DNA of 64,000 nt from Chitinophaga lutea (GTDB taxonomy: Bacteria; Bacteroidota; Bacteroidia; Chitinophagales; Chitinophagaceae): positions 1,054,001 to 1,118,000 of the forward strand of contig NZ_RPDH01000002.1 in NCBI RefSeq assembly GCF_003813775.1, given 5' to 3'. A model generated the notes under the pieces. That model made no database searches. It was not told the origin of the DNA and saw only the letters and a list, made by a program, of their open reading frames with translations. The position numbers were made by a program, and so were the translations under genes. This document shows, in pieces, positions 1-64,000 of the stretch (positions are counted from its first letter, which is position 1; every line of letters starts with the position of its first letter).

Positions 1-144
1 AAAATCAACGAAATACTTAAAACCTAATCTGCGTCTTCCCTGTCAAAAAGAAAATGAGACTGCAAAGACGCCGAATTGTCGTTAACAATATTAGATCATG
101 TAGAATGTCTGTCGTTTTCTGCGGAATGAATTTCACCCAAAATA

Positions 145-612
145 TCATCCAATTTTGTTACTCGTGTATATTTTCCTAAAGCCAGGATCAATTTTTTTGA
201 GTTTTAGACTAATATTCTGAATCTCCCCATAAGCCCTCATGAGCGGGTCATCAAGGCCTTCAAATAATGTAGAAAATGATAAGGCAGTTGAATCTCTGTC
301 TTCTAATGCAGAATCAAAATATTCTTGGGGATCTCTAAAATGCCATCTCGTTTTGGATTCTCCCCAATATTGTGTTATACACAAGTTATTAGTAAGGCGT
401 CTAAGAGTATTCAAATGGTCTGGTATGTAACCTGGATTCTTTAGATACCCTCTAACCAGGTCGCTAATATGAGCATTTGAATAAACCGCAGCAATCCTCT
501 TGTCCTGAATTAATACTTCTAATTCAGATAACTGTTCTTTTAAAGGGGAAGATTGCTCACCCACCTTTTCCATTTTGTTGAACACATTCCAGTCCAAATA
601 GACAATTTTCAT
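145..612 (-). CDS. PIN-like domain protein, probably frameshifted near its 3' end
   Basis: The product is 155 residues and begins with a hydrophobic strand followed by Asp7-Trp-Asn9, the pattern that opens many PIN-like nuclease domains; scattered later acidic residues could complete a metal site, but I cannot place them firmly. The frame ends shortly after a run of seven T (192-198, A7 on the coding strand). Removing one base there continues the reading to a stop at 96-98, giving about 171 residues with an ordinary-looking C-terminus that includes LDDILGEIHSAEN. So this is either a real frameshift mutation, programmed slippage or a sequencing error. It lies about 50 bases downstream of the Gp37/Gp68-like gene and is the last gene of an AT-rich minus-strand cassette. 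Nuclease function is inferred from the N-terminal motif only. Confidence 0.6.
   Translation of the reverse strand: MKIVYLDWNVFNKMEKVGEQSSPLKEQLSELEVLIQDKRIAAVYSNAHISDLVRGYLKNPGYIPDHLNTLRRLTNNLCITQYWGESKTRWHFRDPQEYFDSALEDRDSTALSFSTLFEGLDDPLMRAYGEIQNISLKLKKIDPGFRKIYTSNKIG
192..198. other. T7 homopolymer at the suspected frameshift
   Basis: Seven consecutive T (A7 on the coding minus strand) fall inside the PIN-like gene. Dropping one base joins the frame to a further 30 or so sensible codons ending at 96; the segment 612 to 96 minus one base is an exact multiple of three. Confidence 0.5.
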
Positions 613-662
613 GAGGGTGAATTTAGATGTTCAATGAGGTGAAAAGTTAGTAATACTAAAAA

Positions 663-1388
663 TTAAAAATCCTCAACCAACTCAATACCCGGCATATCAT
701 CATATGTTCTCCCATTAAGTACTCTGCCAGATTTCTTCTTATTAACGCCACCCCATTGTTTGAAAAAGAATTTAACATCTGCCTTTTCACACTGAGCTTG
801 TATGTCCAGGACCCATTCAACATCCATCGGTCTGGCCTTTCTCCCACTTTCTCCGCCGACAATCACCCAATCAATACCTTTCAAATTGATTTTTGGAATT
901 GGACCAATTAAAGGCTCACAGGAAAGAAATTTAATTCTGGCTTTGGTCTTCCTAAGATCGTTTACCCGCTCAACAACCCTGCTATCTTCAACAGACACCC
1001 CCATCCATATATTATGCGACCATTTAAGTTCTTTGCTATATTTAAGAAGTATATCAGACCGCTTTGTCAGCACCTGGAAAACGTGTTGCGGGTTATCATT
1101 CATCACATGGAAAACTTTCTTTATAAATTCTAATGGTACATCTTTATGAAAAAGGTCACTCATTGAATTAACGAAAACTATCTTAGGACTCTTCCAGGAA
1201 TACGGGATATTGATAGCGTCTTCATGGAGGCTCAGTTTAAATGCATCCTTATACTTATCAATCCCCATAGCTTGCAGTCTTTTGGCCATAACCTCCGCAT
1301 AGCAATATTTACATCCCGCTGAAATCTTATCGCAACCCGTTGTAGGATTCCACGTCATTTCAGTCCATTCTATTCTTGAAGATGCCAT
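663..1388 (-). CDS. Phage Gp37/Gp68 (DUF5131) family three-Cys-motif protein
   Basis: A full-length 241-residue member of the Gp37/Gp68 family (PF07505/DUF5131). The diagnostic N-terminus is present: SxIEWTEMTWNPTTGC, then a three-cysteine cluster C19-x6-C26-x2-C29 in GCKYCYAE, followed by the family segments VFVNSMSDLFH, FQVLTKR, IWMGVSVED, FLSCEPLIGP, WVIVGGESG and FFFKQWGG. The family is described as radical-SAM-like, and the cysteine cluster could hold an iron-sulfur centre, but its reaction is unknown. Its start codon lies 3 bases after the stop of the TcmP-type gene, so the two are almost certainly co-transcribed. TcmP proteins were named as partners of this family. The cassette is AT-rich compared with the rest of the window, which suggests horizontal acquisition. 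Identification of the family is secure; function is not. Confidence 0.93.
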   Translation of the reverse strand: MASSRIEWTEMTWNPTTGCDKISAGCKYCYAEVMAKRLQAMGIDKYKDAFKLSLHEDAINIPYSWKSPKIVFVNSMSDLFHKDVPLEFIKKVFHVMNDNPQHVFQVLTKRSDILLKYSKELKWSHNIWMGVSVEDSRVVERVNDLRKTKARIKFLSCEPLIGPIPKINLKGIDWVIVGGESGRKARPMDVEWVLDIQAQCEKADVKFFFKQWGGVNKKKSGRVLNGRTYDDMPGIELVEDF

Positions 1389-1391
1389 ATT

Positions 1392-2576
1392 TCATTTTTT
1401 TAAGATAAAATACACTTTAATGTCGTTTTTCTTATAATGTTCATTATCAATATAAAACGCTCCTTTCGTATCGAATTCGACACCATGACTATCCGTGGCG
1501 GTTATCATACCCTCCGATTTGAGTTCCTTCAACACAGCATTGATGTGCTTAGGCAAAAATTCATTTCTGAGAACAAACTCATACAAATCTACATTCGAAA
1601 TCCTTTTTCCGGAAAACTTTAAATACTCAGTAGTCTGGGATTTCAAATATTCAATATTTCTTCTCCGGTCCATTTCTTCTTCATATGCTGCAAACAAGGA
1701 CATATTGGTGGAAGGCTTCTTAAATCCCTTTCCACTGCGGGGATCAGCTTTCCAAATTACCTCCAGCATCTTTTCTAAGCCGTAGATATTCGATGAAATA
1801 AAGAACAAAGCATAATAATTCCCCTTCCCTCTTTCAATGTAGTATGAACAAGTATAGAAACTATCCCCCATTGAAAGGGCTCGCTTGATTTCGTTTATAT
1901 AATCAAAAACATTATCAATTTTCTCTTTATGAATTTTATGATCAATTGGAAAAAAGTCAAAGATAAAATTCCTGAGATTTTCGTAGCATTTCCGCTCGTT
2001 GTCAGATAAAGCGATTTCAGAAAATCGATACATCTGCATAATCGGCAAAAACAAAAGAATTTCCGAGTAGTTTCGTTTTAATATCTCTGATATCTTTTGT
2101 TTGCTTATTTGCGAGTATCCGTAGGGATCAATAAAAACCAGGTTCCTATTGTTTTTATCAAAAGCATTAACCTCTTCTATTACAATGTCAAGCATTGCAT
2201 CGGCGTCCTTATTGTAATACTCAATTACACAGTTTGATATTGTCTCTTTTTCGAGGACTGACTTTACGTTTTCAATCTTTTCTTTTATCCCGTCATTTAT
2301 CGAAAGTTTGATCTGTTTCTTAGTCCATCCCCTCGATTCAAAAAGGGCGTTATTTTCCTTGATGCACTCGACAGCCAACAGAGGACTACCTTTGTTCCCA
2401 TCCTTATAAAGCCCAATACCACAGAAGATGTCATAAATATTAACCTTACTAATCCACGAAGACAAGCCCAGGATCCTCAAATAGTTTTCCAAGTACGATT
2501 TATACAATTCCAGCTTGGCATGCGAATGGGGAAGTACGACGTCTTTTGCATCAACTAAATTCCTTTTTAAAGCCAT
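1392..2576 (-). CDS. tcmP: Three-Cys-motif partner protein TcmP
   Basis: A 394-residue protein matching the TcmP family, which recurs beside Gp37/Gp68-type three-Cys proteins. Visible family features are the His-containing N-terminus (HSHAKLELYKSYLENYL, residues 17-33), a glycine-rich loop D49-IFCGIGLYKDGNKGSP (49-65) that resembles motif I of SAM-dependent methyltransferases, and FIDPYG at 148-153, which resembles the motif IV DPPY element. The C-terminal third (about 300-394) looks like a winged-helix segment: it has helices around DLYEFVLRNEFLPKHINAVL and a beta hairpin. A nucleotide- or nucleic-acid-modifying role is plausible, but no activity is established to my knowledge. It is preceded, 165 bases upstream on the same strand, by an XRE regulator and followed immediately by its three-Cys partner. 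Confidence 0.9.
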   Translation of the reverse strand: MALKRNLVDAKDVVLPHSHAKLELYKSYLENYLRILGLSSWISKVNIYDIFCGIGLYKDGNKGSPLLAVECIKENNALFESRGWTKKQIKLSINDGIKEKIENVKSVLEKETISNCVIEYYNKDADAMLDIVIEEVNAFDKNNRNLVFIDPYGYSQISKQKISEILKRNYSEILLFLPIMQMYRFSEIALSDNERKCYENLRNFIFDFFPIDHKIHKEKIDNVFDYINEIKRALSMGDSFYTCSYYIERGKGNYYALFFISSNIYGLEKMLEVIWKADPRSGKGFKKPSTNMSLFAAYEEEMDRRRNIEYLKSQTTEYLKFSGKRISNVDLYEFVLRNEFLPKHINAVLKELKSEGMITATDSHGVEFDTKGAFYIDNEHYKKNDIKVYFILKK

Positions 2577-2741
2577 ACAAAAATACCAACTTTTTTAGCA
2601 AACAATGTATTTAATTATTCAGAAGAAATTGGAGATTGATTTGGTTGATAATCCAAAATCGAATAATTCAATAAAATTAGGGGAAACCATTTAATTTCTA
2701 AAAAATAAAAGACACACCTGTGCAGAACTGGTGAAATAATC
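2577..2741. other. AT-rich intergenic segment before tcmP
   Basis: This is 165 bases of very AT-rich sequence between the XRE gene and tcmP, both on the minus strand. I see no ORF. It could hold a promoter for tcmP, but no clear TAnnTTTG match is visible. Confidence 0.4.
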
Positions 2742-2960
2742 TTAATAAACCAAATCCCCCACCTCCACCCCCAAACCCTCACCCAGCCTAACCAACGTCG
2801 TAATCAATATATTCTTCTTCCCAAGCTCTATTTTCGAAAGTACGGCATTATGAATCCCGGTAAGCTCTTCCAACTCCACAAGTGTCAAACCTTTCAGCTT
2901 CCGGATTCTTTTGAGGTTAGCGCCAAAACGTTTAAGGAATTCTTCGTTATCCAGGCTCAT
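2742..2960 (-). CDS. XRE-family helix-turn-helix regulator
   Basis: A compact 72-residue protein that is essentially one Cro/C1-type HTH: FGANLKRIRKLKGLTLVELE, then TGIHNAVLSKIELGKKN with the expected recognition helix, ending in a short strand (VEVGDLVY). It has no effector domain, as is typical of control proteins of restriction-modification, toxin-antitoxin and other defence-type cassettes. It lies upstream of tcmP on the same strand, and its divergent upstream region carries two inverted repeats (2979-3000 and 2999-3019) that are natural autoregulatory operators. I infer that it controls the tcmP cassette, the divergent small gene at 3046, or both. Confidence 0.9.
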   Translation of the reverse strand: MSLDNEEFLKRFGANLKRIRKLKGLTLVELEELTGIHNAVLSKIELGKKNILITTLVRLGEGLGVEVGDLVY

Positions 2961-2978
2961 TGAAAAATAGTTTAAAAA

Positions 2979-3000
2979 AATCAGGCTGATGATCCTGATT
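2979..3000. promoter_or_regulatory. Inverted repeat upstream of the XRE gene
   Basis: AATCAGG (2979-2985) and CCTGATT (2994-3000) are perfect 7-base arms with an 8-base spacer, 20-40 bases before the XRE start codon. This is a plausible operator for that regulator. Confidence 0.45.
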
Positions 3001-3019
3001 TACTAATTATTTTAGTAAA
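2999..3019. promoter_or_regulatory. Inverted repeat, candidate XRE operator
   Basis: TTTACTAA, spacer TTATT and TTAGTAAA form a perfect inverted repeat with 8-base arms. It lies in the divergent region between the XRE gene and the small gene at 3046 and abuts the repeat at 2979-3000. The size and symmetry fit a dimeric HTH regulator. Confidence 0.5.
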
Positions 3020-3045
3020 TTTATATTATTGAGTTAACCTTAAAA

Positions 3046-3300
3046 ATGGCGATTATGAACAACCACCATTATGCTAAAACTAACCATTTTTCCAACAACT
3101 CCCCCATCCACGAATTCATCTCCGCGTTCCCCTCTCCCGAACAAGTCAACAAACTTTCCTGGGAGCTCCTCATCGCAGCCATGGGAAGCGAACACGCCGA
3201 CATGTGGTCGAAAGAAGAACGCGCCAACATGATGCTCTTCGTGGAGCTTGCACAGCAGGCATTACATGAAATTTATGAGCCCGTGGAGGACTTTGTTTGA
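3046..3300 (+). CDS. Small conserved protein of unknown function
   Basis: An 84-residue acidic protein with a disordered, His/Asn-rich N-terminus (about residues 1-25) followed by a helical region starting FISAFPSPEQVNKLSWELLIAAMGSEHADMW. It has no signal peptide, membrane segment or catalytic motif that I can see. An alternative start is three codons in (MNNHHY). It is divergent from the XRE gene and shares the palindromic intergenic region with it. Base composition shifts here from AT-rich to GC-rich, so this gene probably belongs to the resident chromosome rather than the cassette. I do not recognise a function. Confidence 0.7.
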   Translation: MAIMNNHHYAKTNHFSNNSPIHEFISAFPSPEQVNKLSWELLIAAMGSEHADMWSKEERANMMLFVELAQQALHEIYEPVEDFV

Positions 3301-3502
3301 AACATGGGCAAACAAAGCCACCATAAAGGATTCCATGGGAGTTCCGTTACCCATGCGTCACCCCTTAGCCATCTTTTAGCCACCTATGCGTTACCTCCTA
3401 TAGGGGTAACGTATCCGTATCGGAACCTTGGCGTATGTATGAAATTCCCCTAACTTCGCTCCTTGAAGACAAAAATTGTTAACTACCTAAAACCCATACA
3501 CC
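3301..3502. other. Intergenic segment with a hairpin
   Basis: About 200 bases with no ORF. At 3390-3410 there is a stem (arms GTTACC and GGTAAC extended inwards by two pairs) with a small loop. It has no downstream T-run, so it is not a standard terminator; it may be an operator or an RNA hairpin. Confidence 0.4.
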
Positions 3503-4285
3503 ATGGCAATTCTTACAGGCCCGCTGGCATTTACGGGTAAAATCGGCGACATTTCTGCTTATCAGATCAAAGGCACAAACAAGGTTGTGATACGCAAGAA
3601 GGGCGGAGTGAGCGGAAAGCGTATCAAAACCGCGCCGGAATACGAACGCACCCGGCAGAATAATTCGGAATTCAAAGGTTGCACCATGCTCACGGCGGCG
3701 ATCCGTGATGCGGTGTATCCTGTCACGCACCTGGGCGACGGCGGGTTCACCGGTCACCTCAACGCCTTCGCCAAAAAACTCCAGCTGCTTTGCGACACCA
3801 ATAACCGCGGCCAGCGGAACATCCACCTTTCCCGCCATCGCCACATGCTCGCGGGCTTCAACTTCAACGGCGAACACCTCTTCGACCAGGTAGTACGCAA
3901 CCCCGTGACGATGGAACTGCAACGCGACACCTCCTCTGCACGCATCACCATTCCCCGGCTCACGCCCGGCCTCAACCTGCGCCTTCCCTGGGAGCAGCCG
4001 CACTACCGCTTCATCGTCAGCCTCGGCCTCGCGGGCGATGTTCAATACACCGGGCAGGCTTACAAACTTCTTTGTGAAAGTTGCGCCGAATACACGGAAA
4101 CGCCCTGGGAACATGTCGACAATGACTCCCCGGAAACCGCCATAGACCTGCAATTGAACGAGCCCATCACTCCTACGGCTAACCTCCTGCTCTGCGTCGC
4201 CATCGAAATGGGCACACCCGACCGTTTCGGGAAAATCGTGGCCGTAAAAAAGACCGGCGCTGCCAAAATCGTGGCCGTGTTTTAA
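3503..4285 (+). CDS. Bacteroidota 'ERTR' family protein, unknown function
   Basis: A 260-residue soluble protein with no signal peptide. The N-terminus runs GKIGDISAYQIKG, RKKGGVSGKRIKT, then P45-EYERTRQNNSEF, a motif I recognise from a recurrent family of uncharacterised Bacteroidota proteins. A paralogue with P30-AFERTRRHNEEFG lies at 6616-7341 on the opposite strand, so two members flank the LytS/LytTR genes. The C-terminal half is rich in predicted beta strands ending with paired hydrophobic strands (NLLLCVAIEMG, AAKIVAVF). The start ATG is preceded by an A-rich stretch rather than a Shine-Dalgarno site. Function is unknown. A small basic N-terminus plus a beta-rich body would also fit a structural or phage-derived protein, but this is speculation. 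Confidence 0.75.
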   Translation: MAILTGPLAFTGKIGDISAYQIKGTNKVVIRKKGGVSGKRIKTAPEYERTRQNNSEFKGCTMLTAAIRDAVYPVTHLGDGGFTGHLNAFAKKLQLLCDTNNRGQRNIHLSRHRHMLAGFNFNGEHLFDQVVRNPVTMELQRDTSSARITIPRLTPGLNLRLPWEQPHYRFIVSLGLAGDVQYTGQAYKLLCESCAEYTETPWEHVDNDSPETAIDLQLNEPITPTANLLLCVAIEMGTPDRFGKIVAVKKTGAAKIVAVF

Positions 4286-4348
4286 ATCTTACGTCGCGTA
4301 AAACGGGTTTCACGCTCTGAAAACAGGGTTTCGCCCGACTTTTGCATT

Positions 4349-4367
4349 TTGAGAGTATCTCTCTCAA
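4349..4367. promoter_or_regulatory. Inverted repeat before the LytS-type kinase gene
   Basis: TTGAGAG, spacer TATCT and CTCTCAA form perfect 7-base arms ending 12 bases before the kinase start codon. It could be an operator or a 5'-leader hairpin affecting translation. Confidence 0.35.
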
Positions 4368-4379
4368 TATCTTCACGTC

Positions 4380-5384
4380 ATGAAACGATCCACCAACATA
4401 TCGATTCATGTATGCGTATGGGCCCTGTTGTTCATCCCGGCGCTGCCAAAGCTCTACCGCTGGTACGAAGCCGGCAGATGGATCGACATATGGGACCACG
4501 TGTTCTTCTTCACCACGCTGGCCGCCACGTTTTACTATTGCTATATCCTGGCATGGCCGCGCTTCAACGTGCCGGGCAAACGCTGGCAGTGCCCCGTGCT
4601 GCTCTTCTTCACATTCACCGTGTACTGGGTGCTGCTGCTGGGCCTGCACCAGCTCACCTGGCTCTCCGGCCGGCCGCCGCTCATCCGCAACCTGGACGAG
4701 GCCATGGCCGCGGCGAATGACAGCCCGCTGCACGCGCTCGTGTTCAGCGGCATCATCTGGGGATTGGGCGAGGCGCGCCGCCGCTTCCGCGAGAACCGCC
4801 GCCTGCAGAAAGAAAACCAGCAGGTGGAAATGGATTTCCTTCGGATGCAGTTCAACCCGCACTTCCTGTTCAACATGCTGAACAACCTGCATTACAGCGC
4901 GGCGAAAGTATCGGAGCCGCTGGCGGAACACGTGGAAAGGATCGCCAACCTCATGAGCTATTCGATCATGGTGAGCCGCGACGGACTGGTGGAACTGGAA
5001 ACGGAACTGGCGCACATCGGCAACTACGTGGAATTATTCAGGATGCGCTTTGAGCCGAAGTTTCATGTAAACGTGGAAGTGTCGGGCGAGATGGACAACA
5101 TGCGCATCCCGCCCCTGCTGCTGCTCCCCTTCGTGGAAAACGCATTCAAGCACGGCGTGGTCAATAACCCGGAAAGCCCGGTATCGATCAGGGTTAACGT
5201 AACGGGCAACAAACTGGAATTTTCCGTCAGGAACGGCATCGGCCATCACTGCAAAGACACGACGAGAGGCATCGGGCTACCGGGCATCAGGAGACGCCTG
5301 CAACTGATCTACCCCGGCAGGCATTCGCTGCATATCAGCAGCGAACAGGACGTCTATCTCGCACAACTGCATATCAACCTCTAA
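4380..5384 (+). CDS. LytS-type sensor histidine kinase
   Basis: A 334-residue inner-membrane kinase of the His_kinase/PF06580 class. Four hydrophobic segments fill residues about 9-130, followed by a short coiled coil (130-155). The H-box is QFNPHFLFN with phosphoacceptor His161. The ATPase core shows an N-box FVENAFKHG (251-259) and a G-box GIGLPGIRRRL (297-307). It has no periplasmic or PAS sensor domain, so sensing must involve the membrane segments. The LytTR regulator starts 12 bases after its stop, so this is a two-gene operon. The family phosphorylates a LytTR response regulator; the stimulus here is unknown. The start ATG follows an inverted repeat at 4349-4367. Confidence 0.95.
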   Translation: MKRSTNISIHVCVWALLFIPALPKLYRWYEAGRWIDIWDHVFFFTTLAATFYYCYILAWPRFNVPGKRWQCPVLLFFTFTVYWVLLLGLHQLTWLSGRPPLIRNLDEAMAAANDSPLHALVFSGIIWGLGEARRRFRENRRLQKENQQVEMDFLRMQFNPHFLFNMLNNLHYSAAKVSEPLAEHVERIANLMSYSIMVSRDGLVELETELAHIGNYVELFRMRFEPKFHVNVEVSGEMDNMRIPPLLLLPFVENAFKHGVVNNPESPVSIRVNVTGNKLEFSVRNGIGHHCKDTTRGIGLPGIRRRLQLIYPGRHSLHISSEQDVYLAQLHINL

Positions 5385-5396
5385 AACGATACATAT

Positions 5397-6098
5397 ATGG
5401 CAACACCCCCCATCCGTTGCATCGTAGTAGACGATGAAGACAAAGCAGCCGAATACATCGCCGGCCTGGTCGGCAAAACGGCATTCCTCGAACTGGTTGG
5501 CGTCAGCACCGACCCGCTGGAAGCGCTCAGCTGGGTACAGCAGGGCAAGGCGGAACTGGCGTTCCTCGACCTCACCATGCCGGAGCTCCATGGCATCGAC
5601 TTCATTAAAATGTCGGGCAGCAAGTGCCGTTTCATCGTCACTACCGGCTATGAGTCGTTTGCCTTGCAGGGCTTCGAGCTGGACGTGCTGGATTTTATCA
5701 AAAAACCGGTGAGTTATGAACGTTTCCTGAAAGCCGCCGGCAAGGCGCTGAACGTACTGCGCGCAACGGTACCGCCCCCTGAAACGGATTACATTTTCAT
5801 AAAAGGGACGGGCAACCGGCAGCTGTTGCAGAAGGTCAGCCACGACGATATCCTGTATATCCAGGGAAACGGCCACCAGACACAGGTCATGCTCGCTAAA
5901 GACACGATCACGACTTCCACCACCCTCACCGAACTGGAAAATGCCCTGCCGGCCAGCCGGTTCATGCGGGTGCATAAATCCTACATCGTGTCGATCGCCA
6001 AAATTGAAGTGATACAGGGAAACATTATCATCCTCCACAAAACACATATTCCCGTGGGGCAACAGTACCAGGAAAAGTTCTTTAAAACCGTAGGGTAA
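5397..6098 (+). CDS. LytTR-family response regulator
   Basis: A 233-residue two-domain regulator. The receiver domain (about 5-122) has the acidic pair D12-D13, phosphoacceptor Asp58 in FLDLTMPE, the switch residue in VTTGY and Lys103 in IKKPV. The LytTR DNA-binding domain (about 135-233) starts YIFIKGTGNRQLL and includes VSHDDILYIQGNGHQTQVML and FMRVHKSYIVSIAKIE. It is the cognate partner of the adjacent kinase. Its last 26 coding bases are echoed twice downstream as degenerate tandem repeats (6136 and 6208), suggesting past duplication of the gene end. The target is unknown; the flanking 'ERTR' genes are candidates by position only. Confidence 0.95.
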   Translation: MATPPIRCIVVDDEDKAAEYIAGLVGKTAFLELVGVSTDPLEALSWVQQGKAELAFLDLTMPELHGIDFIKMSGSKCRFIVTTGYESFALQGFELDVLDFIKKPVSYERFLKAAGKALNVLRATVPPPETDYIFIKGTGNRQLLQKVSHDDILYIQGNGHQTQVMLAKDTITTSTTLTELENALPASRFMRVHKSYIVSIAKIEVIQGNIIILHKTHIPVGQQYQEKFFKTVG

Positions 6099-6277
6099 TC
6101 GGGTGATCTGTTTGTTGAGTCATGAACACCCAAACAAGCTACTCAAAATCATAGGTTAGTCCGGGACGAAGCTGTCACCAGTTTGTTGGGCAATAAACAC
6201 CAAAACAAAGTTCTTTAAAACCACAGGATAATCTTGAACGGGTTTGTCTCCTGTTTGTTAGCCATAGCACCAAAACA
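6075..6277 (+). repeat. Three degenerate tandem repeats of 61-72 bases
   Basis: The units start at 6075, 6136 and 6208. Each begins with a version of AAGTTCTTTAAAACC, continues through a TAATC/TAGTC element, and ends with CTGTTTGTT...ACACCAAAAC. The first unit overlaps the 3' end and stop codon of the LytTR gene. Confidence 0.7.
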
Positions 6278-6279
6278 AA

Positions 6280-6305
6280 GCCCCCTGCATTCGCAGGGGG
6301 CCTTT
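6280..6305. terminator. Strong hairpin terminator between convergent genes
   Basis: CCCCCTGC, loop ATTC and GCAGGGGG (6281-6300), plus a G-C pair, are flanked by AAA before and TTT after, so it can act in both directions. It separates the LytTR operon from the minus-strand gene at 6371. Confidence 0.8.
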
Positions 6306-6370
6306 GTGGACCGGTCGGCAACCCGCCCGGCATGCAGTGGCTAGATAACACTGCCTCTGTTGTGTAACGG

Positions 6371-6577
6371 CTACTCGCGTTTCACCGCGGTCTGGCTGAT
6401 GCCGGCCATGACGCTGCCTACCAGCAGGAGGATACCTCCCGCGTTGCCGACAGCCTCCGGCAACTGTTCGGGGATACTGATCACTGCGGCGCCGATGGCC
6501 GTCAGCACTACCCCGATCTTCCTGACTTTACGGAAGAAAGGCGGCGTGGGTGATACGATCCTGTTCAGAATTTCCAT
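6371..6577 (-). CDS. Small holin-sized membrane protein
   Basis: A 68-residue protein with the N-terminal pattern MEILNRIVSPTPPFFRKVRKIG followed by two hydrophobic helices (about 23-40 and 46-62) separated by a short turn, and a charged C-terminus (KRE). This type of small membrane protein is common in Bacteroidota and is often found beside 'ERTR' family genes, as here: it lies 38 bases downstream of the 6616-7341 gene on the same strand. Size and topology resemble holins or small phage-type membrane proteins, but there is no lysis enzyme nearby, so that role is only a possibility. Confidence 0.7.
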   Translation of the reverse strand: MEILNRIVSPTPPFFRKVRKIGVVLTAIGAAVISIPEQLPEAVGNAGGILLLVGSVMAGISQTAVKRE

Positions 6578-6615
6578 GATCTTAAATTTTAAAAGTGAAT
6601 AATCGGTTACGATAC

Positions 6616-7341
6616 TTACGGCCTTGCGGATACCGCCACCACCTCGATCACGTTGAGCGCCTTGTGCCGCACATCGTTCATGAAGGTGTTGATCTTCTCG
6701 CAGAACTCCAGCCCGAACGTCAGGAACAGCGGGTGCACGCTGGCCGGCGGCACATTGGCCACCAGGCTGATGGGTGCAACCGGGTTTTCACCGGGCCTCA
6801 GCGGGATGTACTCACTGTACGCGTAAGTACTGTTGAAGTCATCCTTCCCGAAGTCGATTTCCGCGGCGCAGATGACGAACCGCATGTAAGAGGCGGCCCG
6901 CGGCGGCACGATGTGCCTGATCGGAACGATCTCCGGGATGTCGAGCTTCAGCGTGCCCGACGCGCGGTCGATCGCCGGCGAGAGCTTCACGTGAATCGCG
7001 CTTTTCAGCCGCACACCGTCGTTGCAACAGAAACCCTTCAGCTGGCCTGTATCGCCCAATGCAACCGTACGGTCGCCACGGTTATGGACAGGATCGCCTT
7101 TGATGACTTCTGCGAATACGGCTTGAAGCCGGTTGTAAGCGCCCTTTGTAAGCGTTGGCGCCATCAGCATCCGGTTGGCATCGCAGAAAAGAATCGCTGC
7201 CTTGCCGGCCCGGCCGAACTCTTCGTTGTGCCTCCGCGTCCGTTCGAACGCCGGATCCGTGGCCAGCCTTTTGGCCGTGATGCCACTGCTTTGTTGTATG
7301 GAAATGCCGTTATGGCTTTCCACCACTTTGATCTTTTTCAT
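6616..7341 (-). CDS. Second Bacteroidota 'ERTR' family protein
   Basis: A 241-residue paralogue of the 3503-4285 product. I chose the start at MKKIKVVES, preceded by an A-rich stretch; a longer frame to 7488 adds an unlikely 49-residue leader. Shared features are a short basic strand, SSGITAKRL, and P30-AFERTRRHNEEFGRAG, followed by a helix and a long beta-rich region. There is no signal peptide. It is probably co-transcribed with the small membrane protein at 6371. The pair flanks the LytS/LytTR operon on the opposite strand. No function is known to me. The strongly conserved Arg/Glu motif in both copies suggests a binding surface rather than a catalytic site, but that is a guess. Confidence 0.75.
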   Translation of the reverse strand: MKKIKVVESHNGISIQQSSGITAKRLATDPAFERTRRHNEEFGRAGKAAILFCDANRMLMAPTLTKGAYNRLQAVFAEVIKGDPVHNRGDRTVALGDTGQLKGFCCNDGVRLKSAIHVKLSPAIDRASGTLKLDIPEIVPIRHIVPPRAASYMRFVICAAEIDFGKDDFNSTYAYSEYIPLRPGENPVAPISLVANVPPASVHPLFLTFGLEFCEKINTFMNDVRHKALNVIEVVAVSARP

Positions 7342-7482
7342 GTTTTTAAGTTTTTGTTTGTAAAAAAATACGGGCAATACAAAACGCCTCGCCCTTCCGG
7401 CGTTCCATCTGATCAGACAGTAAGAGAAAGTGTAATTACGATACGAATGTAAGCGCGGAAAAATAGAGCCATGGCCGCATTG

Positions 7483-7555
7483 GGTCACCTGGACCGCATG
7501 GGGTCACATCAGCCGGAAATAGTCGACTTTACCGAAAATGGTCACTTTGACCGCA
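7483..7555. promoter_or_regulatory. Two direct repeats of a GGTCA...TGACC-like site
   Basis: GGTCACCTGGACCGCA (7483-7498) and GGTCACTTTGACCGCA (7540-7555) are 57 bases apart. The second contains a perfect inverted repeat GGTCA-CTT-TGACC. They lie just before the small gene at 7567 and in the divergent region with the 'ERTR' gene. Confidence 0.55.
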
Positions 7556-7566
7556 ACTGACCACTT

Positions 7567-7794
7567 ATGGAGAAGAATGAAAACAAAAAGAAAAAAGAGC
7601 TGAAAAGAATCGTCTTCTATACGGAAGACATGGCTGAGCTCACCGGTAAGAGCAAACGCGGTGCCAGGAAGGCACTGGAACCGGTACGTTTCGTGTACGG
7701 CAAAGGGCCGTATGATCTGTTATTGATCAGGGAAGTATGCGAGTACTTCGACTGGGATATCGAGGAAATCAAACAGAAACTAATGGACGGTTAG
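7567..7794 (+). CDS. Small HTH-like protein (MerR/excisionase-like)
   Basis: A 75-residue protein with a Lys-rich N-terminus (KNENKKKKELKR) and then a compact fold: VFYTEDMAELTGKSKRGARKALEPVR resembles the helix-turn-helix of excisionase or helix-turn-helix domain 17 proteins, followed by LLLIREVCEYFDWDIEEIKQKL. It is preceded by two palindromic direct repeats ending 11 bases before its start, which would suit self-binding. It is divergent from the 'ERTR' protein gene. A DNA-binding role is inferred; no recombinase is adjacent. Confidence 0.65.
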   Translation: MEKNENKKKKELKRIVFYTEDMAELTGKSKRGARKALEPVRFVYGKGPYDLLLIREVCEYFDWDIEEIKQKLMDG

Positions 7795-7902
7795 CCACCG
7801 TACCGCTGCTGTTGAGCGGATAACACAAACCATCGCTCCATCAGCAGGCTACAGTGGAACAAGCCCAGAGACGAAGACATCAAAAAGGTTTCCCAAAAAA
7901 TA

Positions 7903-7921
7903 GTCGTACCTTTTTTACGAC
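7903..7921. promoter_or_regulatory. Inverted repeat upstream of the alcohol dehydrogenase
   Basis: GTCGTA and TACGAC are 6-base arms around a CCTTTTT spacer, 34 bases before the start codon. It overlaps a possible -7 element (TACCTTTT), so it could be a repressor site. Confidence 0.35.
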
Positions 7922-7954
7922 ATCAAACATCCACAAAACCCATCCGGCTATTTT

Positions 7955-8962
7955 ATGAAAATCAAAGCATACGGCATCCAGGAAAAAGGTGGAAAAGCGG
8001 AGCCCTTTTATTACGAAAGAAACGTGGGCGACAACGAGGTAAGCGTCAAAATTGTTTATTGCTCTATGGCCAGAGGCGACGTCCAGTTCATCAGCGACGA
8101 TTGGGGCGATACGAAATTCCCGCTGGTGCCGGGGCATGAAATTGCAGGCATCATCGAAGAAACCGGCTCAAACGTCACCACCCTGAAAACCGGCGACCGC
8201 GTTGGCATCGGCTACCAGCTGGACGCCTGTTTCGAATGCGAGTTTTGCAAAGCGGGTAACGAACAGTTCTGTGCGCAGCAAAAAGTGATCGGTGTGCATT
8301 GTTATGGCGGTCTGGCCGATCATATCGTTGTCGATCACCGGTTTGCATTCAAACTCCCGCCGGCGCTTCACACGGCCGGATCCGTCCCTTTGCTCTCATC
8401 CGGCCTCACCGTGTATTCAGCCATTACAAGAGCGCAGCTGCCGCCCAATGCCGTGGTTGGTGTGATGGGCGTTGGCGGCCTGGGGCAACTGGCCATCCGG
8501 TTTATGCATAAAATGGGCCACCAGGTGTATGCGTTCTCCCATTCCCCGGATAAAAAAGAAATGATCAACCGGCTGGGCGCCGAATGCATACTCACCTCGA
8601 ACGCCGGCAGCCTTGCAACGATGGATAAAAAATTCGATTTTATCCTCTCCACGTTAAATGTGCCGTACGACCTGAATGATTTCCTGAAAACCCTCAAACC
8701 GCAGGGAAAGTTCTGCGTGGTAGCTACGCCCCTGGAAAAGCAGCCGGTAAACCTGGGCCTGCTGTACGACTATGCGCAACGGACGATCTACGGGAATTAC
8801 GTGGGCAGCCGCCAAAACATGACGGACATGCTGGATTTCGCGGCAAAGCACCATATTGAAAGCGCGGTGGAAGTGATGACATTCGGCGAAGTGAATGAAG
8901 CGATCGAAAAGGTCGGAACAGGAAAGATCAACATCCGGTTAATATTGGAAAACAAGGCATAA
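7955..8962 (+). CDS. Zinc-dependent NAD(P) alcohol dehydrogenase (CAD-like)
   Basis: A 335-residue medium-chain dehydrogenase of the cinnamyl-alcohol/YahK type. Catalytic zinc ligands are likely Cys36 (in YCSMARGD) and His61-Glu62 (PGHEIAG); the structural zinc site is C92-x2-C95-x2-C98-x7-C106. The Rossmann loop is GVGGLG (172-177). The second-shell residue after Cys36 is atypical: where many family members have His-Ser/Thr-Asp, this one has MARGD. It should interconvert alcohols and aldehydes in the cytosol with NAD(P)H; the natural substrate cannot be read from sequence. A methyltransferase gene starts one base after its stop, so the two form an operon. An inverted repeat (7903-7921) lies in the promoter. 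Confidence 0.93.
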   Translation: MKIKAYGIQEKGGKAEPFYYERNVGDNEVSVKIVYCSMARGDVQFISDDWGDTKFPLVPGHEIAGIIEETGSNVTTLKTGDRVGIGYQLDACFECEFCKAGNEQFCAQQKVIGVHCYGGLADHIVVDHRFAFKLPPALHTAGSVPLLSSGLTVYSAITRAQLPPNAVVGVMGVGGLGQLAIRFMHKMGHQVYAFSHSPDKKEMINRLGAECILTSNAGSLATMDKKFDFILSTLNVPYDLNDFLKTLKPQGKFCVVATPLEKQPVNLGLLYDYAQRTIYGNYVGSRQNMTDMLDFAAKHHIESAVEVMTFGEVNEAIEKVGTGKINIRLILENKA

Positions 8963-8963
8963 A

Positions 8964-9602
8964 ATGAACGCACAGGAAAAAGTATTACAGTGTTACAACC
9001 TGGTGGCCGGCGACTACGCGGCCGACCGCTGGGACGAGCTCTCCAAAAAGCATTTCGACAGATTACTGTTGAAGGAATTCGCCTTTGCCAATAAAGACGA
9101 AGGCCCCTGCGCCGACTTTGGCTGCGGCCCCGGGCAAACGACCCGGTTCCTGTACGACCATGGCCTGAAAAACATCACCGGCATCGACCTCGCTCCCGCG
9201 ATGATCGATACCGCCCGGAAGCTGTCCCCACAGATCGCCTTTGAAACCGGCGACCTGCTGGATATCGCCTATCCCCCGGGATACCTGGGCAGCGCCGTGG
9301 CATTCTATGCGATCGTGCATTTTAACACCAACCAGGTCAGGAAGTGTTTCGAAGAAATAAACAGGGTGTTGAAAACCGGCGGGGATTTTTTGTTCTCCTT
9401 TCACGTGGGCGACGAGATCGTTCATTTTGACAAGGCGCACGACAAAGAAATTGACGTTGACCTGTTCTTCTTTAAAACTGAGGACATCATAACACTACTG
9501 CATGAAACGGGCTTTACGATCATCGATGCCATAGAGCGGCGGCCGTACGAAGATGCGGAATACCCCAGCAGGCGGGCCTACATCTGGGCGGAGAAAAAAT
9601 AA
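8964..9602 (+). CDS. Class I SAM-dependent methyltransferase
   Basis: A 212-residue protein with a typical methyltransferase core: motif I DFGCGPGQT (51-59), the acidic residue at the end of the second strand in ITGIDLAPAMIDTAR, motif III around FETGDLLDI, and a post-motif segment INRVLKTGGDFLFSFHVG. This pattern fits methyltransferase domain 25/11 small-molecule enzymes, so it is probably cytosolic and acts on a small substrate. It is translationally close to the alcohol dehydrogenase (one base between stop and start), so the two may act on the same compound. The substrate is unknown. Confidence 0.9.
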   Translation: MNAQEKVLQCYNLVAGDYAADRWDELSKKHFDRLLLKEFAFANKDEGPCADFGCGPGQTTRFLYDHGLKNITGIDLAPAMIDTARKLSPQIAFETGDLLDIAYPPGYLGSAVAFYAIVHFNTNQVRKCFEEINRVLKTGGDFLFSFHVGDEIVHFDKAHDKEIDVDLFFFKTEDIITLLHETGFTIIDAIERRPYEDAEYPSRRAYIWAEKK

Positions 9603-9606
9603 AGCG

Positions 9607-9740
9607 GCCGGCATCGGACGATCCGGAATACTTCACTAAAACGGTCGGCTCCATCGGCTCCGGAACGCTTCACTAAAACAGCCGGTACCATCCGCGCCTG
9701 AATATTTCAATTAACGCGGCCCGCATCATCCGCTCCGGGG
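9607..9740. repeat. Tandem array of 37-base repeats, about 3.6 copies
   Basis: The units are 9607-9643, 9644-9680, 9681-9717 and a partial 9718-9740. Each carries a GCCGGC/CCATCGG-type start, a CTCCGGAA-like middle and, in full units, CTTCACTAAAAC or a variant. The 37-base spacing is exact, while the sequence has diverged between copies. It sits between two convergent genes. Confidence 0.8.
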
Positions 9741-9780
9741 GACATCAATGTGCGCAGCCCCCGCGAACGGGCACGGCGCT

Positions 9781-10656
9781 TTAACGGCCCGTATTTGCGC
9801 TTAGAAAATTCTCCATAAGGCTTAACACCTCGTCAAAATTCGTCTCCAGCGCCCAATGGCCGCCGTCAACGAGATGGGTTTCCACATCGGGCAAGTCCCG
9901 CTGATAACAATCCACTTCTTCTATCGCAAAAAACACGTCGTACCTGCCCCAGATCACCAGGGCCGGCGGTTGATGGGCACGGAAATACTCCTGGAAAACC
10001 GGGAACATTCTGACGTTGCTGGCATAGTCGCAATTCAGCTCCCACTGCATCTCGATATTGCCCGGCCTTTTCATCAGGTCCCAGTCGATCATCCATAATT
10101 CAGGGCTGACCGCGGGCAGCAATGCTTCCGGTAATCCCGAGGTGTATTGCGTCCTCACCCCTTCCTCACTCAAAAAGCCGGTCAGTTTCGCTTTCTTTTC
10201 AGGAGTGGGATGCGCCCAGTAATCTTTATAAGGGTCCCATTCCGGGCCCATCCCTTCATCGTATGTATTGCCGTTCTGGAAAATGAGCGTTGCTATCTTT
10301 TCGGGATGCCTGACGCATATCCGCAGGCCGATGGGGCATCCGTAGTCGTGCAGGAAAACCGAAAAGCGCCGCATGCCTATGGCATCGGTCAATTTATCGA
10401 TGCACGCCGCGATGTTTTCAAAAGTATATGCAAAGCTGCTTTTGTCCGGGAAAGCGCTGAACCCGAACCCCGGAAAATCGGGAGCCACCAGGTAATACCT
10501 GTCGGCCAGCGCGGTCATCAGGTTTTTGAACATGATCGACGAGGTGGGAAACCCATGTAAAAGTAGCAACGCCGGATTCCTGGGGTCTCCGGCCTCCCGG
10601 TAGAAAATATCGATACCGTCGACTTTAACTGATTTGTTTAAAATCTGCCTGGTCAT
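9781..10656 (-). CDS. Alpha/beta hydrolase (haloalkane dehalogenase/epoxide hydrolase-like)
   Basis: A 291-residue alpha/beta hydrolase, taking the start at MTRQILNKS. Visible are the oxyanion segment LLLHGFPTSS (31-40), APDFPGFGFS (58-67), the nucleophile elbow HDYG with Asp104, a likely acid in WGRYDVFF, and the catalytic His in DGGHWALE near the C-terminus. An Asp nucleophile places it with haloalkane dehalogenases, fluoroacetate dehalogenases and epoxide hydrolases rather than esterases. It has no signal peptide, so it is cytosolic. Upstream in-frame ATGs at 10710 and 10692 would add up to 18 residues; I judge them less likely. Its natural substrate is unknown, and it stands alone, convergent with the methyltransferase gene across the 37-base repeats. 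Confidence 0.88.
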   Translation of the reverse strand: MTRQILNKSVKVDGIDIFYREAGDPRNPALLLLHGFPTSSIMFKNLMTALADRYYLVAPDFPGFGFSAFPDKSSFAYTFENIAACIDKLTDAIGMRRFSVFLHDYGCPIGLRICVRHPEKIATLIFQNGNTYDEGMGPEWDPYKDYWAHPTPEKKAKLTGFLSEEGVRTQYTSGLPEALLPAVSPELWMIDWDLMKRPGNIEMQWELNCDYASNVRMFPVFQEYFRAHQPPALVIWGRYDVFFAIEEVDCYQRDLPDVETHLVDGGHWALETNFDEVLSLMENFLSANTGR

Positions 10657-10772
10657 ATAGTCAGGGTTTTCCGATCCAGGCGCAAGGATCATTCCATTCC
10701 GGCATGCCAATGGCCGGCAGGCATAAGATGAGGATCCCGTTCCACACTTTTACGGTATCAGCTGTAGCAAAG

Positions 10773-10796
10773 CGGGCGCCACATCAGTAGCGCCCG
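10773..10796. terminator. Hairpin downstream of the 10806 gene
   Basis: CGGGCGC and GCGCCCG are perfect 7-base arms around a 10-base loop, just past the stop of the minus-strand gene at 10806. The T-run is weak, so the terminator assignment is moderate. Confidence 0.5.
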
Positions 10797-10805
10797 TGCG
10801 GAATG

Positions 10806-13271
10806 TTATTTTTGAATGAGCGTCGGCTGGCCGTTGGAGCGGATCTCCAGCTTCACGTCGGCCCCGTTTTCACCGGAGTATTTTCCGTCGAATACGATTT
10901 CATTGTCGCCGTTGGCCAGCACCGGCAGGGGCTTGTTCAGCTCCACCGTTTGCAGCAACTGCCATTGCCGGCTGTACAGCCGTACACTTTTGCCGTCGCA
11001 TTTCAGGAACTGGTTCCTTTTCAGGCTCACGGGCAGCACCAGCGCATCCTGGCGGTTAACGGCAATGGATACCTGGTCGAAGGTCACGTCCGGATCGGAC
11101 TCCTTGCCGGGCGCGAGTGTAATGATAAAGGAAAGCGGCTGTGCGGGCGCCGGGTTATTGAACCGGAAGGTGGAGAAAACCGGTTCGCCGGGTTGCTTCA
11201 GCTGCTGGGCATGCCGGAAGTAGGCATTGTACACCGGCGTCAGCTTATACGCCCTGTTGCCCGTCAGCTCCAGGTGAAACTCATGTTTAAGGCTCCGCAT
11301 CTGTTCTTTCTGGGCTTCGCTGAATATGTTCTGCATGCGGGCCTGCTCCCAGGTGTTGATCAGGCCGAGCACTTCGTCTTTCAGGCCGTGCCTTTGCAGC
11401 GTCTGCAGGCTGGTGGCGAGGGCGAACCCGGCATCGTAGCCGGCGCCGAGGGCCAGCATCCATTCGATGTCTTCCGGCGTGGTTTCGGGTTTCAGGCTGA
11501 ACCAGCCCAGCATGGAAGGCATCAGGTTGCGGCGGAAAAACTGCTGGTTCTTCAGGCGCAACTGCAGCTGGCTTTCCCGGAAGCCGGCGTACCAGGGCTC
11601 TCCCCAGTTCATCCGGGTATAGATATGCCAGAAGTAGTGACCGGGGTTGCTGGCGTCGTTGATCACCCTGCCTTTCAGTTCGGGGCTGAGATGATCGTAC
11701 CAGTTTTTGACAAACAGCTGCCGGGCGTATTGTCCCATGCCGCTGGACAAACAGCCCTCCAGGCCATCGAACGAGATCTGCATCAGGCCGGTTTCATTGA
11801 AAAGGCGCGCAATGGTGGTGGACATTTCTTCCTGCAGCGCATAATTGGTCAGGAATACTTTATAAGGATGGTCCATCAGCTTGCCCACGGTATCGTGCTG
11901 GCGGTGCGCCGCGGCTTTGGTGCCGAACGCGCCGCGCTCGCAATCGAGCAGCTTCCAGGGAGCGGACGTGGATACGGTCCCGTAACGGATGATTTCATTG
12001 CCTACCACCACCGACTTCAGTGTATTGTTCTGGAACTGGTTGAAGAAAACGGGGTCTTCGATCGCCAGCTCCTTTGCATTGGCATCCACGGCCGCGCTGA
12101 GCCGCGAGTAGCCCACTTTCGCCAGCCGTGTGTCCGGCACCGGTGTTACATATGGATCATTGGTGGTGATAAAGTTGGATAACGTGTGTACGCCTAACCG
12201 TACACCCTTCGTTTTGGCTGTTTCAACGCACTGCTTCATGCTGGCCCAGTTCTGCGGGAATTCCCGGGGGCGCAGTTTGAACTGTCCCCAGTTCTCAAAC
12301 GGATCGCCGTGGTACAGGTAACGGAGGCCGGCCTGTTTGGTGGCGGCTATCGCTTCGTCGAGGTTGGCGGTGCCGAAATCCATGATCAGGTACGATTCGG
12401 AAGCGTGCCGGGCCTGTTTTCCCCATTGGCCGTCGAGCATCGGATGCGGCAGGCCCTCCCGGAGCTCTATCTGCGAGATGGTGGGCAGCACGTCGGCGTT
12501 CGTTACGCCGAACAGCGCAATCTTGCTGCCGACAACGCCGCCGTCGTTGAACGCGGGGGCGAGATAAGCGGAATGCCCCCAGTTTTCGATCACCCGGTCC
12601 CTGCCCCGGTTACGGCAGAATGCCTGCAGCACGGCCCCGTAATCGGTCGGGCGCGCCACATCTCCCCGGAACAACTGTTTGTTCATATCGTCTTCCTTCA
12701 CATCCACCTTGTTGCCGCCTTCAAACACATCGTACGACGGTTCGATATCGCTTTCAGCATTCGGGTATCCACCCAGTGTTTTGATGTTCAGCGCCTGGAT
12801 GCCGATAGCGAAATCCTTGCTGCGCACCACGCCTACCACTTCGCCTACCGTATCGGCGAGCGTAACGGGATAGGGCCCCCACAGTACCAGGTCAACCTTG
12901 TCGGGCTGGGTCAGCTGCGTCAGTTCAAAGCTGATATAATGATCGTTGCGCTGCACTTTCACTTTGGCTTCCATGCCGGCCTCGGGATAAGTCAGCAGCA
13001 GTTCCGATTTCTTTGCGTTCCATGCGCAGCTGCGGGGAGCATGCAGCTGCCCGTCTTTTTTTATGCTCATCAGCGCCCCGGCTTTGTCTGCGAATACGAA
13101 TTCCTTTTGCAGCGCAAGGCTTTTCATGCTGGTCAGCTTCCCGGAATTGTCGAGCTGGAGGCTCCATTGTTTCGTTTTGAAATTCACCTGCGCGGCAGCC
13201 GGTAACGCGGCAACGCCGGTTAAAACTGCCAGTAAGGGCAGCAGCTGCCTGATGAGACCATTCTTTTTCAT
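10806..13271 (-). CDS. Large secreted protein, probably a glycoside hydrolase-like enzyme
   Basis: The product has 821 residues with a cleavable signal peptide (about 1-27, ending PAAAQ). Residues about 28-270 look like an all-beta N-terminal domain. The middle (about 290-580) has the alternating pattern of a TIM barrel, with aromatic and acidic clusters such as RYLYHGDPFENWG, KGVRLGVHTLSNF and MQISFDGLEGC; the last resembles the strand-end Asp motifs of alpha-glycosidases. The C-terminal 200 residues look beta-rich (FNNPAPAQPLSF, VKLEIRSNG). I do not recognise a named family. The export signal and architecture suggest a periplasmic or surface enzyme acting on a sugar, but this is inferred from overall shape. 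It is transcribed alone, followed by a hairpin. Confidence 0.8.
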   Translation of the reverse strand: MKKNGLIRQLLPLLAVLTGVAALPAAAQVNFKTKQWSLQLDNSGKLTSMKSLALQKEFVFADKAGALMSIKKDGQLHAPRSCAWNAKKSELLLTYPEAGMEAKVKVQRNDHYISFELTQLTQPDKVDLVLWGPYPVTLADTVGEVVGVVRSKDFAIGIQALNIKTLGGYPNAESDIEPSYDVFEGGNKVDVKEDDMNKQLFRGDVARPTDYGAVLQAFCRNRGRDRVIENWGHSAYLAPAFNDGGVVGSKIALFGVTNADVLPTISQIELREGLPHPMLDGQWGKQARHASESYLIMDFGTANLDEAIAATKQAGLRYLYHGDPFENWGQFKLRPREFPQNWASMKQCVETAKTKGVRLGVHTLSNFITTNDPYVTPVPDTRLAKVGYSRLSAAVDANAKELAIEDPVFFNQFQNNTLKSVVVGNEIIRYGTVSTSAPWKLLDCERGAFGTKAAAHRQHDTVGKLMDHPYKVFLTNYALQEEMSTTIARLFNETGLMQISFDGLEGCLSSGMGQYARQLFVKNWYDHLSPELKGRVINDASNPGHYFWHIYTRMNWGEPWYAGFRESQLQLRLKNQQFFRRNLMPSMLGWFSLKPETTPEDIEWMLALGAGYDAGFALATSLQTLQRHGLKDEVLGLINTWEQARMQNIFSEAQKEQMRSLKHEFHLELTGNRAYKLTPVYNAYFRHAQQLKQPGEPVFSTFRFNNPAPAQPLSFIITLAPGKESDPDVTFDQVSIAVNRQDALVLPVSLKRNQFLKCDGKSVRLYSRQWQLLQTVELNKPLPVLANGDNEIVFDGKYSGENGADVKLEIRSNGQPTLIQK

Positions 13272-13583
13272 GGAGATATTTTAGTGAGTATAGGCGTGCC
13301 TTCCCACGGCACAGCGTAAATTTCCACATCCCGCCCCCGGTATACTAATGCCTTCTTTGCATTTTTATCCGTTTTATTTGCAGGCTGCCGGCGGTGCCTC
13401 CGTTTGAAATTGGATGCCGGCGGGATGCCACGGCCTTCAACGGGATATTCGGGAGCCATGCAGGGACCGGTGACCTGACAATGTTCTATTTATCAACTTT
13501 TTACGCTAAATTAGTCCCTGCCGTGAACCGGCTGTTTTACTTTAAAGCGATCAACCTATATACCTGCAACCAATCACCTCCCT
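13272..13583. other. Divergent intergenic region, 312 bases
   Basis: It separates the secreted protein (minus) from the PAS-LuxR gene (plus) and must hold both promoters. I see no ORF, no long repeat and no confident TAnnTTTG element. Confidence 0.4.
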
Positions 13584-14357
13584 ATGGCTCATTCCGATTA
13601 TTACCTCACCGCCAGGAAATTCTGGAAAACCGTTACCGACAGCGATATCAAAATTCCCGACGCCCAGCTGCAGCTGCAACTGGAGGCGCATAAACGTTTG
13701 TTCAGCGTTTTCCAGGCAGGCAGCTATTATTACATCATATTCAACATGTACAAAAGCGAGCTGGATTTCGTGGACGCCAACATTACCCGTGTGCTCGGCT
13801 ATGAACCGGAGGAGATGAACATCGCATTTTTCATGGAGAACATCCACCCGGACGACAAGCCGTACTTTCTCAACTTCGAATACCGCGTGGTGGAATTTTT
13901 CAAAGCGCTGCCCTTTGACAAAGTACCGAAATACAAAGTGCAATACGATATCCGCATCAGGGCCAAGAACAATACCTACGTCCGGCTGCTGCACCAGGCC
14001 GTGCAGATCGACTACGACGAAAAAAACTACTACCGCACCCTCAGCCTGCATACGGACATCAGCCATATCAAACAGGACGGCGCTCCCTGCTTTTCGCTGA
14101 TCGGGCTCGACGGTGAACCGTCTTATTACAACATCCAGGAATCCAACATCTTCACCAAATCATACGACCAGTTCACCAGAAGGGAGCGGGAAATCCTGAA
14201 GTGCATCGTGGAAGGCAAAAGCAGCAAGGAAATCGCCGGTGAGCTGTTTATCAGCCTGCATACGGTGAACGCCCACCGGAAGAACCTCCTGTCGAAAGCC
14301 GGGGTGAAAACGCCTGTTGAACTGGTGAGAGTGGCCCTGAAAGAGGCCTGGGTATAA
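13584..14357 (+). CDS. PAS-LuxR family transcription regulator
   Basis: A 257-residue protein. A PAS domain of the PAS_3 type spans about 45-165: FVDANITRVLGYEPEEM, FMENIHPDDKPYF, then a beta sheet ending TLSLHTDISHIK. A GerE/LuxR helix-turn-helix occupies about 193-255: FTRREREILKCIVEGKSSKE, FISLHTVNAHRKNLLSKAG. There is no membrane segment, so it is a cytosolic one-component regulator sensing an unknown ligand or redox state through the PAS domain. It is divergent from the large secreted protein at 10806, the most obvious candidate target by position. This architecture is common in Chitinophagaceae. Confidence 0.93.
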   Translation: MAHSDYYLTARKFWKTVTDSDIKIPDAQLQLQLEAHKRLFSVFQAGSYYYIIFNMYKSELDFVDANITRVLGYEPEEMNIAFFMENIHPDDKPYFLNFEYRVVEFFKALPFDKVPKYKVQYDIRIRAKNNTYVRLLHQAVQIDYDEKNYYRTLSLHTDISHIKQDGAPCFSLIGLDGEPSYYNIQESNIFTKSYDQFTRREREILKCIVEGKSSKEIAGELFISLHTVNAHRKNLLSKAGVKTPVELVRVALKEAWV

Positions 14358-14670
14358 TTTACCCCGCCCTGGTCCCCATTCCCTCCCGGAAAAAAAATAG
14401 CTAGTCCTGGTTATTTTCCCGTGTATGCCAACGCGATAACTTTGTATCGTAAAGGCCGCCATACCGGGAAAGCAGCAACTCCCGCGCAAGTGCGGCGGAC
14501 CGTCCTATACTTTTTAAACATGAACCGTCGATAGCAAACATCGTTCACGAATATACCTGACCAAACAAACAAACACTTCAGCCAGGAGCGCTGAAAATCC
14601 ATCAACCTGAAATGTACTGATAAGGAAAGGAGCACTTTCCTGTAGTTACGCTCATGTAAAATTTCCAAAA
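14358..14670. other. Intergenic region, 313 bases, with a candidate promoter
   Basis: No ORF is visible. It contains the promoter candidate at 14414-14444, implying a leader of over 200 bases for the gene at 14671. Confidence 0.4.
14414..14444 (+). promoter_or_regulatory. Candidate Bacteroidota promoter
   Basis: TTTT at 14414-14417 and TAACTTTG at 14437-14444 are 19 bases apart. The latter fits TAnnTTTG exactly. It lies upstream of the gene at 14671. Confidence 0.45.
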
Positions 14671-16809
14671 ATGATAAGGTTCGTACTGATTGCAGCACTG
14701 CTGGCAATGAATGCACCCGTATGTTTCGGGCAGCTAAGCATCTATTTTTGCTATGAAACGCGTGAAGTGGGCTGGGCGGAAGGATTAAACAACACGGACG
14801 GGATCCGGGACTCGGAAGCCTGGAAGCATTGTAAGGTCCGGGGCGGCAAAAACCCGGTGATGGAATTCAGCAGGAATGGCTACGGGTGTTATGCCGTGGT
14901 AGCGGGGGTGGATGTGAACAGGGTCAAAACAAACGGCTGGGCGGCAGGCGCCGCCACGCAGGCAGAAGCCATCAGCGCGGCCAAAGCCATGGCCAGAGGC
15001 GCGGGCGCGGTGGAAAGCACCCTCTCCGTACTTGCCGCGGGATGCATCGAAAAGCCGGCCAAACAGGAGCCGGTATGGAGCGAATGGCATTCGGACCCAT
15101 GCCCATACCTGGAATACCGCACCAAAACCCTCGAAGGCTACGACTGGAACTACCAGGTACATGCCTACATCGAGGTGCGATCAAAGTTCAAGGTACCGGT
15201 TACGTTTGTTTTCGAGCTGCTCGACAAAGACGGGCGCGTGCATTTCGGCGACCTGCACAAAGCGCAGCCGGGCGAAAAGATCGCGTTTGTCCATAAAATG
15301 AAAGCCAGCATCATCACGCGGATAAGAATAAAAGACCTGCAAAACGCCAACACGAAGAAGGCTATCACCTGCGACGATGCGGAAGGTGGTAAAACGCAGG
15401 CCGACAAAGACAGGGAAAGCCTGAAGGAAGCCATCGCCGAATACGACGCCCTCGCGCTCCAGACCCCGAACAGCCCCGCCAAAACCAGTATCTGCAACAA
15501 CGCCCTCAATGCCATCATGGGCCGGTACGACGACCAGTATAAACTGAACGCGGTGAACGATGCCATCAGGCGACTCAAAGCCCTGGGCAATCAGCCCGTC
15601 AGCAAACCCGCAGACCTCTCGTCCGACATCCGTGAAATATCGCAAAAAGAGATCGACCTGGTCAACGAAATCAGGTCGGTTGAGCCCAATGCGGCTGTAA
15701 AGCCATGGGAAGGCGCGCCCACCGACAATGCGGCGTTCACCCTGCAAAGAAAAAAAGAGAACGTCGCCTACCTGGAAAACTACCTCGGCAAGGCCACCAC
15801 CAAAGCCGCTGAAGAAAAAGCGGCGAAAGAGAAACAGAAAAACAGTTTCAACGGCCATATGCAGAAGGGCAACGAGGCCATGAACAGTAAAGACTATGCC
15901 GGCGCCATGAGCAGCTACCAGGCCGCCATCAACAGCACCACCGACGCCAACGACCAGGCCATGGCCAGGAGCAGCTACAACCAGGCCCTTGAAGCGAAAA
16001 AAACCGCAGACCGGCAGGTACGGGTGGCGGAAGCCAAAGAGCGCGACAAGGAAGAGGATGCCATCTACACCACCGCCGCCGTTGCAACGGTCGGGGCCAT
16101 GGCCCTGATAAAAGACGGGTACAGCAGCAGGCCCTTTGCAGCCAAGTTCATGCTCGGCCTGGGATATGAGCATTCCCCCATCCTGAGCAACGGCACCGGT
16201 AAATCGTATATCGAAGAACGCAATCTCCTCACCATCCACCTGGGCTTCAACCTGGGCGTGCTGAACAACCGCGCGGTTTCAATCTACATGAAGCCGCAGG
16301 TTAACATCGGCATGAGCGCCTTCATGCCCGGCATCAGCGGCGGGTATGCCAGCTACGGCGCCACCGGTGTGCTGCAACTCGCTACCAGGAAGCATTCGAA
16401 ATTCAATGTATTCGGCGAAGGCGGATGGTTCAAACACAGCGGCACCTTCAAGTACGACGCCGATGCGCAAAACAACACCGCCACGGACGATGTGCGGGAA
16501 GGCAATATGTCGTTTTCCAGGCTGGTATATGGCGGAGGTTTCATGCTGCGGTGGATCAATGACCACGCGGGTAAGGAAACCTATATCAGGCCGGGTGTAT
16601 TCTTCGAACGGCCTTCGTTCTTTACCTCCGAAATCAAACCGGTATTGAGCATGAACCTGCAACTGTACATCTATAGCGCCATACTGCTTGACCTCACTTA
16701 CACGCACAATACGTACATACCCGGCGAGTTGCAGCACCCGGCCACGCTCGAAAAGAAAAACGTCAGTTCATACGGCGTAAAAATCATCCGGCAGGGCAGG
16801 TTATATTAA
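14671..16809 (+). CDS. Envelope protein: DUF4189-like, TPR-like and beta-barrel-like regions
   Basis: The product has 712 residues. A signal peptide (about 1-20, ending CFGQ) is followed by a DUF4189-like region (about 24-125) in which Cys residues flank motifs such as WKHCKVRGGK and GCYAVVAGV. A middle region (about 200-460) is charged and helical, with a TPR-like stretch GNEAMNSKDYAGAMSSYQAAI and a coiled-coil part rich in Ala/Glu/Lys. The final 230 residues alternate polar and aromatic residues like an outer-membrane barrel (FMLGLGYEHSP, LTIHLGFNLGV, GGFMLRWIND) and end in an aromatic residue. I infer an outer-membrane anchored protein with a periplasmic helical part. It is followed after 23 bases by a lipoprotein gene, suggesting an operon. 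Role unknown. Confidence 0.82.
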   Translation: MIRFVLIAALLAMNAPVCFGQLSIYFCYETREVGWAEGLNNTDGIRDSEAWKHCKVRGGKNPVMEFSRNGYGCYAVVAGVDVNRVKTNGWAAGAATQAEAISAAKAMARGAGAVESTLSVLAAGCIEKPAKQEPVWSEWHSDPCPYLEYRTKTLEGYDWNYQVHAYIEVRSKFKVPVTFVFELLDKDGRVHFGDLHKAQPGEKIAFVHKMKASIITRIRIKDLQNANTKKAITCDDAEGGKTQADKDRESLKEAIAEYDALALQTPNSPAKTSICNNALNAIMGRYDDQYKLNAVNDAIRRLKALGNQPVSKPADLSSDIREISQKEIDLVNEIRSVEPNAAVKPWEGAPTDNAAFTLQRKKENVAYLENYLGKATTKAAEEKAAKEKQKNSFNGHMQKGNEAMNSKDYAGAMSSYQAAINSTTDANDQAMARSSYNQALEAKKTADRQVRVAEAKERDKEEDAIYTTAAVATVGAMALIKDGYSSRPFAAKFMLGLGYEHSPILSNGTGKSYIEERNLLTIHLGFNLGVLNNRAVSIYMKPQVNIGMSAFMPGISGGYASYGATGVLQLATRKHSKFNVFGEGGWFKHSGTFKYDADAQNNTATDDVREGNMSFSRLVYGGGFMLRWINDHAGKETYIRPGVFFERPSFFTSEIKPVLSMNLQLYIYSAILLDLTYTHNTYIPGELQHPATLEKKNVSSYGVKIIRQGRLY

Positions 16810-16832
16810 TCATCCAGTAAAAACAGCGCACC

Positions 16833-17417
16833 ATGAAAAAGCATCTATATACGATCATGATCTTTTGTGCGGCACTGACCGCTTCCTGTTCGGAGGAATC
16901 CCCGATTGAGGGCCTGATTGCTTCGAAAGCCTCGGTCGCCACCATCAACGCCGAGATAGCCACCGGCGCCAATAAAACGATCACCCTCAACATCAACCAT
17001 CAAACGCTTTCCCTGCAGATCGTCAGTTCCCGCACAACCGTTAACGGGGTCGAAAGCAGGGATTGCTCCCTCGCGATGGCGAACAATGCGGGCGTTTTCG
17101 CCCTGGTTCCCGGTTCGGCTTACATCAATACCATGGCCGGCGGCACTGAAATATCAGCGGCGGCGTTCGGCAGTCCGTCGTTCAGCGGCACCTTGTATTT
17201 TGTGACGAAACAGCCCAATGCCACCAGCTACAACTATGTCAATACGAACGGCGTGCGCTTCGACAACAGTTATTACATACCCTTCAAGGTAGTGCCCGGC
17301 AACGGGCAGGCCGCGCCGGTGTACGCCTACCTGCACTTCACCATTGCCGCCGAAAAGGTGACCCTTCATAAAATGGTTTACCGGACTTCCGGCAGCCTGT
17401 CGGCAGGCGGAGAATAA
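16833..17417 (+). CDS. Lipoprotein of unknown function
   Basis: A 194-residue protein with a lipoprotein signal (MKKHLYTIMIFCAALTASC, lipidated Cys19) and a beta-rich body. No catalytic motif is visible. It starts 23 bases after the large envelope protein and is followed by a strong terminator (17450-17483), so the two form one transcript. The Ser/Glu residues after the lipidated Cys may affect surface export in Bacteroidota, but I cannot judge this. The family is not one I recognise. Confidence 0.82.
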   Translation: MKKHLYTIMIFCAALTASCSEESPIEGLIASKASVATINAEIATGANKTITLNINHQTLSLQIVSSRTTVNGVESRDCSLAMANNAGVFALVPGSAYINTMAGGTEISAAAFGSPSFSGTLYFVTKQPNATSYNYVNTNGVRFDNSYYIPFKVVPGNGQAAPVYAYLHFTIAAEKVTLHKMVYRTSGSLSAGGE

Positions 17418-17449
17418 ACAACCCGCTTCGAGTCTATACATGATCACCC

Positions 17450-17483
17450 GGGCACATCCCATGATGGAGGATGTGCCCTTTTT
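17450..17483 (+). terminator. Rho-independent terminator
   Basis: GGGCACATCC and GGATGTGCCC are perfect 10-base arms around a 9-base loop, followed by CTTTTT-type sequence. It ends the 14671-17417 operon ahead of lacI. Confidence 0.85.
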
Positions 17484-17549
17484 CCATCCGCCCATACCCG
17501 TTCCCTACCCTGCAACGCCCCTTTACCGGCAAATTTTTTCCAGCCAAAA

Positions 17550-17581
17550 TTTGTTTACTTAAACGTTTAAGCATATTTTTA
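17550..17581 (+). promoter_or_regulatory. Promoter of the LacI-family gene
   Basis: TTTG (17550-17553), 20-base spacer, TATTTTTA (17574-17581), close to the Bacteroidota consensus. The LacI operator palindrome lies wholly in the spacer, so bound repressor would block the polymerase: autoregulation. Confidence 0.6.
17558..17571. promoter_or_regulatory. LacI-family operator 1
   Basis: CTTAAACGTTTAAG is a perfect 14-base palindrome with the central CG typical of LacI-family operators. Near-identical copies occur at 18699, 33268 and 36074. Confidence 0.8.
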
Positions 17582-17586
17582 TCCTT

Positions 17587-18600
17587 ATGAAGAAAAAAAC
17601 CTCGCTGAAAGATATTGCCCTCGAGGCAGGCGTGTCTACCGCGCTCGTATCTTACGTTCTCACCAACAAGGAAGAGAAAGCGAGGGTGGGCCAGGAAATG
17701 GCGAAAAAGATCCGGAAAATAGCCCAGAAGCTCAACTATCAGCCCAATCACATCGCCCGCAGTCTCAAGAGCGGCCGGTCGGATACCATCGGGCTGATCG
17801 TTGCGGACATTTCCAACCCCTTCTTCGGGAACATCGCCCGCACCATCGAAGATGAAGCCAAGCGGAATAATTATACGGTGATCTTCGGCAGCTCCGATGA
17901 GAACCTCGACAAATCCGGCGATCTCATCAACGTACTGCTGAACCGCCAGGTGGACGGGCTCATCCTCATCCCTACCGAGGGCTCGGAACAGCAGATCAAA
18001 CAGCTCCGGAAACAGCCCGTGCCGTTTGTATTGATCGACCGGTATTTTCCGCAGATCCCCGTGAGCCAGATCGGCATCAACAATTTCCAGGCGTCGTATA
18101 ACGCCATTACCCACCTGGTTAAAACAGGGCATCAACGCATCGGCATGATCGCGTATAAAACGGCGCTGTTCCACATCAACGAACGCAAGCGCGGGTACAC
18201 CGAGGCCCTGGCGGACAACAAGCAGGCCAGCATGATGAAACTGGCCCGGTACTCCCACATCCGCGAAGAAACCCGGCAGGCGATCGACGAGCTGCTGCAG
18301 GGCCGCAAGCCGGCGGACGCGGTGTTCTTCGCCACCAACAGTCTTGCCATCGAAGGATTAAAATACATCAACGAACTGGGCATAAAAGTACCCGAAGAAC
18401 TTGCCGTAGTGAGTTTTGACGAAAGTGAGGCCTTCGACCTCTATTATTCCCCGATCACCTTCATCCGCCAGCCGATACTGGAAATGGGAAACGCCGCCGT
18501 GCGCGTGTTGCTGGAACATATCAAAAACGGCGAGAAGAAACCGGAGAACATCTGTATCGATACGGAACTGGTGATCAGGCAATCCAGCAGCCGCCGCTGA
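17587..18600 (+). CDS. LacI-family repressor of the polysaccharide locus
   Basis: A 337-residue regulator. The N-terminal HTH (TSLKDIALEAGVSTALVSYV, about 5-25) and hinge helix (NYQPNHIARSLKSGRS, about 52-67) precede a periplasmic-binding-protein-like effector domain starting TIGLIVADISNPFFGNIA. The effector pocket shows the usual DR(Y) and SFDESEAFDLYYSPITFIRQP segments near the end. It is cytosolic and dimeric by family. Its own promoter carries a palindromic operator, repeated upstream of the GH172 operon, susC and GH116, so I infer that it represses the whole locus and is released by a sugar or sugar acid from the pathway. The effector cannot be read from sequence. Confidence 0.96.
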   Translation: MKKKTSLKDIALEAGVSTALVSYVLTNKEEKARVGQEMAKKIRKIAQKLNYQPNHIARSLKSGRSDTIGLIVADISNPFFGNIARTIEDEAKRNNYTVIFGSSDENLDKSGDLINVLLNRQVDGLILIPTEGSEQQIKQLRKQPVPFVLIDRYFPQIPVSQIGINNFQASYNAITHLVKTGHQRIGMIAYKTALFHINERKRGYTEALADNKQASMMKLARYSHIREETRQAIDELLQGRKPADAVFFATNSLAIEGLKYINELGIKVPEELAVVSFDESEAFDLYYSPITFIRQPILEMGNAAVRVLLEHIKNGEKKPENICIDTELVIRQSSSRR

Positions 18601-18698
18601 CACGCACAGACCACGTAAGGAACATACAACAACTTTAGCATCAGCATAGAACGGAACTGAACGACCACGTGCACATGAAAACAGACATCGTCAACACT

Positions 18699-18714
18699 GC
18701 TTAAACGATAAAGC
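18699..18714. promoter_or_regulatory. LacI-family operator 2
   Basis: GCTTAAACGATAAAGC matches the perfect site at 36074 in 14 of 16 positions. It lies 26 bases before the GH172 start codon. Confidence 0.7.
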
Positions 18715-18740
18715 AACATTATACCATAAAGTCACAACGT

Positions 18741-19877
18741 ATGAAAAAACTGCTCCTGATCGCGCTGGCGGCCGGCATCTACGGTTCCGCACAGGCCCAG
18801 AAAACCTTCAACGGGCTCGATACCCACATCGGCAACCTGTACCGCCTCTCCGACGCCAAAACCCGGTCTATCAGCCCGGAAAACTTCACCGGCGAGCCCG
18901 GCAAAGGCGGCATGGCCACCCTCGAACAGGGCAATGCCCGCAATGCCGCGCGCGACCTCGGTCAGGGCTGGAAAGTCAATCCCTACATCCATATCGAACC
19001 GGGCAAGACCTTCACCCTCGCGGAAATCAACGGCTCCGGGGCCATCCAGCACATCTGGATGACGCCTACCGGCAACTGGCGTTATTCCATCCTCCGCTTC
19101 TACTGGGACGATGAAACCACGCCTTCCGTGGAAGTGCCCGTGGGCGATTTCTTCGGCATGGGCTGGGGCGAATATGCGCAGATGAATTCCCTCGCGGTGA
19201 CCGTTAACCCGGGCAGCGCATTCAACTGCTACTGGACGATGCCCTTCCGCAAGAAGTGCAAAATCACGATGGAGAATATCAACACCGAACGCATGACGCT
19301 CTACTACCAGGTGGACTACACGCTTACCGAAGTGCCGGAAGATGCGGGGTATTTCCACGCGCAGTTCCGCCGCAGCAACCCGGTAAAGGGAGCGGATTTC
19401 ACGCTGATCGACGGCATCAAGGGCAAAGGGCAGTATGTGGGCACCTACCTCGCCTGGGGCGTGAATAACAACGGCTGGTGGGGAGAAGGCGAGATCAAGT
19501 TCTTCATGGACGGCGACACCAAATTCCCGACCATCTGCGGCACCGGCACGGAAGACTATTTCTGCGGCTCCTATAATTTCGACAACAAAGGCAAATACCA
19601 GGAATTCTCGACACCCTACGCCGGCCTGCACCAGGTGATACGGCCGGACGGGCTGTACAAATCGCAGCAGCGCTTCGGTATGTACCGCTGGCATATCACC
19701 GACCCCATCCGTTTCGAAAAAGACCTGAAGGTCACCATCCAGGACCTGGGCTGGCGCAGCGGCGGCAGGTACCTGCCCCAGCAGTCGGACATCAGCAGCG
19801 TAGTATTCTGGTACCAGCGCGAGCCGCATGCGCCGTTCCCGAAACTGCCTTCAAAAGACGATATGGAAGTAAACTAA
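18741..19877 (+). CDS. Secreted GH172 (DUF2961) glycoside hydrolase
   Basis: A 378-residue protein with a signal peptide (1-20, ending GSAQAQ) and a near-full-length DUF2961 domain: SPENFTGEPGKGGMATLEQG (45-64), GSGAIQHIWMTP (98-109), RFYWDDETTPSVEVPVGDFFG (119-139), WTMPFRKKCKI, and the signature GTGTEDYFCGSYNF (267-280). DUF2961 is CAZy family GH172, whose known members act on difructose dianhydride I and, in D-arabinan degraders, as exo-alpha-D-arabinofuranosidases. It is the first gene of an operon that runs through aldehyde dehydrogenase, SDR, dehydratases and a permease, and it has its own LacI operator. I infer release of a D-arabinofuranose-type sugar in the periplasm; a fructofuranosidase role is the alternative. 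Confidence 0.9.
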   Translation: MKKLLLIALAAGIYGSAQAQKTFNGLDTHIGNLYRLSDAKTRSISPENFTGEPGKGGMATLEQGNARNAARDLGQGWKVNPYIHIEPGKTFTLAEINGSGAIQHIWMTPTGNWRYSILRFYWDDETTPSVEVPVGDFFGMGWGEYAQMNSLAVTVNPGSAFNCYWTMPFRKKCKITMENINTERMTLYYQVDYTLTEVPEDAGYFHAQFRRSNPVKGADFTLIDGIKGKGQYVGTYLAWGVNNNGWWGEGEIKFFMDGDTKFPTICGTGTEDYFCGSYNFDNKGKYQEFSTPYAGLHQVIRPDGLYKSQQRFGMYRWHITDPIRFEKDLKVTIQDLGWRSGGRYLPQQSDISSVVFWYQREPHAPFPKLPSKDDMEVN

Positions 19878-19899
19878 ACAGCCGAATAAAAATCACATC

Positions 19900-21450
19900 A
19901 TGCACGAGCCCGGATCACAACTCATAGGCAATACAGACAGCGCCGAAGGGCAACAGACCTTTCAGGCCTTCAGCCCGCAGCGGCAGGAATGGCTCACGCC
20001 TTCATTCCGCGAGGCGACGGCGGAAGAAATCAACCGCGCCGTCATGCTGGCGGCGGCGGCATTCAGCACTTACAAAAAAACGGACGGCGCGCAACGCGCG
20101 GCTTTCCTGCGCGCCATCGCGGACGGCATCGTTGCGCTCGGCGACGAGCTCATCAACACTGCCTCCGCTGAAAGCGGGCTGCCCCTGATGCGCCTGCAGG
20201 GTGAGCGCGACCGTACCACCAACCAGCTCCGGCTTTTCGCGGACCTCATCACGGAAGGCTCGTGGGTAAACGCGCGGATAGACAAAGGCGCCCCGGACGT
20301 CCGGCAGATACAGATACCGCTGGGCGTGGTGGCCGTTTTCGGCGCGAGCAACTTCCCGCTGGCCTTTTCCGTGGCGGGCGGCGATACGGCCGCGGCACTG
20401 GCCGCGGGTTGCACCGTGGTATGTAAAGCACACCCCGCACATCCGCATACCTCGCACCTTGTGGCTGAAGCCATACGCAAGGCCGCCGGCCAGACCGGCA
20501 TGCCCGAAGGTGTATTCTCCCTGTTGCATGGCGCCACCATCGCAACAGGCCAGCAGCTGGCCGTTCATCCATTATTGTCCGCCATCGCCTTTACGGGCTC
20601 CTTCAAAGGCGGCAAGGCGCTATACGACACGGCTACACGCAGGGCCGTGCCCATCCCCGTGTTCGCGGAAATGGGCAGCGTGAACCCGGTTTTTTTCCTG
20701 CCGGGCATTCTGAAAGAAAAAGGGGAAACCCTGGCCACGCAGTTCCTGCAATCGCTCACCATGGGCGTGGGGCAGTTCTGCACCAACCCGGGGCTGTTCA
20801 TCACACACGCGGAAAACGGCGCGTTCATGGACACGCTGCAAAAGAACATCGCCGCATTGCCCGCGGGCTGCATGCTGACGCCGGGCATCCTGGATGCGTA
20901 CAACAAAGGGCTCGGGCAACTGCGGCAGGCCGGCGCACAGGTGCTGGGCAAAGCGGAAGGCAACGCACACGAAGCCGCCCCTGCCCTTCTGCAGATCAGC
21001 GTACAGCAGGCCATCGCCAACCCGGCGCTGTGCCATGAAGTGTTCGGTCCCTCGTCCCTGCACATCCGTGCAAACGGTCCGCAGGAGCTGTACAGTCTTG
21101 CCGCGGCGCTGGAAGGCCAACTCACCGCCACCATTCACGGCACGGAAGAAGACCTCCGGCAGCATGCCGGGCTGGTGGACATTCTCCGGGAAAAAGCCGG
21201 CCGGCTCGTGATCAACGGTTTTCCTACAGGCGTGGCCGTTAATCATGCCATGGTGCACGGCGGTCCCTGGCCGGCCACCACACCGGCGGCGGGCACCTCC
21301 GTGGGCACGGCGGCCATTTACCGCTTCTGCAGGCCGGTGTGTTACCAGGACTTCCCTGCTTACCTGCTGCCGCCGGAGCTCCAGGACGGCAACCCGCTGG
21401 GCATCTGGCGGCTGCTGAACGGGCAGTTCTCCAAAGAGGCGCTGCAGTAA
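19900..21450 (+). CDS. Alpha-ketoglutarate semialdehyde dehydrogenase
   Basis: A 516-residue NADP-type aldehyde dehydrogenase of the 2,5-dioxovalerate dehydrogenase family. Catalytic residues are visible: Asn151 in FGASNFPLA, Glu257 in FAEMGSVNP and the nucleophile Cys294 in GQFCTNPG; SFKGG (234-238) is the cofactor-binding turn. The AFGASNFPLAFS and FCTNPGLF signatures are those of the KGSADH subgroup. It oxidises alpha-ketoglutarate semialdehyde to alpha-ketoglutarate, the last step of non-phosphorylating oxidative pathways for pentoses and hexaric acids. Paired with the FAH-type dehydratase at 25161 it completes a route from 2-keto-3-deoxy-pentonate to the TCA cycle. It starts 22 bases after the GH172 gene. 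Cytosolic. Confidence 0.95.
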   Translation: MHEPGSQLIGNTDSAEGQQTFQAFSPQRQEWLTPSFREATAEEINRAVMLAAAAFSTYKKTDGAQRAAFLRAIADGIVALGDELINTASAESGLPLMRLQGERDRTTNQLRLFADLITEGSWVNARIDKGAPDVRQIQIPLGVVAVFGASNFPLAFSVAGGDTAAALAAGCTVVCKAHPAHPHTSHLVAEAIRKAAGQTGMPEGVFSLLHGATIATGQQLAVHPLLSAIAFTGSFKGGKALYDTATRRAVPIPVFAEMGSVNPVFFLPGILKEKGETLATQFLQSLTMGVGQFCTNPGLFITHAENGAFMDTLQKNIAALPAGCMLTPGILDAYNKGLGQLRQAGAQVLGKAEGNAHEAAPALLQISVQQAIANPALCHEVFGPSSLHIRANGPQELYSLAAALEGQLTATIHGTEEDLRQHAGLVDILREKAGRLVINGFPTGVAVNHAMVHGGPWPATTPAAGTSVGTAAIYRFCRPVCYQDFPAYLLPPELQDGNPLGIWRLLNGQFSKEALQ

Positions 21451-21490
21451 CACATTTGTTCATCTCTATTTCCTAAAACATACTTTATTT

Positions 21491-22273
21491 ATGGACCTGG
21501 GTTTAAAAGACAAGATCATCATCGTGACAGGAGGCGCCAAAGGCATCGGCGCGGCGATTTCAGCCGTGCTCGCAGAAGAAGGCGCCATTCCCGTGATCAT
21601 CGGCAGGAATGAAGAAGACAACCTCCAGCACCTGGCCCATATCGAACGGTCCGGCGGCCAAGGCTGGCAGGTAACGGCCGAGCTCACCGAGCCCGACGAA
21701 TGCAGGGAAGCGGTGAAAGCCATCGCGGCGAAGTTCGGCAGGATAGACGGGCTGGTGAACAACGCGGGCATCAACGATGGTGTGGGGCTGGAACACGGCG
21801 GGTATGAAAAGTTCATGCGGTCGCTGCACCGCAACCTCGTGCACTATTACCTCATCGCGCACCATGCGCTGCCTTACCTGAAAAAGAACAAGGGCGCCAT
21901 CGTCAACATCAGTTCCAAAACCGCGGAAACCGGCCAGGGCAACACTTCCGCCTATGCCGCCGCGAATGGCGGGCGCAATGCCCTCACCCGCGAATGGGCC
22001 GTGGAGCTGCTGCCCTACTCCATCCGCGTGAACGCCATCGTGGTGGCCGAATCATGGACGCCGCTTTACGAAAACTGGATCAATACCTTCAACGATAAAG
22101 AAAGCAAACTGGCCGGCATACTCGCCGGCATCCCGCTCGAGAAACGGATGACGACGCCTGAAGAAATCGCCCAGACGGCGGCTTTTCTGCTCTCGTCCAA
22201 ATCCAGCCACACCACGGGCCAGCTTATTCATGTGGACGGCGGGTATGTGCACCTCGACCGGGCCCTGAAATAA
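21491..22273 (+). CDS. SDR sugar dehydrogenase (L-fucose/D-arabinose type), catalytic Lys replaced
   Basis: A 260-residue short-chain dehydrogenase. The cofactor motif TGGAKGIG (13-20) and NNAG (90-93) are intact, and the C-terminal GQLIHVDGGYVHLDR resembles L-fucose dehydrogenase-type SDRs. In the active site Ser141/142 and Tyr155 are present, but the residue four after the Tyr is Asn159 (YAAAN) instead of the usual Lys. That could reduce or alter activity, or be a subgroup feature. L-fucose and D-arabinose share the configuration at C2-C4, so enzymes of this subgroup often take both; oxidation at C1 would give the aldonolactone. It sits in the operon between KGSADH and the UxaA-type dehydratase. 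The exact substrate is inferred from context. Confidence 0.88.
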   Translation: MDLGLKDKIIIVTGGAKGIGAAISAVLAEEGAIPVIIGRNEEDNLQHLAHIERSGGQGWQVTAELTEPDECREAVKAIAAKFGRIDGLVNNAGINDGVGLEHGGYEKFMRSLHRNLVHYYLIAHHALPYLKKNKGAIVNISSKTAETGQGNTSAYAAANGGRNALTREWAVELLPYSIRVNAIVVAESWTPLYENWINTFNDKESKLAGILAGIPLEKRMTTPEEIAQTAAFLLSSKSSHTTGQLIHVDGGYVHLDRALK

Positions 22274-22292
22274 ACCTTCCAACTCCATTCAT

Positions 22293-23894
22293 ATGCGCCA
22301 ACAGATCATTCAGATACATCCTAAAGACAACGTGTGGGCCGCCCTCCAGGACGTACCGGCCGGTACCGCCATCAACGGCGTGACGGCCGTGCGCGACGTG
22401 GCGGCGAAACATAAACTGACGAAAGAATTCATTCCCAAAAACGGGCCCGTGATCATGTACGGTGTGCTGGTGGGGCTTGCCAACGAAGACCTGCCCGCCG
22501 GTGAACTGGTGACCACCAGAAACATCCGCCATGCTTCCGGCAGTTTCTCCGTGAAAGAAGAAAGGCACACGGAATGGGAGCGCCCCGACGTTTCCCGCTG
22601 GGCGCAGCGTACGTTCATGGGTTACCACCGCTCCGACGGGCGCGTGGGCACCGGTAACTACTGGGTGATCATCCCCATGGTGTTCTGCGAAAACCGCAAC
22701 GTACAAACGCTGCACAAAGTGCTGGTGAACGAGCTGGGCTACACCCAAGCCAACCCTTACGAAACCATGCTGCGGCAGCTGCTTCACAGCACCGCGCCCG
22801 AGCAGCCTTTACCGGCGCAGAGCCGCAGGTTCGCCAATATCGACGGCATCAAACTGCTGAGCCATACCCTGGGCTGCGGCGGCACGAAAGACGACGCACG
22901 CACGCTCTGCGGGCTGCTGGCCGGGTACATCACCCATCCCAACGTAGCGGGCGCCACCGTGCTGAGCCTGGGCTGCCAGAACGCGCAGCTGGAAATGCTG
23001 CAGGAAGAAATCGAAAAAAGAGTGCCCGGCTTCGACAGGCCGGTGATCTGCCTGGAGCAGCAAAAGATCGGTTCCGAAAAAGACCTGATGGAACAGGCGC
23101 TGCAACGCACGTTCGAAGGCCTTGCAAAAGCCAACGAACAGCAACGCGCGCCCGCACCGCTGAGCAAGCTGATCATCGGCATGGAATGCGGCGGCTCCGA
23201 CGGCTTCTCCGGCATCTCCGCCAACCCCGCCGTAGGGCGCGTAGCGGACATTGTGGTAGCGCTCGGCGGTTCCGTCATTCTCTCCGAATTCCCGGAGCTG
23301 TGCGGCGTGGAACAGGAACTGAGCGACCGTTGTGTAGACACCACCCTTGCCGCCCGTTATACCCAGCTGATGCGGGAATACGCCGCCCGCGCGGAAGCGG
23401 TAGGCTCCGGCTTCGACTCCAACCCTTCCGCCGGCAACATCCGCGACGGGCTCATCACCGACGCCATCAAATCCGCGGGCGCCGCTAAAAAAGGCGGTTC
23501 CTCGCCGGTGACCGATGTGATCGACTATCCCGGACGCGTTTCGAAACCCGGTCTGGCCCTGCTGTGCACACCCGGCAGCGACGTGGAATCCACCACCGCC
23601 GAAGTAGGCGCCGGCGCCAACATCGTACTGTTCACCACCGGCCTCGGTACGCCCACCGGCAACCCGGTGACGCCCGTGCTCAAATTGTCGACCAACACCA
23701 GGCTGGCCACTAAAATGCAGGACATCATCGACCTCGATACCGGCCCCATCATCAGCGGCGAAGCGTCTATCGACGAAGTGGCCGCCCGTATCATGGATCT
23801 GGTGATCGACACGGCGGGCGGACAATACACCGCCAAAGCGCAGGTGCTGGAGCAGGACGATTTTATTCCATGGAAAAGAGGCGTATCGCTTTAA
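22293..23894 (+). CDS. UxaA-family sugar-acid dehydratase (altronate dehydratase-like)
   Basis: A 533-residue member of the altronate/galactarate dehydratase family. A SAF-type N-terminal domain (about 8-95, containing AALQDVPAGTAINGVT and DLPAGELVTTRNIRH) is joined to the UxaA catalytic part with MGYHRSDGRVGTGNYWVIIP, LLSHTLGCGG, GATVLSLGCQN, IGMECGGSDGFSGISANPA and NPVTPVLKLSTNT. The Cys-rich glycine loops are the iron-dependent active-site motifs of the family. It removes water from an aldonate to give a 2-keto-3-deoxy acid. In this operon D-arabinonate (or L-fuconate) is the most likely substrate, replacing the enolase-type dehydratase used in other organisms. It starts 19 bases after the SDR gene. 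Confidence 0.92.
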   Translation: MRQQIIQIHPKDNVWAALQDVPAGTAINGVTAVRDVAAKHKLTKEFIPKNGPVIMYGVLVGLANEDLPAGELVTTRNIRHASGSFSVKEERHTEWERPDVSRWAQRTFMGYHRSDGRVGTGNYWVIIPMVFCENRNVQTLHKVLVNELGYTQANPYETMLRQLLHSTAPEQPLPAQSRRFANIDGIKLLSHTLGCGGTKDDARTLCGLLAGYITHPNVAGATVLSLGCQNAQLEMLQEEIEKRVPGFDRPVICLEQQKIGSEKDLMEQALQRTFEGLAKANEQQRAPAPLSKLIIGMECGGSDGFSGISANPAVGRVADIVVALGGSVILSEFPELCGVEQELSDRCVDTTLAARYTQLMREYAARAEAVGSGFDSNPSAGNIRDGLITDAIKSAGAAKKGGSSPVTDVIDYPGRVSKPGLALLCTPGSDVESTTAEVGAGANIVLFTTGLGTPTGNPVTPVLKLSTNTRLATKMQDIIDLDTGPIISGEASIDEVAARIMDLVIDTAGGQYTAKAQVLEQDDFIPWKRGVSL

Positions 23895-23930
23895 CACAAC
23901 AACATTTTATACCACATTAATTCCTTAGTT

Positions 23931-25154
23931 ATGAAATTGAACATCCTCGCAGGCAGCCTGCTGGCCGTCACCATCGGCTGTAACGAAGCGGCGGAGAAAA
24001 AAGACGCCCCGCCCGGCAATTTCGGCGAAGACGTGGCCTTCCTGCAAAAACACCTGCAGAATGTAGTGGTACTGCAAAGCAGCGGCGACAGCAGCCGCGT
24101 TGTGGTGACCGGCGACTACCAGGCCCGTGTGATGACCAGCACCGCCGGCGGCGATGCCGGCAAAAGTTTCGGCTGGCTCAATTACGGCCTGATCGCTTCC
24201 GGCAAGCTCAACCCCCATATCAATGCATTCGGCGGGGAAGAGCGGTTCTGGCTCGGTCCCGAAGGCGGCCAGTACTCGCTGTTCTTTCCGCCCGGCAAAC
24301 CTTTCGATTTCGACAACTGGCAAACGCCGGGGTTGATAGACACGGCGCATTACACCGTCCGTTCACAATCCGCCGGTGAAATCACTTACGAATACGCCGG
24401 CAACGTGCAGAACTATTCCGGCACCAATTTCCGGCTCGGCATCACCCGCACCATCCGGCTGCTGAACAGCCAGGCGATTGCCGCCCGCATCAGCGCCGCA
24501 TTGCCCGAAGGCATTAAAAGCGTGGCTTACGAAACGGAAAACGTGCTCACCAATACCGGCGACAGCGCCTGGCAGGAAGAACGCGGCCTCATGAGCATCT
24601 GGCTGCTCGGCATGTTCAAACCATCGCCGCAGACCGCCGTGATCGCGCCGTTCAAAAACCTCCCCGACGCACGGAAACACATCACCGACGATTATTTCGG
24701 CAAGATACCGCCACAGAACCTGCAGGTCAAAGACAGCCTGCTGCTCTTCCGTGCGGACGGCAAGGCGCGCGGCAAACTCGGCCTCTCCCCGCAGGTGGCC
24801 AAACCCGCGGCCGGCAGCATCGACCTCGAGAACAACACCCTCACCGTGCTCTTCTACGACGTGGTGCCCGATGGCCGTTATGTAAACTCGAAATGGGAGC
24901 TGCAGAAAGAACCGTTTAAAGGCGATGCCGTGAATTGTTATAACGACGGCCCGTTGGCAGACGGCTCACAGATGGGGCCTTTTTACGAAGTGGAATCATC
25001 GTCAGACGCCAGGGCCCTGAAACCCGGCGAATCCCTGACCTACCGGCAGGTGACCATGCATTTCGAGGGCAGCCGCGAGGCCCTGCAAACGCTCGCGCAG
25101 CAGCTGTGGCAACTGCCGCTGGGTGATGTGCAACAATTCCTCCAAACAAAATAA
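23931..25154 (+). CDS. DUF6786-like lipoprotein
   Basis: A 407-residue lipoprotein (lipidated Cys17 in AVTIGC) with an all-beta body. The segment FGGEERFWLGPEGGQYSLFF is what I associate with the DUF6786 family, and the overall strand pattern resembles aldose-epimerase/mutarotase-like folds. There is no recognised catalytic assignment. It sits between the sugar-acid dehydratase and the FAH-type dehydratase, so it probably acts on or binds the sugar in the periplasm, for instance as a mutarotase, or possibly helps open the lactone that the SDR would make. The gene that follows starts only 6 bases after its stop. Confidence 0.8.
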   Translation: MKLNILAGSLLAVTIGCNEAAEKKDAPPGNFGEDVAFLQKHLQNVVVLQSSGDSSRVVVTGDYQARVMTSTAGGDAGKSFGWLNYGLIASGKLNPHINAFGGEERFWLGPEGGQYSLFFPPGKPFDFDNWQTPGLIDTAHYTVRSQSAGEITYEYAGNVQNYSGTNFRLGITRTIRLLNSQAIAARISAALPEGIKSVAYETENVLTNTGDSAWQEERGLMSIWLLGMFKPSPQTAVIAPFKNLPDARKHITDDYFGKIPPQNLQVKDSLLLFRADGKARGKLGLSPQVAKPAAGSIDLENNTLTVLFYDVVPDGRYVNSKWELQKEPFKGDAVNCYNDGPLADGSQMGPFYEVESSSDARALKPGESLTYRQVTMHFEGSREALQTLAQQLWQLPLGDVQQFLQTK

Positions 25155-25160
25155 TCCCGT

Positions 25161-26018
25161 ATGAATACCATCCGCATTTATAAAACACCGGGCGCGCTCC
25201 TCGCCTTTCACCAGGGGCAGTATTATTCCTTCCTGACCGACTGGAACAGCTTCGTGAACAGGAAAGGCCTCTACCAGGCCATCCTGACCGAACTGAACAG
25301 TAAACAGCCCATGGATAAAACCGCCGCGGAAAAGATCATCGCCAGCACCCTGGAAGCCCCCATCGCCACGCAGGAAGTATGGGCGGCCGGCGTCACTTAC
25401 TTCCGCAGCCGCACCGCCCGCATGGAAGAATCAGAAGATTCCGGCGGCGCTACCTTTTACGACAAGGTATATGAGGCGGAAAGACCCGAGATATTCTTCA
25501 AAGCCACACCCCACCGCGTATCCGGCCACCTGCAAACCGTATACATCCGCAATGATTCTTCGTGGGACGTGCCCGAGCCGGAACTGACGCTGTTCGTGAG
25601 CAGCCACGGCACCATCGAAGGCTACACCGTCGGGAACGATATGAGCTCCCGCAGCATCGAAGGCGAAAACCCGCTCTACCTGCCGCAGGCGAAGGTGTAC
25701 GAAAAATGCGCCGGGCTGGGGCCCTGCCTCACCGTCACGGACGTACCCATCCCGCCGGACACGCTCATCAAAATGGCGATCTACCGCAACGGTACGCAGC
25801 AGTATGCCGATAGTGTGACCATCAGCCAGATGAAGCGCAGCCACCAGGAACTGGTGGACTACCTGTTCAGGGGTTGCGCCTTCCCGGAGGGGTGTTACCT
25901 GATGACGGGCACCTGCCTGGTGCCGGAAAACAGCTTCACGCTGCAGGACAACGACCGGGTAGAGATCAGCATCGACCACATCGGCACGCTGATCAACGAA
26001 GTACAGACCATGCATTAA
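25161..26018 (+). CDS. FAH-superfamily 2-keto-3-deoxy-pentonate dehydratase (KdaD-like)
   Basis: A 285-residue fumarylacetoacetate-hydrolase-fold protein. The active-site loop AAGVTYFRSRTARMEES (75-91), metal ligands Glu139-x-Glu141 (in PEPELTLF) and Asp160 (GNDMSSRS), and Lys178 (PQAKVYEK) match the archaeal 2-keto-3-deoxy-D-arabinonate dehydratase subgroup more than hydrolases. That enzyme removes water from the 2-keto-3-deoxy acid to give alpha-ketoglutarate semialdehyde, the substrate of the KGSADH at 19900. Neighbours on both sides are pathway genes. It has no signal peptide and should act in the cytosol. A hydrolase acting on a different 2-keto acid cannot be excluded, but the pathway context makes the dehydratase role likely. 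Confidence 0.87.
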   Translation: MNTIRIYKTPGALLAFHQGQYYSFLTDWNSFVNRKGLYQAILTELNSKQPMDKTAAEKIIASTLEAPIATQEVWAAGVTYFRSRTARMEESEDSGGATFYDKVYEAERPEIFFKATPHRVSGHLQTVYIRNDSSWDVPEPELTLFVSSHGTIEGYTVGNDMSSRSIEGENPLYLPQAKVYEKCAGLGPCLTVTDVPIPPDTLIKMAIYRNGTQQYADSVTISQMKRSHQELVDYLFRGCAFPEGCYLMTGTCLVPENSFTLQDNDRVEISIDHIGTLINEVQTMH

Positions 26019-26027
26019 AACGCCGTT

Positions 26028-27326
26028 ATGAATTCCACACTTGAAATGAAAAACGAAACGCTGTCGCCCCCCACGCGCAACAGCGCCCTGAAGCTGACTT
26101 TCGTGCTGGTGGTGAGCCTCTTCTTTTTATGGGCGCTCACCGGCAACCTCATTCCCGTGCTCATCCCGCACCTGCGGAAAGCCTGCCAGCTGAACGATTT
26201 CCAGTCCGCCTTCATCGATTCCGCGTATTGGGTGAGTTATTTCTTTTTTGCGCTGCCCGCGGCCTGGGTGATGCGGAAATGGAGTTATAAAACAGGCATC
26301 ATCACCGGGCTGCTGATCGCCGCTGCCGGGGCCGTGCTGTTTTTTCCCGCGGCGGAACTGCGTTCATTCGGATTATTCCTCTTCGCGCTGTTCCTTGTGG
26401 CGGCGGGCATGACCTTTCTTGAAACGGCGGCCAATCCTTACATCACCGTCATCGGGCCGAAAGAAACGTCCGTGCAGCGCCTCAACTTCGCGCAGGCCTT
26501 CAACGGGCTGGGCGCGTTTGTGGCGGCGTTTTTCCTGAGCAAGGTGATTTTATCCGGCAAGGAATACAGCGAAGCGCAGTTAAGCGCCATGAGCCCGGAA
26601 ACGCTGAACAGCTATCTGCTGAGTGAAGCGCGGTCGGTGCAGGTGCCTTACCTCGTCATTGCCGGTACGCTGCTGGTAGTGGCGCTTATTTTCAGGCTGG
26701 CGCATTTCCCGAAAGTGCAGGAAGAACATGGCAGCGGATTCAGCCTGAACCTCCGGGTGTTCCGCCATACGCATTTCCGCTGGGGCGTGATTGCGCAGTT
26801 CGCTTACGTGGGCGCGCAGGTATGCATATCCAGCTTTTTCATCCGGTATGCGGGCTTCAGCGCCGGTATGCCCGAAACGGAGGCGACCACCTTCCTGGGC
26901 ATGCTGCTGCTTTGTTTTATGCTGGGGCGTTATGCGGGTACGCTGCTGATGCGGAAGATCGCCCCACGCCTGCTGCTGATGATCTACAGCGGGGCCTGTG
27001 TGCTGCTGCTGGCGTATTGCGTGCTGCACGGCGGCATGATGGGTGTGTATTTCCTGCTGGCGGTGGAATTCTTCATGTCCATCATGTTCCCCACCATTTT
27101 TTCCATGGCCATCAAAGACCTGGGTAACGAAACAAAAACCGCGTCCGCATTCCTCGTGATGTCGATCGTAGGCGGTGCGCTGGTGCCGCTGGGATTGGGC
27201 GCCACGGCGTATTATTACGACGTGCAGCTGGCTTATGCGGTACCACTCGTTTGTTTCGCGGTGGTACTATATTACGCCTGGCGGCATTCGCTGCCGGCGC
27301 CGGTAAAAGAACTGCCTTCCCTCTAA
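26028..27326 (+). CDS. FucP-type MFS sugar/H+ symporter
   Basis: A 432-residue permease with twelve hydrophobic segments. The signature LFFLWALTGNLIPVLIPHLRK (TM1) and GMTFLETAANPYITVIGP...QRLNFAQAFNGLGAF (TM4-TM5) are those of the FucP subfamily of the major facilitator superfamily, which imports L-fucose and, less well, D-arabinose with protons. As the last gene of the plus-strand operon it would bring the released monosaccharide across the inner membrane. It ends in a stop codon that overlaps by two bases the stop of the convergent gene at 27323, so the two transcripts meet exactly here. No terminator hairpin separates them. Confidence 0.93.
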   Translation: MNSTLEMKNETLSPPTRNSALKLTFVLVVSLFFLWALTGNLIPVLIPHLRKACQLNDFQSAFIDSAYWVSYFFFALPAAWVMRKWSYKTGIITGLLIAAAGAVLFFPAAELRSFGLFLFALFLVAAGMTFLETAANPYITVIGPKETSVQRLNFAQAFNGLGAFVAAFFLSKVILSGKEYSEAQLSAMSPETLNSYLLSEARSVQVPYLVIAGTLLVVALIFRLAHFPKVQEEHGSGFSLNLRVFRHTHFRWGVIAQFAYVGAQVCISSFFIRYAGFSAGMPETEATTFLGMLLLCFMLGRYAGTLLMRKIAPRLLLMIYSGACVLLLAYCVLHGGMMGVYFLLAVEFFMSIMFPTIFSMAIKDLGNETKTASAFLVMSIVGGALVPLGLGATAYYYDVQLAYAVPLVCFAVVLYYAWRHSLPAPVKELPSL

Positions 27327-28351
27327 AGGGAAAGCAGTTCTTCCGCTGTTTTACGGCTCAGGCCGAAATAAAAACGCTGGCCGGGCACATACCTTTCACG
27401 CAGTTCAAAATTCTCGAACGAAGGCCCGCCCGGTATGTCGATATAATGCTTCGGGTCGTTCCCTCCGCCGTTCCAATACTTCGCCCGGCCGTTTACCCGC
27501 ACCTGCAACGAGGCATCGGCGTCCTTCTTTTCTTTCCGCCAATATTGCGTCAGCATATAGAAAGGCCGGTAACGCCAGTTCCACCGCATCAAATACGCCG
27601 GCTGCTGCGGCCATGCAGCCAGTTCGGCGAATGACTCGTCGGGCGTGGCGGCTACGATCCAATCGCCGTTCTTTCCCCTTCTCATGCGATCGGCGGGATA
27701 TGGGCTCTTCTCGATGAAATCGATCCCGTCAAATCCCGCATACAACGCCCTTGCATTCACCACGGAATCTTTGAGGTACAATTTCCTGAGCCGGGAATAG
27801 TTGCCCATGGTGGCCGTAATGCCGCACCGTTCCATCGGCGCGCTGTCGGGGTGATGGAACACTTCTATACACACCTCCTCTGGCCTGTTCCGGAAAATGC
27901 TCAGTTTCAGGTAAGGATGCGCGCCGTTGGCGAATTGTTCGATCTGTACGTACATGCCCACCGCATCGGGGGTATTGAACGTATCGCTGACCCACATCAG
28001 CTTGCCCCACTTTCCGTCCGAAGCGGAAGGAGAAATTTCACTGAATTCAATACGCCCGTTCACCACCGGCTCCACTGCCATGTAGTTGATGTGGTAAACA
28101 AGGCCCATGTATTCGTAACCGATGCGGAACAATCCCCTCGGCCCGCCGTTGGCGCCCTGCTTCAGGTTTTCGATAGCGGCGGGCCACAAACCCACCACAA
28201 TGCCGTTACGGGCGCCCCATACCGTGCTGTCGCGGCGAATCCAGTCGTTTGCCTGCGCGGAGGCACAGAGATGCAGGCCGGTCAGTGCGGCGGCTGTCAG
28301 TAAATACCTGCGCACGGATGTAACCATCCGTGCGCGTTTGTTGTTGCTCAT
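27323..28351 (-). CDS. Secreted protein of unknown function in the SusC/D operon
   Basis: A 342-residue exported protein; the signal peptide ends CASAQA near residue 34 (an internal start at MVTSVRRYLL would give a shorter, more standard signal). The mature part is beta-rich with many aromatic residues, for example GLFRIGYEYMGLVYHINY, WRYRPFYMLTQYW and PGQRFYFGL near the end. It could be a DUF4861-type or carbohydrate-binding protein; I cannot place it in a family with confidence. It starts 15 bases after the SusD stop, so it is co-transcribed with susCD, the usual place for surface glycan-binding or outer-membrane enzyme genes. Its stop codon overlaps that of the convergent FucP gene. Confidence 0.75.
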   Translation of the reverse strand: MSNNKRARMVTSVRRYLLTAAALTGLHLCASAQANDWIRRDSTVWGARNGIVVGLWPAAIENLKQGANGGPRGLFRIGYEYMGLVYHINYMAVEPVVNGRIEFSEISPSASDGKWGKLMWVSDTFNTPDAVGMYVQIEQFANGAHPYLKLSIFRNRPEEVCIEVFHHPDSAPMERCGITATMGNYSRLRKLYLKDSVVNARALYAGFDGIDFIEKSPYPADRMRRGKNGDWIVAATPDESFAELAAWPQQPAYLMRWNWRYRPFYMLTQYWRKEKKDADASLQVRVNGRAKYWNGGGNDPKHYIDIPGGPSFENFELRERYVPGQRFYFGLSRKTAEELLSL

Positions 28352-28366
28352 AGTTTCCAGTTTATA

Positions 28367-30142
28367 CTACCATCCCGGATTCTGTACCAGGTTCCGGTTT
28401 TTGTTGATTTCTTCCTGTTGAAGGGGCCAGAGATAGTGTTTCGGGGAAACGAACACCCGTTTCTCCACCACCACCCTTTTGTAAAAATTGTTGTCGCCGA
28501 GGTTGGTGCCCGCGCCGATGTTCATGCCGTGAATTTCCTTGCTGTCGATACCTGCGGCGATTTTCCAGCGGCGGGTATCGAAATAGCGGTGTGTTTCAAA
28601 AGCCAGTTCAATCCTTCTTTCGTGCCAGATACGCATCCGCATCTGGTCCTGCGAAAGCCCCGCCGGCAAAGACGGCAGCCCTGACCTGTCGCGGATGAGG
28701 TTCACATATTTATACACGTCGGCCACCGGGCCGTCCATCTCGTTGAGCGCTTCCGCATAGTTCAGGTAACTTTCGCCCAGCCGGTAGTAGATGAAGGTAT
28801 TCAATGAAAACCTGTTCTGGAAGATGTCCGACGTGGGATTCACCATTTTTTTCATCAGGTAACCGGTGATGCAATAATCGGAACCTGCGCGTTTACGCCC
28901 GTCCAGCCCCTCGAACCAGAACTGGATGCCGCGCCCTTTCCAGATGGCGCCGTTGAAGTTGATGCTGGCGTAGAACCGCGGTTCGCGGCCCACGTACATG
29001 TTCCGTACACCGGCAGGATAATAATCCTTCGGGTGTTTGGCCGCTACATACCCCGTTTCCACGTAACCGGAAGCGGGATTCACCACAGGCGAGCCATCCG
29101 CGGCATACCCCGTGATGGGCCGCTCGCCGTTCGCCATTTCATAATCGTCTACCAGCTCCTGGGTAGGACAAAATATCGAGAACCCGCCGAAACCGATGGG
29201 ATTGCTGCAGCGCTCAAAATGCGAATGCTCTCCGGCATTGCGGGCAAACAATACTTCCACGTTGTTCCGTTCGATGAACACTTCCTGGTAATTGCGCACG
29301 GGGTCGTTGCTGGCCGAGCGGTACAGGCGGTAACCATTCGCCTCCACCCCGTCTATACATTCTTTTGCCGCTACCGCCGCTCTTCTCCACCTTTCCTTGT
29401 CAAATGCCGGGAACAGCTGCACCCCTTCCCCGTCTTTCACGTTCACATAATCCGGGTTGCCGTTCCACAGCGGGCTGGCCATGTAGAGCAATGCCTGCGC
29501 CTTGAGCGCCAGGGCCGCGGGCCTGGTCACCCGGCCGTACTGGTCTGCCCCCACCCGCCAGTCGAGCAGCGGCATGGCCTTATCGCATTCGGCCACGATA
29601 AAATCGATCACCTTGTTCACCGGCTGCCGGCGGATTTTTGAATAGTCTTCGCTCAGGGTAAACGCATGGTCGCTGATGGGGATGGCGCCGTAAATGCGGG
29701 CCAGCATAAAGTGATAAAACGCGCGGAGAAAGGTGGCTTCCCCAATCCATCTTTTGCGTTCTGCTTCGTCCATAGGCACGGCGCCCACATTGTCGAGGAA
29801 AATATTGGTTTTCCGGATGCCTTCGTACATAAAGCCCCATACGTCCGGAAAAAAGTCGTTGGCGCTCCAGGCGCCGGAATTCAGCAGATGCGAGTACGCG
29901 CCGAGGAAAGTGATTTCCATTTCATCGCTGGCGCCGGTATAGGGATTGCGCTGATCCCAGTCAGCCGCACCCAGCATAACGGGCACATTGTGGTAGGCGG
30001 AGGAGAGGAACGATTCGGCGTATTTCCTTTCAGAGAATACCTTCTTGATGTCCAGGTCTTCATCCGGAGCTTTCTTCAGGTAGTCTTTCGTGCAGGATGC
30101 CACGCAGAACAGTATGGTGATCAGAAAAAGTGACTTTTTCAT
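28367..30142 (-). CDS. SusD/RagB-family outer-membrane lipoprotein
   Basis: A 591-residue lipoprotein (lipidated Cys17 in FCVASC). It has the usual all-helical SusD N-terminal part with TPR-like helices (KYAESFLSSAYHNV, EAERKRWIGEATFLRAFYHF), the KAQALLYMASPLWNG segment, and the C-terminal signatures YRLGESYLNYAEALNEMDG and MRIWHERRIELAFETHRYFDTRRWK. SusD proteins bind the glycan at the cell surface and act as a lid on SusC. It starts 22 bases after susC ends, so the two are co-transcribed under the operator at 33268. The ligand is not readable from sequence. Confidence 0.96.
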   Translation of the reverse strand: MKKSLFLITILFCVASCTKDYLKKAPDEDLDIKKVFSERKYAESFLSSAYHNVPVMLGAADWDQRNPYTGASDEMEITFLGAYSHLLNSGAWSANDFFPDVWGFMYEGIRKTNIFLDNVGAVPMDEAERKRWIGEATFLRAFYHFMLARIYGAIPISDHAFTLSEDYSKIRRQPVNKVIDFIVAECDKAMPLLDWRVGADQYGRVTRPAALALKAQALLYMASPLWNGNPDYVNVKDGEGVQLFPAFDKERWRRAAVAAKECIDGVEANGYRLYRSASNDPVRNYQEVFIERNNVEVLFARNAGEHSHFERCSNPIGFGGFSIFCPTQELVDDYEMANGERPITGYAADGSPVVNPASGYVETGYVAAKHPKDYYPAGVRNMYVGREPRFYASINFNGAIWKGRGIQFWFEGLDGRKRAGSDYCITGYLMKKMVNPTSDIFQNRFSLNTFIYYRLGESYLNYAEALNEMDGPVADVYKYVNLIRDRSGLPSLPAGLSQDQMRMRIWHERRIELAFETHRYFDTRRWKIAAGIDSKEIHGMNIGAGTNLGDNNFYKRVVVEKRVFVSPKHYLWPLQQEEINKNRNLVQNPGW

Positions 30143-30163
30143 CTTGTTGGTTTGAAGATTGAA

Positions 30164-33100
30164 TTAAAATGAAAGCTGCGCCCCGAAGTTGATGCTGCGC
30201 TGTAAAGGATATCCGCCGGTGCCGTAATCGGACTCGGGGTCTATCACCTTGATCTTGTCCCAGGTAACGAGATTATACCCGTTGATGAAAATGCGGGTAT
30301 TGTCGAGGCCGATTTTCTTCAGCGCCGCCACCTTGAACGTATAGGCCACCTCCGCGCTCTTCAGGCGCAGGTAAGCAGCGTTCTGCAAAAACATGGTGGA
30401 CGTTCTGTTATTGTTCGGGTTCTGGTAGGGCGACACGCGGGGATATTTGGCATCCTGGCGCTGCGGCGTCCAGCGGTTGTCGTAGTATTCGCGCAGGATG
30501 TTGTAAGTGCCCAGCCCCATCTGGAAGGCGTACATCGAAGGGCCGTCCACGAACAGGCTGGCCCTGGCCGCTCCCGTAAAGAACACGCTCAGCTCCACCC
30601 CTTTGTATGCAACGCTGGCGCCGGCGCCGTACACCATTTGAGGGGTGCGCGGGTAGCCGATGGGCACGCGGTCGTAATCATCCACCACACCGTCGTTGTT
30701 GTAATCCTGGTACTTGATGTCGCCGGGTTTTACCTGGTCCATAAAATTCTGTTTCGGGCTGCGCTCGATGTCCGCCTGATCTTTGAAGAACCCCAGCGCG
30801 ATGAGGCCCATGGGCTGATCGATGGGCAGGCCTACGAACGACTGGTAAGGGTATTTCGGGATGGGATCGTCGTTTTGCGTGCAGATGCTTTTGGCGTAGG
30901 TGATGGTGCCGCGGAAGCTATAATAGAAGCCTTTGCGGGTAGTATGTTTTACTTCCAGCATGGCGTCGATGCCGGTGTTTTTGGCCTTGCCGAGGTTGGC
31001 GTAGGGCAACGTCCAGGGGTAATAGCCGGTTACACGGGGAATCACGCCACGCTGTATCAGTATCCCATCGCGCTGTTCCTTGAATGCATCCACCTGCAGG
31101 TTCACGATGCCGCTCAGCAATTCAAGATCGAAGCCGATATTGGACTTGGTGGCCACTTCCCAGGTCACGTCATCGTTCCCGATCTGCGCTTCTTCAAAGC
31201 CCTGGTAAAAACGCTGGTTGTCGCCAAAGAAGTACGACTGCCCCTGCCGGTTGATAGTGGTGAGGAACAGGTAACGCCGCCCCCCGATCTGGTCGTTGCC
31301 CACCTGGCCAAATGAGCCCCTGATCTTGAGATGCGATACCGCATCAAAGTTCCAGAACTTTTCGCGGGTGAGCACCCAGCCTGCCGACACCGACGGGAAG
31401 AACCCGAACTGTTTGCCTTCCGGGAAATTCTCCGAACCGTTGTAGCCCGCGTTCACTTCCGCGAGGTAGCGGTTGTCGTAGTTGTAGGTGATACGCCCTG
31501 CCAGCCCCTGACGACGGTACGGCAGGTTGCTCAGGGTAGAGCCGGCCGTGAGGTCGATGTACTCGCGGCGGTTGCCTAATATCATGCCGGTAACGGTATG
31601 TTTGTTGAAGGAGCGGTTGTAGTTGACGGCCACTTCCGTGTAATAGGCACGGTTGGCGCCGTTGTTCACCACGTAGCGCATGGGCTGTTCTTCCCGGATG
31701 GGCGGGGATGAATAACGGTCGTTGCCGTTGGCGTCTTTGCCCAGGTACTGTTTGATGGCGTATGGTTTGATACGATCCGTGGAGGCGGAATACCAGTGAT
31801 CGTACGAAAAAAGCCCGCGTACGGAAAGGCCTTTGGTGACGAGGGAAGAGAGGTCCCAGCGCCCGCCGAATGTGCCCTGCAGCGTATTCCTGTCTTGCCG
31901 CGTATACCCCGCCTGCGTTACGAGCCCCCAGGGGTTATTTTGCAGGTAGGAAGTGGAAGCGCCGGCGATGGAGCCGTCAGGGTTTATTTTGGGATAGTTG
32001 ATGGGAGACGTGATGCGGAGCGCGTTAAAAATATCCGGCGCGCGGGTACCGGGATAGTTGCCCTGCTGTATCACCCCGCCGATGCCCAGTTCGAGGCTGA
32101 TGGTGGGTGACACGTTGATATCTACGTTCGAGCGGAAGTTATACCGCTTCATCTGTGCGTTGGTTTTGTAGGCGTTCTTCGGATCCTGCTTATAGATGCC
32201 GTTCAGTATCGTATACCCTACGTTCGTATAATACTTGATGATCTCATTACCGCCGGTCACGCTGAGGTTGTTGATGGACTGGAAGGTGTTCCGTTTCAGC
32301 ACGGCGTCTGTCCAGTCCACATCCGGGTACAGGTAAGGATCCGACCGGTCCCTGAACTTGCGCAGCTCGTCATCCGTGTACCGGGCCGGCAGATTGTCGT
32401 TCACCAGCGCCTCATTGATGAGGCCCGCATATTCAGGCCCGTTGATGTACTGGGGCAAGCGCATGGCCTGCAGCGTGGCGTTTTCCGTACGGAACACCAC
32501 GCGCGGCCGGCCGGTGACGCCTCTTTTGGTGGCGATCAATATCACGCCGTTCGCCCCTCTCACACCATATACCGCGGTGGCCGACGCGTCTTTCAGGATG
32601 GAGAAACTTTCTATTTCCTGGGTGTTGATGTTGTTGATGTCGCGCTCTACCCCATCCACCAGTATCAGCGGGCTCCTGTTCGCCCAGGTGCCGAAGCCCC
32701 GGATGAAAATGGCAGCCCCGTCGTATCCCGGCTCTCCGGAGCTTTGCCGTGTGATGATGCCCGGCATGCTGCCCGCAAGGGCGTTAGATAGTGAAGGAGT
32801 GGCGATCCGCTGCAGGTTGTTCACCGGTACACTGGAGATGGCCCCCGTTACCGTCGCTTTTTTCTGCTTGCCGAAACCCACCACCACCACATCGCCAAGG
32901 TTACTCGACTGCTGTTTGAGCGATACATTCAATACGCTGTTATTACCCACGGTGATGGCCTGCGTTTCAAAACCGATGTAGGTAAATACCAGCATGGCGT
33001 CGTTCCCCGAAACCTTGATGGCATAGGTTCCGTCCGGGTAAGTGGTGGTGCCCACGGGCGAGCCCTGTACAACGATGGTCACTTCCGAGAGCGGCTTGCC

Positions 33101-33232
33101 GTCGGCAGCGGAAGTCACTTTACCGGTGACGACCTTCTGCGCTTGCGCCGCGGTGATACAGGTGAGGAGGAACACAAAAAAAACGGAGCGTCTTTTTTGT
33201 TGAGCAGGCATTGAAAGCCGACAACTTTTCAT
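30164..33232 (-). CDS. SusC/RagA-family TonB-linked outer-membrane transporter
   Basis: A 1022-residue transporter taking the start at MKSCRLSMPAQQ; the longer frame would leave only five bases to the operator. After the signal peptide (ending AAQAQ) come a carboxypeptidase-regulatory-like domain (VVTGKVTSAADGKPLSEVTI), a plug domain with SNALAGSMPGIITRQSSGEPGYDGA, then FIRGFG, and the SusC-type LVDGVERDI and AVYGVRGANGVILIATKRG signatures, then a 22-strand barrel ending in NFGAQLSF. It imports oligosaccharides in a TonB-dependent way with SusD. The LacI operator at 33268-33283 lies 36 bases before this start. Confidence 0.96.
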   Translation of the reverse strand: MKSCRLSMPAQQKRRSVFFVFLLTCITAAQAQKVVTGKVTSAADGKPLSEVTIVVQGSPVGTTTYPDGTYAIKVSGNDAMLVFTYIGFETQAITVGNNSVLNVSLKQQSSNLGDVVVVGFGKQKKATVTGAISSVPVNNLQRIATPSLSNALAGSMPGIITRQSSGEPGYDGAAIFIRGFGTWANRSPLILVDGVERDINNINTQEIESFSILKDASATAVYGVRGANGVILIATKRGVTGRPRVVFRTENATLQAMRLPQYINGPEYAGLINEALVNDNLPARYTDDELRKFRDRSDPYLYPDVDWTDAVLKRNTFQSINNLSVTGGNEIIKYYTNVGYTILNGIYKQDPKNAYKTNAQMKRYNFRSNVDINVSPTISLELGIGGVIQQGNYPGTRAPDIFNALRITSPINYPKINPDGSIAGASTSYLQNNPWGLVTQAGYTRQDRNTLQGTFGGRWDLSSLVTKGLSVRGLFSYDHWYSASTDRIKPYAIKQYLGKDANGNDRYSSPPIREEQPMRYVVNNGANRAYYTEVAVNYNRSFNKHTVTGMILGNRREYIDLTAGSTLSNLPYRRQGLAGRITYNYDNRYLAEVNAGYNGSENFPEGKQFGFFPSVSAGWVLTREKFWNFDAVSHLKIRGSFGQVGNDQIGGRRYLFLTTINRQGQSYFFGDNQRFYQGFEEAQIGNDDVTWEVATKSNIGFDLELLSGIVNLQVDAFKEQRDGILIQRGVIPRVTGYYPWTLPYANLGKAKNTGIDAMLEVKHTTRKGFYYSFRGTITYAKSICTQNDDPIPKYPYQSFVGLPIDQPMGLIALGFFKDQADIERSPKQNFMDQVKPGDIKYQDYNNDGVVDDYDRVPIGYPRTPQMVYGAGASVAYKGVELSVFFTGAARASLFVDGPSMYAFQMGLGTYNILREYYDNRWTPQRQDAKYPRVSPYQNPNNNRTSTMFLQNAAYLRLKSAEVAYTFKVAALKKIGLDNTRIFINGYNLVTWDKIKVIDPESDYGTGGYPLQRSINFGAQLSF

Positions 33233-33267
33233 AAACGTGATGATTTTTAGGTGGATAGGCAAATGAA

Positions 33268-33283
33268 GCTTAATCGTTTAAGC
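33268..33283. promoter_or_regulatory. LacI-family operator 3 (susC)
   Basis: GCTTAATCGTTTAAGC is one base from the perfect 36074 palindrome. It precedes susC. On the minus strand it overlaps a TTTG that could serve as the -33 box. Confidence 0.8.
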
Positions 33284-33336
33284 AAACGAAACGTAAAAAA
33301 CCTGTATTTTGCTGTTGTCCGTATGATCCTGGCTGA

Positions 33337-35913
33337 TTATCCTAGTTGCATTGTTTTTCCTGATACGATGGCCCGCTTTACGGGGATGGTGCCGAATGCT
33401 ACCTGCAGCGAGGGTTTACCGTTCCGCAGACTTACGGTACCGAAACCTTTCGCCGTGGAAATGAAGCTGGAAAAGTCCCCCACTTTCGAGTCGATGAACA
33501 GCGTACCGTCTACCGCATCGTAGCGCACGCCGGTGAGGCCCTGCAGCATGCCGTAACTGCTCATGGCCCTGGCGTACCAATGGCCGCATTCGTATTCGTT
33601 GAAGGGATTGCGCACGGAGCCATCGTAGCGGCCGCGGCAGGCGCGTACGATGTCGAGGCCCTTTTCCACTTCGCCCATGAACATCAGGTGGGAAGCTACC
33701 TGGTATTCGATGCCCGTCCACACTTCGTTGCTGTACACGAACGGCAGCGAGAGCTTCCCTCCTTTCGGCCAGGAGCACAGCAGCAGTCCCCCTTCATTAC
33801 CCAGCGCAAAGGTGGGGCGCTGCGGGTTGGCGTGCGCGCTGAGGTCTTTTTTAAGATTGTATTGGTGTACGGCGAGCAGGTGGCTTTTTGTTTTGGCGGC
33901 ATCCACCGGCTCTTCCATGCCGCAGACGCGGGCTATCCAGGAGCCGAGTATGCCGTCGGACAAACAGCCCTCGCCATACTGGTACTTGGGGCCTTCCGCT
34001 TTCAGCAGGCGCTGCGCCTCTTCCGAATAGTGCGTATGGAACGATTGTGCTTTGGCCGGGTCGGGTGCGTTGAGCCCCGTCCATTGTATTTTCTGGATGA
34101 AGTATTCGCCGTTGAAGAGCGTTGTTTCAAGGTATTGTTTGCCTTTTTCGTAGAGCGACTGGTAATCGGCCACATCGCTGTTCAGATGTTTGCCCATGAG
34201 CGTGAAGGCTTTCAGTGCGCCGAGGTAAAAGCTGGTGCACATGCCGGTGGGGCCCCAGAACTCGATGTCGTAGGTGTTGTGGTGCGGTTCTTCCACCACT
34301 CCTTTCTTGCGCGGGTCCCAAGTACGGATGCAATAATCCATGCTCGTTTTGACGGCGGGGAAGATGTTTTTCAGCCAGTCGTTGTCGCCGCTGATACGCC
34401 ACTCGCGGTATACCTTCATGATGCCGCCGAGCTGCCCGTCCGCCGCCGCGTGGAAATTGTGCACCAGCGGGGAAATGGGAATATTGGCGCGGAATCCCTG
34501 GTGCCCGTCCGCATTCTGGTTTTCTTTGAACTCCGTGTTGCGCAGGCTTCTTTCCAGGTTGGGAAACAGGTGCGGCACGGCCTGCGCGTAGTTCCATACG
34601 TGCGTACAGGAACCGTGGCAACTGCCCCAGTTGTCGCCGCTGCCCTCCCAGCACCAGAAGCGGCCGTCGTACTGGCGCATCACTGTCGCCGATTTGAGAA
34701 TGGTGAGATTCGCGGCCACGGCTTCAATCACTTCCGGAGGCAGGGTGCTTTTGTAGAAGGTGCTTGTGAAGAGCGAAGTTTTTTGATGGAGGGTGTCGTA
34801 ATTGGTTTTCCAGTAATCCGCTACTTCGTTGATGTTTTTAAAACGGTGGCTGTACCAGGGGCGGTGAAACTTCGGCTGGTCCGGATGATCGCCGCTCGCA
34901 TCGTCGCCGATGCGCAATTTGGAATCCGGCACGTACCACGCCATCAGCAGGCGGATCGTCTTTTTTTCTCCCGGTCCCAGGCGGAAGGGCACGAAGAGCG
35001 AAGCACCCGGCGCGTCTTTTCCCACGGGCGGGTTGTTTTTGACCTCCGCTGCCTGCACGGTGTTCCATACCATCGACAACGGGTCGAACCAGCCGCCCCG
35101 GAACCAGCAATGGTCCGTTACCGTGGCTTTGTCTGTTGTGAAGATGGCGAAGTGGCCCTGCTTTTCCGGTGCATTGGCCGTGGCATCCTGCGACAGGATA
35201 AAACCCTGCTGCAAGGCGCTGATATGATTTCCCGCTTCTCCCTGCCGCATGAAGTTCCGGGTATTGTAAGAAAACACGTATTCCTGGGAGGATTTACCGG
35301 TGTTGGTGAACTGGTATTCGATTGCGCCCACGGGCAGGCTGGAATTATCTTCATCGGTGGGCACGAAGGGGCTCCATCCTTTTATCTTTACGGCTAAAGG
35401 TATTGCGGTGTCTTTCAGCGAGATGTCGGCAAAGGGAAAACGTGCCTTGAACTCCGCTTCCTCAAACCGCGGAAGGCCCCAGGTAGCGCCGCCCGTACCA
35501 CCCAGGCCCGCATCGCGCTGGCCGAACTTTTTCCAGTCGGGAATCTGCTGTTCCAGCACTCTTGCGCCGCCGGGCATTCCTTTGATGCTGATGGCCGCAA
35601 ACATCGCCGGTTCGAAAAACATTTCAGGGTTATGCCGGATAGACATATGTGAGATGGCGCCCGAGCCTTCGATGCAGAACATGCCCGCCCCGATGCCGCC
35701 AACCGGGAAAGCGATGCGGTTGTTGTATTTTCCTTTGTAGGGCTCGTTGAAACCACGGGCACCGGGTGCTTTGCCCGTTAACGCGCCGGTGTTCTGTTCA
35801 TGGGCAGACGCCGTGTCTTTCGCGGTAACGATATTGGGCAGCGCTGCCGCGCCTATCCAGCCCAACGTAAAATTCTTCAGAAAATGACGGCGGTTTTTAC
35901 TTGATTTCTTCAT
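33337..35913 (-). CDS. Tat-exported GH116-family glycoside hydrolase
   Basis: An 858-residue enzyme. The N-terminus is a twin-arginine signal (NRRHFLKNFTLGWIG, Arg8-Arg9), so it is exported folded. The GBA2-type N-terminal domain follows (FPVGGIGAGMF at 69-79, WGLPRF, IEYQFTNTG), then the (alpha/alpha)6 barrel with FWCWEGSGDNWG, HVWNYAQAVPHLFPNLERSLR, the likely nucleophile Glu551 in HNTYDIEFWG and the likely acid/base Asp653 in GEGCLSDGILGSW. GH116 members are beta-glucosidases, beta-xylosidases and glucosylceramidases; I recall, with less certainty, an exo-D-arabinofuranosidase in a D-arabinan degrader. The LacI operator at 36074 precedes it. Substrate remains to be tested. Confidence 0.92.
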   Translation of the reverse strand: MKKSSKNRRHFLKNFTLGWIGAAALPNIVTAKDTASAHEQNTGALTGKAPGARGFNEPYKGKYNNRIAFPVGGIGAGMFCIEGSGAISHMSIRHNPEMFFEPAMFAAISIKGMPGGARVLEQQIPDWKKFGQRDAGLGGTGGATWGLPRFEEAEFKARFPFADISLKDTAIPLAVKIKGWSPFVPTDEDNSSLPVGAIEYQFTNTGKSSQEYVFSYNTRNFMRQGEAGNHISALQQGFILSQDATANAPEKQGHFAIFTTDKATVTDHCWFRGGWFDPLSMVWNTVQAAEVKNNPPVGKDAPGASLFVPFRLGPGEKKTIRLLMAWYVPDSKLRIGDDASGDHPDQPKFHRPWYSHRFKNINEVADYWKTNYDTLHQKTSLFTSTFYKSTLPPEVIEAVAANLTILKSATVMRQYDGRFWCWEGSGDNWGSCHGSCTHVWNYAQAVPHLFPNLERSLRNTEFKENQNADGHQGFRANIPISPLVHNFHAAADGQLGGIMKVYREWRISGDNDWLKNIFPAVKTSMDYCIRTWDPRKKGVVEEPHHNTYDIEFWGPTGMCTSFYLGALKAFTLMGKHLNSDVADYQSLYEKGKQYLETTLFNGEYFIQKIQWTGLNAPDPAKAQSFHTHYSEEAQRLLKAEGPKYQYGEGCLSDGILGSWIARVCGMEEPVDAAKTKSHLLAVHQYNLKKDLSAHANPQRPTFALGNEGGLLLCSWPKGGKLSLPFVYSNEVWTGIEYQVASHLMFMGEVEKGLDIVRACRGRYDGSVRNPFNEYECGHWYARAMSSYGMLQGLTGVRYDAVDGTLFIDSKVGDFSSFISTAKGFGTVSLRNGKPSLQVAFGTIPVKRAIVSGKTMQLG

Positions 35914-36039
35914 GGCAATAGTTCGTTCGTATTGTTTTTTTGGTAAATGCGGAGCGGCATTGTCTACCCGTCTTTTTCATAGTTGTTTCTCCCGTGGAAT
36001 GCCTTGTCTATCCTTCGTTACAGCGCAAAAAAGCATCCT

Positions 36040-36060
36040 CCCGGCCTTTGGAGGGCCGGG
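36040..36060. terminator. GC-rich hairpin between operator 4 and the GH116 start
   Basis: CCCGGCC and GGCCGGG are 7-base arms around a 7-base loop. On the plus strand it is followed by TTCTTTT; on the minus strand a T6 lies nine bases beyond. It may be a terminator for the AraC transcript or a leader hairpin of GH116. Confidence 0.45.
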
Positions 36061-36073
36061 TTCTTTTCATAAC

Positions 36074-36089
36074 GCTTAAACGTTTAAGC
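36074..36089. promoter_or_regulatory. LacI-family operator 4 (GH116), perfect palindrome
   Basis: GCTTAAACGTTTAAGC is fully symmetric and the best of the four sites. It lies 161 bases before the GH116 start and is preceded on the minus strand by ATTTG, as at the susC site. Confidence 0.85.
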
Positions 36090-36260
36090 AAATGGATATA
36101 AAAAAAGGAGCTTTCGCTTCGGAGATGAAAGTAGAATATTTAAAAATATCTTCCAAATTTTTTTTGCTGCACAGGAGTTTGCAGCCGTTGTGTTGTAATC
36201 GCCGTGGTGGTTTCATACAGGAATCGTGTATCGTGCGCGGGTCTCCACCATCACCAGCCG

Positions 36261-37073
36261 TCAACTCCGCTTCAGCCCCAGCTCCGTGGGCGAGTACCCA
36301 TAATACTTCTTGAACGCAAAAGAAAAATGCGAAAGGTTTTCAAACCCTACTTCATAACAAACATCGATCGGTTTCATTTTCTTTTCCGCCAGGTGGTAAT
36401 GCGCCAGCTCCAGCCGTTTTTTTGTAAGCCATCGTTGCGGCGTGGTTTGAAAGGCTTTTTTGAAATCGCGTTTGAAAGTGGTGAGGCTTCTTCCTGTGAG
36501 GTATCCGAATTTTTCGACGGGCATGTTGAACATGAAGTTTTTCTCCATATATGTCATCAGGTCTATTTTCCCGGGCTCCTCGAAATTGGCCAGGATGTCG
36601 TCTACTTCCGGGTCGATAGCCCGGAGAATGCTGATGGCTTCGGTAATTTTCAGGGAGGCGATATTGTCCGGCAGCGCTTTCATATCGAAGTAAGGAATCA
36701 ACGAAGCCAGGCAGCTTTCAAGCAAAGGATGATTGTTGTAAGTACGGATGGGCTGCGCTTGCGGCAGCTGCGGCCTGACAGACAGCGGGGCATAAAATTC
36801 CCGCAGCCTGTCGGCCGACAAATGCATCACCACCGTTTTATGCGGCTGCCCGTTCTTCGGGTAGTTGATGATCGTGGCGAGCTGGTTCCGGGGAATCAGG
36901 AAGATGTCTCCCTGTTTCAGGAAATAAGTCGCATCGGCCTGCACGATTTTCGTTTCACCGGAGATGAACCATACGAGCATGTGTTCTTCGAACAGAATGT
37001 CGGACTTGAAGAACTTATCGTCGTAGCAGGACAGTTTGATGTCAGGGGTGATATATTTGGCAGTGTATTCCAT
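36261..37073 (-). CDS. AraC-family transcription regulator
   Basis: A 270-residue regulator with an N-terminal cupin-like effector region (HMLVWFISGETKIVQADATYFLKQGDIFLIPRN, about 31-63) and a C-terminal double HTH (about 165-268): MPVEKFGYLTGRSLTTFKRDF and PIDVCYEVGFENLSHFSFAFKKYYGYSPTE. It is the last gene of a minus-strand group with two SDR genes (37 bases after the second). I infer that it is related to their regulation rather than to the LacI locus, because no LacI site precedes it. Ligand unknown. Confidence 0.93.
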   Translation of the reverse strand: MEYTAKYITPDIKLSCYDDKFFKSDILFEEHMLVWFISGETKIVQADATYFLKQGDIFLIPRNQLATIINYPKNGQPHKTVVMHLSADRLREFYAPLSVRPQLPQAQPIRTYNNHPLLESCLASLIPYFDMKALPDNIASLKITEAISILRAIDPEVDDILANFEEPGKIDLMTYMEKNFMFNMPVEKFGYLTGRSLTTFKRDFKKAFQTTPQRWLTKKRLELAHYHLAEKKMKPIDVCYEVGFENLSHFSFAFKKYYGYSPTELGLKRS

Positions 37074-37110
37074 ATTGAGCTACGTGATAAAGTTAGGAAA
37101 AAGTGTGCTA

Positions 37111-37842
37111 TCAGATCGACTGTCCACCGTCTATCATGAATTCAGCGCCGGTAATGAAAGCAGCATCCGGACCGGACAGATAAACAACGAGCTTCGCGAC
37201 CTCCTCCGGAGCGCCGAACCGCGATAAGGGGATACCGCTGAGGATGCGATCCTGCATTCCCTGCTCCTCCAGCCCGGATTTGCCCATGATTTCCGTGGCC
37301 ACCGGGCCGGGGCTCACGGCATTCACACGGATTTTGCGTGGGGCCAGCTCCAGCGCGGCCACCTTAACGATGGCGTTAACGGCCGCTTTGCTGGCTGAAT
37401 AAACGGAAATACCGGGCGTAAAGGTAGATGCGGAAGTGGAAGACAGCATGATCACCGAAGCATGGTCGTTCAGGATGGGTATAAACCTCCCCAGGGTGAA
37501 AAACGCCCCTTTCAGGTTCACGTTCATGATGCTGTCGAACATTGTTTCCTCCATGGATTCAATCGGCGCAAACCGGGAGATGCCGGCATTGACCATCAGG
37601 ATATCCACCTTCCCGAATTGCCGGGAAATACCGTCGACAAGTGCGTCGATACCGGGAAGACTGGCCTGATCCGCTACCAGACCGCTCACGCCGAGCTCCA
37701 GCGCGGCTTTCTCCACCGCGTCCTTTCTTCTTCCGGTAATGATCACTGTGGCTCCCTGCTCTTTCAGCGCCCTCGCGGAGGAATACCCAATCCCGCTGTT
37801 ACCGCCGGTGATGACTGCTATCTTTCCTGTTAGATTTGACAT
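37111..37842 (-). CDS. SDR-family oxidoreductase
   Basis: A 243-residue classical short-chain dehydrogenase with every core motif: TGGNSGIG (13-20), VNAG (83-86 region), catalytic Ser in MLSSTSAS, Tyr-x3-Lys as YSASK, and the C-terminal GAEFMIDGG. The GR at the end of the second strand (ITGRRK) favours NADP(H). It lies 10 bases downstream of the longer SDR and 37 bases before the AraC gene. The substrate is unknown; such SDRs beside HxlR/AraC regulators often deal with reactive carbonyls, but that is inference. Confidence 0.93.
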   Translation of the reverse strand: MSNLTGKIAVITGGNSGIGYSSARALKEQGATVIITGRRKDAVEKAALELGVSGLVADQASLPGIDALVDGISRQFGKVDILMVNAGISRFAPIESMEETMFDSIMNVNLKGAFFTLGRFIPILNDHASVIMLSSTSASTFTPGISVYSASKAAVNAIVKVAALELAPRKIRVNAVSPGPVATEIMGKSGLEEQGMQDRILSGIPLSRFGAPEEVAKLVVYLSGPDAAFITGAEFMIDGGQSI

Positions 37843-37852
37843 GATGGTGCGT

Positions 37853-38872
37853 TTAACTGATGTGAAAAGATATGCCCGTTACTTCCTCGCTCCAGTTCCA
37901 CAGGCGTTTGGCATTTGTCTCGTCGAGCGAATATTCGCGTACACCGCGGATAGTAGCAGGGTCGTCGTATTGATGATTGATTTGGCCGTGGTCCAGCTCC
38001 GCGATGTCGGCATTTTCGCAGTACACGCCCCCGATCTGATTGAGCAATGGGCTGGTAGCGCACCAAACAGTGGTTGCAGCGCCCTGCGGGATGGTTTTCA
38101 GTTTGGCGGCCACCTCAGGATAAATATTCCCCTCCGCATCGCACATGCCCATTTGATGAAACATCTCCACATTGGCCTCCCTGCCCAGTTCCGTACCATT
38201 GATGGAGCCGGGATGGAGGGAATAGGCCCTTACCCCGAAAGTTTTTCCCCGGTTGTCGAGCTCAACGGCAAAGAGGTTGCTGGCGGTTTTTGATTGGCCG
38301 TATCCCTGCAGGGTTTCATATGCCCGCTCCGTGAAATTGGGGTCTTCGAAGTGGAACGGCGCCATCTGGTGTCCGAAGGAAGACACGTTGATCACCCTGG
38401 CGCCCTGCGCTTTTTTCAGTGCCGGCCACAACCGTGCCGTGAGATGGAATTGCCCGAGGTAGTTGGTGGCGAGCTGGGATTCGATACCCCGGCTGTCGCG
38501 TCGAAGGGGCACCCACATAATACCGGCGTTGTTGACAAGGATATGCAACGGCTGGCCGCTGGCGAGGAATTTTTCAGCAAACGCGTCGATGGATGCCGGC
38601 TGCATGAAGTCTACCGCTTCGAGTGTTACGTTTGGTATGTCTCCGAGGTGCTTACGGGCTTTGTCGATGTCGCGGGCAGGAACGATCACCGCAGCCCCGG
38701 CGGCGGCCAGCGTTTTGACGGTTTCCAGACCAATGCCGGCGTTGCCGCCCGTTACGATCGCTGTTTTACCGCTGAGGTTGATGCCGCGGATAACTTGACT
38801 GGCGGTGGAGGTAGCGCTGAAGCCGGATTGAAGCGGTTGTTGCAGGGCGCCCTGGTAGTTGTTTTGTTTCAT
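37853..38872 (-). CDS. SDR-family oxidoreductase (retinol-dehydrogenase-like)
   Basis: A 339-residue SDR (start taken at MKQNNYQG; an upstream in-frame ATG adds nine residues). Core motifs are TGGNAGIG near residue 43, LVNNAGIMWVP, catalytic Ser in INVSSFGH and Tyr-x3-Lys as YGQSK. A long C-terminal extension with an aromatic end (WNWSEEVTGISFH) is typical of the WW-domain oxidoreductase/retinol dehydrogenase-like group. It is divergent from the HxlR gene, and the shared promoter contains two direct repeats (38923 and 38948). A TAATTTTG -7 candidate lies at 38895-38902 on the minus strand. Confidence 0.92.
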   Translation of the reverse strand: MKQNNYQGALQQPLQSGFSATSTASQVIRGINLSGKTAIVTGGNAGIGLETVKTLAAAGAAVIVPARDIDKARKHLGDIPNVTLEAVDFMQPASIDAFAEKFLASGQPLHILVNNAGIMWVPLRRDSRGIESQLATNYLGQFHLTARLWPALKKAQGARVINVSSFGHQMAPFHFEDPNFTERAYETLQGYGQSKTASNLFAVELDNRGKTFGVRAYSLHPGSINGTELGREANVEMFHQMGMCDAEGNIYPEVAAKLKTIPQGAATTVWCATSPLLNQIGGVYCENADIAELDHGQINHQYDDPATIRGVREYSLDETNAKRLWNWSEEVTGISFHIS

Positions 38873-38922
38873 GATGAGTGTTTGTTTTTGTTGAAACAAA
38901 ATTAGGTAGCCGTTCAGCGACC

Positions 38923-38963
38923 GGCTTTGTTCAGAAGGCCGAAGTTACTTTGTTCAAAAGGTC
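38923..38963. promoter_or_regulatory. Two direct repeats in the SDR/HxlR divergent promoter
   Basis: CTTTGTTCAGAAGGCC near 38923 and CTTTGTTCAAAAGGTC near 38948 differ by two bases and are about 25 bases apart. They are candidate binding sites for the divergent HxlR regulator. Confidence 0.5.
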
Positions 38964-39002
38964 ACTTTTTTGACGGGGAATGCGAAGGCTCTACGGGGAA
39001 AA

Positions 39003-39032
39003 TTGTTTTGTTTTACCGGGTGCGTATTTTTG
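39003..39032 (+). promoter_or_regulatory. Promoter of the HxlR-AraC operon
   Basis: TTG (39003-39005), 19-base spacer and TATTTTTG (39025-39032) fit the Bacteroidota consensus exactly. The start codon is 35 bases further on. Confidence 0.6.
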
Positions 39033-39066
39033 TTCGGATTAGATAGTAACGTTAAATCAGCAAACA

Positions 39067-39405
39067 ATGCTCACCGGACAAGGATGCCCTGCTACGATGC
39101 TTTCCATCAAAGATGCCCTGGAAGCGCTGGAAGGAAAGTGGAAGCTCCTGATCCTGTTCTCGCCGTCATCGCGGCCAAAACGGTTCAGGCAGGTAGCGAA
39201 AGACGTGGAAGGGATCACGGATAAAATACTGTCGAAGGAACTGAAGGCCCTCGAAGCCAACCAGCTGGTGAAGCGGGAGGTGTTCAGCACCTTTCCGCCG
39301 ACCGTTGAATATTCGATTACCCCGCATGGCCGGTCACTCGAGAAAGTACTGGCGGAACTGCACTACTGGGGCCTCGCTCACCGCAAAACCATCATCGGAA
39401 AATGA
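39067..39405 (+). CDS. HxlR-family winged-helix regulator
   Basis: A 112-residue MarR/HxlR-type regulator: CPATMLSIKDALEALEGKWKLLIL, FRQVAKDVEGITDKILSKELKALEANQLV, then the beta wing ST-FPPTVEYSITPHG, and a dimerisation helix (KVLAELHYWGLAHR). Cys7 near the N-terminus is a candidate redox or electrophile sensor, as in many family members. It is divergent from two SDR genes and overlaps the next gene by the ATGA of its stop, so the AraC regulator is translationally coupled. Confidence 0.94.
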   Translation: MLTGQGCPATMLSIKDALEALEGKWKLLILFSPSSRPKRFRQVAKDVEGITDKILSKELKALEANQLVKREVFSTFPPTVEYSITPHGRSLEKVLAELHYWGLAHRKTIIGK

Positions 39406-40250
39406 GCGCCAACACCCATATCCCGTTACGGCATATTGCTCCGCCGCCCGGCGAAGCGGGCTTTTCGGGTGATTTCACGATCCGGGACGTCGCGGATATG
39501 CTGGCGGGAAAAGACATGGTGCAGGAGCTGCACCGCCACGACTTCTATTACCTGCTCGCTTTGCAAAAGGGCGCGGGCACACACGCTATCGATTTTACAC
39601 CGTATGCGATACGTGACCATGTGGTGTTTTTCATGCGACCGGGACAGGTGCACGAGTTGACGCTACATACAGACTCCACTGGTTACCTGCTGGCGTTTAA
39701 GGCCGATATTTCAGATGGGGAATTGCTGCGCAGGACGGCCGCGCAGAACGCCTATTATTTCGATGCCGGCGAATTCGGGCGGCTGCTGTCACTGTTAGCG
39801 GACATGTTCCGTGAATACATCAACAAACCCCACGAACACCTGAAGGTCATCAAAGCCAATCTGAGTATCTTTCTCATTAACCTTATACGGCAGCAGGATG
39901 ACAGCCCCACCGGTACGGCCGGCCACTACCGGCAGGAGCGTTTCGCTGAATTCTCATCGCTGCTGGAAACGCACATCACCACCCATAAGCAGGTATCCGC
40001 ATACGCGGCTATGCTGCACCTCTCCCCTTACCAGCTCAATGCCATCACAAAATCCGTCGCCGGTAAAACATGCTCCGCGCTCATTGACGGGCAGATTGTA
40101 CTGGAGGCCCAAAGACTGCTCCTCGCCACCACCGCCCAGGTAAGCCAGGTTGCGTTTCACCTGGGCTTCGAAGATGTATCCTACTTCATCCGCTTCTTCC
40201 GGAAACAGACAGGTTTTACACCCGAGGCATTCCGCGAAAACTACCGGTAA
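39402..40250 (+). CDS. AraC-family transcription regulator
   Basis: A 282-residue AraC regulator with an N-terminal cupin-like region (ELHRHDFYYLLALQKGAGTHAIDF and YAIRDHVVFFMRPGQVHEL, about 45-90) and a C-terminal HTH pair (about 185-280): VSAYAAMLHLSPYQLNAITKSV and VSQVAFHLGFEDVSYFIRFFRKQTGFTPE. Its start overlaps the HxlR stop (ATGA), so both are made from one mRNA. Two AraC genes therefore bracket the two SDR genes at a distance. Effector unknown. Confidence 0.92.
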   Translation: MSANTHIPLRHIAPPPGEAGFSGDFTIRDVADMLAGKDMVQELHRHDFYYLLALQKGAGTHAIDFTPYAIRDHVVFFMRPGQVHELTLHTDSTGYLLAFKADISDGELLRRTAAQNAYYFDAGEFGRLLSLLADMFREYINKPHEHLKVIKANLSIFLINLIRQQDDSPTGTAGHYRQERFAEFSSLLETHITTHKQVSAYAAMLHLSPYQLNAITKSVAGKTCSALIDGQIVLEAQRLLLATTAQVSQVAFHLGFEDVSYFIRFFRKQTGFTPEAFRENYR

Positions 40251-40318
40251 ATCCTGCCGGACTATACGTTTGTCCTATACCGGATACGACCACTCCCACT
40301 AACTTTGCAATAAAAAAC

Positions 40319-40942
40319 ATGCAACAGAAATGGGACGAACGATATAAGGCGCCAGCCTTCGCTTACGGCAAAGAACCGAACGTATTTTTCAAAGAATGGC
40401 TTGGTCGATGCAGGCCCGGTACCATATTGATGCCGGCGGACGGCGAAGGCCGTAACGGCGTGTACGCGGCGCAGGAAGGATGGAACGTCACCTCCTTCGA
40501 TCTGAGTGACGAAGGCCGCGCCAAAGCGCTGCAACTCGCCAAAGAGCGGGATGTTCACATCCGGTATATCACCGGCGACTTTGAACACCTTGACTTCGAA
40601 GCAGCATCCTTCGACGCCGTCGGTCTGATCTACGCGCATTTCCCGGCCGGACAAAAATCGTCCTTCCACCGTAAACTGGACGGATATCTCCAACCGGGAG
40701 GCATCGTTATATTTGAGGCGTTCAGCAAGCGGCACATCCACTTCTCCCATCAAAACCCGAAAGTGGGCGGCCCGAAGGATATCGGCGAACTGTTCAGCAT
40801 CAAGGAAATAGCGACGGATTTTGCAGGCTACGAACAGCTGCTGCTGGAAGAAAGGGAAATTCAGCTGAATGAAGGATTGTATCATATCGGCACAGGTTCG
40901 GTGATCAGGTTTGTGGGAAGAAAACCTGCAAAAAATGGTTAA
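40319..40942 (+). CDS. Class I SAM-dependent methyltransferase (TehB-like)
   Basis: A 207-residue methyltransferase starting WDERYKAPAFAYGKEPNVFF, a beginning typical of TehB/thiopurine methyltransferase-like enzymes. Motif I is modified to MPADGEGRNGVYAAQ (normally D-x-G-x-G), the acidic residue of strand two is in FDLSDEGR, and motif IV is FDAVGLIYAHF. It should act on a small molecule in the cytosol. It stands alone, 68 bases after the AraC gene; the context says nothing about substrate. Confidence 0.9.
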   Translation: MQQKWDERYKAPAFAYGKEPNVFFKEWLGRCRPGTILMPADGEGRNGVYAAQEGWNVTSFDLSDEGRAKALQLAKERDVHIRYITGDFEHLDFEAASFDAVGLIYAHFPAGQKSSFHRKLDGYLQPGGIVIFEAFSKRHIHFSHQNPKVGGPKDIGELFSIKEIATDFAGYEQLLLEEREIQLNEGLYHIGTGSVIRFVGRKPAKNG

Positions 40943-40999
40943 ATTCGCATAAGCCGTTCCATAACGGTATTGGTTAACCTGTTTAAATATGCGGATGAA

Positions 41000-41521
41000 A
41001 TGATACGGAAACTAATGCTGGCTGCCATTGTATTGATCAGCCTCACCTCATGCAAATCAAGGAAAGCGATAGATTTTCAGAAAGCACTCGACCAGCAGGA
41101 ACGCAACGCCTCTAACGTCCTGGTTGGCAAGGATGGACCTGCGGAAGAGAAGCTGGCATGCCTGATCAAAAAAGATTTTAAGGGAGCGCTGCGCGCGATC
41201 GACCGGGAACAACAGGCATTCAACAAGATCATCGGTGATATATCCGCGTTACCGACAGCAGGCATCCCCCAGGGTGATGAACTGAAAGCCGCCAGCGTCA
41301 GCTACTACAAAGCCGTCAGAGACCTGCAGGGGCTGGACAGGGAGGAAGTTACCCAGCGCGAAGCCAGCTACCTGACCGACACTGCAAGGGTACGGCAGGC
41401 GCAGGACTCGCTGCTGCAGTTAAGCAGGGAAAAACTCAACAGGCACGCCATCGTCCGTGAACAGGGCGAAGTATTATATGCTGCCCGGCAAAAATTCAGG
41501 GCCGCCAACAAGCTGGAATAA
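41000..41521 (+). CDS. Small lipoprotein with a coiled-coil body
   Basis: A 173-residue lipoprotein; the start at MIRKLMLAAIV gives a clean signal with lipidated Cys18 (SLTSC). The body is helical and charged, with heptad-like stretches (FQKALDQQERNASNVL, KAVRDLQGLDREEVTQREA), and no catalytic motif. Base composition in 41-42.6 kb is somewhat less GC-rich than its surroundings. I do not recognise the family. It lies 57 bases after the methyltransferase gene and 129 before another exported protein. Confidence 0.75.
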   Translation: MIRKLMLAAIVLISLTSCKSRKAIDFQKALDQQERNASNVLVGKDGPAEEKLACLIKKDFKGALRAIDREQQAFNKIIGDISALPTAGIPQGDELKAASVSYYKAVRDLQGLDREEVTQREASYLTDTARVRQAQDSLLQLSREKLNRHAIVREQGEVLYAARQKFRAANKLE

Positions 41522-41557
41522 CCGTCTTTATCTAGCTCAAAATAACCGCCGGTTTCA

Positions 41558-41588
41558 TTGCTGTTGTCCGCTTTTGGGGGTATATTTA
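41558..41588 (+). promoter_or_regulatory. Candidate promoter
   Basis: TTG (41558-41560), 20-base spacer and TATATTTA (41581-41588), one base from TAnnTTTG. It precedes the gene at 41651 by 62 bases. Confidence 0.45.
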
Positions 41589-41650
41589 TTAAGGCAAACA
41601 AACGTGTCCGAACTGTAGCCCGGCAATGCTTCACCAATAACGACAACAGC

Positions 41651-42544
41651 ATGAAACTTATACTTGCAGCCCTCCTGCTGGCATCCACCTGCTTCACTGC
41701 ATCTGCACAAAACAATAGCGGCAGCCGGCTGCTGAAATATAAAAGCAAGACGCATACTCCCATCTACGTGGAACTGAACGATACGGAAGCGAAAGTTTTC
41801 TATCTCAGCAACCACCTCGATGTAGCAGGAAGAGGATACGCCCTGGCCTCGACCGATACGCTCGCTAAAAAAACAGACGGTCGCTATGAAAAAGGGCCTG
41901 CTACCATCATCACTGAAAACGAAAAAAGCATACTCCTTTTAACCACCAGGAAAGGTGTCAACCGGTACGCACTACATACCGTAACGGATATGCATGCCGC
42001 CAACAACGATCTCAACAATGCCTACCATTGTTCCCGGTATTTTGAACTGTCCGACAAGCTGAACAAAACCTACCCGCTTTATCACTACAGTTTCAGGGAA
42101 GCTTATGGTACCTGGAAAACTGCAGAGAATAAAGAAATAGATTACGTCCAGTTCCGGGAATGGACCGACCGGCGTATCAGCGTCCTCCGCGACAGCCTCA
42201 CCCGGCTGAACGACAGCCGCACGGCTACAACGGATTTTCTGCTGAAAAATATCCGGACAATCGACTATCCCGCACTGAAAGAGAAAATCCAGACGCTGCC
42301 CGCTGAATACGCCTATCAAAGCCAGTATTTCACGACCGTTGCCAACGCGGTGGCAAAAGAAAAACCGGAATATTTTCTCCGCCTGGCGGAAGACCTTCCT
42401 GAAAGCCGGCAAATACTGTTTCAATCCGTCGATAAAACCCGGCCGGTTTTTGACAGGATCAGAGCTGTAGAAGGATATGCCGCGGTAAAAAAAGCCTTCT
42501 TCGATGAGAGGGCAGGGATGTACACCGGGTTCTATAAAAAATAG
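41651..42544 (+). CDS. Exported protein of unknown function
   Basis: A 297-residue protein with a signal peptide (MKLILAALLLASTCFTASAQ). The mature part begins with a beta-rich region (about 21-110) and continues as an alpha-helical region with EIDYVQFREWTDRRISVLRDSL and ALKEKIQTLPAEYAYQSQYF. It has no recognised catalytic motif. It is followed by about 375 bases of non-coding DNA. Confidence 0.75.
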   Translation: MKLILAALLLASTCFTASAQNNSGSRLLKYKSKTHTPIYVELNDTEAKVFYLSNHLDVAGRGYALASTDTLAKKTDGRYEKGPATIITENEKSILLLTTRKGVNRYALHTVTDMHAANNDLNNAYHCSRYFELSDKLNKTYPLYHYSFREAYGTWKTAENKEIDYVQFREWTDRRISVLRDSLTRLNDSRTATTDFLLKNIRTIDYPALKEKIQTLPAEYAYQSQYFTTVANAVAKEKPEYFLRLAEDLPESRQILFQSVDKTRPVFDRIRAVEGYAAVKKAFFDERAGMYTGFYKK

Positions 42545-42920
42545 ATCACTTGCGTTCGTGCAAGCCTGCATTCCTGTAAATCAAAGTACGATATCCCGCT
42601 GACCTCCCTTTTTCACAAATCCAATGACATAACCCGCTCATCCCGACCACCCGATTGTCCCACTTCCGTCACGAAAATCCGTTTACGGGCAAACGCTATT
42701 TCCGGCCAACAAATTTGTTTGCCGATTCGGGAATTTCCCGCATATTTACAAAGAGCATTGAAACGGCCCGAAAGCCTATAGAGCACATAGACTACATCTA
42801 AACCAAAATCGTTATGCTGAACCCGATATCTTAAACCGTATCCCGCGCAGGACTGCGCCTGATCCACATATTCGATTCCGCTACTCGTTTTTATTGTCAA
42901 CCATCCAAATTCCTGTCAAC
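42545..42920. other. Intergenic region, 376 bases
   Basis: No convincing ORF. A 13-base palindrome CGGGAATTTCCCG lies at 42728-42740, just before a TATTTACA that could be a -7 box for the large gene at 42921. A weak hairpin (CTTGC/GCAAG) near 42550 may end the upstream gene. Confidence 0.45.
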
Positions 42921-45900
42921 ATGCAGAAAATTGTACTCCTTTTCCTGGGGTGCTGTATGTGTTTGTCCGTTGCGGCGCAGCAATCGCCGCATAAGGATTA
43001 CCGCATCCTGCACCTCAACAAAAAATTCACGCCTGAAAAAGGTTTCCGGGCGGATAACCGCTTCAGCCGGACGGCACCCGGCGCGAAGGTCCGGTACAAC
43101 CAGGACCAGTATTTCCTTGTCCAGTTCGAGGCCATCCCGGACGAGCCGCGCAAAGGCAGGCTCCGCAGCGCAGGCATCACCCTGCTGGACTATTTTCCGA
43201 ACTACGCTTACTTCGCCCATTTCGCCCGCGAACTGAATTCGGATGAACTGGCCGTCCTCGGCATCCGCACGGTACTGCCCCTCGACGAGAGCCTCAAGCT
43301 GTCGCCGGAGCTGTACCACGACCAAATTCCCCCGCATGCCCTTAAAGGCACCACGGCGGAACTGACGCTGCACCTCTTTGCCGGCGCCGACACCACGGCA
43401 GTGGCAAAAGAACTCAGCCGCCTCGGCGTCACCCTGCTGGAAAAAACCGCAGCGGCGGAATGGCGCATCGCGGTACCGGCCGCCAAATTCCGGCAGCTGG
43501 CCAACATCAAACAGGTGAAATACCTCGAGCCAGTGAGCAGCGACCCGGTACCGGAACGCGAGCCGGAGCCGAAACCCGACCCGGAAGACGTGTTCAGCAA
43601 CGAGCACGGCCGTTCCAACTACCTCAACAGCGGCTTTAACGGCCTGCTGTACAACGGCGACGGCATCAACGTAATGGTGCGCGAAAACGGGATGTACAAA
43701 GGCCCGGAGCTGCAGGGCCGCGTTATCAGCGGCTCCAATGAACCGGGCGATCCTTCGTCGCACGCCTCCGGCGTGGCGGGATACCTCGGGGCAGGCGGCA
43801 ACGTCAATCCCCGCGACCGCTCCAATGCCTGGGGCGCCAATATCCTCGGCCTCAGCGGGCAGAATACCTACACCTTGTACGACGACCCGGTGAAACGGAT
43901 CAGGGTCACCAACATGTCGTACGGATGGCCCGATGAAGTAGCCGGCTACAGCTCGCTTTCCCGGGAGCACGACAACTTCATCCGCACCCGCCCCGAGGCC
44001 ATGCTGGTCTATTCCTCCGGTAACGATGGCGGTACAGCGGCATTTGGCGGTAAATACAACGGCATCTCCGGCTGGGGCAACATCACCGGCCGCGCCAAGC
44101 ACGCCAAAAATCTGCTGGTGGTGAGCGGTACGGATTACGAAGACAATTTCCTCGACTGGACCTGTAAAGGCCCCGCATACGACGGCCGCGTGAAACCGGA
44201 ACTGACCATCGAAGGCCAGGGCGGCACTTCCTTCGCCGCGCCCAAAGTATCCGGCATCTTTACCATCCTTCACCAGGCCTATAAAACCGAAAAGAACGCC
44301 GCGCTGGTACCCTCCGCACTCATAAAAGCTGTGCTGATGAATACCGCCGACGATGTATATAATCCCGGCATCGACTTCAAAACCGGCTACGGCAGGCCCA
44401 ATGTGCGCCGTGCCTACCAGGTGATCCATAACGGGCAATACCAGTCCGGCAGCATTGCCAACGGCACACAACAATCGTTTCCTATCGCCGTGCCCGCCGG
44501 CACCTCCCAACTCCGCGTAATGCTCTACTGGGCCGATTACGAAGCCGCTTCCGGCGCCGCACAGGCGCTGGTGAACGATGTAGACCTGCGTGTGGCCGAC
44601 CCCGGTGGCGCTTTCACGCTCCCCTGGGTACTCGACACTACGGCCAACGCGGTAAACCTCAACCTGCCGGCTACACGCGGCGCGGATCACATCAACAACG
44701 CAGAACAGGTGACCATCGACAATCCCGCCGCCGGCACCTACACCCTGCACCTCGACGGGTTCAACATCCCGCAGGGCCCGCAGGAATTTTTCCTTGTCTA
44801 TGAATTTGTACAGGAAGGCGTCACCATCAGCTACCCGGCAGGCGGTGAAGCCTTCGGCACCGGCCAGCAGCAATACATCCGCTGGGACGCATATGGTGCG
44901 CCCGGTACGTTCGACCTCTCCTATTCCACCGATAACGGCGCTACCTGGAATACCATCGCCACCGGCATTGCGGCCGACAAACGCCAGTACAAATGGACAG
45001 TGCCCGAACTGAACGCCAAAGCGCTGATACGCGTCACCAGGGGCGGGCAAACCAGCACCTCCGGTGATGTACATGTGCTGAACATTCCCTCCGGCCTGAA
45101 ACTCGATTGGGTATGCGGCAGCAACCTGCAGTTAGTGTGGCGCAAAATGCCGCAGGCCGCGCAATATGAAGTATTCCGCCTTGGCGCAAAATATATGGAG
45201 CCCATCGGCACCACGTCCGATACCCTGTTCATCTTTGCGGCGGCGGATTCCACGCTGCCGGAATGGTATGCCGTGCGCGCCATCACGGCCGGCGGTGTAA
45301 CCGGTTTAAGATGCAACGCCCTGAAAAAAGAACCCGGCTCGTTTGATTGCCAGAACCTGCTGACAGGCCCCGCATTTTTTATCCAGCGGGATAAAGCAAC
45401 CCTTACCGGTCGCGTGAACCCGCTGGGTCAATCGCTCACCGACGTCACGTTTGAATACGGCCCCACCAGTGCGTTCGGTTCATCGTTCGTACTGCCGCAA
45501 AGCTTCAGCGGCACGGTATTCCAGCAGGTATCGCAGGAAGTGCCCATCGCCATGCAGTCGAACCAGACCTGGTACTACCGCCTGAAAGCCACCCTCAACG
45601 GCACAATCATTTACAGCGATGCGCAAACCTTCCAGCCCGCGCCAGGCAATTCCATGAAATTCAACGGCGACGGTACCATGACGCTGGGACCGAACGATGC
45701 GGTGAACGGTAACAAACCGCGCACCATTGAGCTGTGGGTAAAAACCAGTGTGTACAATGCGGACGGCGGCGCTATTTCCCTGCCCGGCGGTAGTGGTACC
45801 ACCCGTGGTGATTTTACGCTCGGTACCAACGGCGCCGATAACCAGTGGAAACTTTCCCTCTGGAACGTGACCCGCACTTATACCCTGCCCGGCAACAAAG

Positions 45901-48900
45901 GCGAATGGCATCACCTGGCGCTGACCTACAACCCCGCCAACACAACGGCGGAACTGTATTACGACGGCACTTTGTTCGATACCTGGAACACCGGCGGCGC
46001 CCTCACTACCCTGCCCGGCAATATCCGGCTGGGCGTTCGCGCCAACGGCGGCAACTTCTATTACAACGGTGAAATGGACGAAGTGCGCATCTGGAGCACC
46101 GTGCGCACGGCGGCACAAATCCGTGAAAACATGCACCACCCGCTGAAAGGCACTGAAACAGGGCTGGTGTATTATGTGGACTTCGATAACATGGTGCCCG
46201 AAACCTATGAGCTGATCACGAAAAAAGTACTCGGCTACACCGGCAACCTGCAAAAAATAAAAGCACACTATCCCTTCGGTCAGGGTGCGACGGTGAACGG
46301 CACTGAAGCCGCCGGTACCGTTACTTTCGGCAACAACGCCAACGTAACGGCGAACTATGCAGCACAGGCGGCCAGGGCGGTATCTTTCTCCCGCATCGAC
46401 CTGACCTCTGCCGTGTTCACCGGTACTTCCACTTCCGCGGTGAAGCTGGCGGACGAGTTCTGGGTAGGCCACCGCTACACCACAGCAGGCGGCGCACTGA
46501 ACATGCAGCTCGCATTCAAGTCAGCGGCGGATCTCACCGCAACAGATGCCGCCAACCCTGGCAAGATCTATCTCTTTACCCGCCAGCCTTACACAGACGG
46601 AGCATGGCAGTACAGCGGCACGGCATCGTCCGTGGACGATGCAGGGGATTCCATCCGTGTCAACGGTCTCACAGCGTACCAGCAGTACATGTTCATGAAG
46701 GATGAGAACGCCTTTGTGTTTGCCGCGGCGGATTCGCTGCTGCTCTCGGATGCAAGGCCCGGTGCGGTAACACCGTCTGCCTCCTTCAGTGTATCCGGCT
46801 ATAACCTGCCTGATTCGCTGGTGGTAACCGCACCGGCCGGCTATGAAGTTTCGGCCGACAACCTCGCCTTCACGGCTGCTCCCCTGAGCGTGCCCGTTAC
46901 GAACGGCGCGGTGAAAGACCTGAAAGTGTATGTGCGTTTTGCCCCCACGGCAGCACAGGCCTATAATGGCATCGTACGACTGGTGTCCGGCGGCGTACTG
47001 CTCGACAGTGTGCGGGTGAGCCAGCAGGGCATTGCAGTAGACACCACCGCCGGCAAAGCGATGAGCTTCGACGGCACCGGCGATTATCTTGAAATACAGA
47101 ACCTCAACTGGAAACCTACCGAGTTCACGCTCGAATGGTGGCTCAAAGCCAAATCCACGAAGGATTACAACCAGCAGATCGGTAACGGGTGGGGCAGCTT
47201 CCTCTCCCATGCCGGCAACGACAAAGGGGCCAGCTTCGGTGTGGCGAACAACGCCAATTCCCGCATTGCCATCCCCGGCGCTTACAACGACCTCGACACC
47301 TGGCATCACTACGCCTTCACGTTCCGCAATGGCGAAGCAAAGGTGTACCGCGATGGTAAACTGATCGATTCGCGCACCGCTTCTTCCCTGCCGGCCCAGT
47401 GGAATACCTTCCGCCTCGGCACAGCCGACGGCAATACGCTCCACGGCGAACTGGAAGAATTCAGGATGTGGTCTGTAGCCAGGACCCAGCAGGAAATCCG
47501 CGAGAACATGCACCTCACCGCCCGCGGCGACGAGCCGGGCCTGAAAGTATACCTGCAATTCCAGGATGCAGCCAGAGACGTGACGGACCTGTCAGCGAAC
47601 GCTTACCCCGTCCGCCTCTTCGGCAACACCGTACGGGTAACTTCCAACGCGCCGGTAGCCGCCGGCATCAGTGAAACGCGGGCCGTGAACGCTGCCGGTA
47701 CACTCACCTTCGAACAAACCGGCCTTGCCCTGACGTATGCCAACACCGGCGTATATCCGAAAGGTGAAGTAGTGATCAGCCGCCTGCAAAGCCCCGCAAC
47801 GGGCGTGAACGGCGCCAGACAATACTGGGTGGTGCGCAACTACGGCGACAGCACTGCCAATGCCATCAGCACGCTGCAACTACTGCAAAACGCCGACAGT
47901 CTCAGCAACGTACGCCTGCAGAAACGTGCGTTCAACGCCACCGGTACCTGGAGCGCGGGACTGGCCGGCAATAGCCTCACGTTCAACATCGCGGCTACCG
48001 ATATCCGCAACAGCCAGGTAGCGTTTGCCGTAACGGCCAACAATGCACCGGTATTCACAGCGCCGGCCCATCTCACCGTATACCGCAACGATACCTGCGG
48101 GTACAATGCGGATACCAGCGTAACGGGCGTACCGAAAGCAGTGTCTGACGACAGCGGCCTGCCGCCACAGATCAGCTTCGCAGACATGGTCATCGACACC
48201 GCGGTTATCCGCACCTGGACGGCGACCGACAACATGGGGCACCGCTCTTCACAGCAGCAGACCATTTTCATCAAAGACAGCACGGCGCCGGCGGTGCAGT
48301 ATGCAGACAGCCTCTTCCGCTGTTATGATGCCTCCGGCAGCTACAGTCTACCCGCCTTGCAGGCCAGCGACAACTGCGGCGTGGATTCTATCCGCTACAC
48401 CATTTCAGGCGCCACCGCCCGCGCAGGCAGCGGTGCCAATGCAGGCGGCGTTTTCAATGCCGGCACATCGCTGATAGACTGGGTGGTGACGGATAAGAGC
48501 GGCAATGCTACTCTCCGCCGCACGGTAATAACGGTGAACAATCCGCTGCAGCTGAGCATCCCGCATGCGTTTGCAGTAAGTCCCGGCGGCGCGCCGAACA
48601 CCATTTACCTGGGTTATGGCCCCGCTTCCATCACACTGGCAGGCCAGGTGAGCGGCGGTACCGCTCCGTATACCTATGCATGGTCAAGCGGCAGCACGCA
48701 GGCCACGGCCACCGTACAACCCGCTACCGCAGGGCAGCATAGTTACACCTTAACCGTTACAGACGCCAAAGGCTGTACCATCAGTGCAACGCATGTAGTA
48801 ACGGTTTCGGACATACGGTGTGGTAACGGCTGGGTAACCATTTGCCACAAAGGCTCCAAAACCCAGTGCATACCTTCCGCCGAAGTGGCGAATCACCTCG

Positions 48901-49190
48901 AACATGGCTGCCAGCTCGGCGCATGCGAAGGTGGAGCCTCAACGAAAGAAGAGATCTCTGCGGAAGTGCAACCCAACCCTACCGCTACCGAGTTCGTGCT
49001 GAAAGTAAAAACACACAGCACGGCGAGCTTGCTGATCAGGGTGTATAACCTGCAGGGCCAGCTGGTGGATGAAATCACCGCACCGGCGGGCCAGCAGATA
49101 CGCTTCGGGCAATCTTACAAACCCGGATTGTACATCACGGAAATAAGACAGGGGAACCTGCGAAAAACGATGAAGCTGATTAAGTTGTAA
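42921..49190 (+). CDS. T9SS-exported subtilase-like multidomain surface protein
   Basis: A 2089-residue protein starting MQKIVLLFLGCC (signal peptide to about residue 20). A peptidase S8-like domain (about 240-510) has His281 in SSHASGVAGYLGA, the oxyanion Asn in VYSSGNDG and Ser437 in GGTSFAAPKVSG, but the position of the catalytic Asp holds Glu255 (VMVRENG). Fibronectin-like parts follow, then two LamG-like domains (about 912-1075 and 1381-1540), a HYR-like region around DSTAPAVQYADSLFRC, a Cys/His-rich module (about 1966-2002) and a T9SS type A sorting domain in the last 75 residues (VQPNPTATEFVLKV, GLYITEIRQG). It is probably anchored at the cell surface. Whether it cleaves protein is uncertain because of the Asp-to-Glu change. 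Confidence 0.93.
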   Translation: MQKIVLLFLGCCMCLSVAAQQSPHKDYRILHLNKKFTPEKGFRADNRFSRTAPGAKVRYNQDQYFLVQFEAIPDEPRKGRLRSAGITLLDYFPNYAYFAHFARELNSDELAVLGIRTVLPLDESLKLSPELYHDQIPPHALKGTTAELTLHLFAGADTTAVAKELSRLGVTLLEKTAAAEWRIAVPAAKFRQLANIKQVKYLEPVSSDPVPEREPEPKPDPEDVFSNEHGRSNYLNSGFNGLLYNGDGINVMVRENGMYKGPELQGRVISGSNEPGDPSSHASGVAGYLGAGGNVNPRDRSNAWGANILGLSGQNTYTLYDDPVKRIRVTNMSYGWPDEVAGYSSLSREHDNFIRTRPEAMLVYSSGNDGGTAAFGGKYNGISGWGNITGRAKHAKNLLVVSGTDYEDNFLDWTCKGPAYDGRVKPELTIEGQGGTSFAAPKVSGIFTILHQAYKTEKNAALVPSALIKAVLMNTADDVYNPGIDFKTGYGRPNVRRAYQVIHNGQYQSGSIANGTQQSFPIAVPAGTSQLRVMLYWADYEAASGAAQALVNDVDLRVADPGGAFTLPWVLDTTANAVNLNLPATRGADHINNAEQVTIDNPAAGTYTLHLDGFNIPQGPQEFFLVYEFVQEGVTISYPAGGEAFGTGQQQYIRWDAYGAPGTFDLSYSTDNGATWNTIATGIAADKRQYKWTVPELNAKALIRVTRGGQTSTSGDVHVLNIPSGLKLDWVCGSNLQLVWRKMPQAAQYEVFRLGAKYMEPIGTTSDTLFIFAAADSTLPEWYAVRAITAGGVTGLRCNALKKEPGSFDCQNLLTGPAFFIQRDKATLTGRVNPLGQSLTDVTFEYGPTSAFGSSFVLPQSFSGTVFQQVSQEVPIAMQSNQTWYYRLKATLNGTIIYSDAQTFQPAPGNSMKFNGDGTMTLGPNDAVNGNKPRTIELWVKTSVYNADGGAISLPGGSGTTRGDFTLGTNGADNQWKLSLWNVTRTYTLPGNKGEWHHLALTYNPANTTAELYYDGTLFDTWNTGGALTTLPGNIRLGVRANGGNFYYNGEMDEVRIWSTVRTAAQIRENMHHPLKGTETGLVYYVDFDNMVPETYELITKKVLGYTGNLQKIKAHYPFGQGATVNGTEAAGTVTFGNNANVTANYAAQAARAVSFSRIDLTSAVFTGTSTSAVKLADEFWVGHRYTTAGGALNMQLAFKSAADLTATDAANPGKIYLFTRQPYTDGAWQYSGTASSVDDAGDSIRVNGLTAYQQYMFMKDENAFVFAAADSLLLSDARPGAVTPSASFSVSGYNLPDSLVVTAPAGYEVSADNLAFTAAPLSVPVTNGAVKDLKVYVRFAPTAAQAYNGIVRLVSGGVLLDSVRVSQQGIAVDTTAGKAMSFDGTGDYLEIQNLNWKPTEFTLEWWLKAKSTKDYNQQIGNGWGSFLSHAGNDKGASFGVANNANSRIAIPGAYNDLDTWHHYAFTFRNGEAKVYRDGKLIDSRTASSLPAQWNTFRLGTADGNTLHGELEEFRMWSVARTQQEIRENMHLTARGDEPGLKVYLQFQDAARDVTDLSANAYPVRLFGNTVRVTSNAPVAAGISETRAVNAAGTLTFEQTGLALTYANTGVYPKGEVVISRLQSPATGVNGARQYWVVRNYGDSTANAISTLQLLQNADSLSNVRLQKRAFNATGTWSAGLAGNSLTFNIAATDIRNSQVAFAVTANNAPVFTAPAHLTVYRNDTCGYNADTSVTGVPKAVSDDSGLPPQISFADMVIDTAVIRTWTATDNMGHRSSQQQTIFIKDSTAPAVQYADSLFRCYDASGSYSLPALQASDNCGVDSIRYTISGATARAGSGANAGGVFNAGTSLIDWVVTDKSGNATLRRTVITVNNPLQLSIPHAFAVSPGGAPNTIYLGYGPASITLAGQVSGGTAPYTYAWSSGSTQATATVQPATAGQHSYTLTVTDAKGCTISATHVVTVSDIRCGNGWVTICHKGSKTQCIPSAEVANHLEHGCQLGACEGGASTKEEISAEVQPNPTATEFVLKVKTHSTASLLIRVYNLQGQLVDEITAPAGQQIRFGQSYKPGLYITEIRQGNLRKTMKLIKL

Positions 49191-49200
49191 GGAACAATAC

Positions 49201-49229
49201 AAACGGCCGGTCAGATTGACCGACCGTTT
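49201..49229. terminator. Terminator-like hairpin after the T9SS gene
   Basis: AAACGGCCGGTCA and TGACCGACCGTTT form 13-base arms with one mismatch and a GAT loop, just after the stop. The T-rich arm can serve both the plus gene and the convergent lipoprotein gene. Confidence 0.7.
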
Positions 49230-49274
49230 CATTATCAGGAGTTTTTCCCTGCGCTCGTTCATCTCGCCAATCCT

Positions 49275-49901
49275 TTATGGCTGCGCTTTGGTCAGCTCTA
49301 TCGAACCGTTCCCTCTCCAGAGCAATTTGCCCTTCGCATTCAGCACAGCAATATCGCTCTTGGCCACATTGGCTTCCTTATATCCAAAATACAGCGCACC
49401 GTCTTTCCAGGTAAAGAAATTGGCACTCGTTTTAATGATCCCGCCTGTATCGTAGATGTCGAGAAATGGGCTGTCGAAATACCAGACATATACCCCTCCG
49501 AATACCGGCCCTCCCTTTGTACTGACCCATTTACTGCCTTTCTCCGGCACCACCGCCAGCGCTTCCGGTATAAGCGCCCCGCTATTGAGCGTAAAACCCG
49601 GGGAATTTTCGATATTGGACAGCTCCTTTCCAGCCGTGAAGTCTGCCTTGAAACTCATCCCGCTCATGACCAGCGCCAGTTTGCCTGATGTATAAGTCCA
49701 GGTGCCGTTGCGGTCGCCGGCTATGTCGTGCCAGACCAATTTCCCGCCGGCATCCAGTTTGAAACTGTACAGCCCTCCGGTATAAGATCCTGTCCAGATG
49801 GTGCCTTCCGGGTTAAAAACAGGTTTATCGTTTTTCTTGCAGCCGGTGGCACTGAATATCAGGATGAACATCACCAGTATGCTGCGCATGTTATTTTTCA
49901 T
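49275..49901 (-). CDS. Lipoprotein of unknown function
   Basis: A 208-residue lipoprotein starting MKNNMRSILV, lipidated Cys21 (FSATGC). The body is beta-rich, with TIWTGSYTGGLYSFKLDAGGK and LWRGNGSIELTKAQP at the end, suggesting a small beta-sandwich or lipocalin-like fold. A frame extending to 49973 adds an unlikely 24-residue leader. Convergent with the T9SS gene across a terminator. Function not recognised. Confidence 0.82.
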   Translation of the reverse strand: MKNNMRSILVMFILIFSATGCKKNDKPVFNPEGTIWTGSYTGGLYSFKLDAGGKLVWHDIAGDRNGTWTYTSGKLALVMSGMSFKADFTAGKELSNIENSPGFTLNSGALIPEALAVVPEKGSKWVSTKGGPVFGGVYVWYFDSPFLDIYDTGGIIKTSANFFTWKDGALYFGYKEANVAKSDIAVLNAKGKLLWRGNGSIELTKAQP

Positions 49902-50096
49902 ATATGCGGGTTTATCTGAAACTTCTGTAAAGCTGGATAACCTTTGACAAACGGTATAGAAAAAAAGCGACATTCTTCCCGGTATCGATTTCGTCTGAGG
50001 GGCAGCATACCCACTGCTGCACAGGAGCCCTTATTACAGCCGGACAGTTTTCCATTTTTCAATACCTTCGTACCCTGAATTAAACAAAGAGTGTTC

Positions 50097-50798
50097 ATGG
50101 CCAGCAAACAAACCGCGCAACCGCAGATACAACCTTCCGGCTTTGATTTTTTAACCAGGCTTAAAAAGAACAATAACCGCGAGTGGTTCAACGATCATAA
50201 AACGGAATACCAGCAGGAGCTCGCCCGCATTGAAATATTCGCGGAGGCTTTGCTCGAGAACCTTTCCGCCCACGATGTGATAGAGACGGAATCCGGCAAA
50301 AAGAGCCTGCACCGCATTTACCGCGACATCCGCTTTTCGAACGATAAAACACCTTACAAAAGCAACTGGAGCGGGGCCTTCCGCCGCGCCACCAAATACC
50401 GCCGCGGTGGGTATTATTTCCACCTCGAACCGGGCAACAGTTTTATCGCGGGCGGTTTCTGGGGCCCGTCCACCGAAGACCTCAAACGCGTGCGCGACGA
50501 TATTGCATTCGACCCCGCACCGCTGCGCAAGATCATCAACAGCAAAGCCTTCATCAACATGTTCGGCGCTTTGCAGGGGGAACAGCTAAAAACCACGCCA
50601 AAAGGATTCGACGCCGGCCATGAAGCCATCGACCTCCTTCGGTATAAACAGTTCCTGCTCATCCGGCGGTTCTCCGATAAGGAAGTGTTTTCCCCAAGCT
50701 TTTTAAAGGAGGCCGGCCTGACATTCAAAGCCATGCGTCCCTTCTTCGACTACATGAGCGATGCATTGACAATGGACCCGAACGGCCTGTCTGAGTAA
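50097..50798 (+). CDS. DUF2461-family protein
   Basis: A 233-residue protein starting ATGGCCAGC (a GTG six bases earlier is possible). The DUF2461 pattern is complete: FDFLTRLKKNNNREWFNDHK near the N-terminus, HRIYRDIRFSNDKTPYKSNW, GGYYFHLEPGNSFIAGGFW, LRKIINSKAF and the later RYKQFLLIRRFSDKEV. The family is widespread, cytosolic and without a settled function. It stands between a lipoprotein gene and the OmpA gene, with no evident operon partner. Confidence 0.92.
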   Translation: MASKQTAQPQIQPSGFDFLTRLKKNNNREWFNDHKTEYQQELARIEIFAEALLENLSAHDVIETESGKKSLHRIYRDIRFSNDKTPYKSNWSGAFRRATKYRRGGYYFHLEPGNSFIAGGFWGPSTEDLKRVRDDIAFDPAPLRKIINSKAFINMFGALQGEQLKTTPKGFDAGHEAIDLLRYKQFLLIRRFSDKEVFSPSFLKEAGLTFKAMRPFFDYMSDALTMDPNGLSE

Positions 50799-50850
50799 TC
50801 CGATATGCATTGAAGATCGCTTTAATATGTTATCTATTCGTTATAACGTA

Positions 50851-50879
50851 TTGAAAATGGTTGTTTTACGTTAGCTTTG
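50851..50879 (+). promoter_or_regulatory. Promoter of the OmpA lipoprotein gene
   Basis: TTG (50851-50853), 18-base spacer and TAGCTTTG (50872-50879), an exact TAnnTTTG match. The start codon is 16 bases further on, so the leader is very short. Confidence 0.7.
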
Positions 50880-50895
50880 CCGAAATTTTCAAGCT

Positions 50896-51426
50896 ATGAT
50901 ATTCAAGGCAGTTAACCTGAGAAATTCGCTGCTGGTGGCAGCAGCTGTTACCCTGCTGGCTTCCTGCGCAGCATCCCGTAAAACAACGTCTACCCAGCAG
51001 TACATGAGCAAACAGTACAAGGAACTGAAAGACGTGCTGAACGAAGCAGAGGTTAGTATTATTTCGGACAGTGTGAAGGTGATTTTCCCCAACAACGTGC
51101 TGTTTGCATCGGGCGCCGATCAGCTGAAAGAAGAAATCAAGCCCACTTTCGGCCGCTTTGCGAACGTGCTGAAGAAATACGATAAAACGAAGATCATCGT
51201 TACCGGCTATACCGACAACACCGGCAATGAACAGTATAACAATGCGCTCTCCGAAAAACGCGCTGTCAACGGGAAAGCACTCCTGGTGGAAAACGGCGTG
51301 GCGGCAGACCGGATGTTTACCTGGGGCTTCGGCCAGCGGGTGCCCGTCGCTTCCAACGATACCGAAGAAGGCCGAGCGAAGAACCGCCGCGTGGAGTTCG
51401 TGATTTTATACGATGTGAAACATTGA
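50896..51426 (+). CDS. OmpA-family peptidoglycan-binding lipoprotein
   Basis: A 176-residue outer-membrane lipoprotein (lipidated Cys24 in LLASC). After a short linker the OmpA C-terminal domain spans about 65-172, with IFPNNVLFASGADQLKEEIK and the peptidoglycan-binding loop VTGYTDNTGNEQYNNALSEKRA followed by NRRVEFVI. It links the outer membrane to the cell wall. The gene has a strong promoter and its own terminator, so it is monocistronic. Confidence 0.95.
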   Translation: MIFKAVNLRNSLLVAAAVTLLASCAASRKTTSTQQYMSKQYKELKDVLNEAEVSIISDSVKVIFPNNVLFASGADQLKEEIKPTFGRFANVLKKYDKTKIIVTGYTDNTGNEQYNNALSEKRAVNGKALLVENGVAADRMFTWGFGQRVPVASNDTEEGRAKNRRVEFVILYDVKH

Positions 51427-51442
51427 TCATAAATAATTAATG

Positions 51443-51480
51443 AGCCGGTTGTTCCGCCCAAAGGAGCAACCGGCTTTTTT
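51443..51480 (+). terminator. Rho-independent terminator
   Basis: AGCCGGTTG (51443-51451) pairs with CAACCGGCT (51467-51475), followed by a T-run of at least eight. It ends the OmpA transcript. Confidence 0.9.
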
Positions 51481-51558
51481 TTGTCTGTTATCCTGGCTCC
51501 TGACACAGGGTTGTCATGCTCCCTCCTCACCTTTACCGCCAATCAATAAATTATAAAA

Positions 51559-52017
51559 ATGAGCATTCAACACCACCCCGCATTTAACCTCATCGGCATC
51601 GCTGTCAGAACTACCAACGAAAACGGCCAGGCGGCCACCGATATTCCCGCATTGTGGGGAAGGTTTATGGCAGAAGGTATCCTGCAGCAAATCCCCGGCA
51701 GGATTGACGATACCATTTACTGCCTGTACACCGGCTACGAAAAAGATCACACACGGCCTTACACCACCCTTCTCGGATGCCGGGTGGCCAACCTGGAGCA
51801 CATCCCCGAAGGCATGACGGGTAAAAGCATCGAAGGTGCGGCATATGAAAAATTCGTGGCCAAGGGGGATCCGATGAAAGGCTCCGTATACAATGAATGG
51901 CTGAAGATCTGGAGTGCGGATATACCGAGAACTTTCATCGCCGATTTCGAAGTATACGGCCCAAAATCCCAACAGCCCGATGCCGAAGTGGATATATTCT
52001 TAGGGGTGAAATTCTGA
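51559..52017 (+). CDS. GyrI-like/AraC effector-binding domain protein
   Basis: A 152-residue stand-alone GyrI-like small-molecule-binding domain: FNLIGIAVRTTNENG, ALWGRFMAEGILQQIPG, IYCLYTGYEKDHTRPYTTLLGC, and the closing ADFEVYGPKSQQPDAEVDIFLGVK. Such domains bind hydrophobic cations in regulators, and free versions can sequester or hydrolyse ligands. It lies 132 bases after the OmpA gene with no operon partner. Confidence 0.9.
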   Translation: MSIQHHPAFNLIGIAVRTTNENGQAATDIPALWGRFMAEGILQQIPGRIDDTIYCLYTGYEKDHTRPYTTLLGCRVANLEHIPEGMTGKSIEGAAYEKFVAKGDPMKGSVYNEWLKIWSADIPRTFIADFEVYGPKSQQPDAEVDIFLGVKF

Positions 52018-52216
52018 CCCGGATAAAGGCCTGCAGCATGTGCGGGCCTTTATTCTTTCCGCGCGCAATCCTCCGCATTTCTCACACGCTCCGATATACG
52101 GCGACGGCTTTAACATTCCTTTGGGTAAAATTCAAAAATCGTCCACCATTTACAGTAATCTGTCCAATCGCTGACAAAAGAACACGGCTTAATTTTATCC
52201 CCATAAAACAAAGGCC

Positions 52217-52741
52217 ATGACAAACTGGACAATCGATGAATCACACAGCGAAATAGGCTTCAAGGTAAAACACCTGATGATCACGAACGTAAGCGGCTAC
52301 TTCGCCCGCTTTACCGGCAGCATACAAACCGCCACCGACGATTTCGAGGATGCGGACATCACGTTTGAAGTAGCTGCGGACAGCATCAATACCCAAAACT
52401 ATCAACGTGACCAGCACCTTAAAACCGCCGAGTTTTTCGATACGGTGCAATACCCGAAAATCAACTTCGTTTCCAAAAAAGTGAAGAAGATCACAGACGA
52501 TGCGTACAAACTGCTCGGCGACCTGACCATCAAGGGCCAGACCCACCCCATCGAGCTGGACGTAACCCGCAACGGCAGCGCTGTGGACCATTACGGCAAT
52601 GAAAAAGTGGGCTTCGCCCTCCGCGGCCGGCTGCACCGCGCCGATTATGGCCTTCGCTGGAACGCCTTCACGGAAGGCGGCGGCATTGTGCTGAGTGATG
52701 AAGTAAAACTGAACCTCGAAATCCAACTCCTCAAATCTTAA
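52217..52741 (+). CDS. YceI-family lipid-binding-type protein, cytosolic form
   Basis: A 174-residue YceI-like beta barrel: WTIDESHSEIGFKVKHLMIT, GYFARFTGSI, ADSINTQNYQRDQHLKTAEFFD, LGDLTIKGQTHPIELDV and ADYGLRWNAFTEGGGIVLSDEV. Unlike the periplasmic E. coli protein it has no signal peptide. YceI barrels bind isoprenoid-like or amphiphilic ligands. The LLM flavin oxidoreductase gene starts one base after its stop, so they are co-expressed and may deal with the same compound. Confidence 0.94.
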   Translation: MTNWTIDESHSEIGFKVKHLMITNVSGYFARFTGSIQTATDDFEDADITFEVAADSINTQNYQRDQHLKTAEFFDTVQYPKINFVSKKVKKITDDAYKLLGDLTIKGQTHPIELDVTRNGSAVDHYGNEKVGFALRGRLHRADYGLRWNAFTEGGGIVLSDEVKLNLEIQLLKS

Positions 52742-52742
52742 C

Positions 52743-53765
52743 ATGATCGAAATAGGTATAGACAGCTTCGCGGCGAAGTTCAGCGAAAGCAACAGCACCG
52801 CGGCAGACGACCGGCAGGCCATGCACCAGTTGCTGGAAAGAATCGGGCACGCCGACCGCACCGGCCTCGACGTATTCGGTATCGGCGAACACCACCGCAA
52901 GGGTTTCCTCGACTCCGCTCCCGCCCTCATCCTGGCCGCCGCCGCATCGCGCACCCGCAACATCCGGCTCACGAGCGCCGTTACGGTATTGAGCGCGGCA
53001 GACCCGGTACGGGTGTTCCAGGAATTCGCGACGCTGGATCTGATTTCAGGTGGACGAACGGAAATGGTGGTGGGGCGCGGTTCTTTCACGGACGCATTTC
53101 CATTGTTCGGCTACAACCTATCCGACTACGATGCGCTGTTTACCGAAAAGCTCGACCTGTTGCTGAAAATCCGGGACAACGAATTCGTCACCTGGTCGGG
53201 AAAATTCCGGCCGGCCATGAGAAACCAGCCCGTTTATCCAAGGCCGCTGCAACAACCGCTTCCCATCTGGCTGGGTGTTGGCGGCACGCCCCAATCATTC
53301 GTACGCGCGGGCGTGCTGGGTTTACCCCTTATGGTCGCCATCATCGGCGGGGAAACACATCGCTTCCGCCCATTGGTAGACCTTTACCGCGAAGCCTGGC
53401 TAAAGTCCGGCCATCCGGCGGAAAAGATGTCGGTGGGCTTACATTCCCTGGGCTACGTAGGCCCCACCACGGAAGCTGCCGTCCGTGACTTTTATCCCGG
53501 CTATGCCGAAAGCATGACCAAAGTGGGCGAAGAACGCGGCTGGCCCCCCATGACCGAAGAACGCTTCCTGGGCCAGGCCGGCCCGCGCGGGGCATTGATC
53601 GTAGGTGGCGTGGACGAGGTGGCAGAGAAGATACTCCGGCACAGTGAGGCGCTGGGTGGCATTTCCCGCCTCACCTTCCAGCTGGACACCGCATCACTGA
53701 GCCACGAAAAGCTGATGGAATCCATTGAGCTGATCGGTAAGGTGAAGCAGATCGTGAACGGGTAA
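52743..53765 (+). CDS. LLM-class flavin-dependent oxidoreductase
   Basis: A 340-residue luciferase-like monooxygenase fold: MIEIGIDSFAAKF, the GLDVFGIGEHHRKGFLDSAPA strand-loop, TSAVTVLSAADPVRVFQEFATLDLISGGR and MVVGRGSF. This is the typical FMN/F420-type TIM barrel without a signal peptide. It follows the YceI gene by one base, a pairing seen elsewhere in this phylum. The substrate is unknown. Confidence 0.94.
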   Translation: MIEIGIDSFAAKFSESNSTAADDRQAMHQLLERIGHADRTGLDVFGIGEHHRKGFLDSAPALILAAAASRTRNIRLTSAVTVLSAADPVRVFQEFATLDLISGGRTEMVVGRGSFTDAFPLFGYNLSDYDALFTEKLDLLLKIRDNEFVTWSGKFRPAMRNQPVYPRPLQQPLPIWLGVGGTPQSFVRAGVLGLPLMVAIIGGETHRFRPLVDLYREAWLKSGHPAEKMSVGLHSLGYVGPTTEAAVRDFYPGYAESMTKVGEERGWPPMTEERFLGQAGPRGALIVGGVDEVAEKILRHSEALGGISRLTFQLDTASLSHEKLMESIELIGKVKQIVNG

Positions 53766-53822
53766 CACGCGATGCAGGATAGGAGAAAAAGGTGTATCTT
53801 ATGATGCCAAATATATTTTGCC

Positions 53823-54251
53823 ATGAAACACCTCCTTATTACCCTGCTCGCCACATGCCTGTTCACTGCTTCGTATGCACAGACAGAAGACATCGCCGTA
53901 CTGAAACAACACAATGAAAACTGGATAGGCGCCTATTCTAAGAAAGATACTGCTGCATTAAACAAAATTGTGGCGGACGACCTGGTGATGATCACACCGA
54001 ATGGGTCGCGGATCGGCAAACAGACGCTACTGGCCAACGTATCCAAAAGTGCATATGTGTCAGCGAAGGTAGACAGCGTTGAAGTGAAGCTATTAGGCAA
54101 TACCGCCCTGGTCATTGCCAAAGCCAGCTTTGTGACGAATACCGGCGGGAAAGAAACAACCGGCCACACGAGTTATATGGACGTGTATGAAAAACGCAAC
54201 GGCCGGTGGGTGGCGGTGGGTGCGCATGTTACTTTTTTGGGGCAGCGGTAA
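53823..54251 (+). CDS. Exported SnoaL/DUF4440-like protein
   Basis: A 142-residue protein with a signal peptide (ending SYAQ, residue 20) and a cone-shaped NTF2-like domain: HNENWIGAYSKKDTAALNKIVADDLVMITPNG, GNTALVIAKASFV, TSYMDVYEKRNGRWVAVGAHVTFL. This matches DUF4440. Such domains bind or isomerise small ligands; the periplasmic location is inferred. It stands alone. Confidence 0.9.
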   Translation: MKHLLITLLATCLFTASYAQTEDIAVLKQHNENWIGAYSKKDTAALNKIVADDLVMITPNGSRIGKQTLLANVSKSAYVSAKVDSVEVKLLGNTALVIAKASFVTNTGGKETTGHTSYMDVYEKRNGRWVAVGAHVTFLGQR

Positions 54252-54273
54252 AACTGCCCAATGCCGCAAAAAA

Positions 54274-55326
54274 TCAGCCTCCAATTCCCTCCATCCCGTA
54301 CAACCGCAGGCTCCCCGAGCTATGTACCGCCAGCAGGCCGGCCGGTACAACGATCACATCCCCCACTTCACCGCTGTAATCCAGGATGTCCGCATCACCG
54401 GTTACCGGCTTTCCACCCTGATCGTATGCAATGATCTCGTTTCCTTCCAGCAGCAACTCGCCGGTGCAGGCCATCGTAGCCCGGTCTATCAGCAACAGGC
54501 GGCCGAAGCGGGTCAGGGAAATGAGCAGCTGATCGTTGAGGAAAAGAACCGTGTAGTCGATGGTATCCTCATCTTCACAGGGGTATTCATTCCGGCCCGC
54601 GAATAATGTTTCCTGCGGCAATCCGGCGATGCGCGTTATGGCAGGAAAGGAATATATTTCAATGCCTTCGTCATAATGCGGGGCCATTACGAATGATTGC
54701 CCGTCGGGTGAAAAGTTGCCGACGATCCGGTCAAGGCACTGTGTGGCTTCGGCGATATCCAGCCTGCCGTCTTTTTGAATGGTGATGATGAAAAGATGCG
54801 CGTCATCCTGACCCGCAGCGGCGTCGATAAAGATGATACCGGGGTCGGGCGTGGCGGTAAACGTATAGCGGTATTCCTGGTCGCCTTCCAGGTCGTAGCG
54901 GGCTGCGATGCCAAGTGTTTCCAGGTCGAGCTGCAATAATTTATCGCCGGTGGGCGTGGGAATGATGAACAGCACCCAGCGGCCCGCGAAAAAACAATTG
55001 GCACCCATAAACGGCGGCCAGTCGTCGTGCTCATAGGTGAACAGCGTTCCACCGGAGGGCGTCATCAGCCGGAAATTATCTGATTCGGTGATGCCGTACA
55101 GTGTACCGTTGGGATGAGCGCTGACATCGGCATATACATAGTTTTTCGACCGAAGGCCGAAATCCTTCGTCCAGAGCACCTCCAGCTGTTCGTCCAGTTT
55201 GGACAGCATCGGGCTGCCTTCATATTTGAGCAGGATATTCCCGTTTTCTACCGGGATGACCGCAGCTATTTCCAGGTTAGGCCGTATTTCTTTCTTGATA
55301 GCAAGGGGGATTTGCCGGAAGGACAT
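54274..55326 (-). CDS. Beta-propeller-like protein of unknown function
   Basis: A 350-residue soluble protein with repeated four-strand sheets: LDEQLEVLWTKDFGL, NGTLYGITESDNFRLMTPSGGTLF, LLQLDLETLGIAARYDL and NGTLY-like turns that resemble WD40 or PQQ propeller blades. There is no signal peptide and no clear repeat consensus. The start at MSFRQIP is preferred over one three codons upstream. It is convergent with the SnoaL-like gene; the overlap region contains a GGGCAG/CTGCCC hairpin near 54240-54258. Function not recognised. Confidence 0.75.
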   Translation of the reverse strand: MSFRQIPLAIKKEIRPNLEIAAVIPVENGNILLKYEGSPMLSKLDEQLEVLWTKDFGLRSKNYVYADVSAHPNGTLYGITESDNFRLMTPSGGTLFTYEHDDWPPFMGANCFFAGRWVLFIIPTPTGDKLLQLDLETLGIAARYDLEGDQEYRYTFTATPDPGIIFIDAAAGQDDAHLFIITIQKDGRLDIAEATQCLDRIVGNFSPDGQSFVMAPHYDEGIEIYSFPAITRIAGLPQETLFAGRNEYPCEDEDTIDYTVLFLNDQLLISLTRFGRLLLIDRATMACTGELLLEGNEIIAYDQGGKPVTGDADILDYSGEVGDVIVVPAGLLAVHSSGSLRLYGMEGIGG

Positions 55327-55652
55327 AGCACACATGATTTATACCTTCCCAAGATATAAAAACTTCCCGTTCATGGGGTTGTGGCGATATATTCCCGGCT
55401 CTGCCCCACCATCCGGCCTCCTGCTGCTGCCGGCGGCAGCAGGCCCGGCACGCGGTATCCACCGTTGCCTTCTTCCCATTTTTTCTTATTGCCGCCGCCA
55501 TAATTAACGGAATGGTAATAACACCGCTGCGCATTATCAGCCGCATCCCTGAGACGGTACTTTGGCACGTCCGTCAGTTCGTAAGCGTGATGTGCGGCAC
55601 ATCCCGGGGTGGCGGGGCCCCGGGTGAACCGTCACACGCTATACAATGCATT
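55327..55652. other. Intergenic region with GC-rich hairpins
   Basis: No ORF I trust. A strong stem (CCTGCTGC and GCAGCAGG, with loop) lies near 55416-55444, and a second GC-rich palindrome (CCCGGGG...CCCCGGG) near 55603-55625. These could terminate transcripts on the minus strand. Confidence 0.45.
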
Positions 55653-56726
55653 TTACTCCAGTTTCGCCTTTACGCCCCAGCCGCCGAACGTTTCGGAAAC
55701 GGCGATCCAGAGCTCGTTCCTTCCCTTTTTCAGATCCAGATAGAGGGCGTCCCAATAACCCACCGTGCCCAGGAAGCGGTAGTCGCGCGACATGAACACA
55801 TCGTCGCCCGAATACAGCAACCGGTTATTGAGGTACACTTTGGCCCGGTCGGAAAAACCGAAACTCAGTTTTTTGACGCCCGGTTGGTCAGCGTAAATCA
55901 CCTTCCGCACAAACACGGTGTTACTGTCCTGCGTGATGCCGGTGAGCACCGACAGGTCGGTGATCCCGTTGGCATCTGCCCATAAATGTTTCCAACTGAG
56001 CGCTGTGGTATCTTCCGGCCGGAGCTGCATTTTGTTTTGCAGGCTTTTTTCTGTGATCAGGCTGCTGACGGCCCATTCTTTAATGGCGCTCTCGGGCAGG
56101 GGCGTCACGGGAGCCGGTTTACTTTTGATGGTCACCGCATCGGAAGGTGTGTATACGACATTACTGTACCATACTGTTTCCGGGTACGGATTGGCCAGGG
56201 CGATCATGCCGCCGGTCACTTCCCGCTTCAGTTCGTGGATGAAAAGCACGGGTTTTTCTTCGTTGTCGAAATATACTTCGGCCTGTTTGTCTTTGATCAT
56301 GAGGCGGACGTGCAGCCAGCGGTCGAACGGCAGCTGCACCGCGTTGTTATAGCCCGGGCCGTAATACAGCTGCCAGCCACCGAGGCCGTTATATACCGGC
56401 GTGTACTGCATGGCATCGGGATTGCCGCTCTGGTGCGGGCGCAGGTAATACTCCTCGAAGTTTTTGTCGTCCTGAACCCGGAACTGCACGGCCGGGAAAT
56501 ACCGCGCTTTTTTAAGCGCGATGTCGAATTCAAGGATACCGTTGCGGAAATTGGCGTCGGTCAGCAGCGCCCGGCCTTTTTTCAGCCGGAGCGCCGGCCG
56601 GTTGAGGTGGGTTTCTTTCACCGCTTCTTCGCCCTCGATTTTCCAGCGTGGGGAATCGAACGGAACGGCTGTTTGAGCGGTGGCCTGGGCGGATATAAAA
56701 AACAGGATGATCAGAAAGCGACACAT
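55653..56726 (-). CDS. Exported LamG/DUF1080-like protein
   Basis: A 357-residue protein, start taken at MCRFLIILFF, with a signal peptide (ending AQATAQ). The first half is a concanavalin-type beta sandwich like DUF1080/LamG (NGILEFDIALKKARYFPAVQFRVQD, EEYYLRPHQSGNPDAMQYTP, FDRWLHVRLMIKDKQAEVYFD); the second half is another beta domain (RAKVYLNNRLLYSGDDVFM, NELWIAVSETFGGWGVKAKL). It may bind a carbohydrate at the surface. It is divergent from the HTH-like membrane protein gene, whose C-terminal domain is of a similar type. Confidence 0.85.
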   Translation of the reverse strand: MCRFLIILFFISAQATAQTAVPFDSPRWKIEGEEAVKETHLNRPALRLKKGRALLTDANFRNGILEFDIALKKARYFPAVQFRVQDDKNFEEYYLRPHQSGNPDAMQYTPVYNGLGGWQLYYGPGYNNAVQLPFDRWLHVRLMIKDKQAEVYFDNEEKPVLFIHELKREVTGGMIALANPYPETVWYSNVVYTPSDAVTIKSKPAPVTPLPESAIKEWAVSSLITEKSLQNKMQLRPEDTTALSWKHLWADANGITDLSVLTGITQDSNTVFVRKVIYADQPGVKKLSFGFSDRAKVYLNNRLLYSGDDVFMSRDYRFLGTVGYWDALYLDLKKGRNELWIAVSETFGGWGVKAKLE

Positions 56727-56872
56727 GCGGAATTGAATTTTAAATGCGTGAAAAATATTACTTTGGATGCGGCATCCACCGAAAGTTATAGCATCCTGCA
56801 TGTTGGCGGTTGTTCAGAAGGGCTTCAAGTTTATTCAAAGTTGTTCACGCCATATTTAACTGATTATCAATC

Positions 56873-58303
56873 ATGAACAAGAACGATCTGCAACAGGCCT
56901 GTTGTGCGCTGATCGAGCGGAAACTCGGCTGGGGACATAGTGACGACTGGCAGAATCAGGATTTCGAAACGCTGAGTGCGAAAATCTTTGAGGAAACGCA
57001 GGTGGTGCTGAGCGTCAGCACGCTCAAAAGAGTTTGGGGTAAAGTGAAATACGACAGCCTGCCTTCCCTCACCACTTTAAACACACTCGCGGTATTTGCC
57101 GGGTTTGAAAGCTGGCGGGAATTCCGGCAGCGGCAGTTGCATCAGGATGATGGAGAATTTTCCCACGCACCCGGCAGTGACGACATGGGGCTACCCGAAA
57201 CCGGTGCGCCTGCCATGCCCATTGATGAATCCCAACCGGCACCTGATGTGTCAGTGGAAAGCGGTGCCGCCACGCGCCCCGTTTCCGAAAAGCGGCCTCC
57301 GTCAGATTTCCAGGCAGCGAATGCACACACACATAAAGCTGTCTCACCCCGCACAAAAAAAGCCCATCCCGCCTGGTATCTTGTCCCGGGCATACTGGCC
57401 GTACTGATTCTCGCCGGTTGGATGTACAATAACAAAGGGCCTGCCGCGCCCAAAAGCAGTTTCAGTTTCAGCAGCGAGCCCCTCTCGAACGGCATTCCCA
57501 ATTCGGTGATATTCCGGTACGATGCGGCGGCGGCCGGTGGTGATTCGGTATTCATCCAGCAATCGTGGGACCCGCGGCGGAGGTTTGCCGTGCCCCCTAA
57601 CGGGCATACCTACACGTCCATGTACTATTACCCCGGTTATTTCAGGGCGAAACTGATCGTCGGCAAAGAAATCGTAAAGGAGCACGACCTGCTCATCCCC
57701 TCCGACGGCTGGCTGGCGGCTGCGGATCAAAAACCCGTGCCGGTGTATTTTACGCGGGATGAAGTGAGGAAGGACAGCGCCCTCCGGGTAACGGCGGCAC
57801 TATTGCAAAACAAAAATATCCCGGTGCAGCCACAGGTGCCTGAAATCCGTATTTATAATATCGGGGACATGAAAGGCCTGCGGAGCGACAACTTTGTTTT
57901 TGAAACGGAGCTCAGAAGCGAATACGGCCAAGGCTCGGCCATTTGCCAGAAGGCGGCCGTGCTGATCCACTGCGAAAACTCGATCTTTCTCTTCCCGCTG
58001 AGCATACCCGGCTGCGTGGCGGAAATGGGCCTTATGCTGAACGACAAAGCCGTTAGCGCCAAAACCGCCGATCTTTCGGCTTTCGGATGTAATATGAATG
58101 AATGGGTGAAACTGCGGTGCGAGGTCCGCGATAAAAAGGTCCGGATCTGGGTGAACCGCAAGCCGGCTTATGCGGATGCGCTTACGAGCGAGGCGAACAA
58201 CATTGTGGGGGTAAGTTACCGTTTCGAAGGGCCCGGGGCCGTCAATGCCGTTAAACTGGCCCGCCTGGATGGTACGGCTGTTTTGGAGGAAACGTTTGAA
58301 TAG
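56873..58303 (+). CDS. Membrane-anchored HTH-like protein with a periplasmic LamG-like domain
   Basis: A 476-residue protein. Residues about 1-85 form a Bacteroidota domain (FETLSAKIFEETQVVLSVST, LKRVWGKVKYDSLPSLTTLNTLAVF) that looks like a cytosolic HTH. A charged, disordered linker (about 90-165) precedes one membrane helix (about 168-185, WYLVPGILAVLILAGWM). The periplasmic C-terminal 290 residues are beta-rich and end in a LamG-like sandwich (FVFETELRSEYGQGSAI, VKLRCEVRDKKVRIWVN). The order HTH, membrane helix, sensor domain is that of ToxR-like regulators, so I infer ligand sensing outside and DNA binding inside. It is divergent from a DUF1080-like gene, a natural target. Confidence 0.8.
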   Translation: MNKNDLQQACCALIERKLGWGHSDDWQNQDFETLSAKIFEETQVVLSVSTLKRVWGKVKYDSLPSLTTLNTLAVFAGFESWREFRQRQLHQDDGEFSHAPGSDDMGLPETGAPAMPIDESQPAPDVSVESGAATRPVSEKRPPSDFQAANAHTHKAVSPRTKKAHPAWYLVPGILAVLILAGWMYNNKGPAAPKSSFSFSSEPLSNGIPNSVIFRYDAAAAGGDSVFIQQSWDPRRRFAVPPNGHTYTSMYYYPGYFRAKLIVGKEIVKEHDLLIPSDGWLAAADQKPVPVYFTRDEVRKDSALRVTAALLQNKNIPVQPQVPEIRIYNIGDMKGLRSDNFVFETELRSEYGQGSAICQKAAVLIHCENSIFLFPLSIPGCVAEMGLMLNDKAVSAKTADLSAFGCNMNEWVKLRCEVRDKKVRIWVNRKPAYADALTSEANNIVGVSYRFEGPGAVNAVKLARLDGTAVLEETFE

Positions 58304-58389
58304 GAAGAAACTCAATTCTCCGGGGCATCAAAAATGCCTGCAGCAGTTGGCTATACGCCCTCTCATATAAAAATCAGATTAATATAACG

Positions 58390-59031
58390 TTAAACCGGCA
58401 TAATCCGGTAAGCGCAATGACGCGCTCCTTCCAGTGCATGGTCGAGCCGCTCGATGGTGCCCCACTCTTTGAAGATTTGCTGGAAAGTCTGCAGTTCTAC
58501 CTTGCAGATGTCGTGGCAGGCCGTGGCGGCCGCACAAATGGGACAATGGTTCTCGATCATCAAAAATCCTTCACCGTCGGGGCGGTATTCGGCCAGGTAA
58601 CCGTCGGCGGACCGTAATTCGGCGAATTTACGCACTTTGGCCTCCAGCCCTTCTTCCAGGCGCAGGATATCGTAATACCGCAGCAGAGCTTTGTGTTCCC
58701 GGGAAGAAATCACCTGGCCCAGGGCCTCGTCGCCCAGCACGTCGCGGATGGTATTGATCAGCTGTACTGTCAGTTCGGCATGGGTATCGGGAAAACGGCG
58801 GTTTCCCCGCTCGGAAAGGCTCCAAACCAGCGAAGGCCGGCCCACCCCCTTGGAAATCGACTCAAATATCACCCAGCCTTCCTCCGCCAGCCGCTGCAAT
58901 TGCTGACGGGCACCCTCACCGGTAATACCCAGCTCCTGCGCAACAGCAGTAGTCGCCAGCGGCCCTTTTGTTTTGAGCAGCAGCAACATACGGTCTGTAG
59001 AGGTAGTATGATATGCTTTATAATTTTCCAA
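58390..59031 (-). CDS. sufR: SufR-like Fe-S winged-helix repressor
   Basis: A 213-residue regulator. The N-terminal winged helix (RMLLLLKTKGPLATTAVAQELGITGEGARQQLQRL, about 14-48) is followed by helices and a Cys-rich C-terminal domain: C163-x2-C166-x5-C172-x3-C176 (in CPICAAATACHDIC) plus Cys206 (ARHCAYRI). These are the expected ligands for an iron-sulfur cluster as in SufR. It is divergent from sufB across 240 bases. By family it represses the suf operon when its cluster is loaded. Alternative names for such proteins exist (DeoR/ArsR type); the neighbourhood makes SufR the best name. Confidence 0.9.
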   Translation of the reverse strand: MENYKAYHTTSTDRMLLLLKTKGPLATTAVAQELGITGEGARQQLQRLAEEGWVIFESISKGVGRPSLVWSLSERGNRRFPDTHAELTVQLINTIRDVLGDEALGQVISSREHKALLRYYDILRLEEGLEAKVRKFAELRSADGYLAEYRPDGEGFLMIENHCPICAAATACHDICKVELQTFQQIFKEWGTIERLDHALEGARHCAYRIMPV

Positions 59032-59039
59032 GTTTTTAC

Positions 59040-59068
59040 TTGCTTTATTCGCAAATATCGTAACTTTG
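59040..59068 (+). promoter_or_regulatory. Upstream suf promoter
   Basis: TTG (59040-59042), 18-base spacer and TAACTTTG (59061-59068), an exact TAnnTTTG match. It overlaps the region just before sufR. Confidence 0.6.
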
Positions 59069-59110
59069 TGGGGATTTCAAAGAAAGTATTTATTTACCAG
59101 TTTGAAATTC

Positions 59111-59135
59111 GCGGTAGGCAGTGATTAATTACCGC
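59111..59135. promoter_or_regulatory. Inverted repeat in the suf regulatory region
   Basis: GCGGTA (59111-59116) and TACCGC (59130-59135) are perfect 6-base arms. They lie between the two promoter candidates, a sensible place for a SufR operator. Confidence 0.4.
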
Positions 59136-59146
59136 TTCCAAGGCAC

Positions 59147-59154
59147 TATCTTTG
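59147..59154 (+). promoter_or_regulatory. Downstream suf -7 element
   Basis: TATCTTTG, an exact TAnnTTTG match, 118 bases before sufB. The -33 region is weak. Confidence 0.4.
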
Positions 59155-59200
59155 TACCGGCGTAACAAAATTACACAATATAATACGGTATAAAAAGGTC

Positions 59201-59227
59201 AGCAGTCCATGGAGTGGATTGCTTTTA
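59201..59227 (+). terminator. Leader hairpin before sufB, possible attenuator
   Basis: AGCAGTCCA and TGGATTGCT pair over nine positions (one G-T) around a five-base loop, followed by TTT. It lies 45 bases before the sufB start. It may affect read-through or mRNA stability. Confidence 0.45.
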
Positions 59228-59271
59228 CCCGTAGTGGTACCCAATAATTTGATAGAGAAGTATAATATATT

Positions 59272-60717
59272 ATGAGCGCAGAACAAGACATATTACAGGA
59301 ACTGGCCGGCCGGGATTATGAGTTCGGGTTCGAGACCGATATCGAAATGGATATCGCGCCTCCGGGGTTGAACGAAGGTATTATCCGTTTCATTTCCGCC
59401 AAAAAGAACGAACCGGAATGGCTCCTGGAGTGGCGTTTAAAGGGCTACCAGCTTTTTCAGAAGCTGAGCATGCCTACCTGGCAGAATTTCAAACTGCCGG
59501 AAGTGGACTTCCAGGGTGTTTCCTACTATGCCGCACCGAAAAACCAGGTTAAGTACGAAAGCCTCGACGAGGTGGATCCGGAATTGCTCCGCACCTTCGA
59601 AAAACTGGGTATCCCCCTGGAAGAGCAGAAAATGCTCTCCGGCGTGGCGGTAGACGCGGTATTCGACAGCGTATCGGTGGCTACCACCTTCAAAAAGCAG
59701 CTGAACGACCTGGGTATCATCTTCTGCTCCTTCTCCGAAGCGGTACAGGAACATCCTGAGCTGCTCCGCAAATACCTCGGTACCGTGGTACCGCAATCAG
59801 ACAACATTTATGCCGCCCTGAACTGCGCAGTTTTTTCAGACGGCTCCTTTGTATACATTCCGAAGGGCGTACGCTGCCCGATGGAGCTTTCCACCTACTT
59901 CCGCATCAACGCCAAAAACACCGGCCAGTTCGAGCGCACGCTCATCGTGGCCGATGAAGGCAGTTATGTAAGTTACCTGGAAGGCTGTACCGCTCCCATG
60001 CGAGACGAAAACCAGCTCCACGCAGCAGTGGTGGAACTGATCGCGCTGGACAACGCGGAGATCAAATACTCCACCGTTCAGAACTGGTACCCCGGCGACA
60101 AGGACGGCAAAGGCGGTATCTACAACTTCGTGACCAAACGCGGGATCTGTAAAGGCAAAAACTCTAAAATATCATGGACGCAGGTGGAAACCGGCTCCGC
60201 CATCACCTGGAAATACCCCGGCGTTATTCTGCAGGGCGACAATTCCATTGGTGAGTTCTATTCCGTAGCCGTGACCTCCAAAAGGCAGGTGGCGGATACG
60301 GGTACCAAAATGGTGCACATCGGTAAAAACACCCGCAGCCGCATCATTTCCAAGGGTATTTCCGCCGTGCACGGTCAGAATACCTACCGTGGCCTGGTGA
60401 AGGTAGGTCCAAACGCCACCAATGCCCGTAACTTTACGCAGTGCGACTCGTTGCTGATCGGTGACCGTTGCGGTGCGCATACGTTCCCTTACATCGAGTC
60501 CCGGAACAATACAGCGATGGTAGAACACGAGGCCACCACCTCCAAAATCGGGGAAGACCAGGTGTTTTATCTCAACCAGAGAGGTATAGACAGCGAACAG
60601 GCAGTGAACATGATCGTGAACGGATACGCAAAAGAAGTTTTAAACCAGCTGCCCATGGAATTTGCCGTGGAAGCGCAAAAATTATTGTCCATTACCCTGG
60701 AAGGTAGTGTGGGATAA
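59272..60717 (+). CDS. sufB: Fe-S cluster assembly scaffold SufB
   Basis: A 481-residue Suf[21 protein letters not shown] near the N-terminus, [23 protein letters not shown]-type segment [43 protein letters not shown] and the late [26 protein letters not shown] with the Cys and His residues used for cluster formation. It forms the SufBC2D complex and builds 4Fe-4S clusters in the cytosol. It is the first gene of sufBCDS; spacings are 17, 3 and 11 bases to the following genes. Confidence 0.98.
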
Positions 60718-60734
60718 CAATTAATACCAAAGAG

Positions 60735-61502
60735 ATGCTCAATATTAAAAACCTGCATGCAGCAGTAGAAGGAAATGCTATTCTGAAAGGCATTAATCTG
60801 AATGTAAAAGCGGGCGAAGTACACGCCATCATGGGGCCCAACGGTTCCGGTAAAAGTTCCCTGGCCTCTGTGCTGGCCGGTCGTGAAGCGTATGAAGTAA
60901 CTGAAGGTTCTGTAGAGTTCGAAGGTAAAGACCTGCTCGATATGAGCCCCGAAGTGCGCGCCCGCGAAGGTTTATTCCTCGCCTTCCAGTACCCGGTAGA
61001 AATACCCGGTGTTTCGAACATCAACTTCCTCAAAACCGCAGTGAACGAAATCCGCGCCTACCACGGCCAGCCGCCGATGCAGGCCAAAGCGTTCCTCGAT
61101 ATGCTGAAGTCCAAGCAGAAACTGATGGAATTCGACGCCAACCTGATGAACCGCTCCCTCAACGAAGGTTTCTCCGGTGGTGAAAAGAAAAGAAACGACA
61201 TCTTCCAGATGGCCATGCTGGAACCCAAACTGGCCATCATGGATGAAACCGATTCCGGGCTCGACATCGACGCCCTCCGTATTGTTTCCGCCGGCGTCAA
61301 CAAACTCCGCAGCAAAGACAATGCTTTCGTCATCATCACCCACTACCAGCGTTTGCTGGAATACATCGTTCCGGATTTTGTACACGTACTCTATAACGGC
61401 CGCATCGTAAAATCAGGTACCAAAGAACTGGCGCTGGAGCTCGAAGAAAAAGGCTACGACTGGCTGAAAGAAGACATCCGTTTAGAAGAACCCGTACAAT
61501 AG
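60735..61502 (+). CDS. sufC: Fe-S assembly ATPase SufC
   Basis: A 255-residue ABC-type ATPase: Walker A GPNGSGKSS, Q-loop in FLAFQYPVEIPG, the SufC signature LNEGFSGGEKKRNDIFQMA, Walker B LAIMDETDSGLDID and the H-loop ITHYQRL. It has no membrane partner; the family drives the conformational changes of SufBC2D. It starts 17 bases after sufB and ends 3 bases before sufD. Confidence 0.98.
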   Translation: MLNIKNLHAAVEGNAILKGINLNVKAGEVHAIMGPNGSGKSSLASVLAGREAYEVTEGSVEFEGKDLLDMSPEVRAREGLFLAFQYPVEIPGVSNINFLKTAVNEIRAYHGQPPMQAKAFLDMLKSKQKLMEFDANLMNRSLNEGFSGGEKKRNDIFQMAMLEPKLAIMDETDSGLDIDALRIVSAGVNKLRSKDNAFVIITHYQRLLEYIVPDFVHVLYNGRIVKSGTKELALELEEKGYDWLKEDIRLEEPVQ

Positions 61503-61505
61503 ATC

Positions 61506-62828
61506 ATGACCACTATCACTAACAATACTACATCTTTATACGATTCGCTGCCCGCGCAGTTCAGCACCCTTGCTAACGGTGCGCAGTTTCCCGAAGCCCG
61601 GAAGGCGGCGTTCGCCCAGTTCCAGGCCCTCGGCGGGTTTCCGACGGTAAAAACGGAAGACTGGAAATACACCAACGTGATTCCCTTCTTCCGTAACCTG
61701 CAGACCCTGGAGCTCCCCCAACCCATCGCCATCAGTGCGGAAGAGCTGGAAGCCACCGAACTGCTGCTGCCGGACACTTACCGCATCGTACTGCTCAACG
61801 GCGAACTGCAACCACAGCTGTCCGACCTGCCGCCCGCCAAACAGGCCACTGTCCTGAAACTGAGCGAAGCCGGCAACGAACCCGCTTTTACAGCACACTT
61901 CAATAAAAGTAAAAAGCTGAACGAACACCACTTCGCCCAGCTCAATACCGCCTTTTTCACCAACGGCCTCTTTATTGAAGTAAAAGCCAAAGCACAGCTC
62001 GAAAAGCCCATCCACATCATCCACCTGTACCACAATACCAGCAGCCTGCTGCTAAACCCGCGCCATCTCTGGATAGCGCAGGAAGGTGCTGCCGTGCAGA
62101 TCATCGAATCCGCCGCTGGCATCGGCCAGGCCGGCGCCATCGTGGTGAACAGTGTGATTGAGGCGGTTACTGCTGAACGCGCGCAGATGAGCCACTACCA
62201 GCTGCAAACAGGCGGCAACCAGCTGCGTTTCATCAACCAGACGCTGGTACAGCAACTGGGCAAAAGCCTTTACAACAACTACACGTTCACCCTGTCCGAA
62301 TCCGAACTGGTGAGGAACAACCTCAACATTTCGCTCGACGATGAACGCACCGAAACGCACCTTTACGGCTTCTACATCGCTACCGGCAACCAGCTGGTAG
62401 ACAATCATACCAGCGTAGACCACCGCATGCCCAACTGCGAAAGCAACGAGCTGTACCGGGGTGTACTGATGGACAAAGCCACCGGTGTTTTCAACGGTAA
62501 AATATACGTGCACGAAGACGCGCAGAAAACGAACGCTTTCCAGCAGAACAATAACCTGGTGATCAGTCCCGAAGCGAACATTTACACCAAACCGCAGCTC
62601 GAGATTTTTGCGGACGATGTAAAATGCAGCCACGGCACCACCATCGGCCAGGTGAGCGACGACGCGCTGTTCTACCTGAAAGCCCGCGGTATCGGCGATG
62701 CACAGGCCCGCAGCATGCTGGTGAAAGCATTCGCCTTCGATATTACCGCACAGGTCAAAATTCCAGCCGTGCGCAAACAGGTGGAGCAGATCGCTACCCG
62801 CTACCTGAGCGCCGCGGTTAACAACTAA
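61506..62828 (+). CDS. sufD: Fe-S assembly protein SufD
   Basis: A 440-residue SufB paralogue: EDWKYTNVIPFFRNL near the N-terminus, QIIESAAGIGQAGAIVVNSVIE, the beta-helix core, VDHRMPNCESNELYRGVLMDKATGVFNGKI and KCSHGTTIGQVSDDALFYLKARGIGDAQARSML at the end. It pairs with SufB and takes part in iron entry. Its start is 3 bases after sufC. Confidence 0.98.
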   Translation: MTTITNNTTSLYDSLPAQFSTLANGAQFPEARKAAFAQFQALGGFPTVKTEDWKYTNVIPFFRNLQTLELPQPIAISAEELEATELLLPDTYRIVLLNGELQPQLSDLPPAKQATVLKLSEAGNEPAFTAHFNKSKKLNEHHFAQLNTAFFTNGLFIEVKAKAQLEKPIHIIHLYHNTSSLLLNPRHLWIAQEGAAVQIIESAAGIGQAGAIVVNSVIEAVTAERAQMSHYQLQTGGNQLRFINQTLVQQLGKSLYNNYTFTLSESELVRNNLNISLDDERTETHLYGFYIATGNQLVDNHTSVDHRMPNCESNELYRGVLMDKATGVFNGKIYVHEDAQKTNAFQQNNNLVISPEANIYTKPQLEIFADDVKCSHGTTIGQVSDDALFYLKARGIGDAQARSMLVKAFAFDITAQVKIPAVRKQVEQIATRYLSAAVNN

Positions 62829-62839
62829 ACCGCATAACC

Positions 62840-64000
62840 ATGGAAACCGCCACCGCTAAGAATACGATATGGCCGGATGTGGAAAAGATCAGGAACGAGT
62901 TCCCGATTCTCCAGCAATCCATTAACGGCAACCCGCTGGTGTACCTCGACAACGGGGCCACCACGCAGAAGCCCGTGCAGGTCATCCGCGCCATGCAGGA
63001 ATACTACACCGGCTATAACAGCAACGTGCACCGCGGTGTGCATACCCTCAGCCAGAAAGCAACGTCGGCCTACGAAGCAGCCCGCCACCAGGTGGCCGCT
63101 TTCATCGGTGCGCACCATCACGAAGTGGTGTTCACCAAAGGCACCACCGACGCCATCAACCTGGTGGCCGCCGGTTTCCGCAAGGAGTTTTTGCATGAAG
63201 GCGACGAGGTGATCATCTCGGGCATGGAGCACCACTCCAACATCGTGCCCTGGCAGCTGGCCTGTGAAGAGAAAAAGGCGCACCTGAAAGTGATCCCCGT
63301 GACCGATAACGGTGAGCTGGACATGAATGCCTATGCGTCGATGCTCGGCCCCCGCGTAAAAATTGTGTCCGTTACCTGGATATCCAATACACTGGGCACC
63401 ATCAACCCGGTGAAAGACATCATCAACATGGCCCACGCCGCCGGCATCCCCGTGCTGCTCGACGCCGCGCAGGCCATCGCCCATACGCCTATCAAGGTGC
63501 ATGAGCTGAATGTCGACTTCCTCGCCCTTTCTTCGCACAAGGTGTACGGCCCCACCGGCATCGGCATCCTGTACGGCAAAGAAAGCTGGCTCCAGAAGCT
63601 GCCTCCTTACCAGGGCGGTGGCGACATGATCAAACATGTCACTTTCGAAAAAACGACCTATGCGGAGCCCCCGCTGAAGTTCGAGGCCGGCACCCCCGCC
63701 ATTTGCGAGGCCATCGGTTTCGGTGCGGCCGTTGCTTATGTAACGCAGCTGGGCATCCATAAAATACAGGCGTATGAGCACCAGCTCACCGAATACGCCA
63801 TCGCACAGCTCAAAACCATCCCGGAACTGCGGCTGATCGGCGAGGCCAAACACCGCGCCGGCGCTATCTCTTTCCTGGTAGGCCAGCATCACCCCTCCGA
63901 TGTGGGCGTGCTGCTCGACCAGCAGGGCATTGCCGTACGAACCGGCCACCACTGTACCCAGCCGCTGATGGACCGCTTCGAGTGCCCCGGCACCGTGAGA
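62840..64000 (+). CDS. sufS: Cysteine desulfurase SufS (partial, runs off the window end)
   Basis: The frame opens with METATAKNTIWPDVEKIRNE, 11 bases after sufD, and stays open to the last base (387 residues; the full enzyme is usually around 405). Features are VYLDNGATTQKP (34-45), the HHSNIVPW substrate loop (131-138), PLP-binding Lys234 in SSHKVYGPTG and catalytic Cys372 in TGHHCTQPL. It removes sulfur from cysteine for SufBCD. Probably SufE or another suf gene follows outside the window. Confidence 0.96.
   Translation, partial: METATAKNTIWPDVEKIRNEFPILQQSINGNPLVYLDNGATTQKPVQVIRAMQEYYTGYNSNVHRGVHTLSQKATSAYEAARHQVAAFIGAHHHEVVFTKGTTDAINLVAAGFRKEFLHEGDEVIISGMEHHSNIVPWQLACEEKKAHLKVIPVTDNGELDMNAYASMLGPRVKIVSVTWISNTLGTINPVKDIINMAHAAGIPVLLDAAQAIAHTPIKVHELNVDFLALSSHKVYGPTGIGILYGKESWLQKLPPYQGGGDMIKHVTFEKTTYAEPPLKFEAGTPAICEAIGFGAAVAYVTQLGIHKIQAYEHQLTEYAIAQLKTIPELRLIGEAKHRAGAISFLVGQHHPSDVGVLLDQQGIAVRTGHHCTQPLMDRFECPGTVR

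Follow-up and report, generated by a model that had tools for sequence, protein, structure and literature searches.

Genes of the locus

The window, a 64-kb stretch of Chitinophaga lutea DNA, contains a block of genes that combines two glycosidases with a SusC/SusD pair, a FucP-type importer, and a series of cytosolic enzymes (Table 1). Gene identities, nearest characterized relatives, active-site residues, shared operators, and conservation were established by computation. An initial annotation had placed the glycosidases, SusC/D, the importer, an SDR, a UxaA-type dehydratase, and a "KdaD-like" enzyme in one locus, and all genes it named were found as intact open reading frames with family matches between positions 17587 and 35913. 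Two further genes of the block, encoding a DUF6786 protein and a protein without a Pfam family ("U342"), were absent from its list, and it had also missed the LacI operators. Signal sequences, which were assessed only by eye, were of the secretion type on GH172 and U342, twin-arginine-like on GH116, and of the lipoprotein type on DUF6786 and SusD.

Table 1. Genes and operators of the locus, in order of their position in the window
Feature	Position	Strand	Evidence
LacI-type operator 30 bases ahead of lacI (1 mismatch to GCTTWAWCGWTWAAGC)	17557..17572	.	motif scan
LacI-family regulator of the locus	17587..18600	+	PF00356, PF13377
LacI-type operator ahead of the GH172 operon (0 mismatches)	18699..18714	.	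motif scan
GH172, predicted exported exo-alpha-D-arabinofuranosidase	18741..19877	+	PF11175 335 bits; best solved structure 8ic8 ExoMA1
Aldehyde dehydrogenase (ALDH), predicted alpha-ketoglutarate semialdehyde dehydrogenase (KGSADH)	19900..21450	+	PF00171; 3v4c, 1eyy
SDR, L-fucose/D-arabinose 1-dehydrogenase type	21491..22273	+	NF052481 (L-fucose dehydrogenase) 419 bits, cut-off 300
UxaA/GarD-family dehydratase, predicted D-arabinonate dehydratase	22293..23894	+	PF20629 305 bits; PF04295; 6u7l 223 bits
DUF6786 lipoprotein, predicted galactose-mutarotase fold	23931..25154	+	DUF6786 526 bits
FAH-fold protein, predicted 2-keto-3-deoxy-D-arabinonate dehydratase (KdaD)	25161..26018	+	2q18
FucP-type sugar:H+ symporter	26028..27326	+	TIGR00885 354 bits, cut-off 280
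U342, exported, no Pfam family; final gene of the SusCD operon	27323..28351	-	secretion-type signal by eye
SusD	28367..30142	-	PF07980 198 bits
SusC/RagA TonB-dependent porin	30164..33262	-	TIGR04056 969 bits
LacI-type operator by the susC start, 0 mismatches	33268..33283	.	motif scan
GH116, predicted exported exo-beta-D-arabinofuranosidase	33337..35913	-	PF04685 198 bits; PF12215 145 bits; 8ic6 ExoMA2
LacI-type operator ahead of GH116 (perfect palindrome of 16 bases)	36074..36089	.	motif scan

The glycosidases

Among the solved structures, GH172 was closest to ExoMA1 (8ic8) with 445 bits versus 151 bits for the next, alphaFFase1, and GH116 was closest by score to the exo-beta-D-arabinofuranosidase ExoMA2 (8ic6) with 379 bits versus 52 bits for the next, a glucosylceramidase-type GH116. 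The residues tied to D-Araf in the structure paper are an Asn in GH172 and Glu, His, Arg, and Asp in GH116 (PMC10509167). Asn279 of the window GH172 aligned with Asn253 of ExoMA1, at the position that blocks alpha-D-fructofuranose and is a Gly in alphaFFase1. Glu423, His438, Arg475, and Asp549 of GH116 aligned with Glu431, His446, Arg483, and Asp557 of ExoMA2, with an offset of 4 applied to the chain index of 8ic6 for the residue numbering; they comprise the nucleophile, the acid/base, and the two residues (His and Arg) characteristic of D-Araf recognition. Judged from these sequence comparisons, GH172 is predicted to be an exo-alpha-D-arabinofuranosidase of the ExoMA1 type and GH116 an exo-beta-D-arabinofuranosidase of the ExoMA2 type, which is assigned to a proposed subfamily 4 (PMC10509167). 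The exo-D-arabinofuranosidase reading of GH172 in the initial annotation agrees with this result, and its alternative of an enzyme for difructose dianhydride-type substrates corresponds to the far weaker of the two GH172 matches. GH116, which it had linked to the D-arabinan context with less certainty, does belong there, ExoMA2 being described as a GH116 enzyme of this kind (PMC10509167).

The presence of GH172 is not enough to define the substrate because close relatives also occur where none of DUF6786, FucI, and KdaD was seen, and beside GH43. DUF6786 was missing from 58 of 80 loci of close GH172 relatives, many of these loci being short, and GH43 accounted for 9 of the 68 genes flanking GH172s of this kind. 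In several other loci with a LacI-GH172-DUF6786 core, Asp replaces the Asn at the recognition position.

The cytosolic chain

To judge from their closest relatives, the cytosolic enzymes of the locus would together provide the Route II activities: a 1-dehydrogenase, a D-arabinonate dehydratase, KdaD, and a KGSADH. The best solved structures for the ALDH were 3v4c, an "aldehyde dehydrogenase (NADP+)" (424 bits), and 1eyy, an "aldehyde dehydrogenase" (417 bits), with 87 bits for the next, and type-III KGSADHs presumably belong to this group. The protein, called KGSADH in the initial annotation, matches these NADP-type relatives but passed none of the NCBIfam KGSADH models, reaching 106 to 110 bits versus cut-offs of 750 to 770. 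The KdaD candidate matched the archaeal 2-keto-3-deoxy-D-arabinonate dehydratase 2q18 with 195 bits versus 54 bits for the next structure, which bears out "KdaD-like." Dehydrogenases acting on both L-fucose and D-arabinose at position 1 are on record, as is a D-arabinonate dehydratase of the UxaA/GarD family, for which D-arabinonate was the preferred substrate of the sugar acids shown (PMC6336799). A lactonase gene was not found in the locus, and six SMP-30-type matches are located elsewhere in the genome; the lactone may open unaided.

Regulation, conservation, and alternative modules

The LacI-type palindrome GCTTWAWCGWTWAAGC occurred at four sites in the window versus 0.01 expected. These sites precede lacI, GH172, susC, and GH116, and the locus therefore looks like one regulon. 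The operator was present before lacI in 27 and before GH172 in 26 of the 28 oxidative loci scanned, one of which starts inside lacI. In 30 draws, permuted palindromes had 0 to 2 matches each, versus 85 for the real pattern, which had been derived from the same sequences in which the sites were counted.

KdaD was present in 31 of the 79 genomes of the genus. The stretches of about 19 kb around it contained DUF6786 in all 31 loci, always adjoining KdaD, ALDH in 28, GH172 in 27, SDR in 26, UxaA in 24, GH116 in 21, FucP in 15, and a close SusC and a close SusD in 12 each. GH172 and LacI were both missing from 4 of the 31 loci, UxaA from 7, and SDR from 5, so that the gene set is not indivisible.

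The initial annotation had seen no GH183 in the window, and this holds for the whole genome, in which a search with PF13810 yielded no match; the control genomes of that search were silent as well. The same search gave matches in 26 of 147 genomes of the family and in 36 of 79 of the genus, the latter mostly weak and partial. L-Fucose isomerase (FucI) was likewise without a match in the genome (PF07881), with 3 of 14 control genomes matching. The LacI-GH172-DUF6786 core was joined either to the oxidative module or to FucI, and to both together in no locus examined. In one congener, FucI and ribulokinase take the place of the oxidative module, which independently indicates D-arabinose as the sugar common to both modules.

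DUF6786 and U342

A galactose-mutarotase fold is predicted for DUF6786, and an alignment of 22 rows contained invariant Glu residues and one late His. U342 had no Pfam match and hence no detected DUF4185 (GH183) domain; a low-confidence structure model suggests a beta-sandwich core. KdaD was at most 1.5 kb away in all 16 carriers of the U342 family in the genus, and of the 21 carriers seen in all, 20 had it next to D-arabinan genes, the exception being at a contig end. Carriers occur in oxidative as well as in FucI-type D-arabinan loci. In one relative, an operon with this LacI-type operator starts with the U342 gene and also encodes SusC, SusD, and GH183. This neighborhood favors a role in D-arabinan processing and disfavors a simple replacement of GH183. 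It is unlikely, albeit worth consideration, that U342 founds a new secreted D-arabinan-processing family, possibly a new endo-D-arabinanase, which would allow an organism devoid of GH183 to feed on D-arabinan with the help of GH172 and GH116 and to burn D-arabinose via alpha-ketoglutarate under one LacI. A function in glycan binding or as an accessory protein would also fit.

Interpretation of the locus

The locus is probably (about 80%) a single LacI-controlled polysaccharide utilization locus (PUL) for glycans bearing D-arabinofuranose, with oxidation of D-arabinose to alpha-ketoglutarate. The D-arabinan reading of the initial annotation is supported by both glycosidases being nearest to D-arabinofuranosidases and retaining the D-Araf residues, and by a chain ending in a C5-specific pair, KdaD and ALDH. 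A SusC/SusD pair and D-arabinofuranosidase-type genes are united in one regulated locus, as in a Bacteroidota D-arabinan PUL. D-Arabinose is an unusual sugar of mycobacterial cell walls, and the likeliest polymer source would be a mycobacterial or related cell wall.

Substrates, direction, localization, ligand, and the roles of DUF6786 and U342 may be envisaged as follows. Outside the cytoplasm, GH172 would cut off alpha-D-Araf and GH116 beta-D-Araf, oligosaccharides would be taken up via SusC/SusD, and the DUF6786 lipoprotein may equilibrate the freed D-arabinose with its mutarotase fold, before import by FucP. In the cytosol, the SDR would convert D-arabinose to the lactone, from which D-arabinonate would form, the UxaA/GarD-type enzyme D-arabinonate to 2-keto-3-deoxy-D-arabinonate, KdaD the latter to alpha-ketoglutarate semialdehyde, and ALDH the semialdehyde to alpha-ketoglutarate. 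LacI would sit on the four operators until released by D-arabinose or a pathway intermediate. U342 may process or bind the glycan or have an accessory role.

Should the SDR and FucP act on L-fucose that is freed by the exported enzymes, this would be an L-fucose locus. Both proteins scored above L-fucose family cut-offs, and a Hymenobacter plasmid cluster has the same types of SDR (68%), UxaA (53%), and FucP (51%), plus a second SDR and another FAH enzyme, a combination that corresponds to the L-fucose diketo route; L-fucose would be the substrate there. However, the FAH protein of the window was 27% identical over 195 residues to that of Hymenobacter and matched KdaD instead, and no fucosidase was found among the locus genes scanned with Pfam. 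As a chemical argument, dehydration of 2-keto-3-deoxy-L-fuconate would give a methyl ketone on which ALDH could not act, so that the terminal pair is unfit for L-fucose; such a function is very improbable. D-Xylose and D-arabinose yield the same keto-deoxy intermediate, and the substrate of KdaD is therefore common to both routes. This could mean that the chain is a D-xylose (Weimberg) route, with GH172 and GH116 acting on fructofuranosides and beta-glucosides or xylosides, and GH116 does include beta-glucosidases and a beta-xylosidase (PMC10509167). Both glycosidases are nevertheless far nearer to the D-Araf enzymes, with the D-Araf residues kept, and the dehydratase belongs to a family in which the described member favored D-arabinonate (PMC6336799); a Weimberg route is very improbable as well.

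Short of an even chance, yet a serious possibility, is that the organism is a scavenger instead of a polymer degrader. It would remove D-Araf from the ends of oligosaccharides or of short glycans, for example those decorating pilin, and leave the endo step to others. The glycosidases recognized in the locus are all of the exo type, the genome gave no match for GH183, and GH172 enzymes are described to free D-Araf from pilin oligosaccharides (PMC10115798). On the other hand, the SusC/SusD pair within the same regulon suits larger glycans, U342 could be an unrecognized endo-enzyme, and exo enzymes of the ExoMA type alone may act on polymer ends. Use of D-arabinofuranose-bearing glycans remains the preferred reading.

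Comparison with known systems

To our knowledge, D-arabinan-degrading enzymes were identified only in 2023. PUL42 of Dysgonomonas gadei, also a member of the Bacteroidota, is reported to be induced by D-arabinan, on which this bacterium grew, and to encode GH172 exo-alpha-D-arabinofuranosidases (PMC10115798), and a putative GH116 exo-beta enzyme in it has been pointed out (PMC10509167). In contrast to the window with its oxidative route, PUL42 contains endo-enzymes of family GH183, and its most abundant carbohydrate-active enzyme is a fucose isomerase (PMC10115798). The D-arabinan cluster of Microbacterium arabinogalactanolyticum (ExoMA1, ExoMA2, and EndoMA1/2) is the source of the closest characterized relatives of both glycosidases; there, the exo enzymes are described as cytoplasmic, acting after ABC import, with D-arabinose passing through an isomerase and a kinase (PMC10509167), while those of the window look exported by eye and are accompanied by SusCD, FucP, and the oxidative route. 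Both systems are described to send D-arabinose through isomerization and phosphorylation (PMC10115798, PMC10509167).

Route II of Sulfolobus, with its KdaD, and of cluster 4 of Paraburkholderia mimosarum comprises the same four steps, 1-dehydrogenase, D-arabinonate dehydratase, KdaD, and KGSADH, and a UxaA/GarD-family dehydratase is shared with Herbaspirillum and P. mimosarum (PMC6336799). According to the same source, the dehydratase of Sulfolobus belongs instead to the enolase superfamily, and the dehydrogenase of P. mimosarum to the aldo/keto reductase family, with glycan-degrading genes not described for that cluster (PMC6336799). The FAH-ALDH-UxaA genes on plasmid pRUNSL05 of Runella slithyformis resemble the window as well (identity of 55% for KdaD and 53.5% for UxaA, and an "aldehyde dehydrogenase (NADP(+))" in between), but no GH172, GH116, or SusCD was among the 23 features shown, and AraC instead of LacI adjoins them.

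D-Arabinofuranosidases and an oxidative pathway in one regulon would show the glycan-cleaving core and the monosaccharide route to be modules that can be separated from each other. The operator motif is a handle for finding more D-arabinan genes, among them an endo-enzyme where a genome lacks GH183, the DUF6786 and U342 families provide two candidates for enzymology, and D-arabinan-cleaving enzymes can be used to take apart mycobacterial arabinogalactan and lipoarabinomannan. New in this analysis are the shared LacI operators, the choice between an oxidative module and FucI on one core, and the link of the DUF6786 and U342 families to D-arabinan loci.

Organization of the locus

The genome containing the window comprises 6.6 Mb in 4 contigs. 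The locus is composed of two converging operons, one on the plus and one on the minus strand. From GH172 through FucP, adjacent genes are 7 to 41 bases apart. The minus-strand gene at 27323-28351 terminates inside the end of fucP. The AraC and SDR genes past 36261 were not recovered as conserved neighbors in the loci of the genus, in which only weak SDR and AraC matches with 27 to 41% identity were present.

Features of the locus, of its operator sites, and of related clusters. Positions are those of the window unless a contig (C2) or a fetched stretch (L007) of the same genome is named; G463 and G405 are genomes of relatives.
Feature	Position	Strand	Remark
ORFs preceding the locus (three)	10806-13271, 14671-17417	two +, one long −	no Pfam match
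GCTTWAWCGWTWAAGC site	17557		precedes lacI
lacI	17587-18600	+	head of plus-strand set
GCTTWAWCGWTWAAGC site	18699		precedes GH172
GH172, ALDH, SDR, UxaA-type dehydratase, DUF6786, KdaD-type FAH protein, FucP	18741-27326	+	in this order
GCTTWAWCGWTWAAGC site	33268		precedes susC
GH116	33337-35913	−	then SusC, SusD, protein 27323-28351
GCTTWAWCGWTWAAGC site	36074		precedes GH116
Second GH172 cluster	C2:1751095-1764297		four GH172 genes, SusC/SusD, sodium-solute-type symporter, LacI
GH172 copy	L007:3378-4586
Second DUF6786 gene	C2:1934953-1936062
G463 FucI-type locus			LacI, GH172, DUF6786, FucI, MFS, ribulokinase, GH116, SusC
G405 locus (other genus)			SusC, SusD, GH172, LacI, GH172, DUF6786, FucI, MFS, unassigned protein, GH116, DUF4185

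Glycosidases and the polymer

The initial annotation had placed GH172 and GH116 in a D-arabinan context. In phmmer comparisons with solved structures, the best match of GH172 was the exo-alpha-D-arabinofuranosidase ExoMA1 (8ic8) with 445 bits, versus 151 bits for the difructose-type enzyme alphaFFase1 and 143 and 140 bits for two other GH172 structure entries. Asn279 of GH172 aligned with Asn253 of ExoMA1 which, according to PMC10509167, is the residue blocking fructofuranose and is replaced by Gly299 in alphaFFase1. The score and the retained asparagine point to a D-arabinofuranosidase, and a difructose or fructan substrate was rejected for this enzyme on these grounds. Other GH172 genes of the genome may nevertheless use such substrates. 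The GH172 copy in L007, a stretch covering part of the second GH172 cluster, was about as close to ExoMA1 (146 bits) as to a functionally uncharacterized GH172 from Bacteroides (144 bits).

For GH116, ExoMA2 (8ic6) was the nearest solved structure with 379 bits in phmmer, and the sole further match at the same cut-off was a non-lysosomal glucosylceramidase with 52 bits. The nucleophile, acid/base, His, and Arg residues published in PMC10509167 are retained as Glu423, Asp549, His438, and Arg475, so that an activity on D-arabinofuranosides is predicted here as well.

Close GH172 relatives (71 to 89% identity) adjoin GH43 genes in loci without DUF6786, which indicates that the GH172 clade of the window works in other contexts, too. 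The scan covered 68 of 89 listed flanking ORFs, the others having been removed manually or because of their length, and GH43 accounted for 9 of the 68. Of the 58 GH172 loci without DUF6786, 9 had been omitted because no GH172 ORF matched the search pattern.

An endo-acting DUF4185/GH183 enzyme had not been visible in the window, and the search of the complete genome agreed with this: PF13810 had 0 matches there, and 14 control genomes were silent as well. Matches occurred in 26 of 147 family genomes and 36 of 79 genus genomes, mostly partial and weak, and two full-length strong matches (328 and 312 bits) were found in G405. Some DUF4185 match was present in 12 of the 31 KdaD-bearing genus genomes, so that the lack of GH183 is not a rule for the oxidative locus type. 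These matches were full-length in only two genomes, and none was located inside the fetched locus stretches, as judged by coordinates.

D-Arabinose or L-fucose

The proposed oxidative chain from the SDR via the UxaA-type dehydratase and KdaD to the ALDH was supported at each step by nearest relatives or family models and is the probable route. The FAH protein matched the structure of 2-keto-3-deoxy-D-arabinonate dehydratase with 195 bits (runner-up, 54 bits), and its Glu139, Glu141, and Asp160 aligned with Glu143, Glu145, and Asp164 of that chain, which we take to be metal ligands. The ALDH groups with the structures 3v4c and 1eyy. No lactonase gene was found within the locus. The FucI profile PF07881 had no match in the window's genome; the controls E. 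coli, Deinobacterium, and Thermotoga were matched. PMC6336799 describes a D-arabinonate dehydratase of the UxaA/GarD superfamily whose activity on three related sugar acids was at most 12%, with that on D-arabinonate set to 100%.

L-Fucose as the main substrate was considered from the SDR and FucP families. The SDR scored above the cut-off of the L-fucose dehydrogenase model, and characterized L-fucose 1-dehydrogenases also use D-arabinose, as stated in PMC6336799. A Hymenobacter plasmid carries an SDR, a UxaA-type protein, and a FucP with 68%, 53%, and 51% identity, respectively, to those of the window, but also an additional, different SDR and a FAH enzyme with only 27% identity; in our reading, this cluster serves an L-fucose route. 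On a plasmid of Runella slithyformis, FAH (KdaD, 55%), ALDH, and the UxaA type (53.5%) are grouped, without glycosidases. The branch point past the keto-deoxy acid therefore separates the two sugars. The pairing of KdaD with the ALDH, together with the low identity to the Hymenobacter FAH enzyme, led us to set L-fucose aside.

A UxaA-type gene with 46% identity is also present in an E. coli TUM2805 plasmid record (NZ_CP128951.1), adjoining IclR, dihydrodipicolinate-synthase-family, and MFS genes, with chromosomal-looking genes and an IS4-family transposase in its surroundings.

A predicted shared operator

A comparison of leader regions yielded one palindrome, GCTTWAWCGWTWAAGC, common to GH172 and GH116. 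With up to 1 mismatch, it had four matches in the window, compared to 0.01 expected from 100 shuffles. Across 38 loci there were 85 matches, versus 0 to 2 per draw for permuted palindromes (30 draws). The palindrome was located upstream of lacI in 27 of the 28 oxidative loci among these, with the remaining stretch starting within lacI, and upstream of GH172 in 26 of 28; the pattern was drawn from these same sequences, so these counts test how well it is conserved and do not rediscover it independently. The shared palindrome suggests that both operons and lacI form one regulon.

In G405 and G301, the FucI-type loci likewise have such sites upstream of genes; the FucI-type locus of G463 has none. 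The operator is not universal, because it was missing at up to 1 mismatch from the stretches L218 (FucI-type congener), L183, L074, L082, L058, and L073. The genus loci L176 to L179, the four that lack both LacI and GH172, had no site. At up to 2 mismatches, none was found either in L006 and L007, the stretches fetched from the second GH172 cluster, or around the second DUF6786 gene (L186, L188), which also had no recognized D-arabinan gene in 18 kb.

Alternative modules in relatives

Chitinophaga cymbidii and C. polysaccharea (L008, L010) are among the carriers of the locus. KdaD was present in 31 of 79 genus genomes. Their loci, represented by stretches of about 19 kb that cut off some genes, contained DUF6786 (31), ALDH (28), LacI (27), GH172 (27), SDR (26), UxaA-type (24), GH116 (21), the 27323-28351 protein (16), FucP (15), and close SusC and SusD (12). 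FucI occurred in only one genus genome, G463, which is without KdaD. Among 80 GH172 loci, 7 contained KdaD, 6 FucI, and none both; DUF6786 was in 22, including all 6 with FucI. We read this as a common core of D-arabinofuranosidase, regulator, and mutarotase-fold protein with two alternative D-arabinose routes.

A single module switch does not agree with the GH172 tree, on which the oxidative label has to change at least 3 times. Well-supported branches enforce 2 of these changes, and shuffled labels gave a mean of 14.9. Oxidative and FucI loci intermingle in one well-supported clade, and since long branches meet there, the number of swaps is unsure. For the FucI label, clustering did not reach significance, since 63 of 500 shuffles were equally low.

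Three oxidative loci of the genus (L172 to L174) are complete except for the UxaA-type gene, which calls for a different dehydratase or a different route. In three others (L176, L177, L179), DUF6786 and KdaD stand beside distant SusC/SusD, and the stretch contains no match to GH172, LacI, SDR, ALDH, or UxaA; these loci may serve another D-pentose glycan.

DUF6786 and the 27323-28351 protein

Part of the genus rows was left out of both structure predictions. A mutarotase fold is supported for DUF6786, making it a candidate mutarotase; its alignment omits L045, a fused long ORF.

The 27323-28351 protein had no Pfam match, and its relative in L215 no NCBIfam match. Within the genus, 16 of 79 genomes carry it, each time no more than 1.5 kb from KdaD. 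An alignment-based search of 294 family genomes, with at most 6 candidates scored per genome, gave 5 carriers, one of them the genome of the window, which was also the single carrier among 296 phylum genomes. Its gene adjoins D-arabinan genes in 20 of the 21 carriers seen: the 16 genus genomes, G536 (oxidative), G301 (FucI type), G405, and L058 (FucI type), the last not an independent carrier because it was fetched for its GH172. In G405, the gene opens an operon with SusC, SusD, and DUF4185, with the operator upstream. In the exception, G538, the gene starts 588 bases into the contig, and no D-arabinan gene follows in 19.5 kb. A weak model suggests a beta-sandwich; the protein may bind glycans at the surface or act as a new enzyme.

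Comparison with known systems

Homology, residues, context, and regulation all lend good support to the locus and its assignment to D-arabinan. In the open-access literature, which mostly leaves subscription journals and preprints outside and is thus weak evidence for novelty, no paper was found that joins Chitinophaga with D-arabinan or D-arabinonate with polysaccharide utilization loci, or that deals with DUF6786. PUL42 of Dysgonomonas gadei, which responds to D-arabinan, includes a fucose isomerase (PMC10115798). For Microbacterium, PMC10509167 proposes an isomerase and a kinase for D-arabinose. The D-arabinan polysaccharide utilization locus of Bacteroidota is already known as a type; new in the locus of the window are the oxidative module, the LacI operator, and the lack of GH183.
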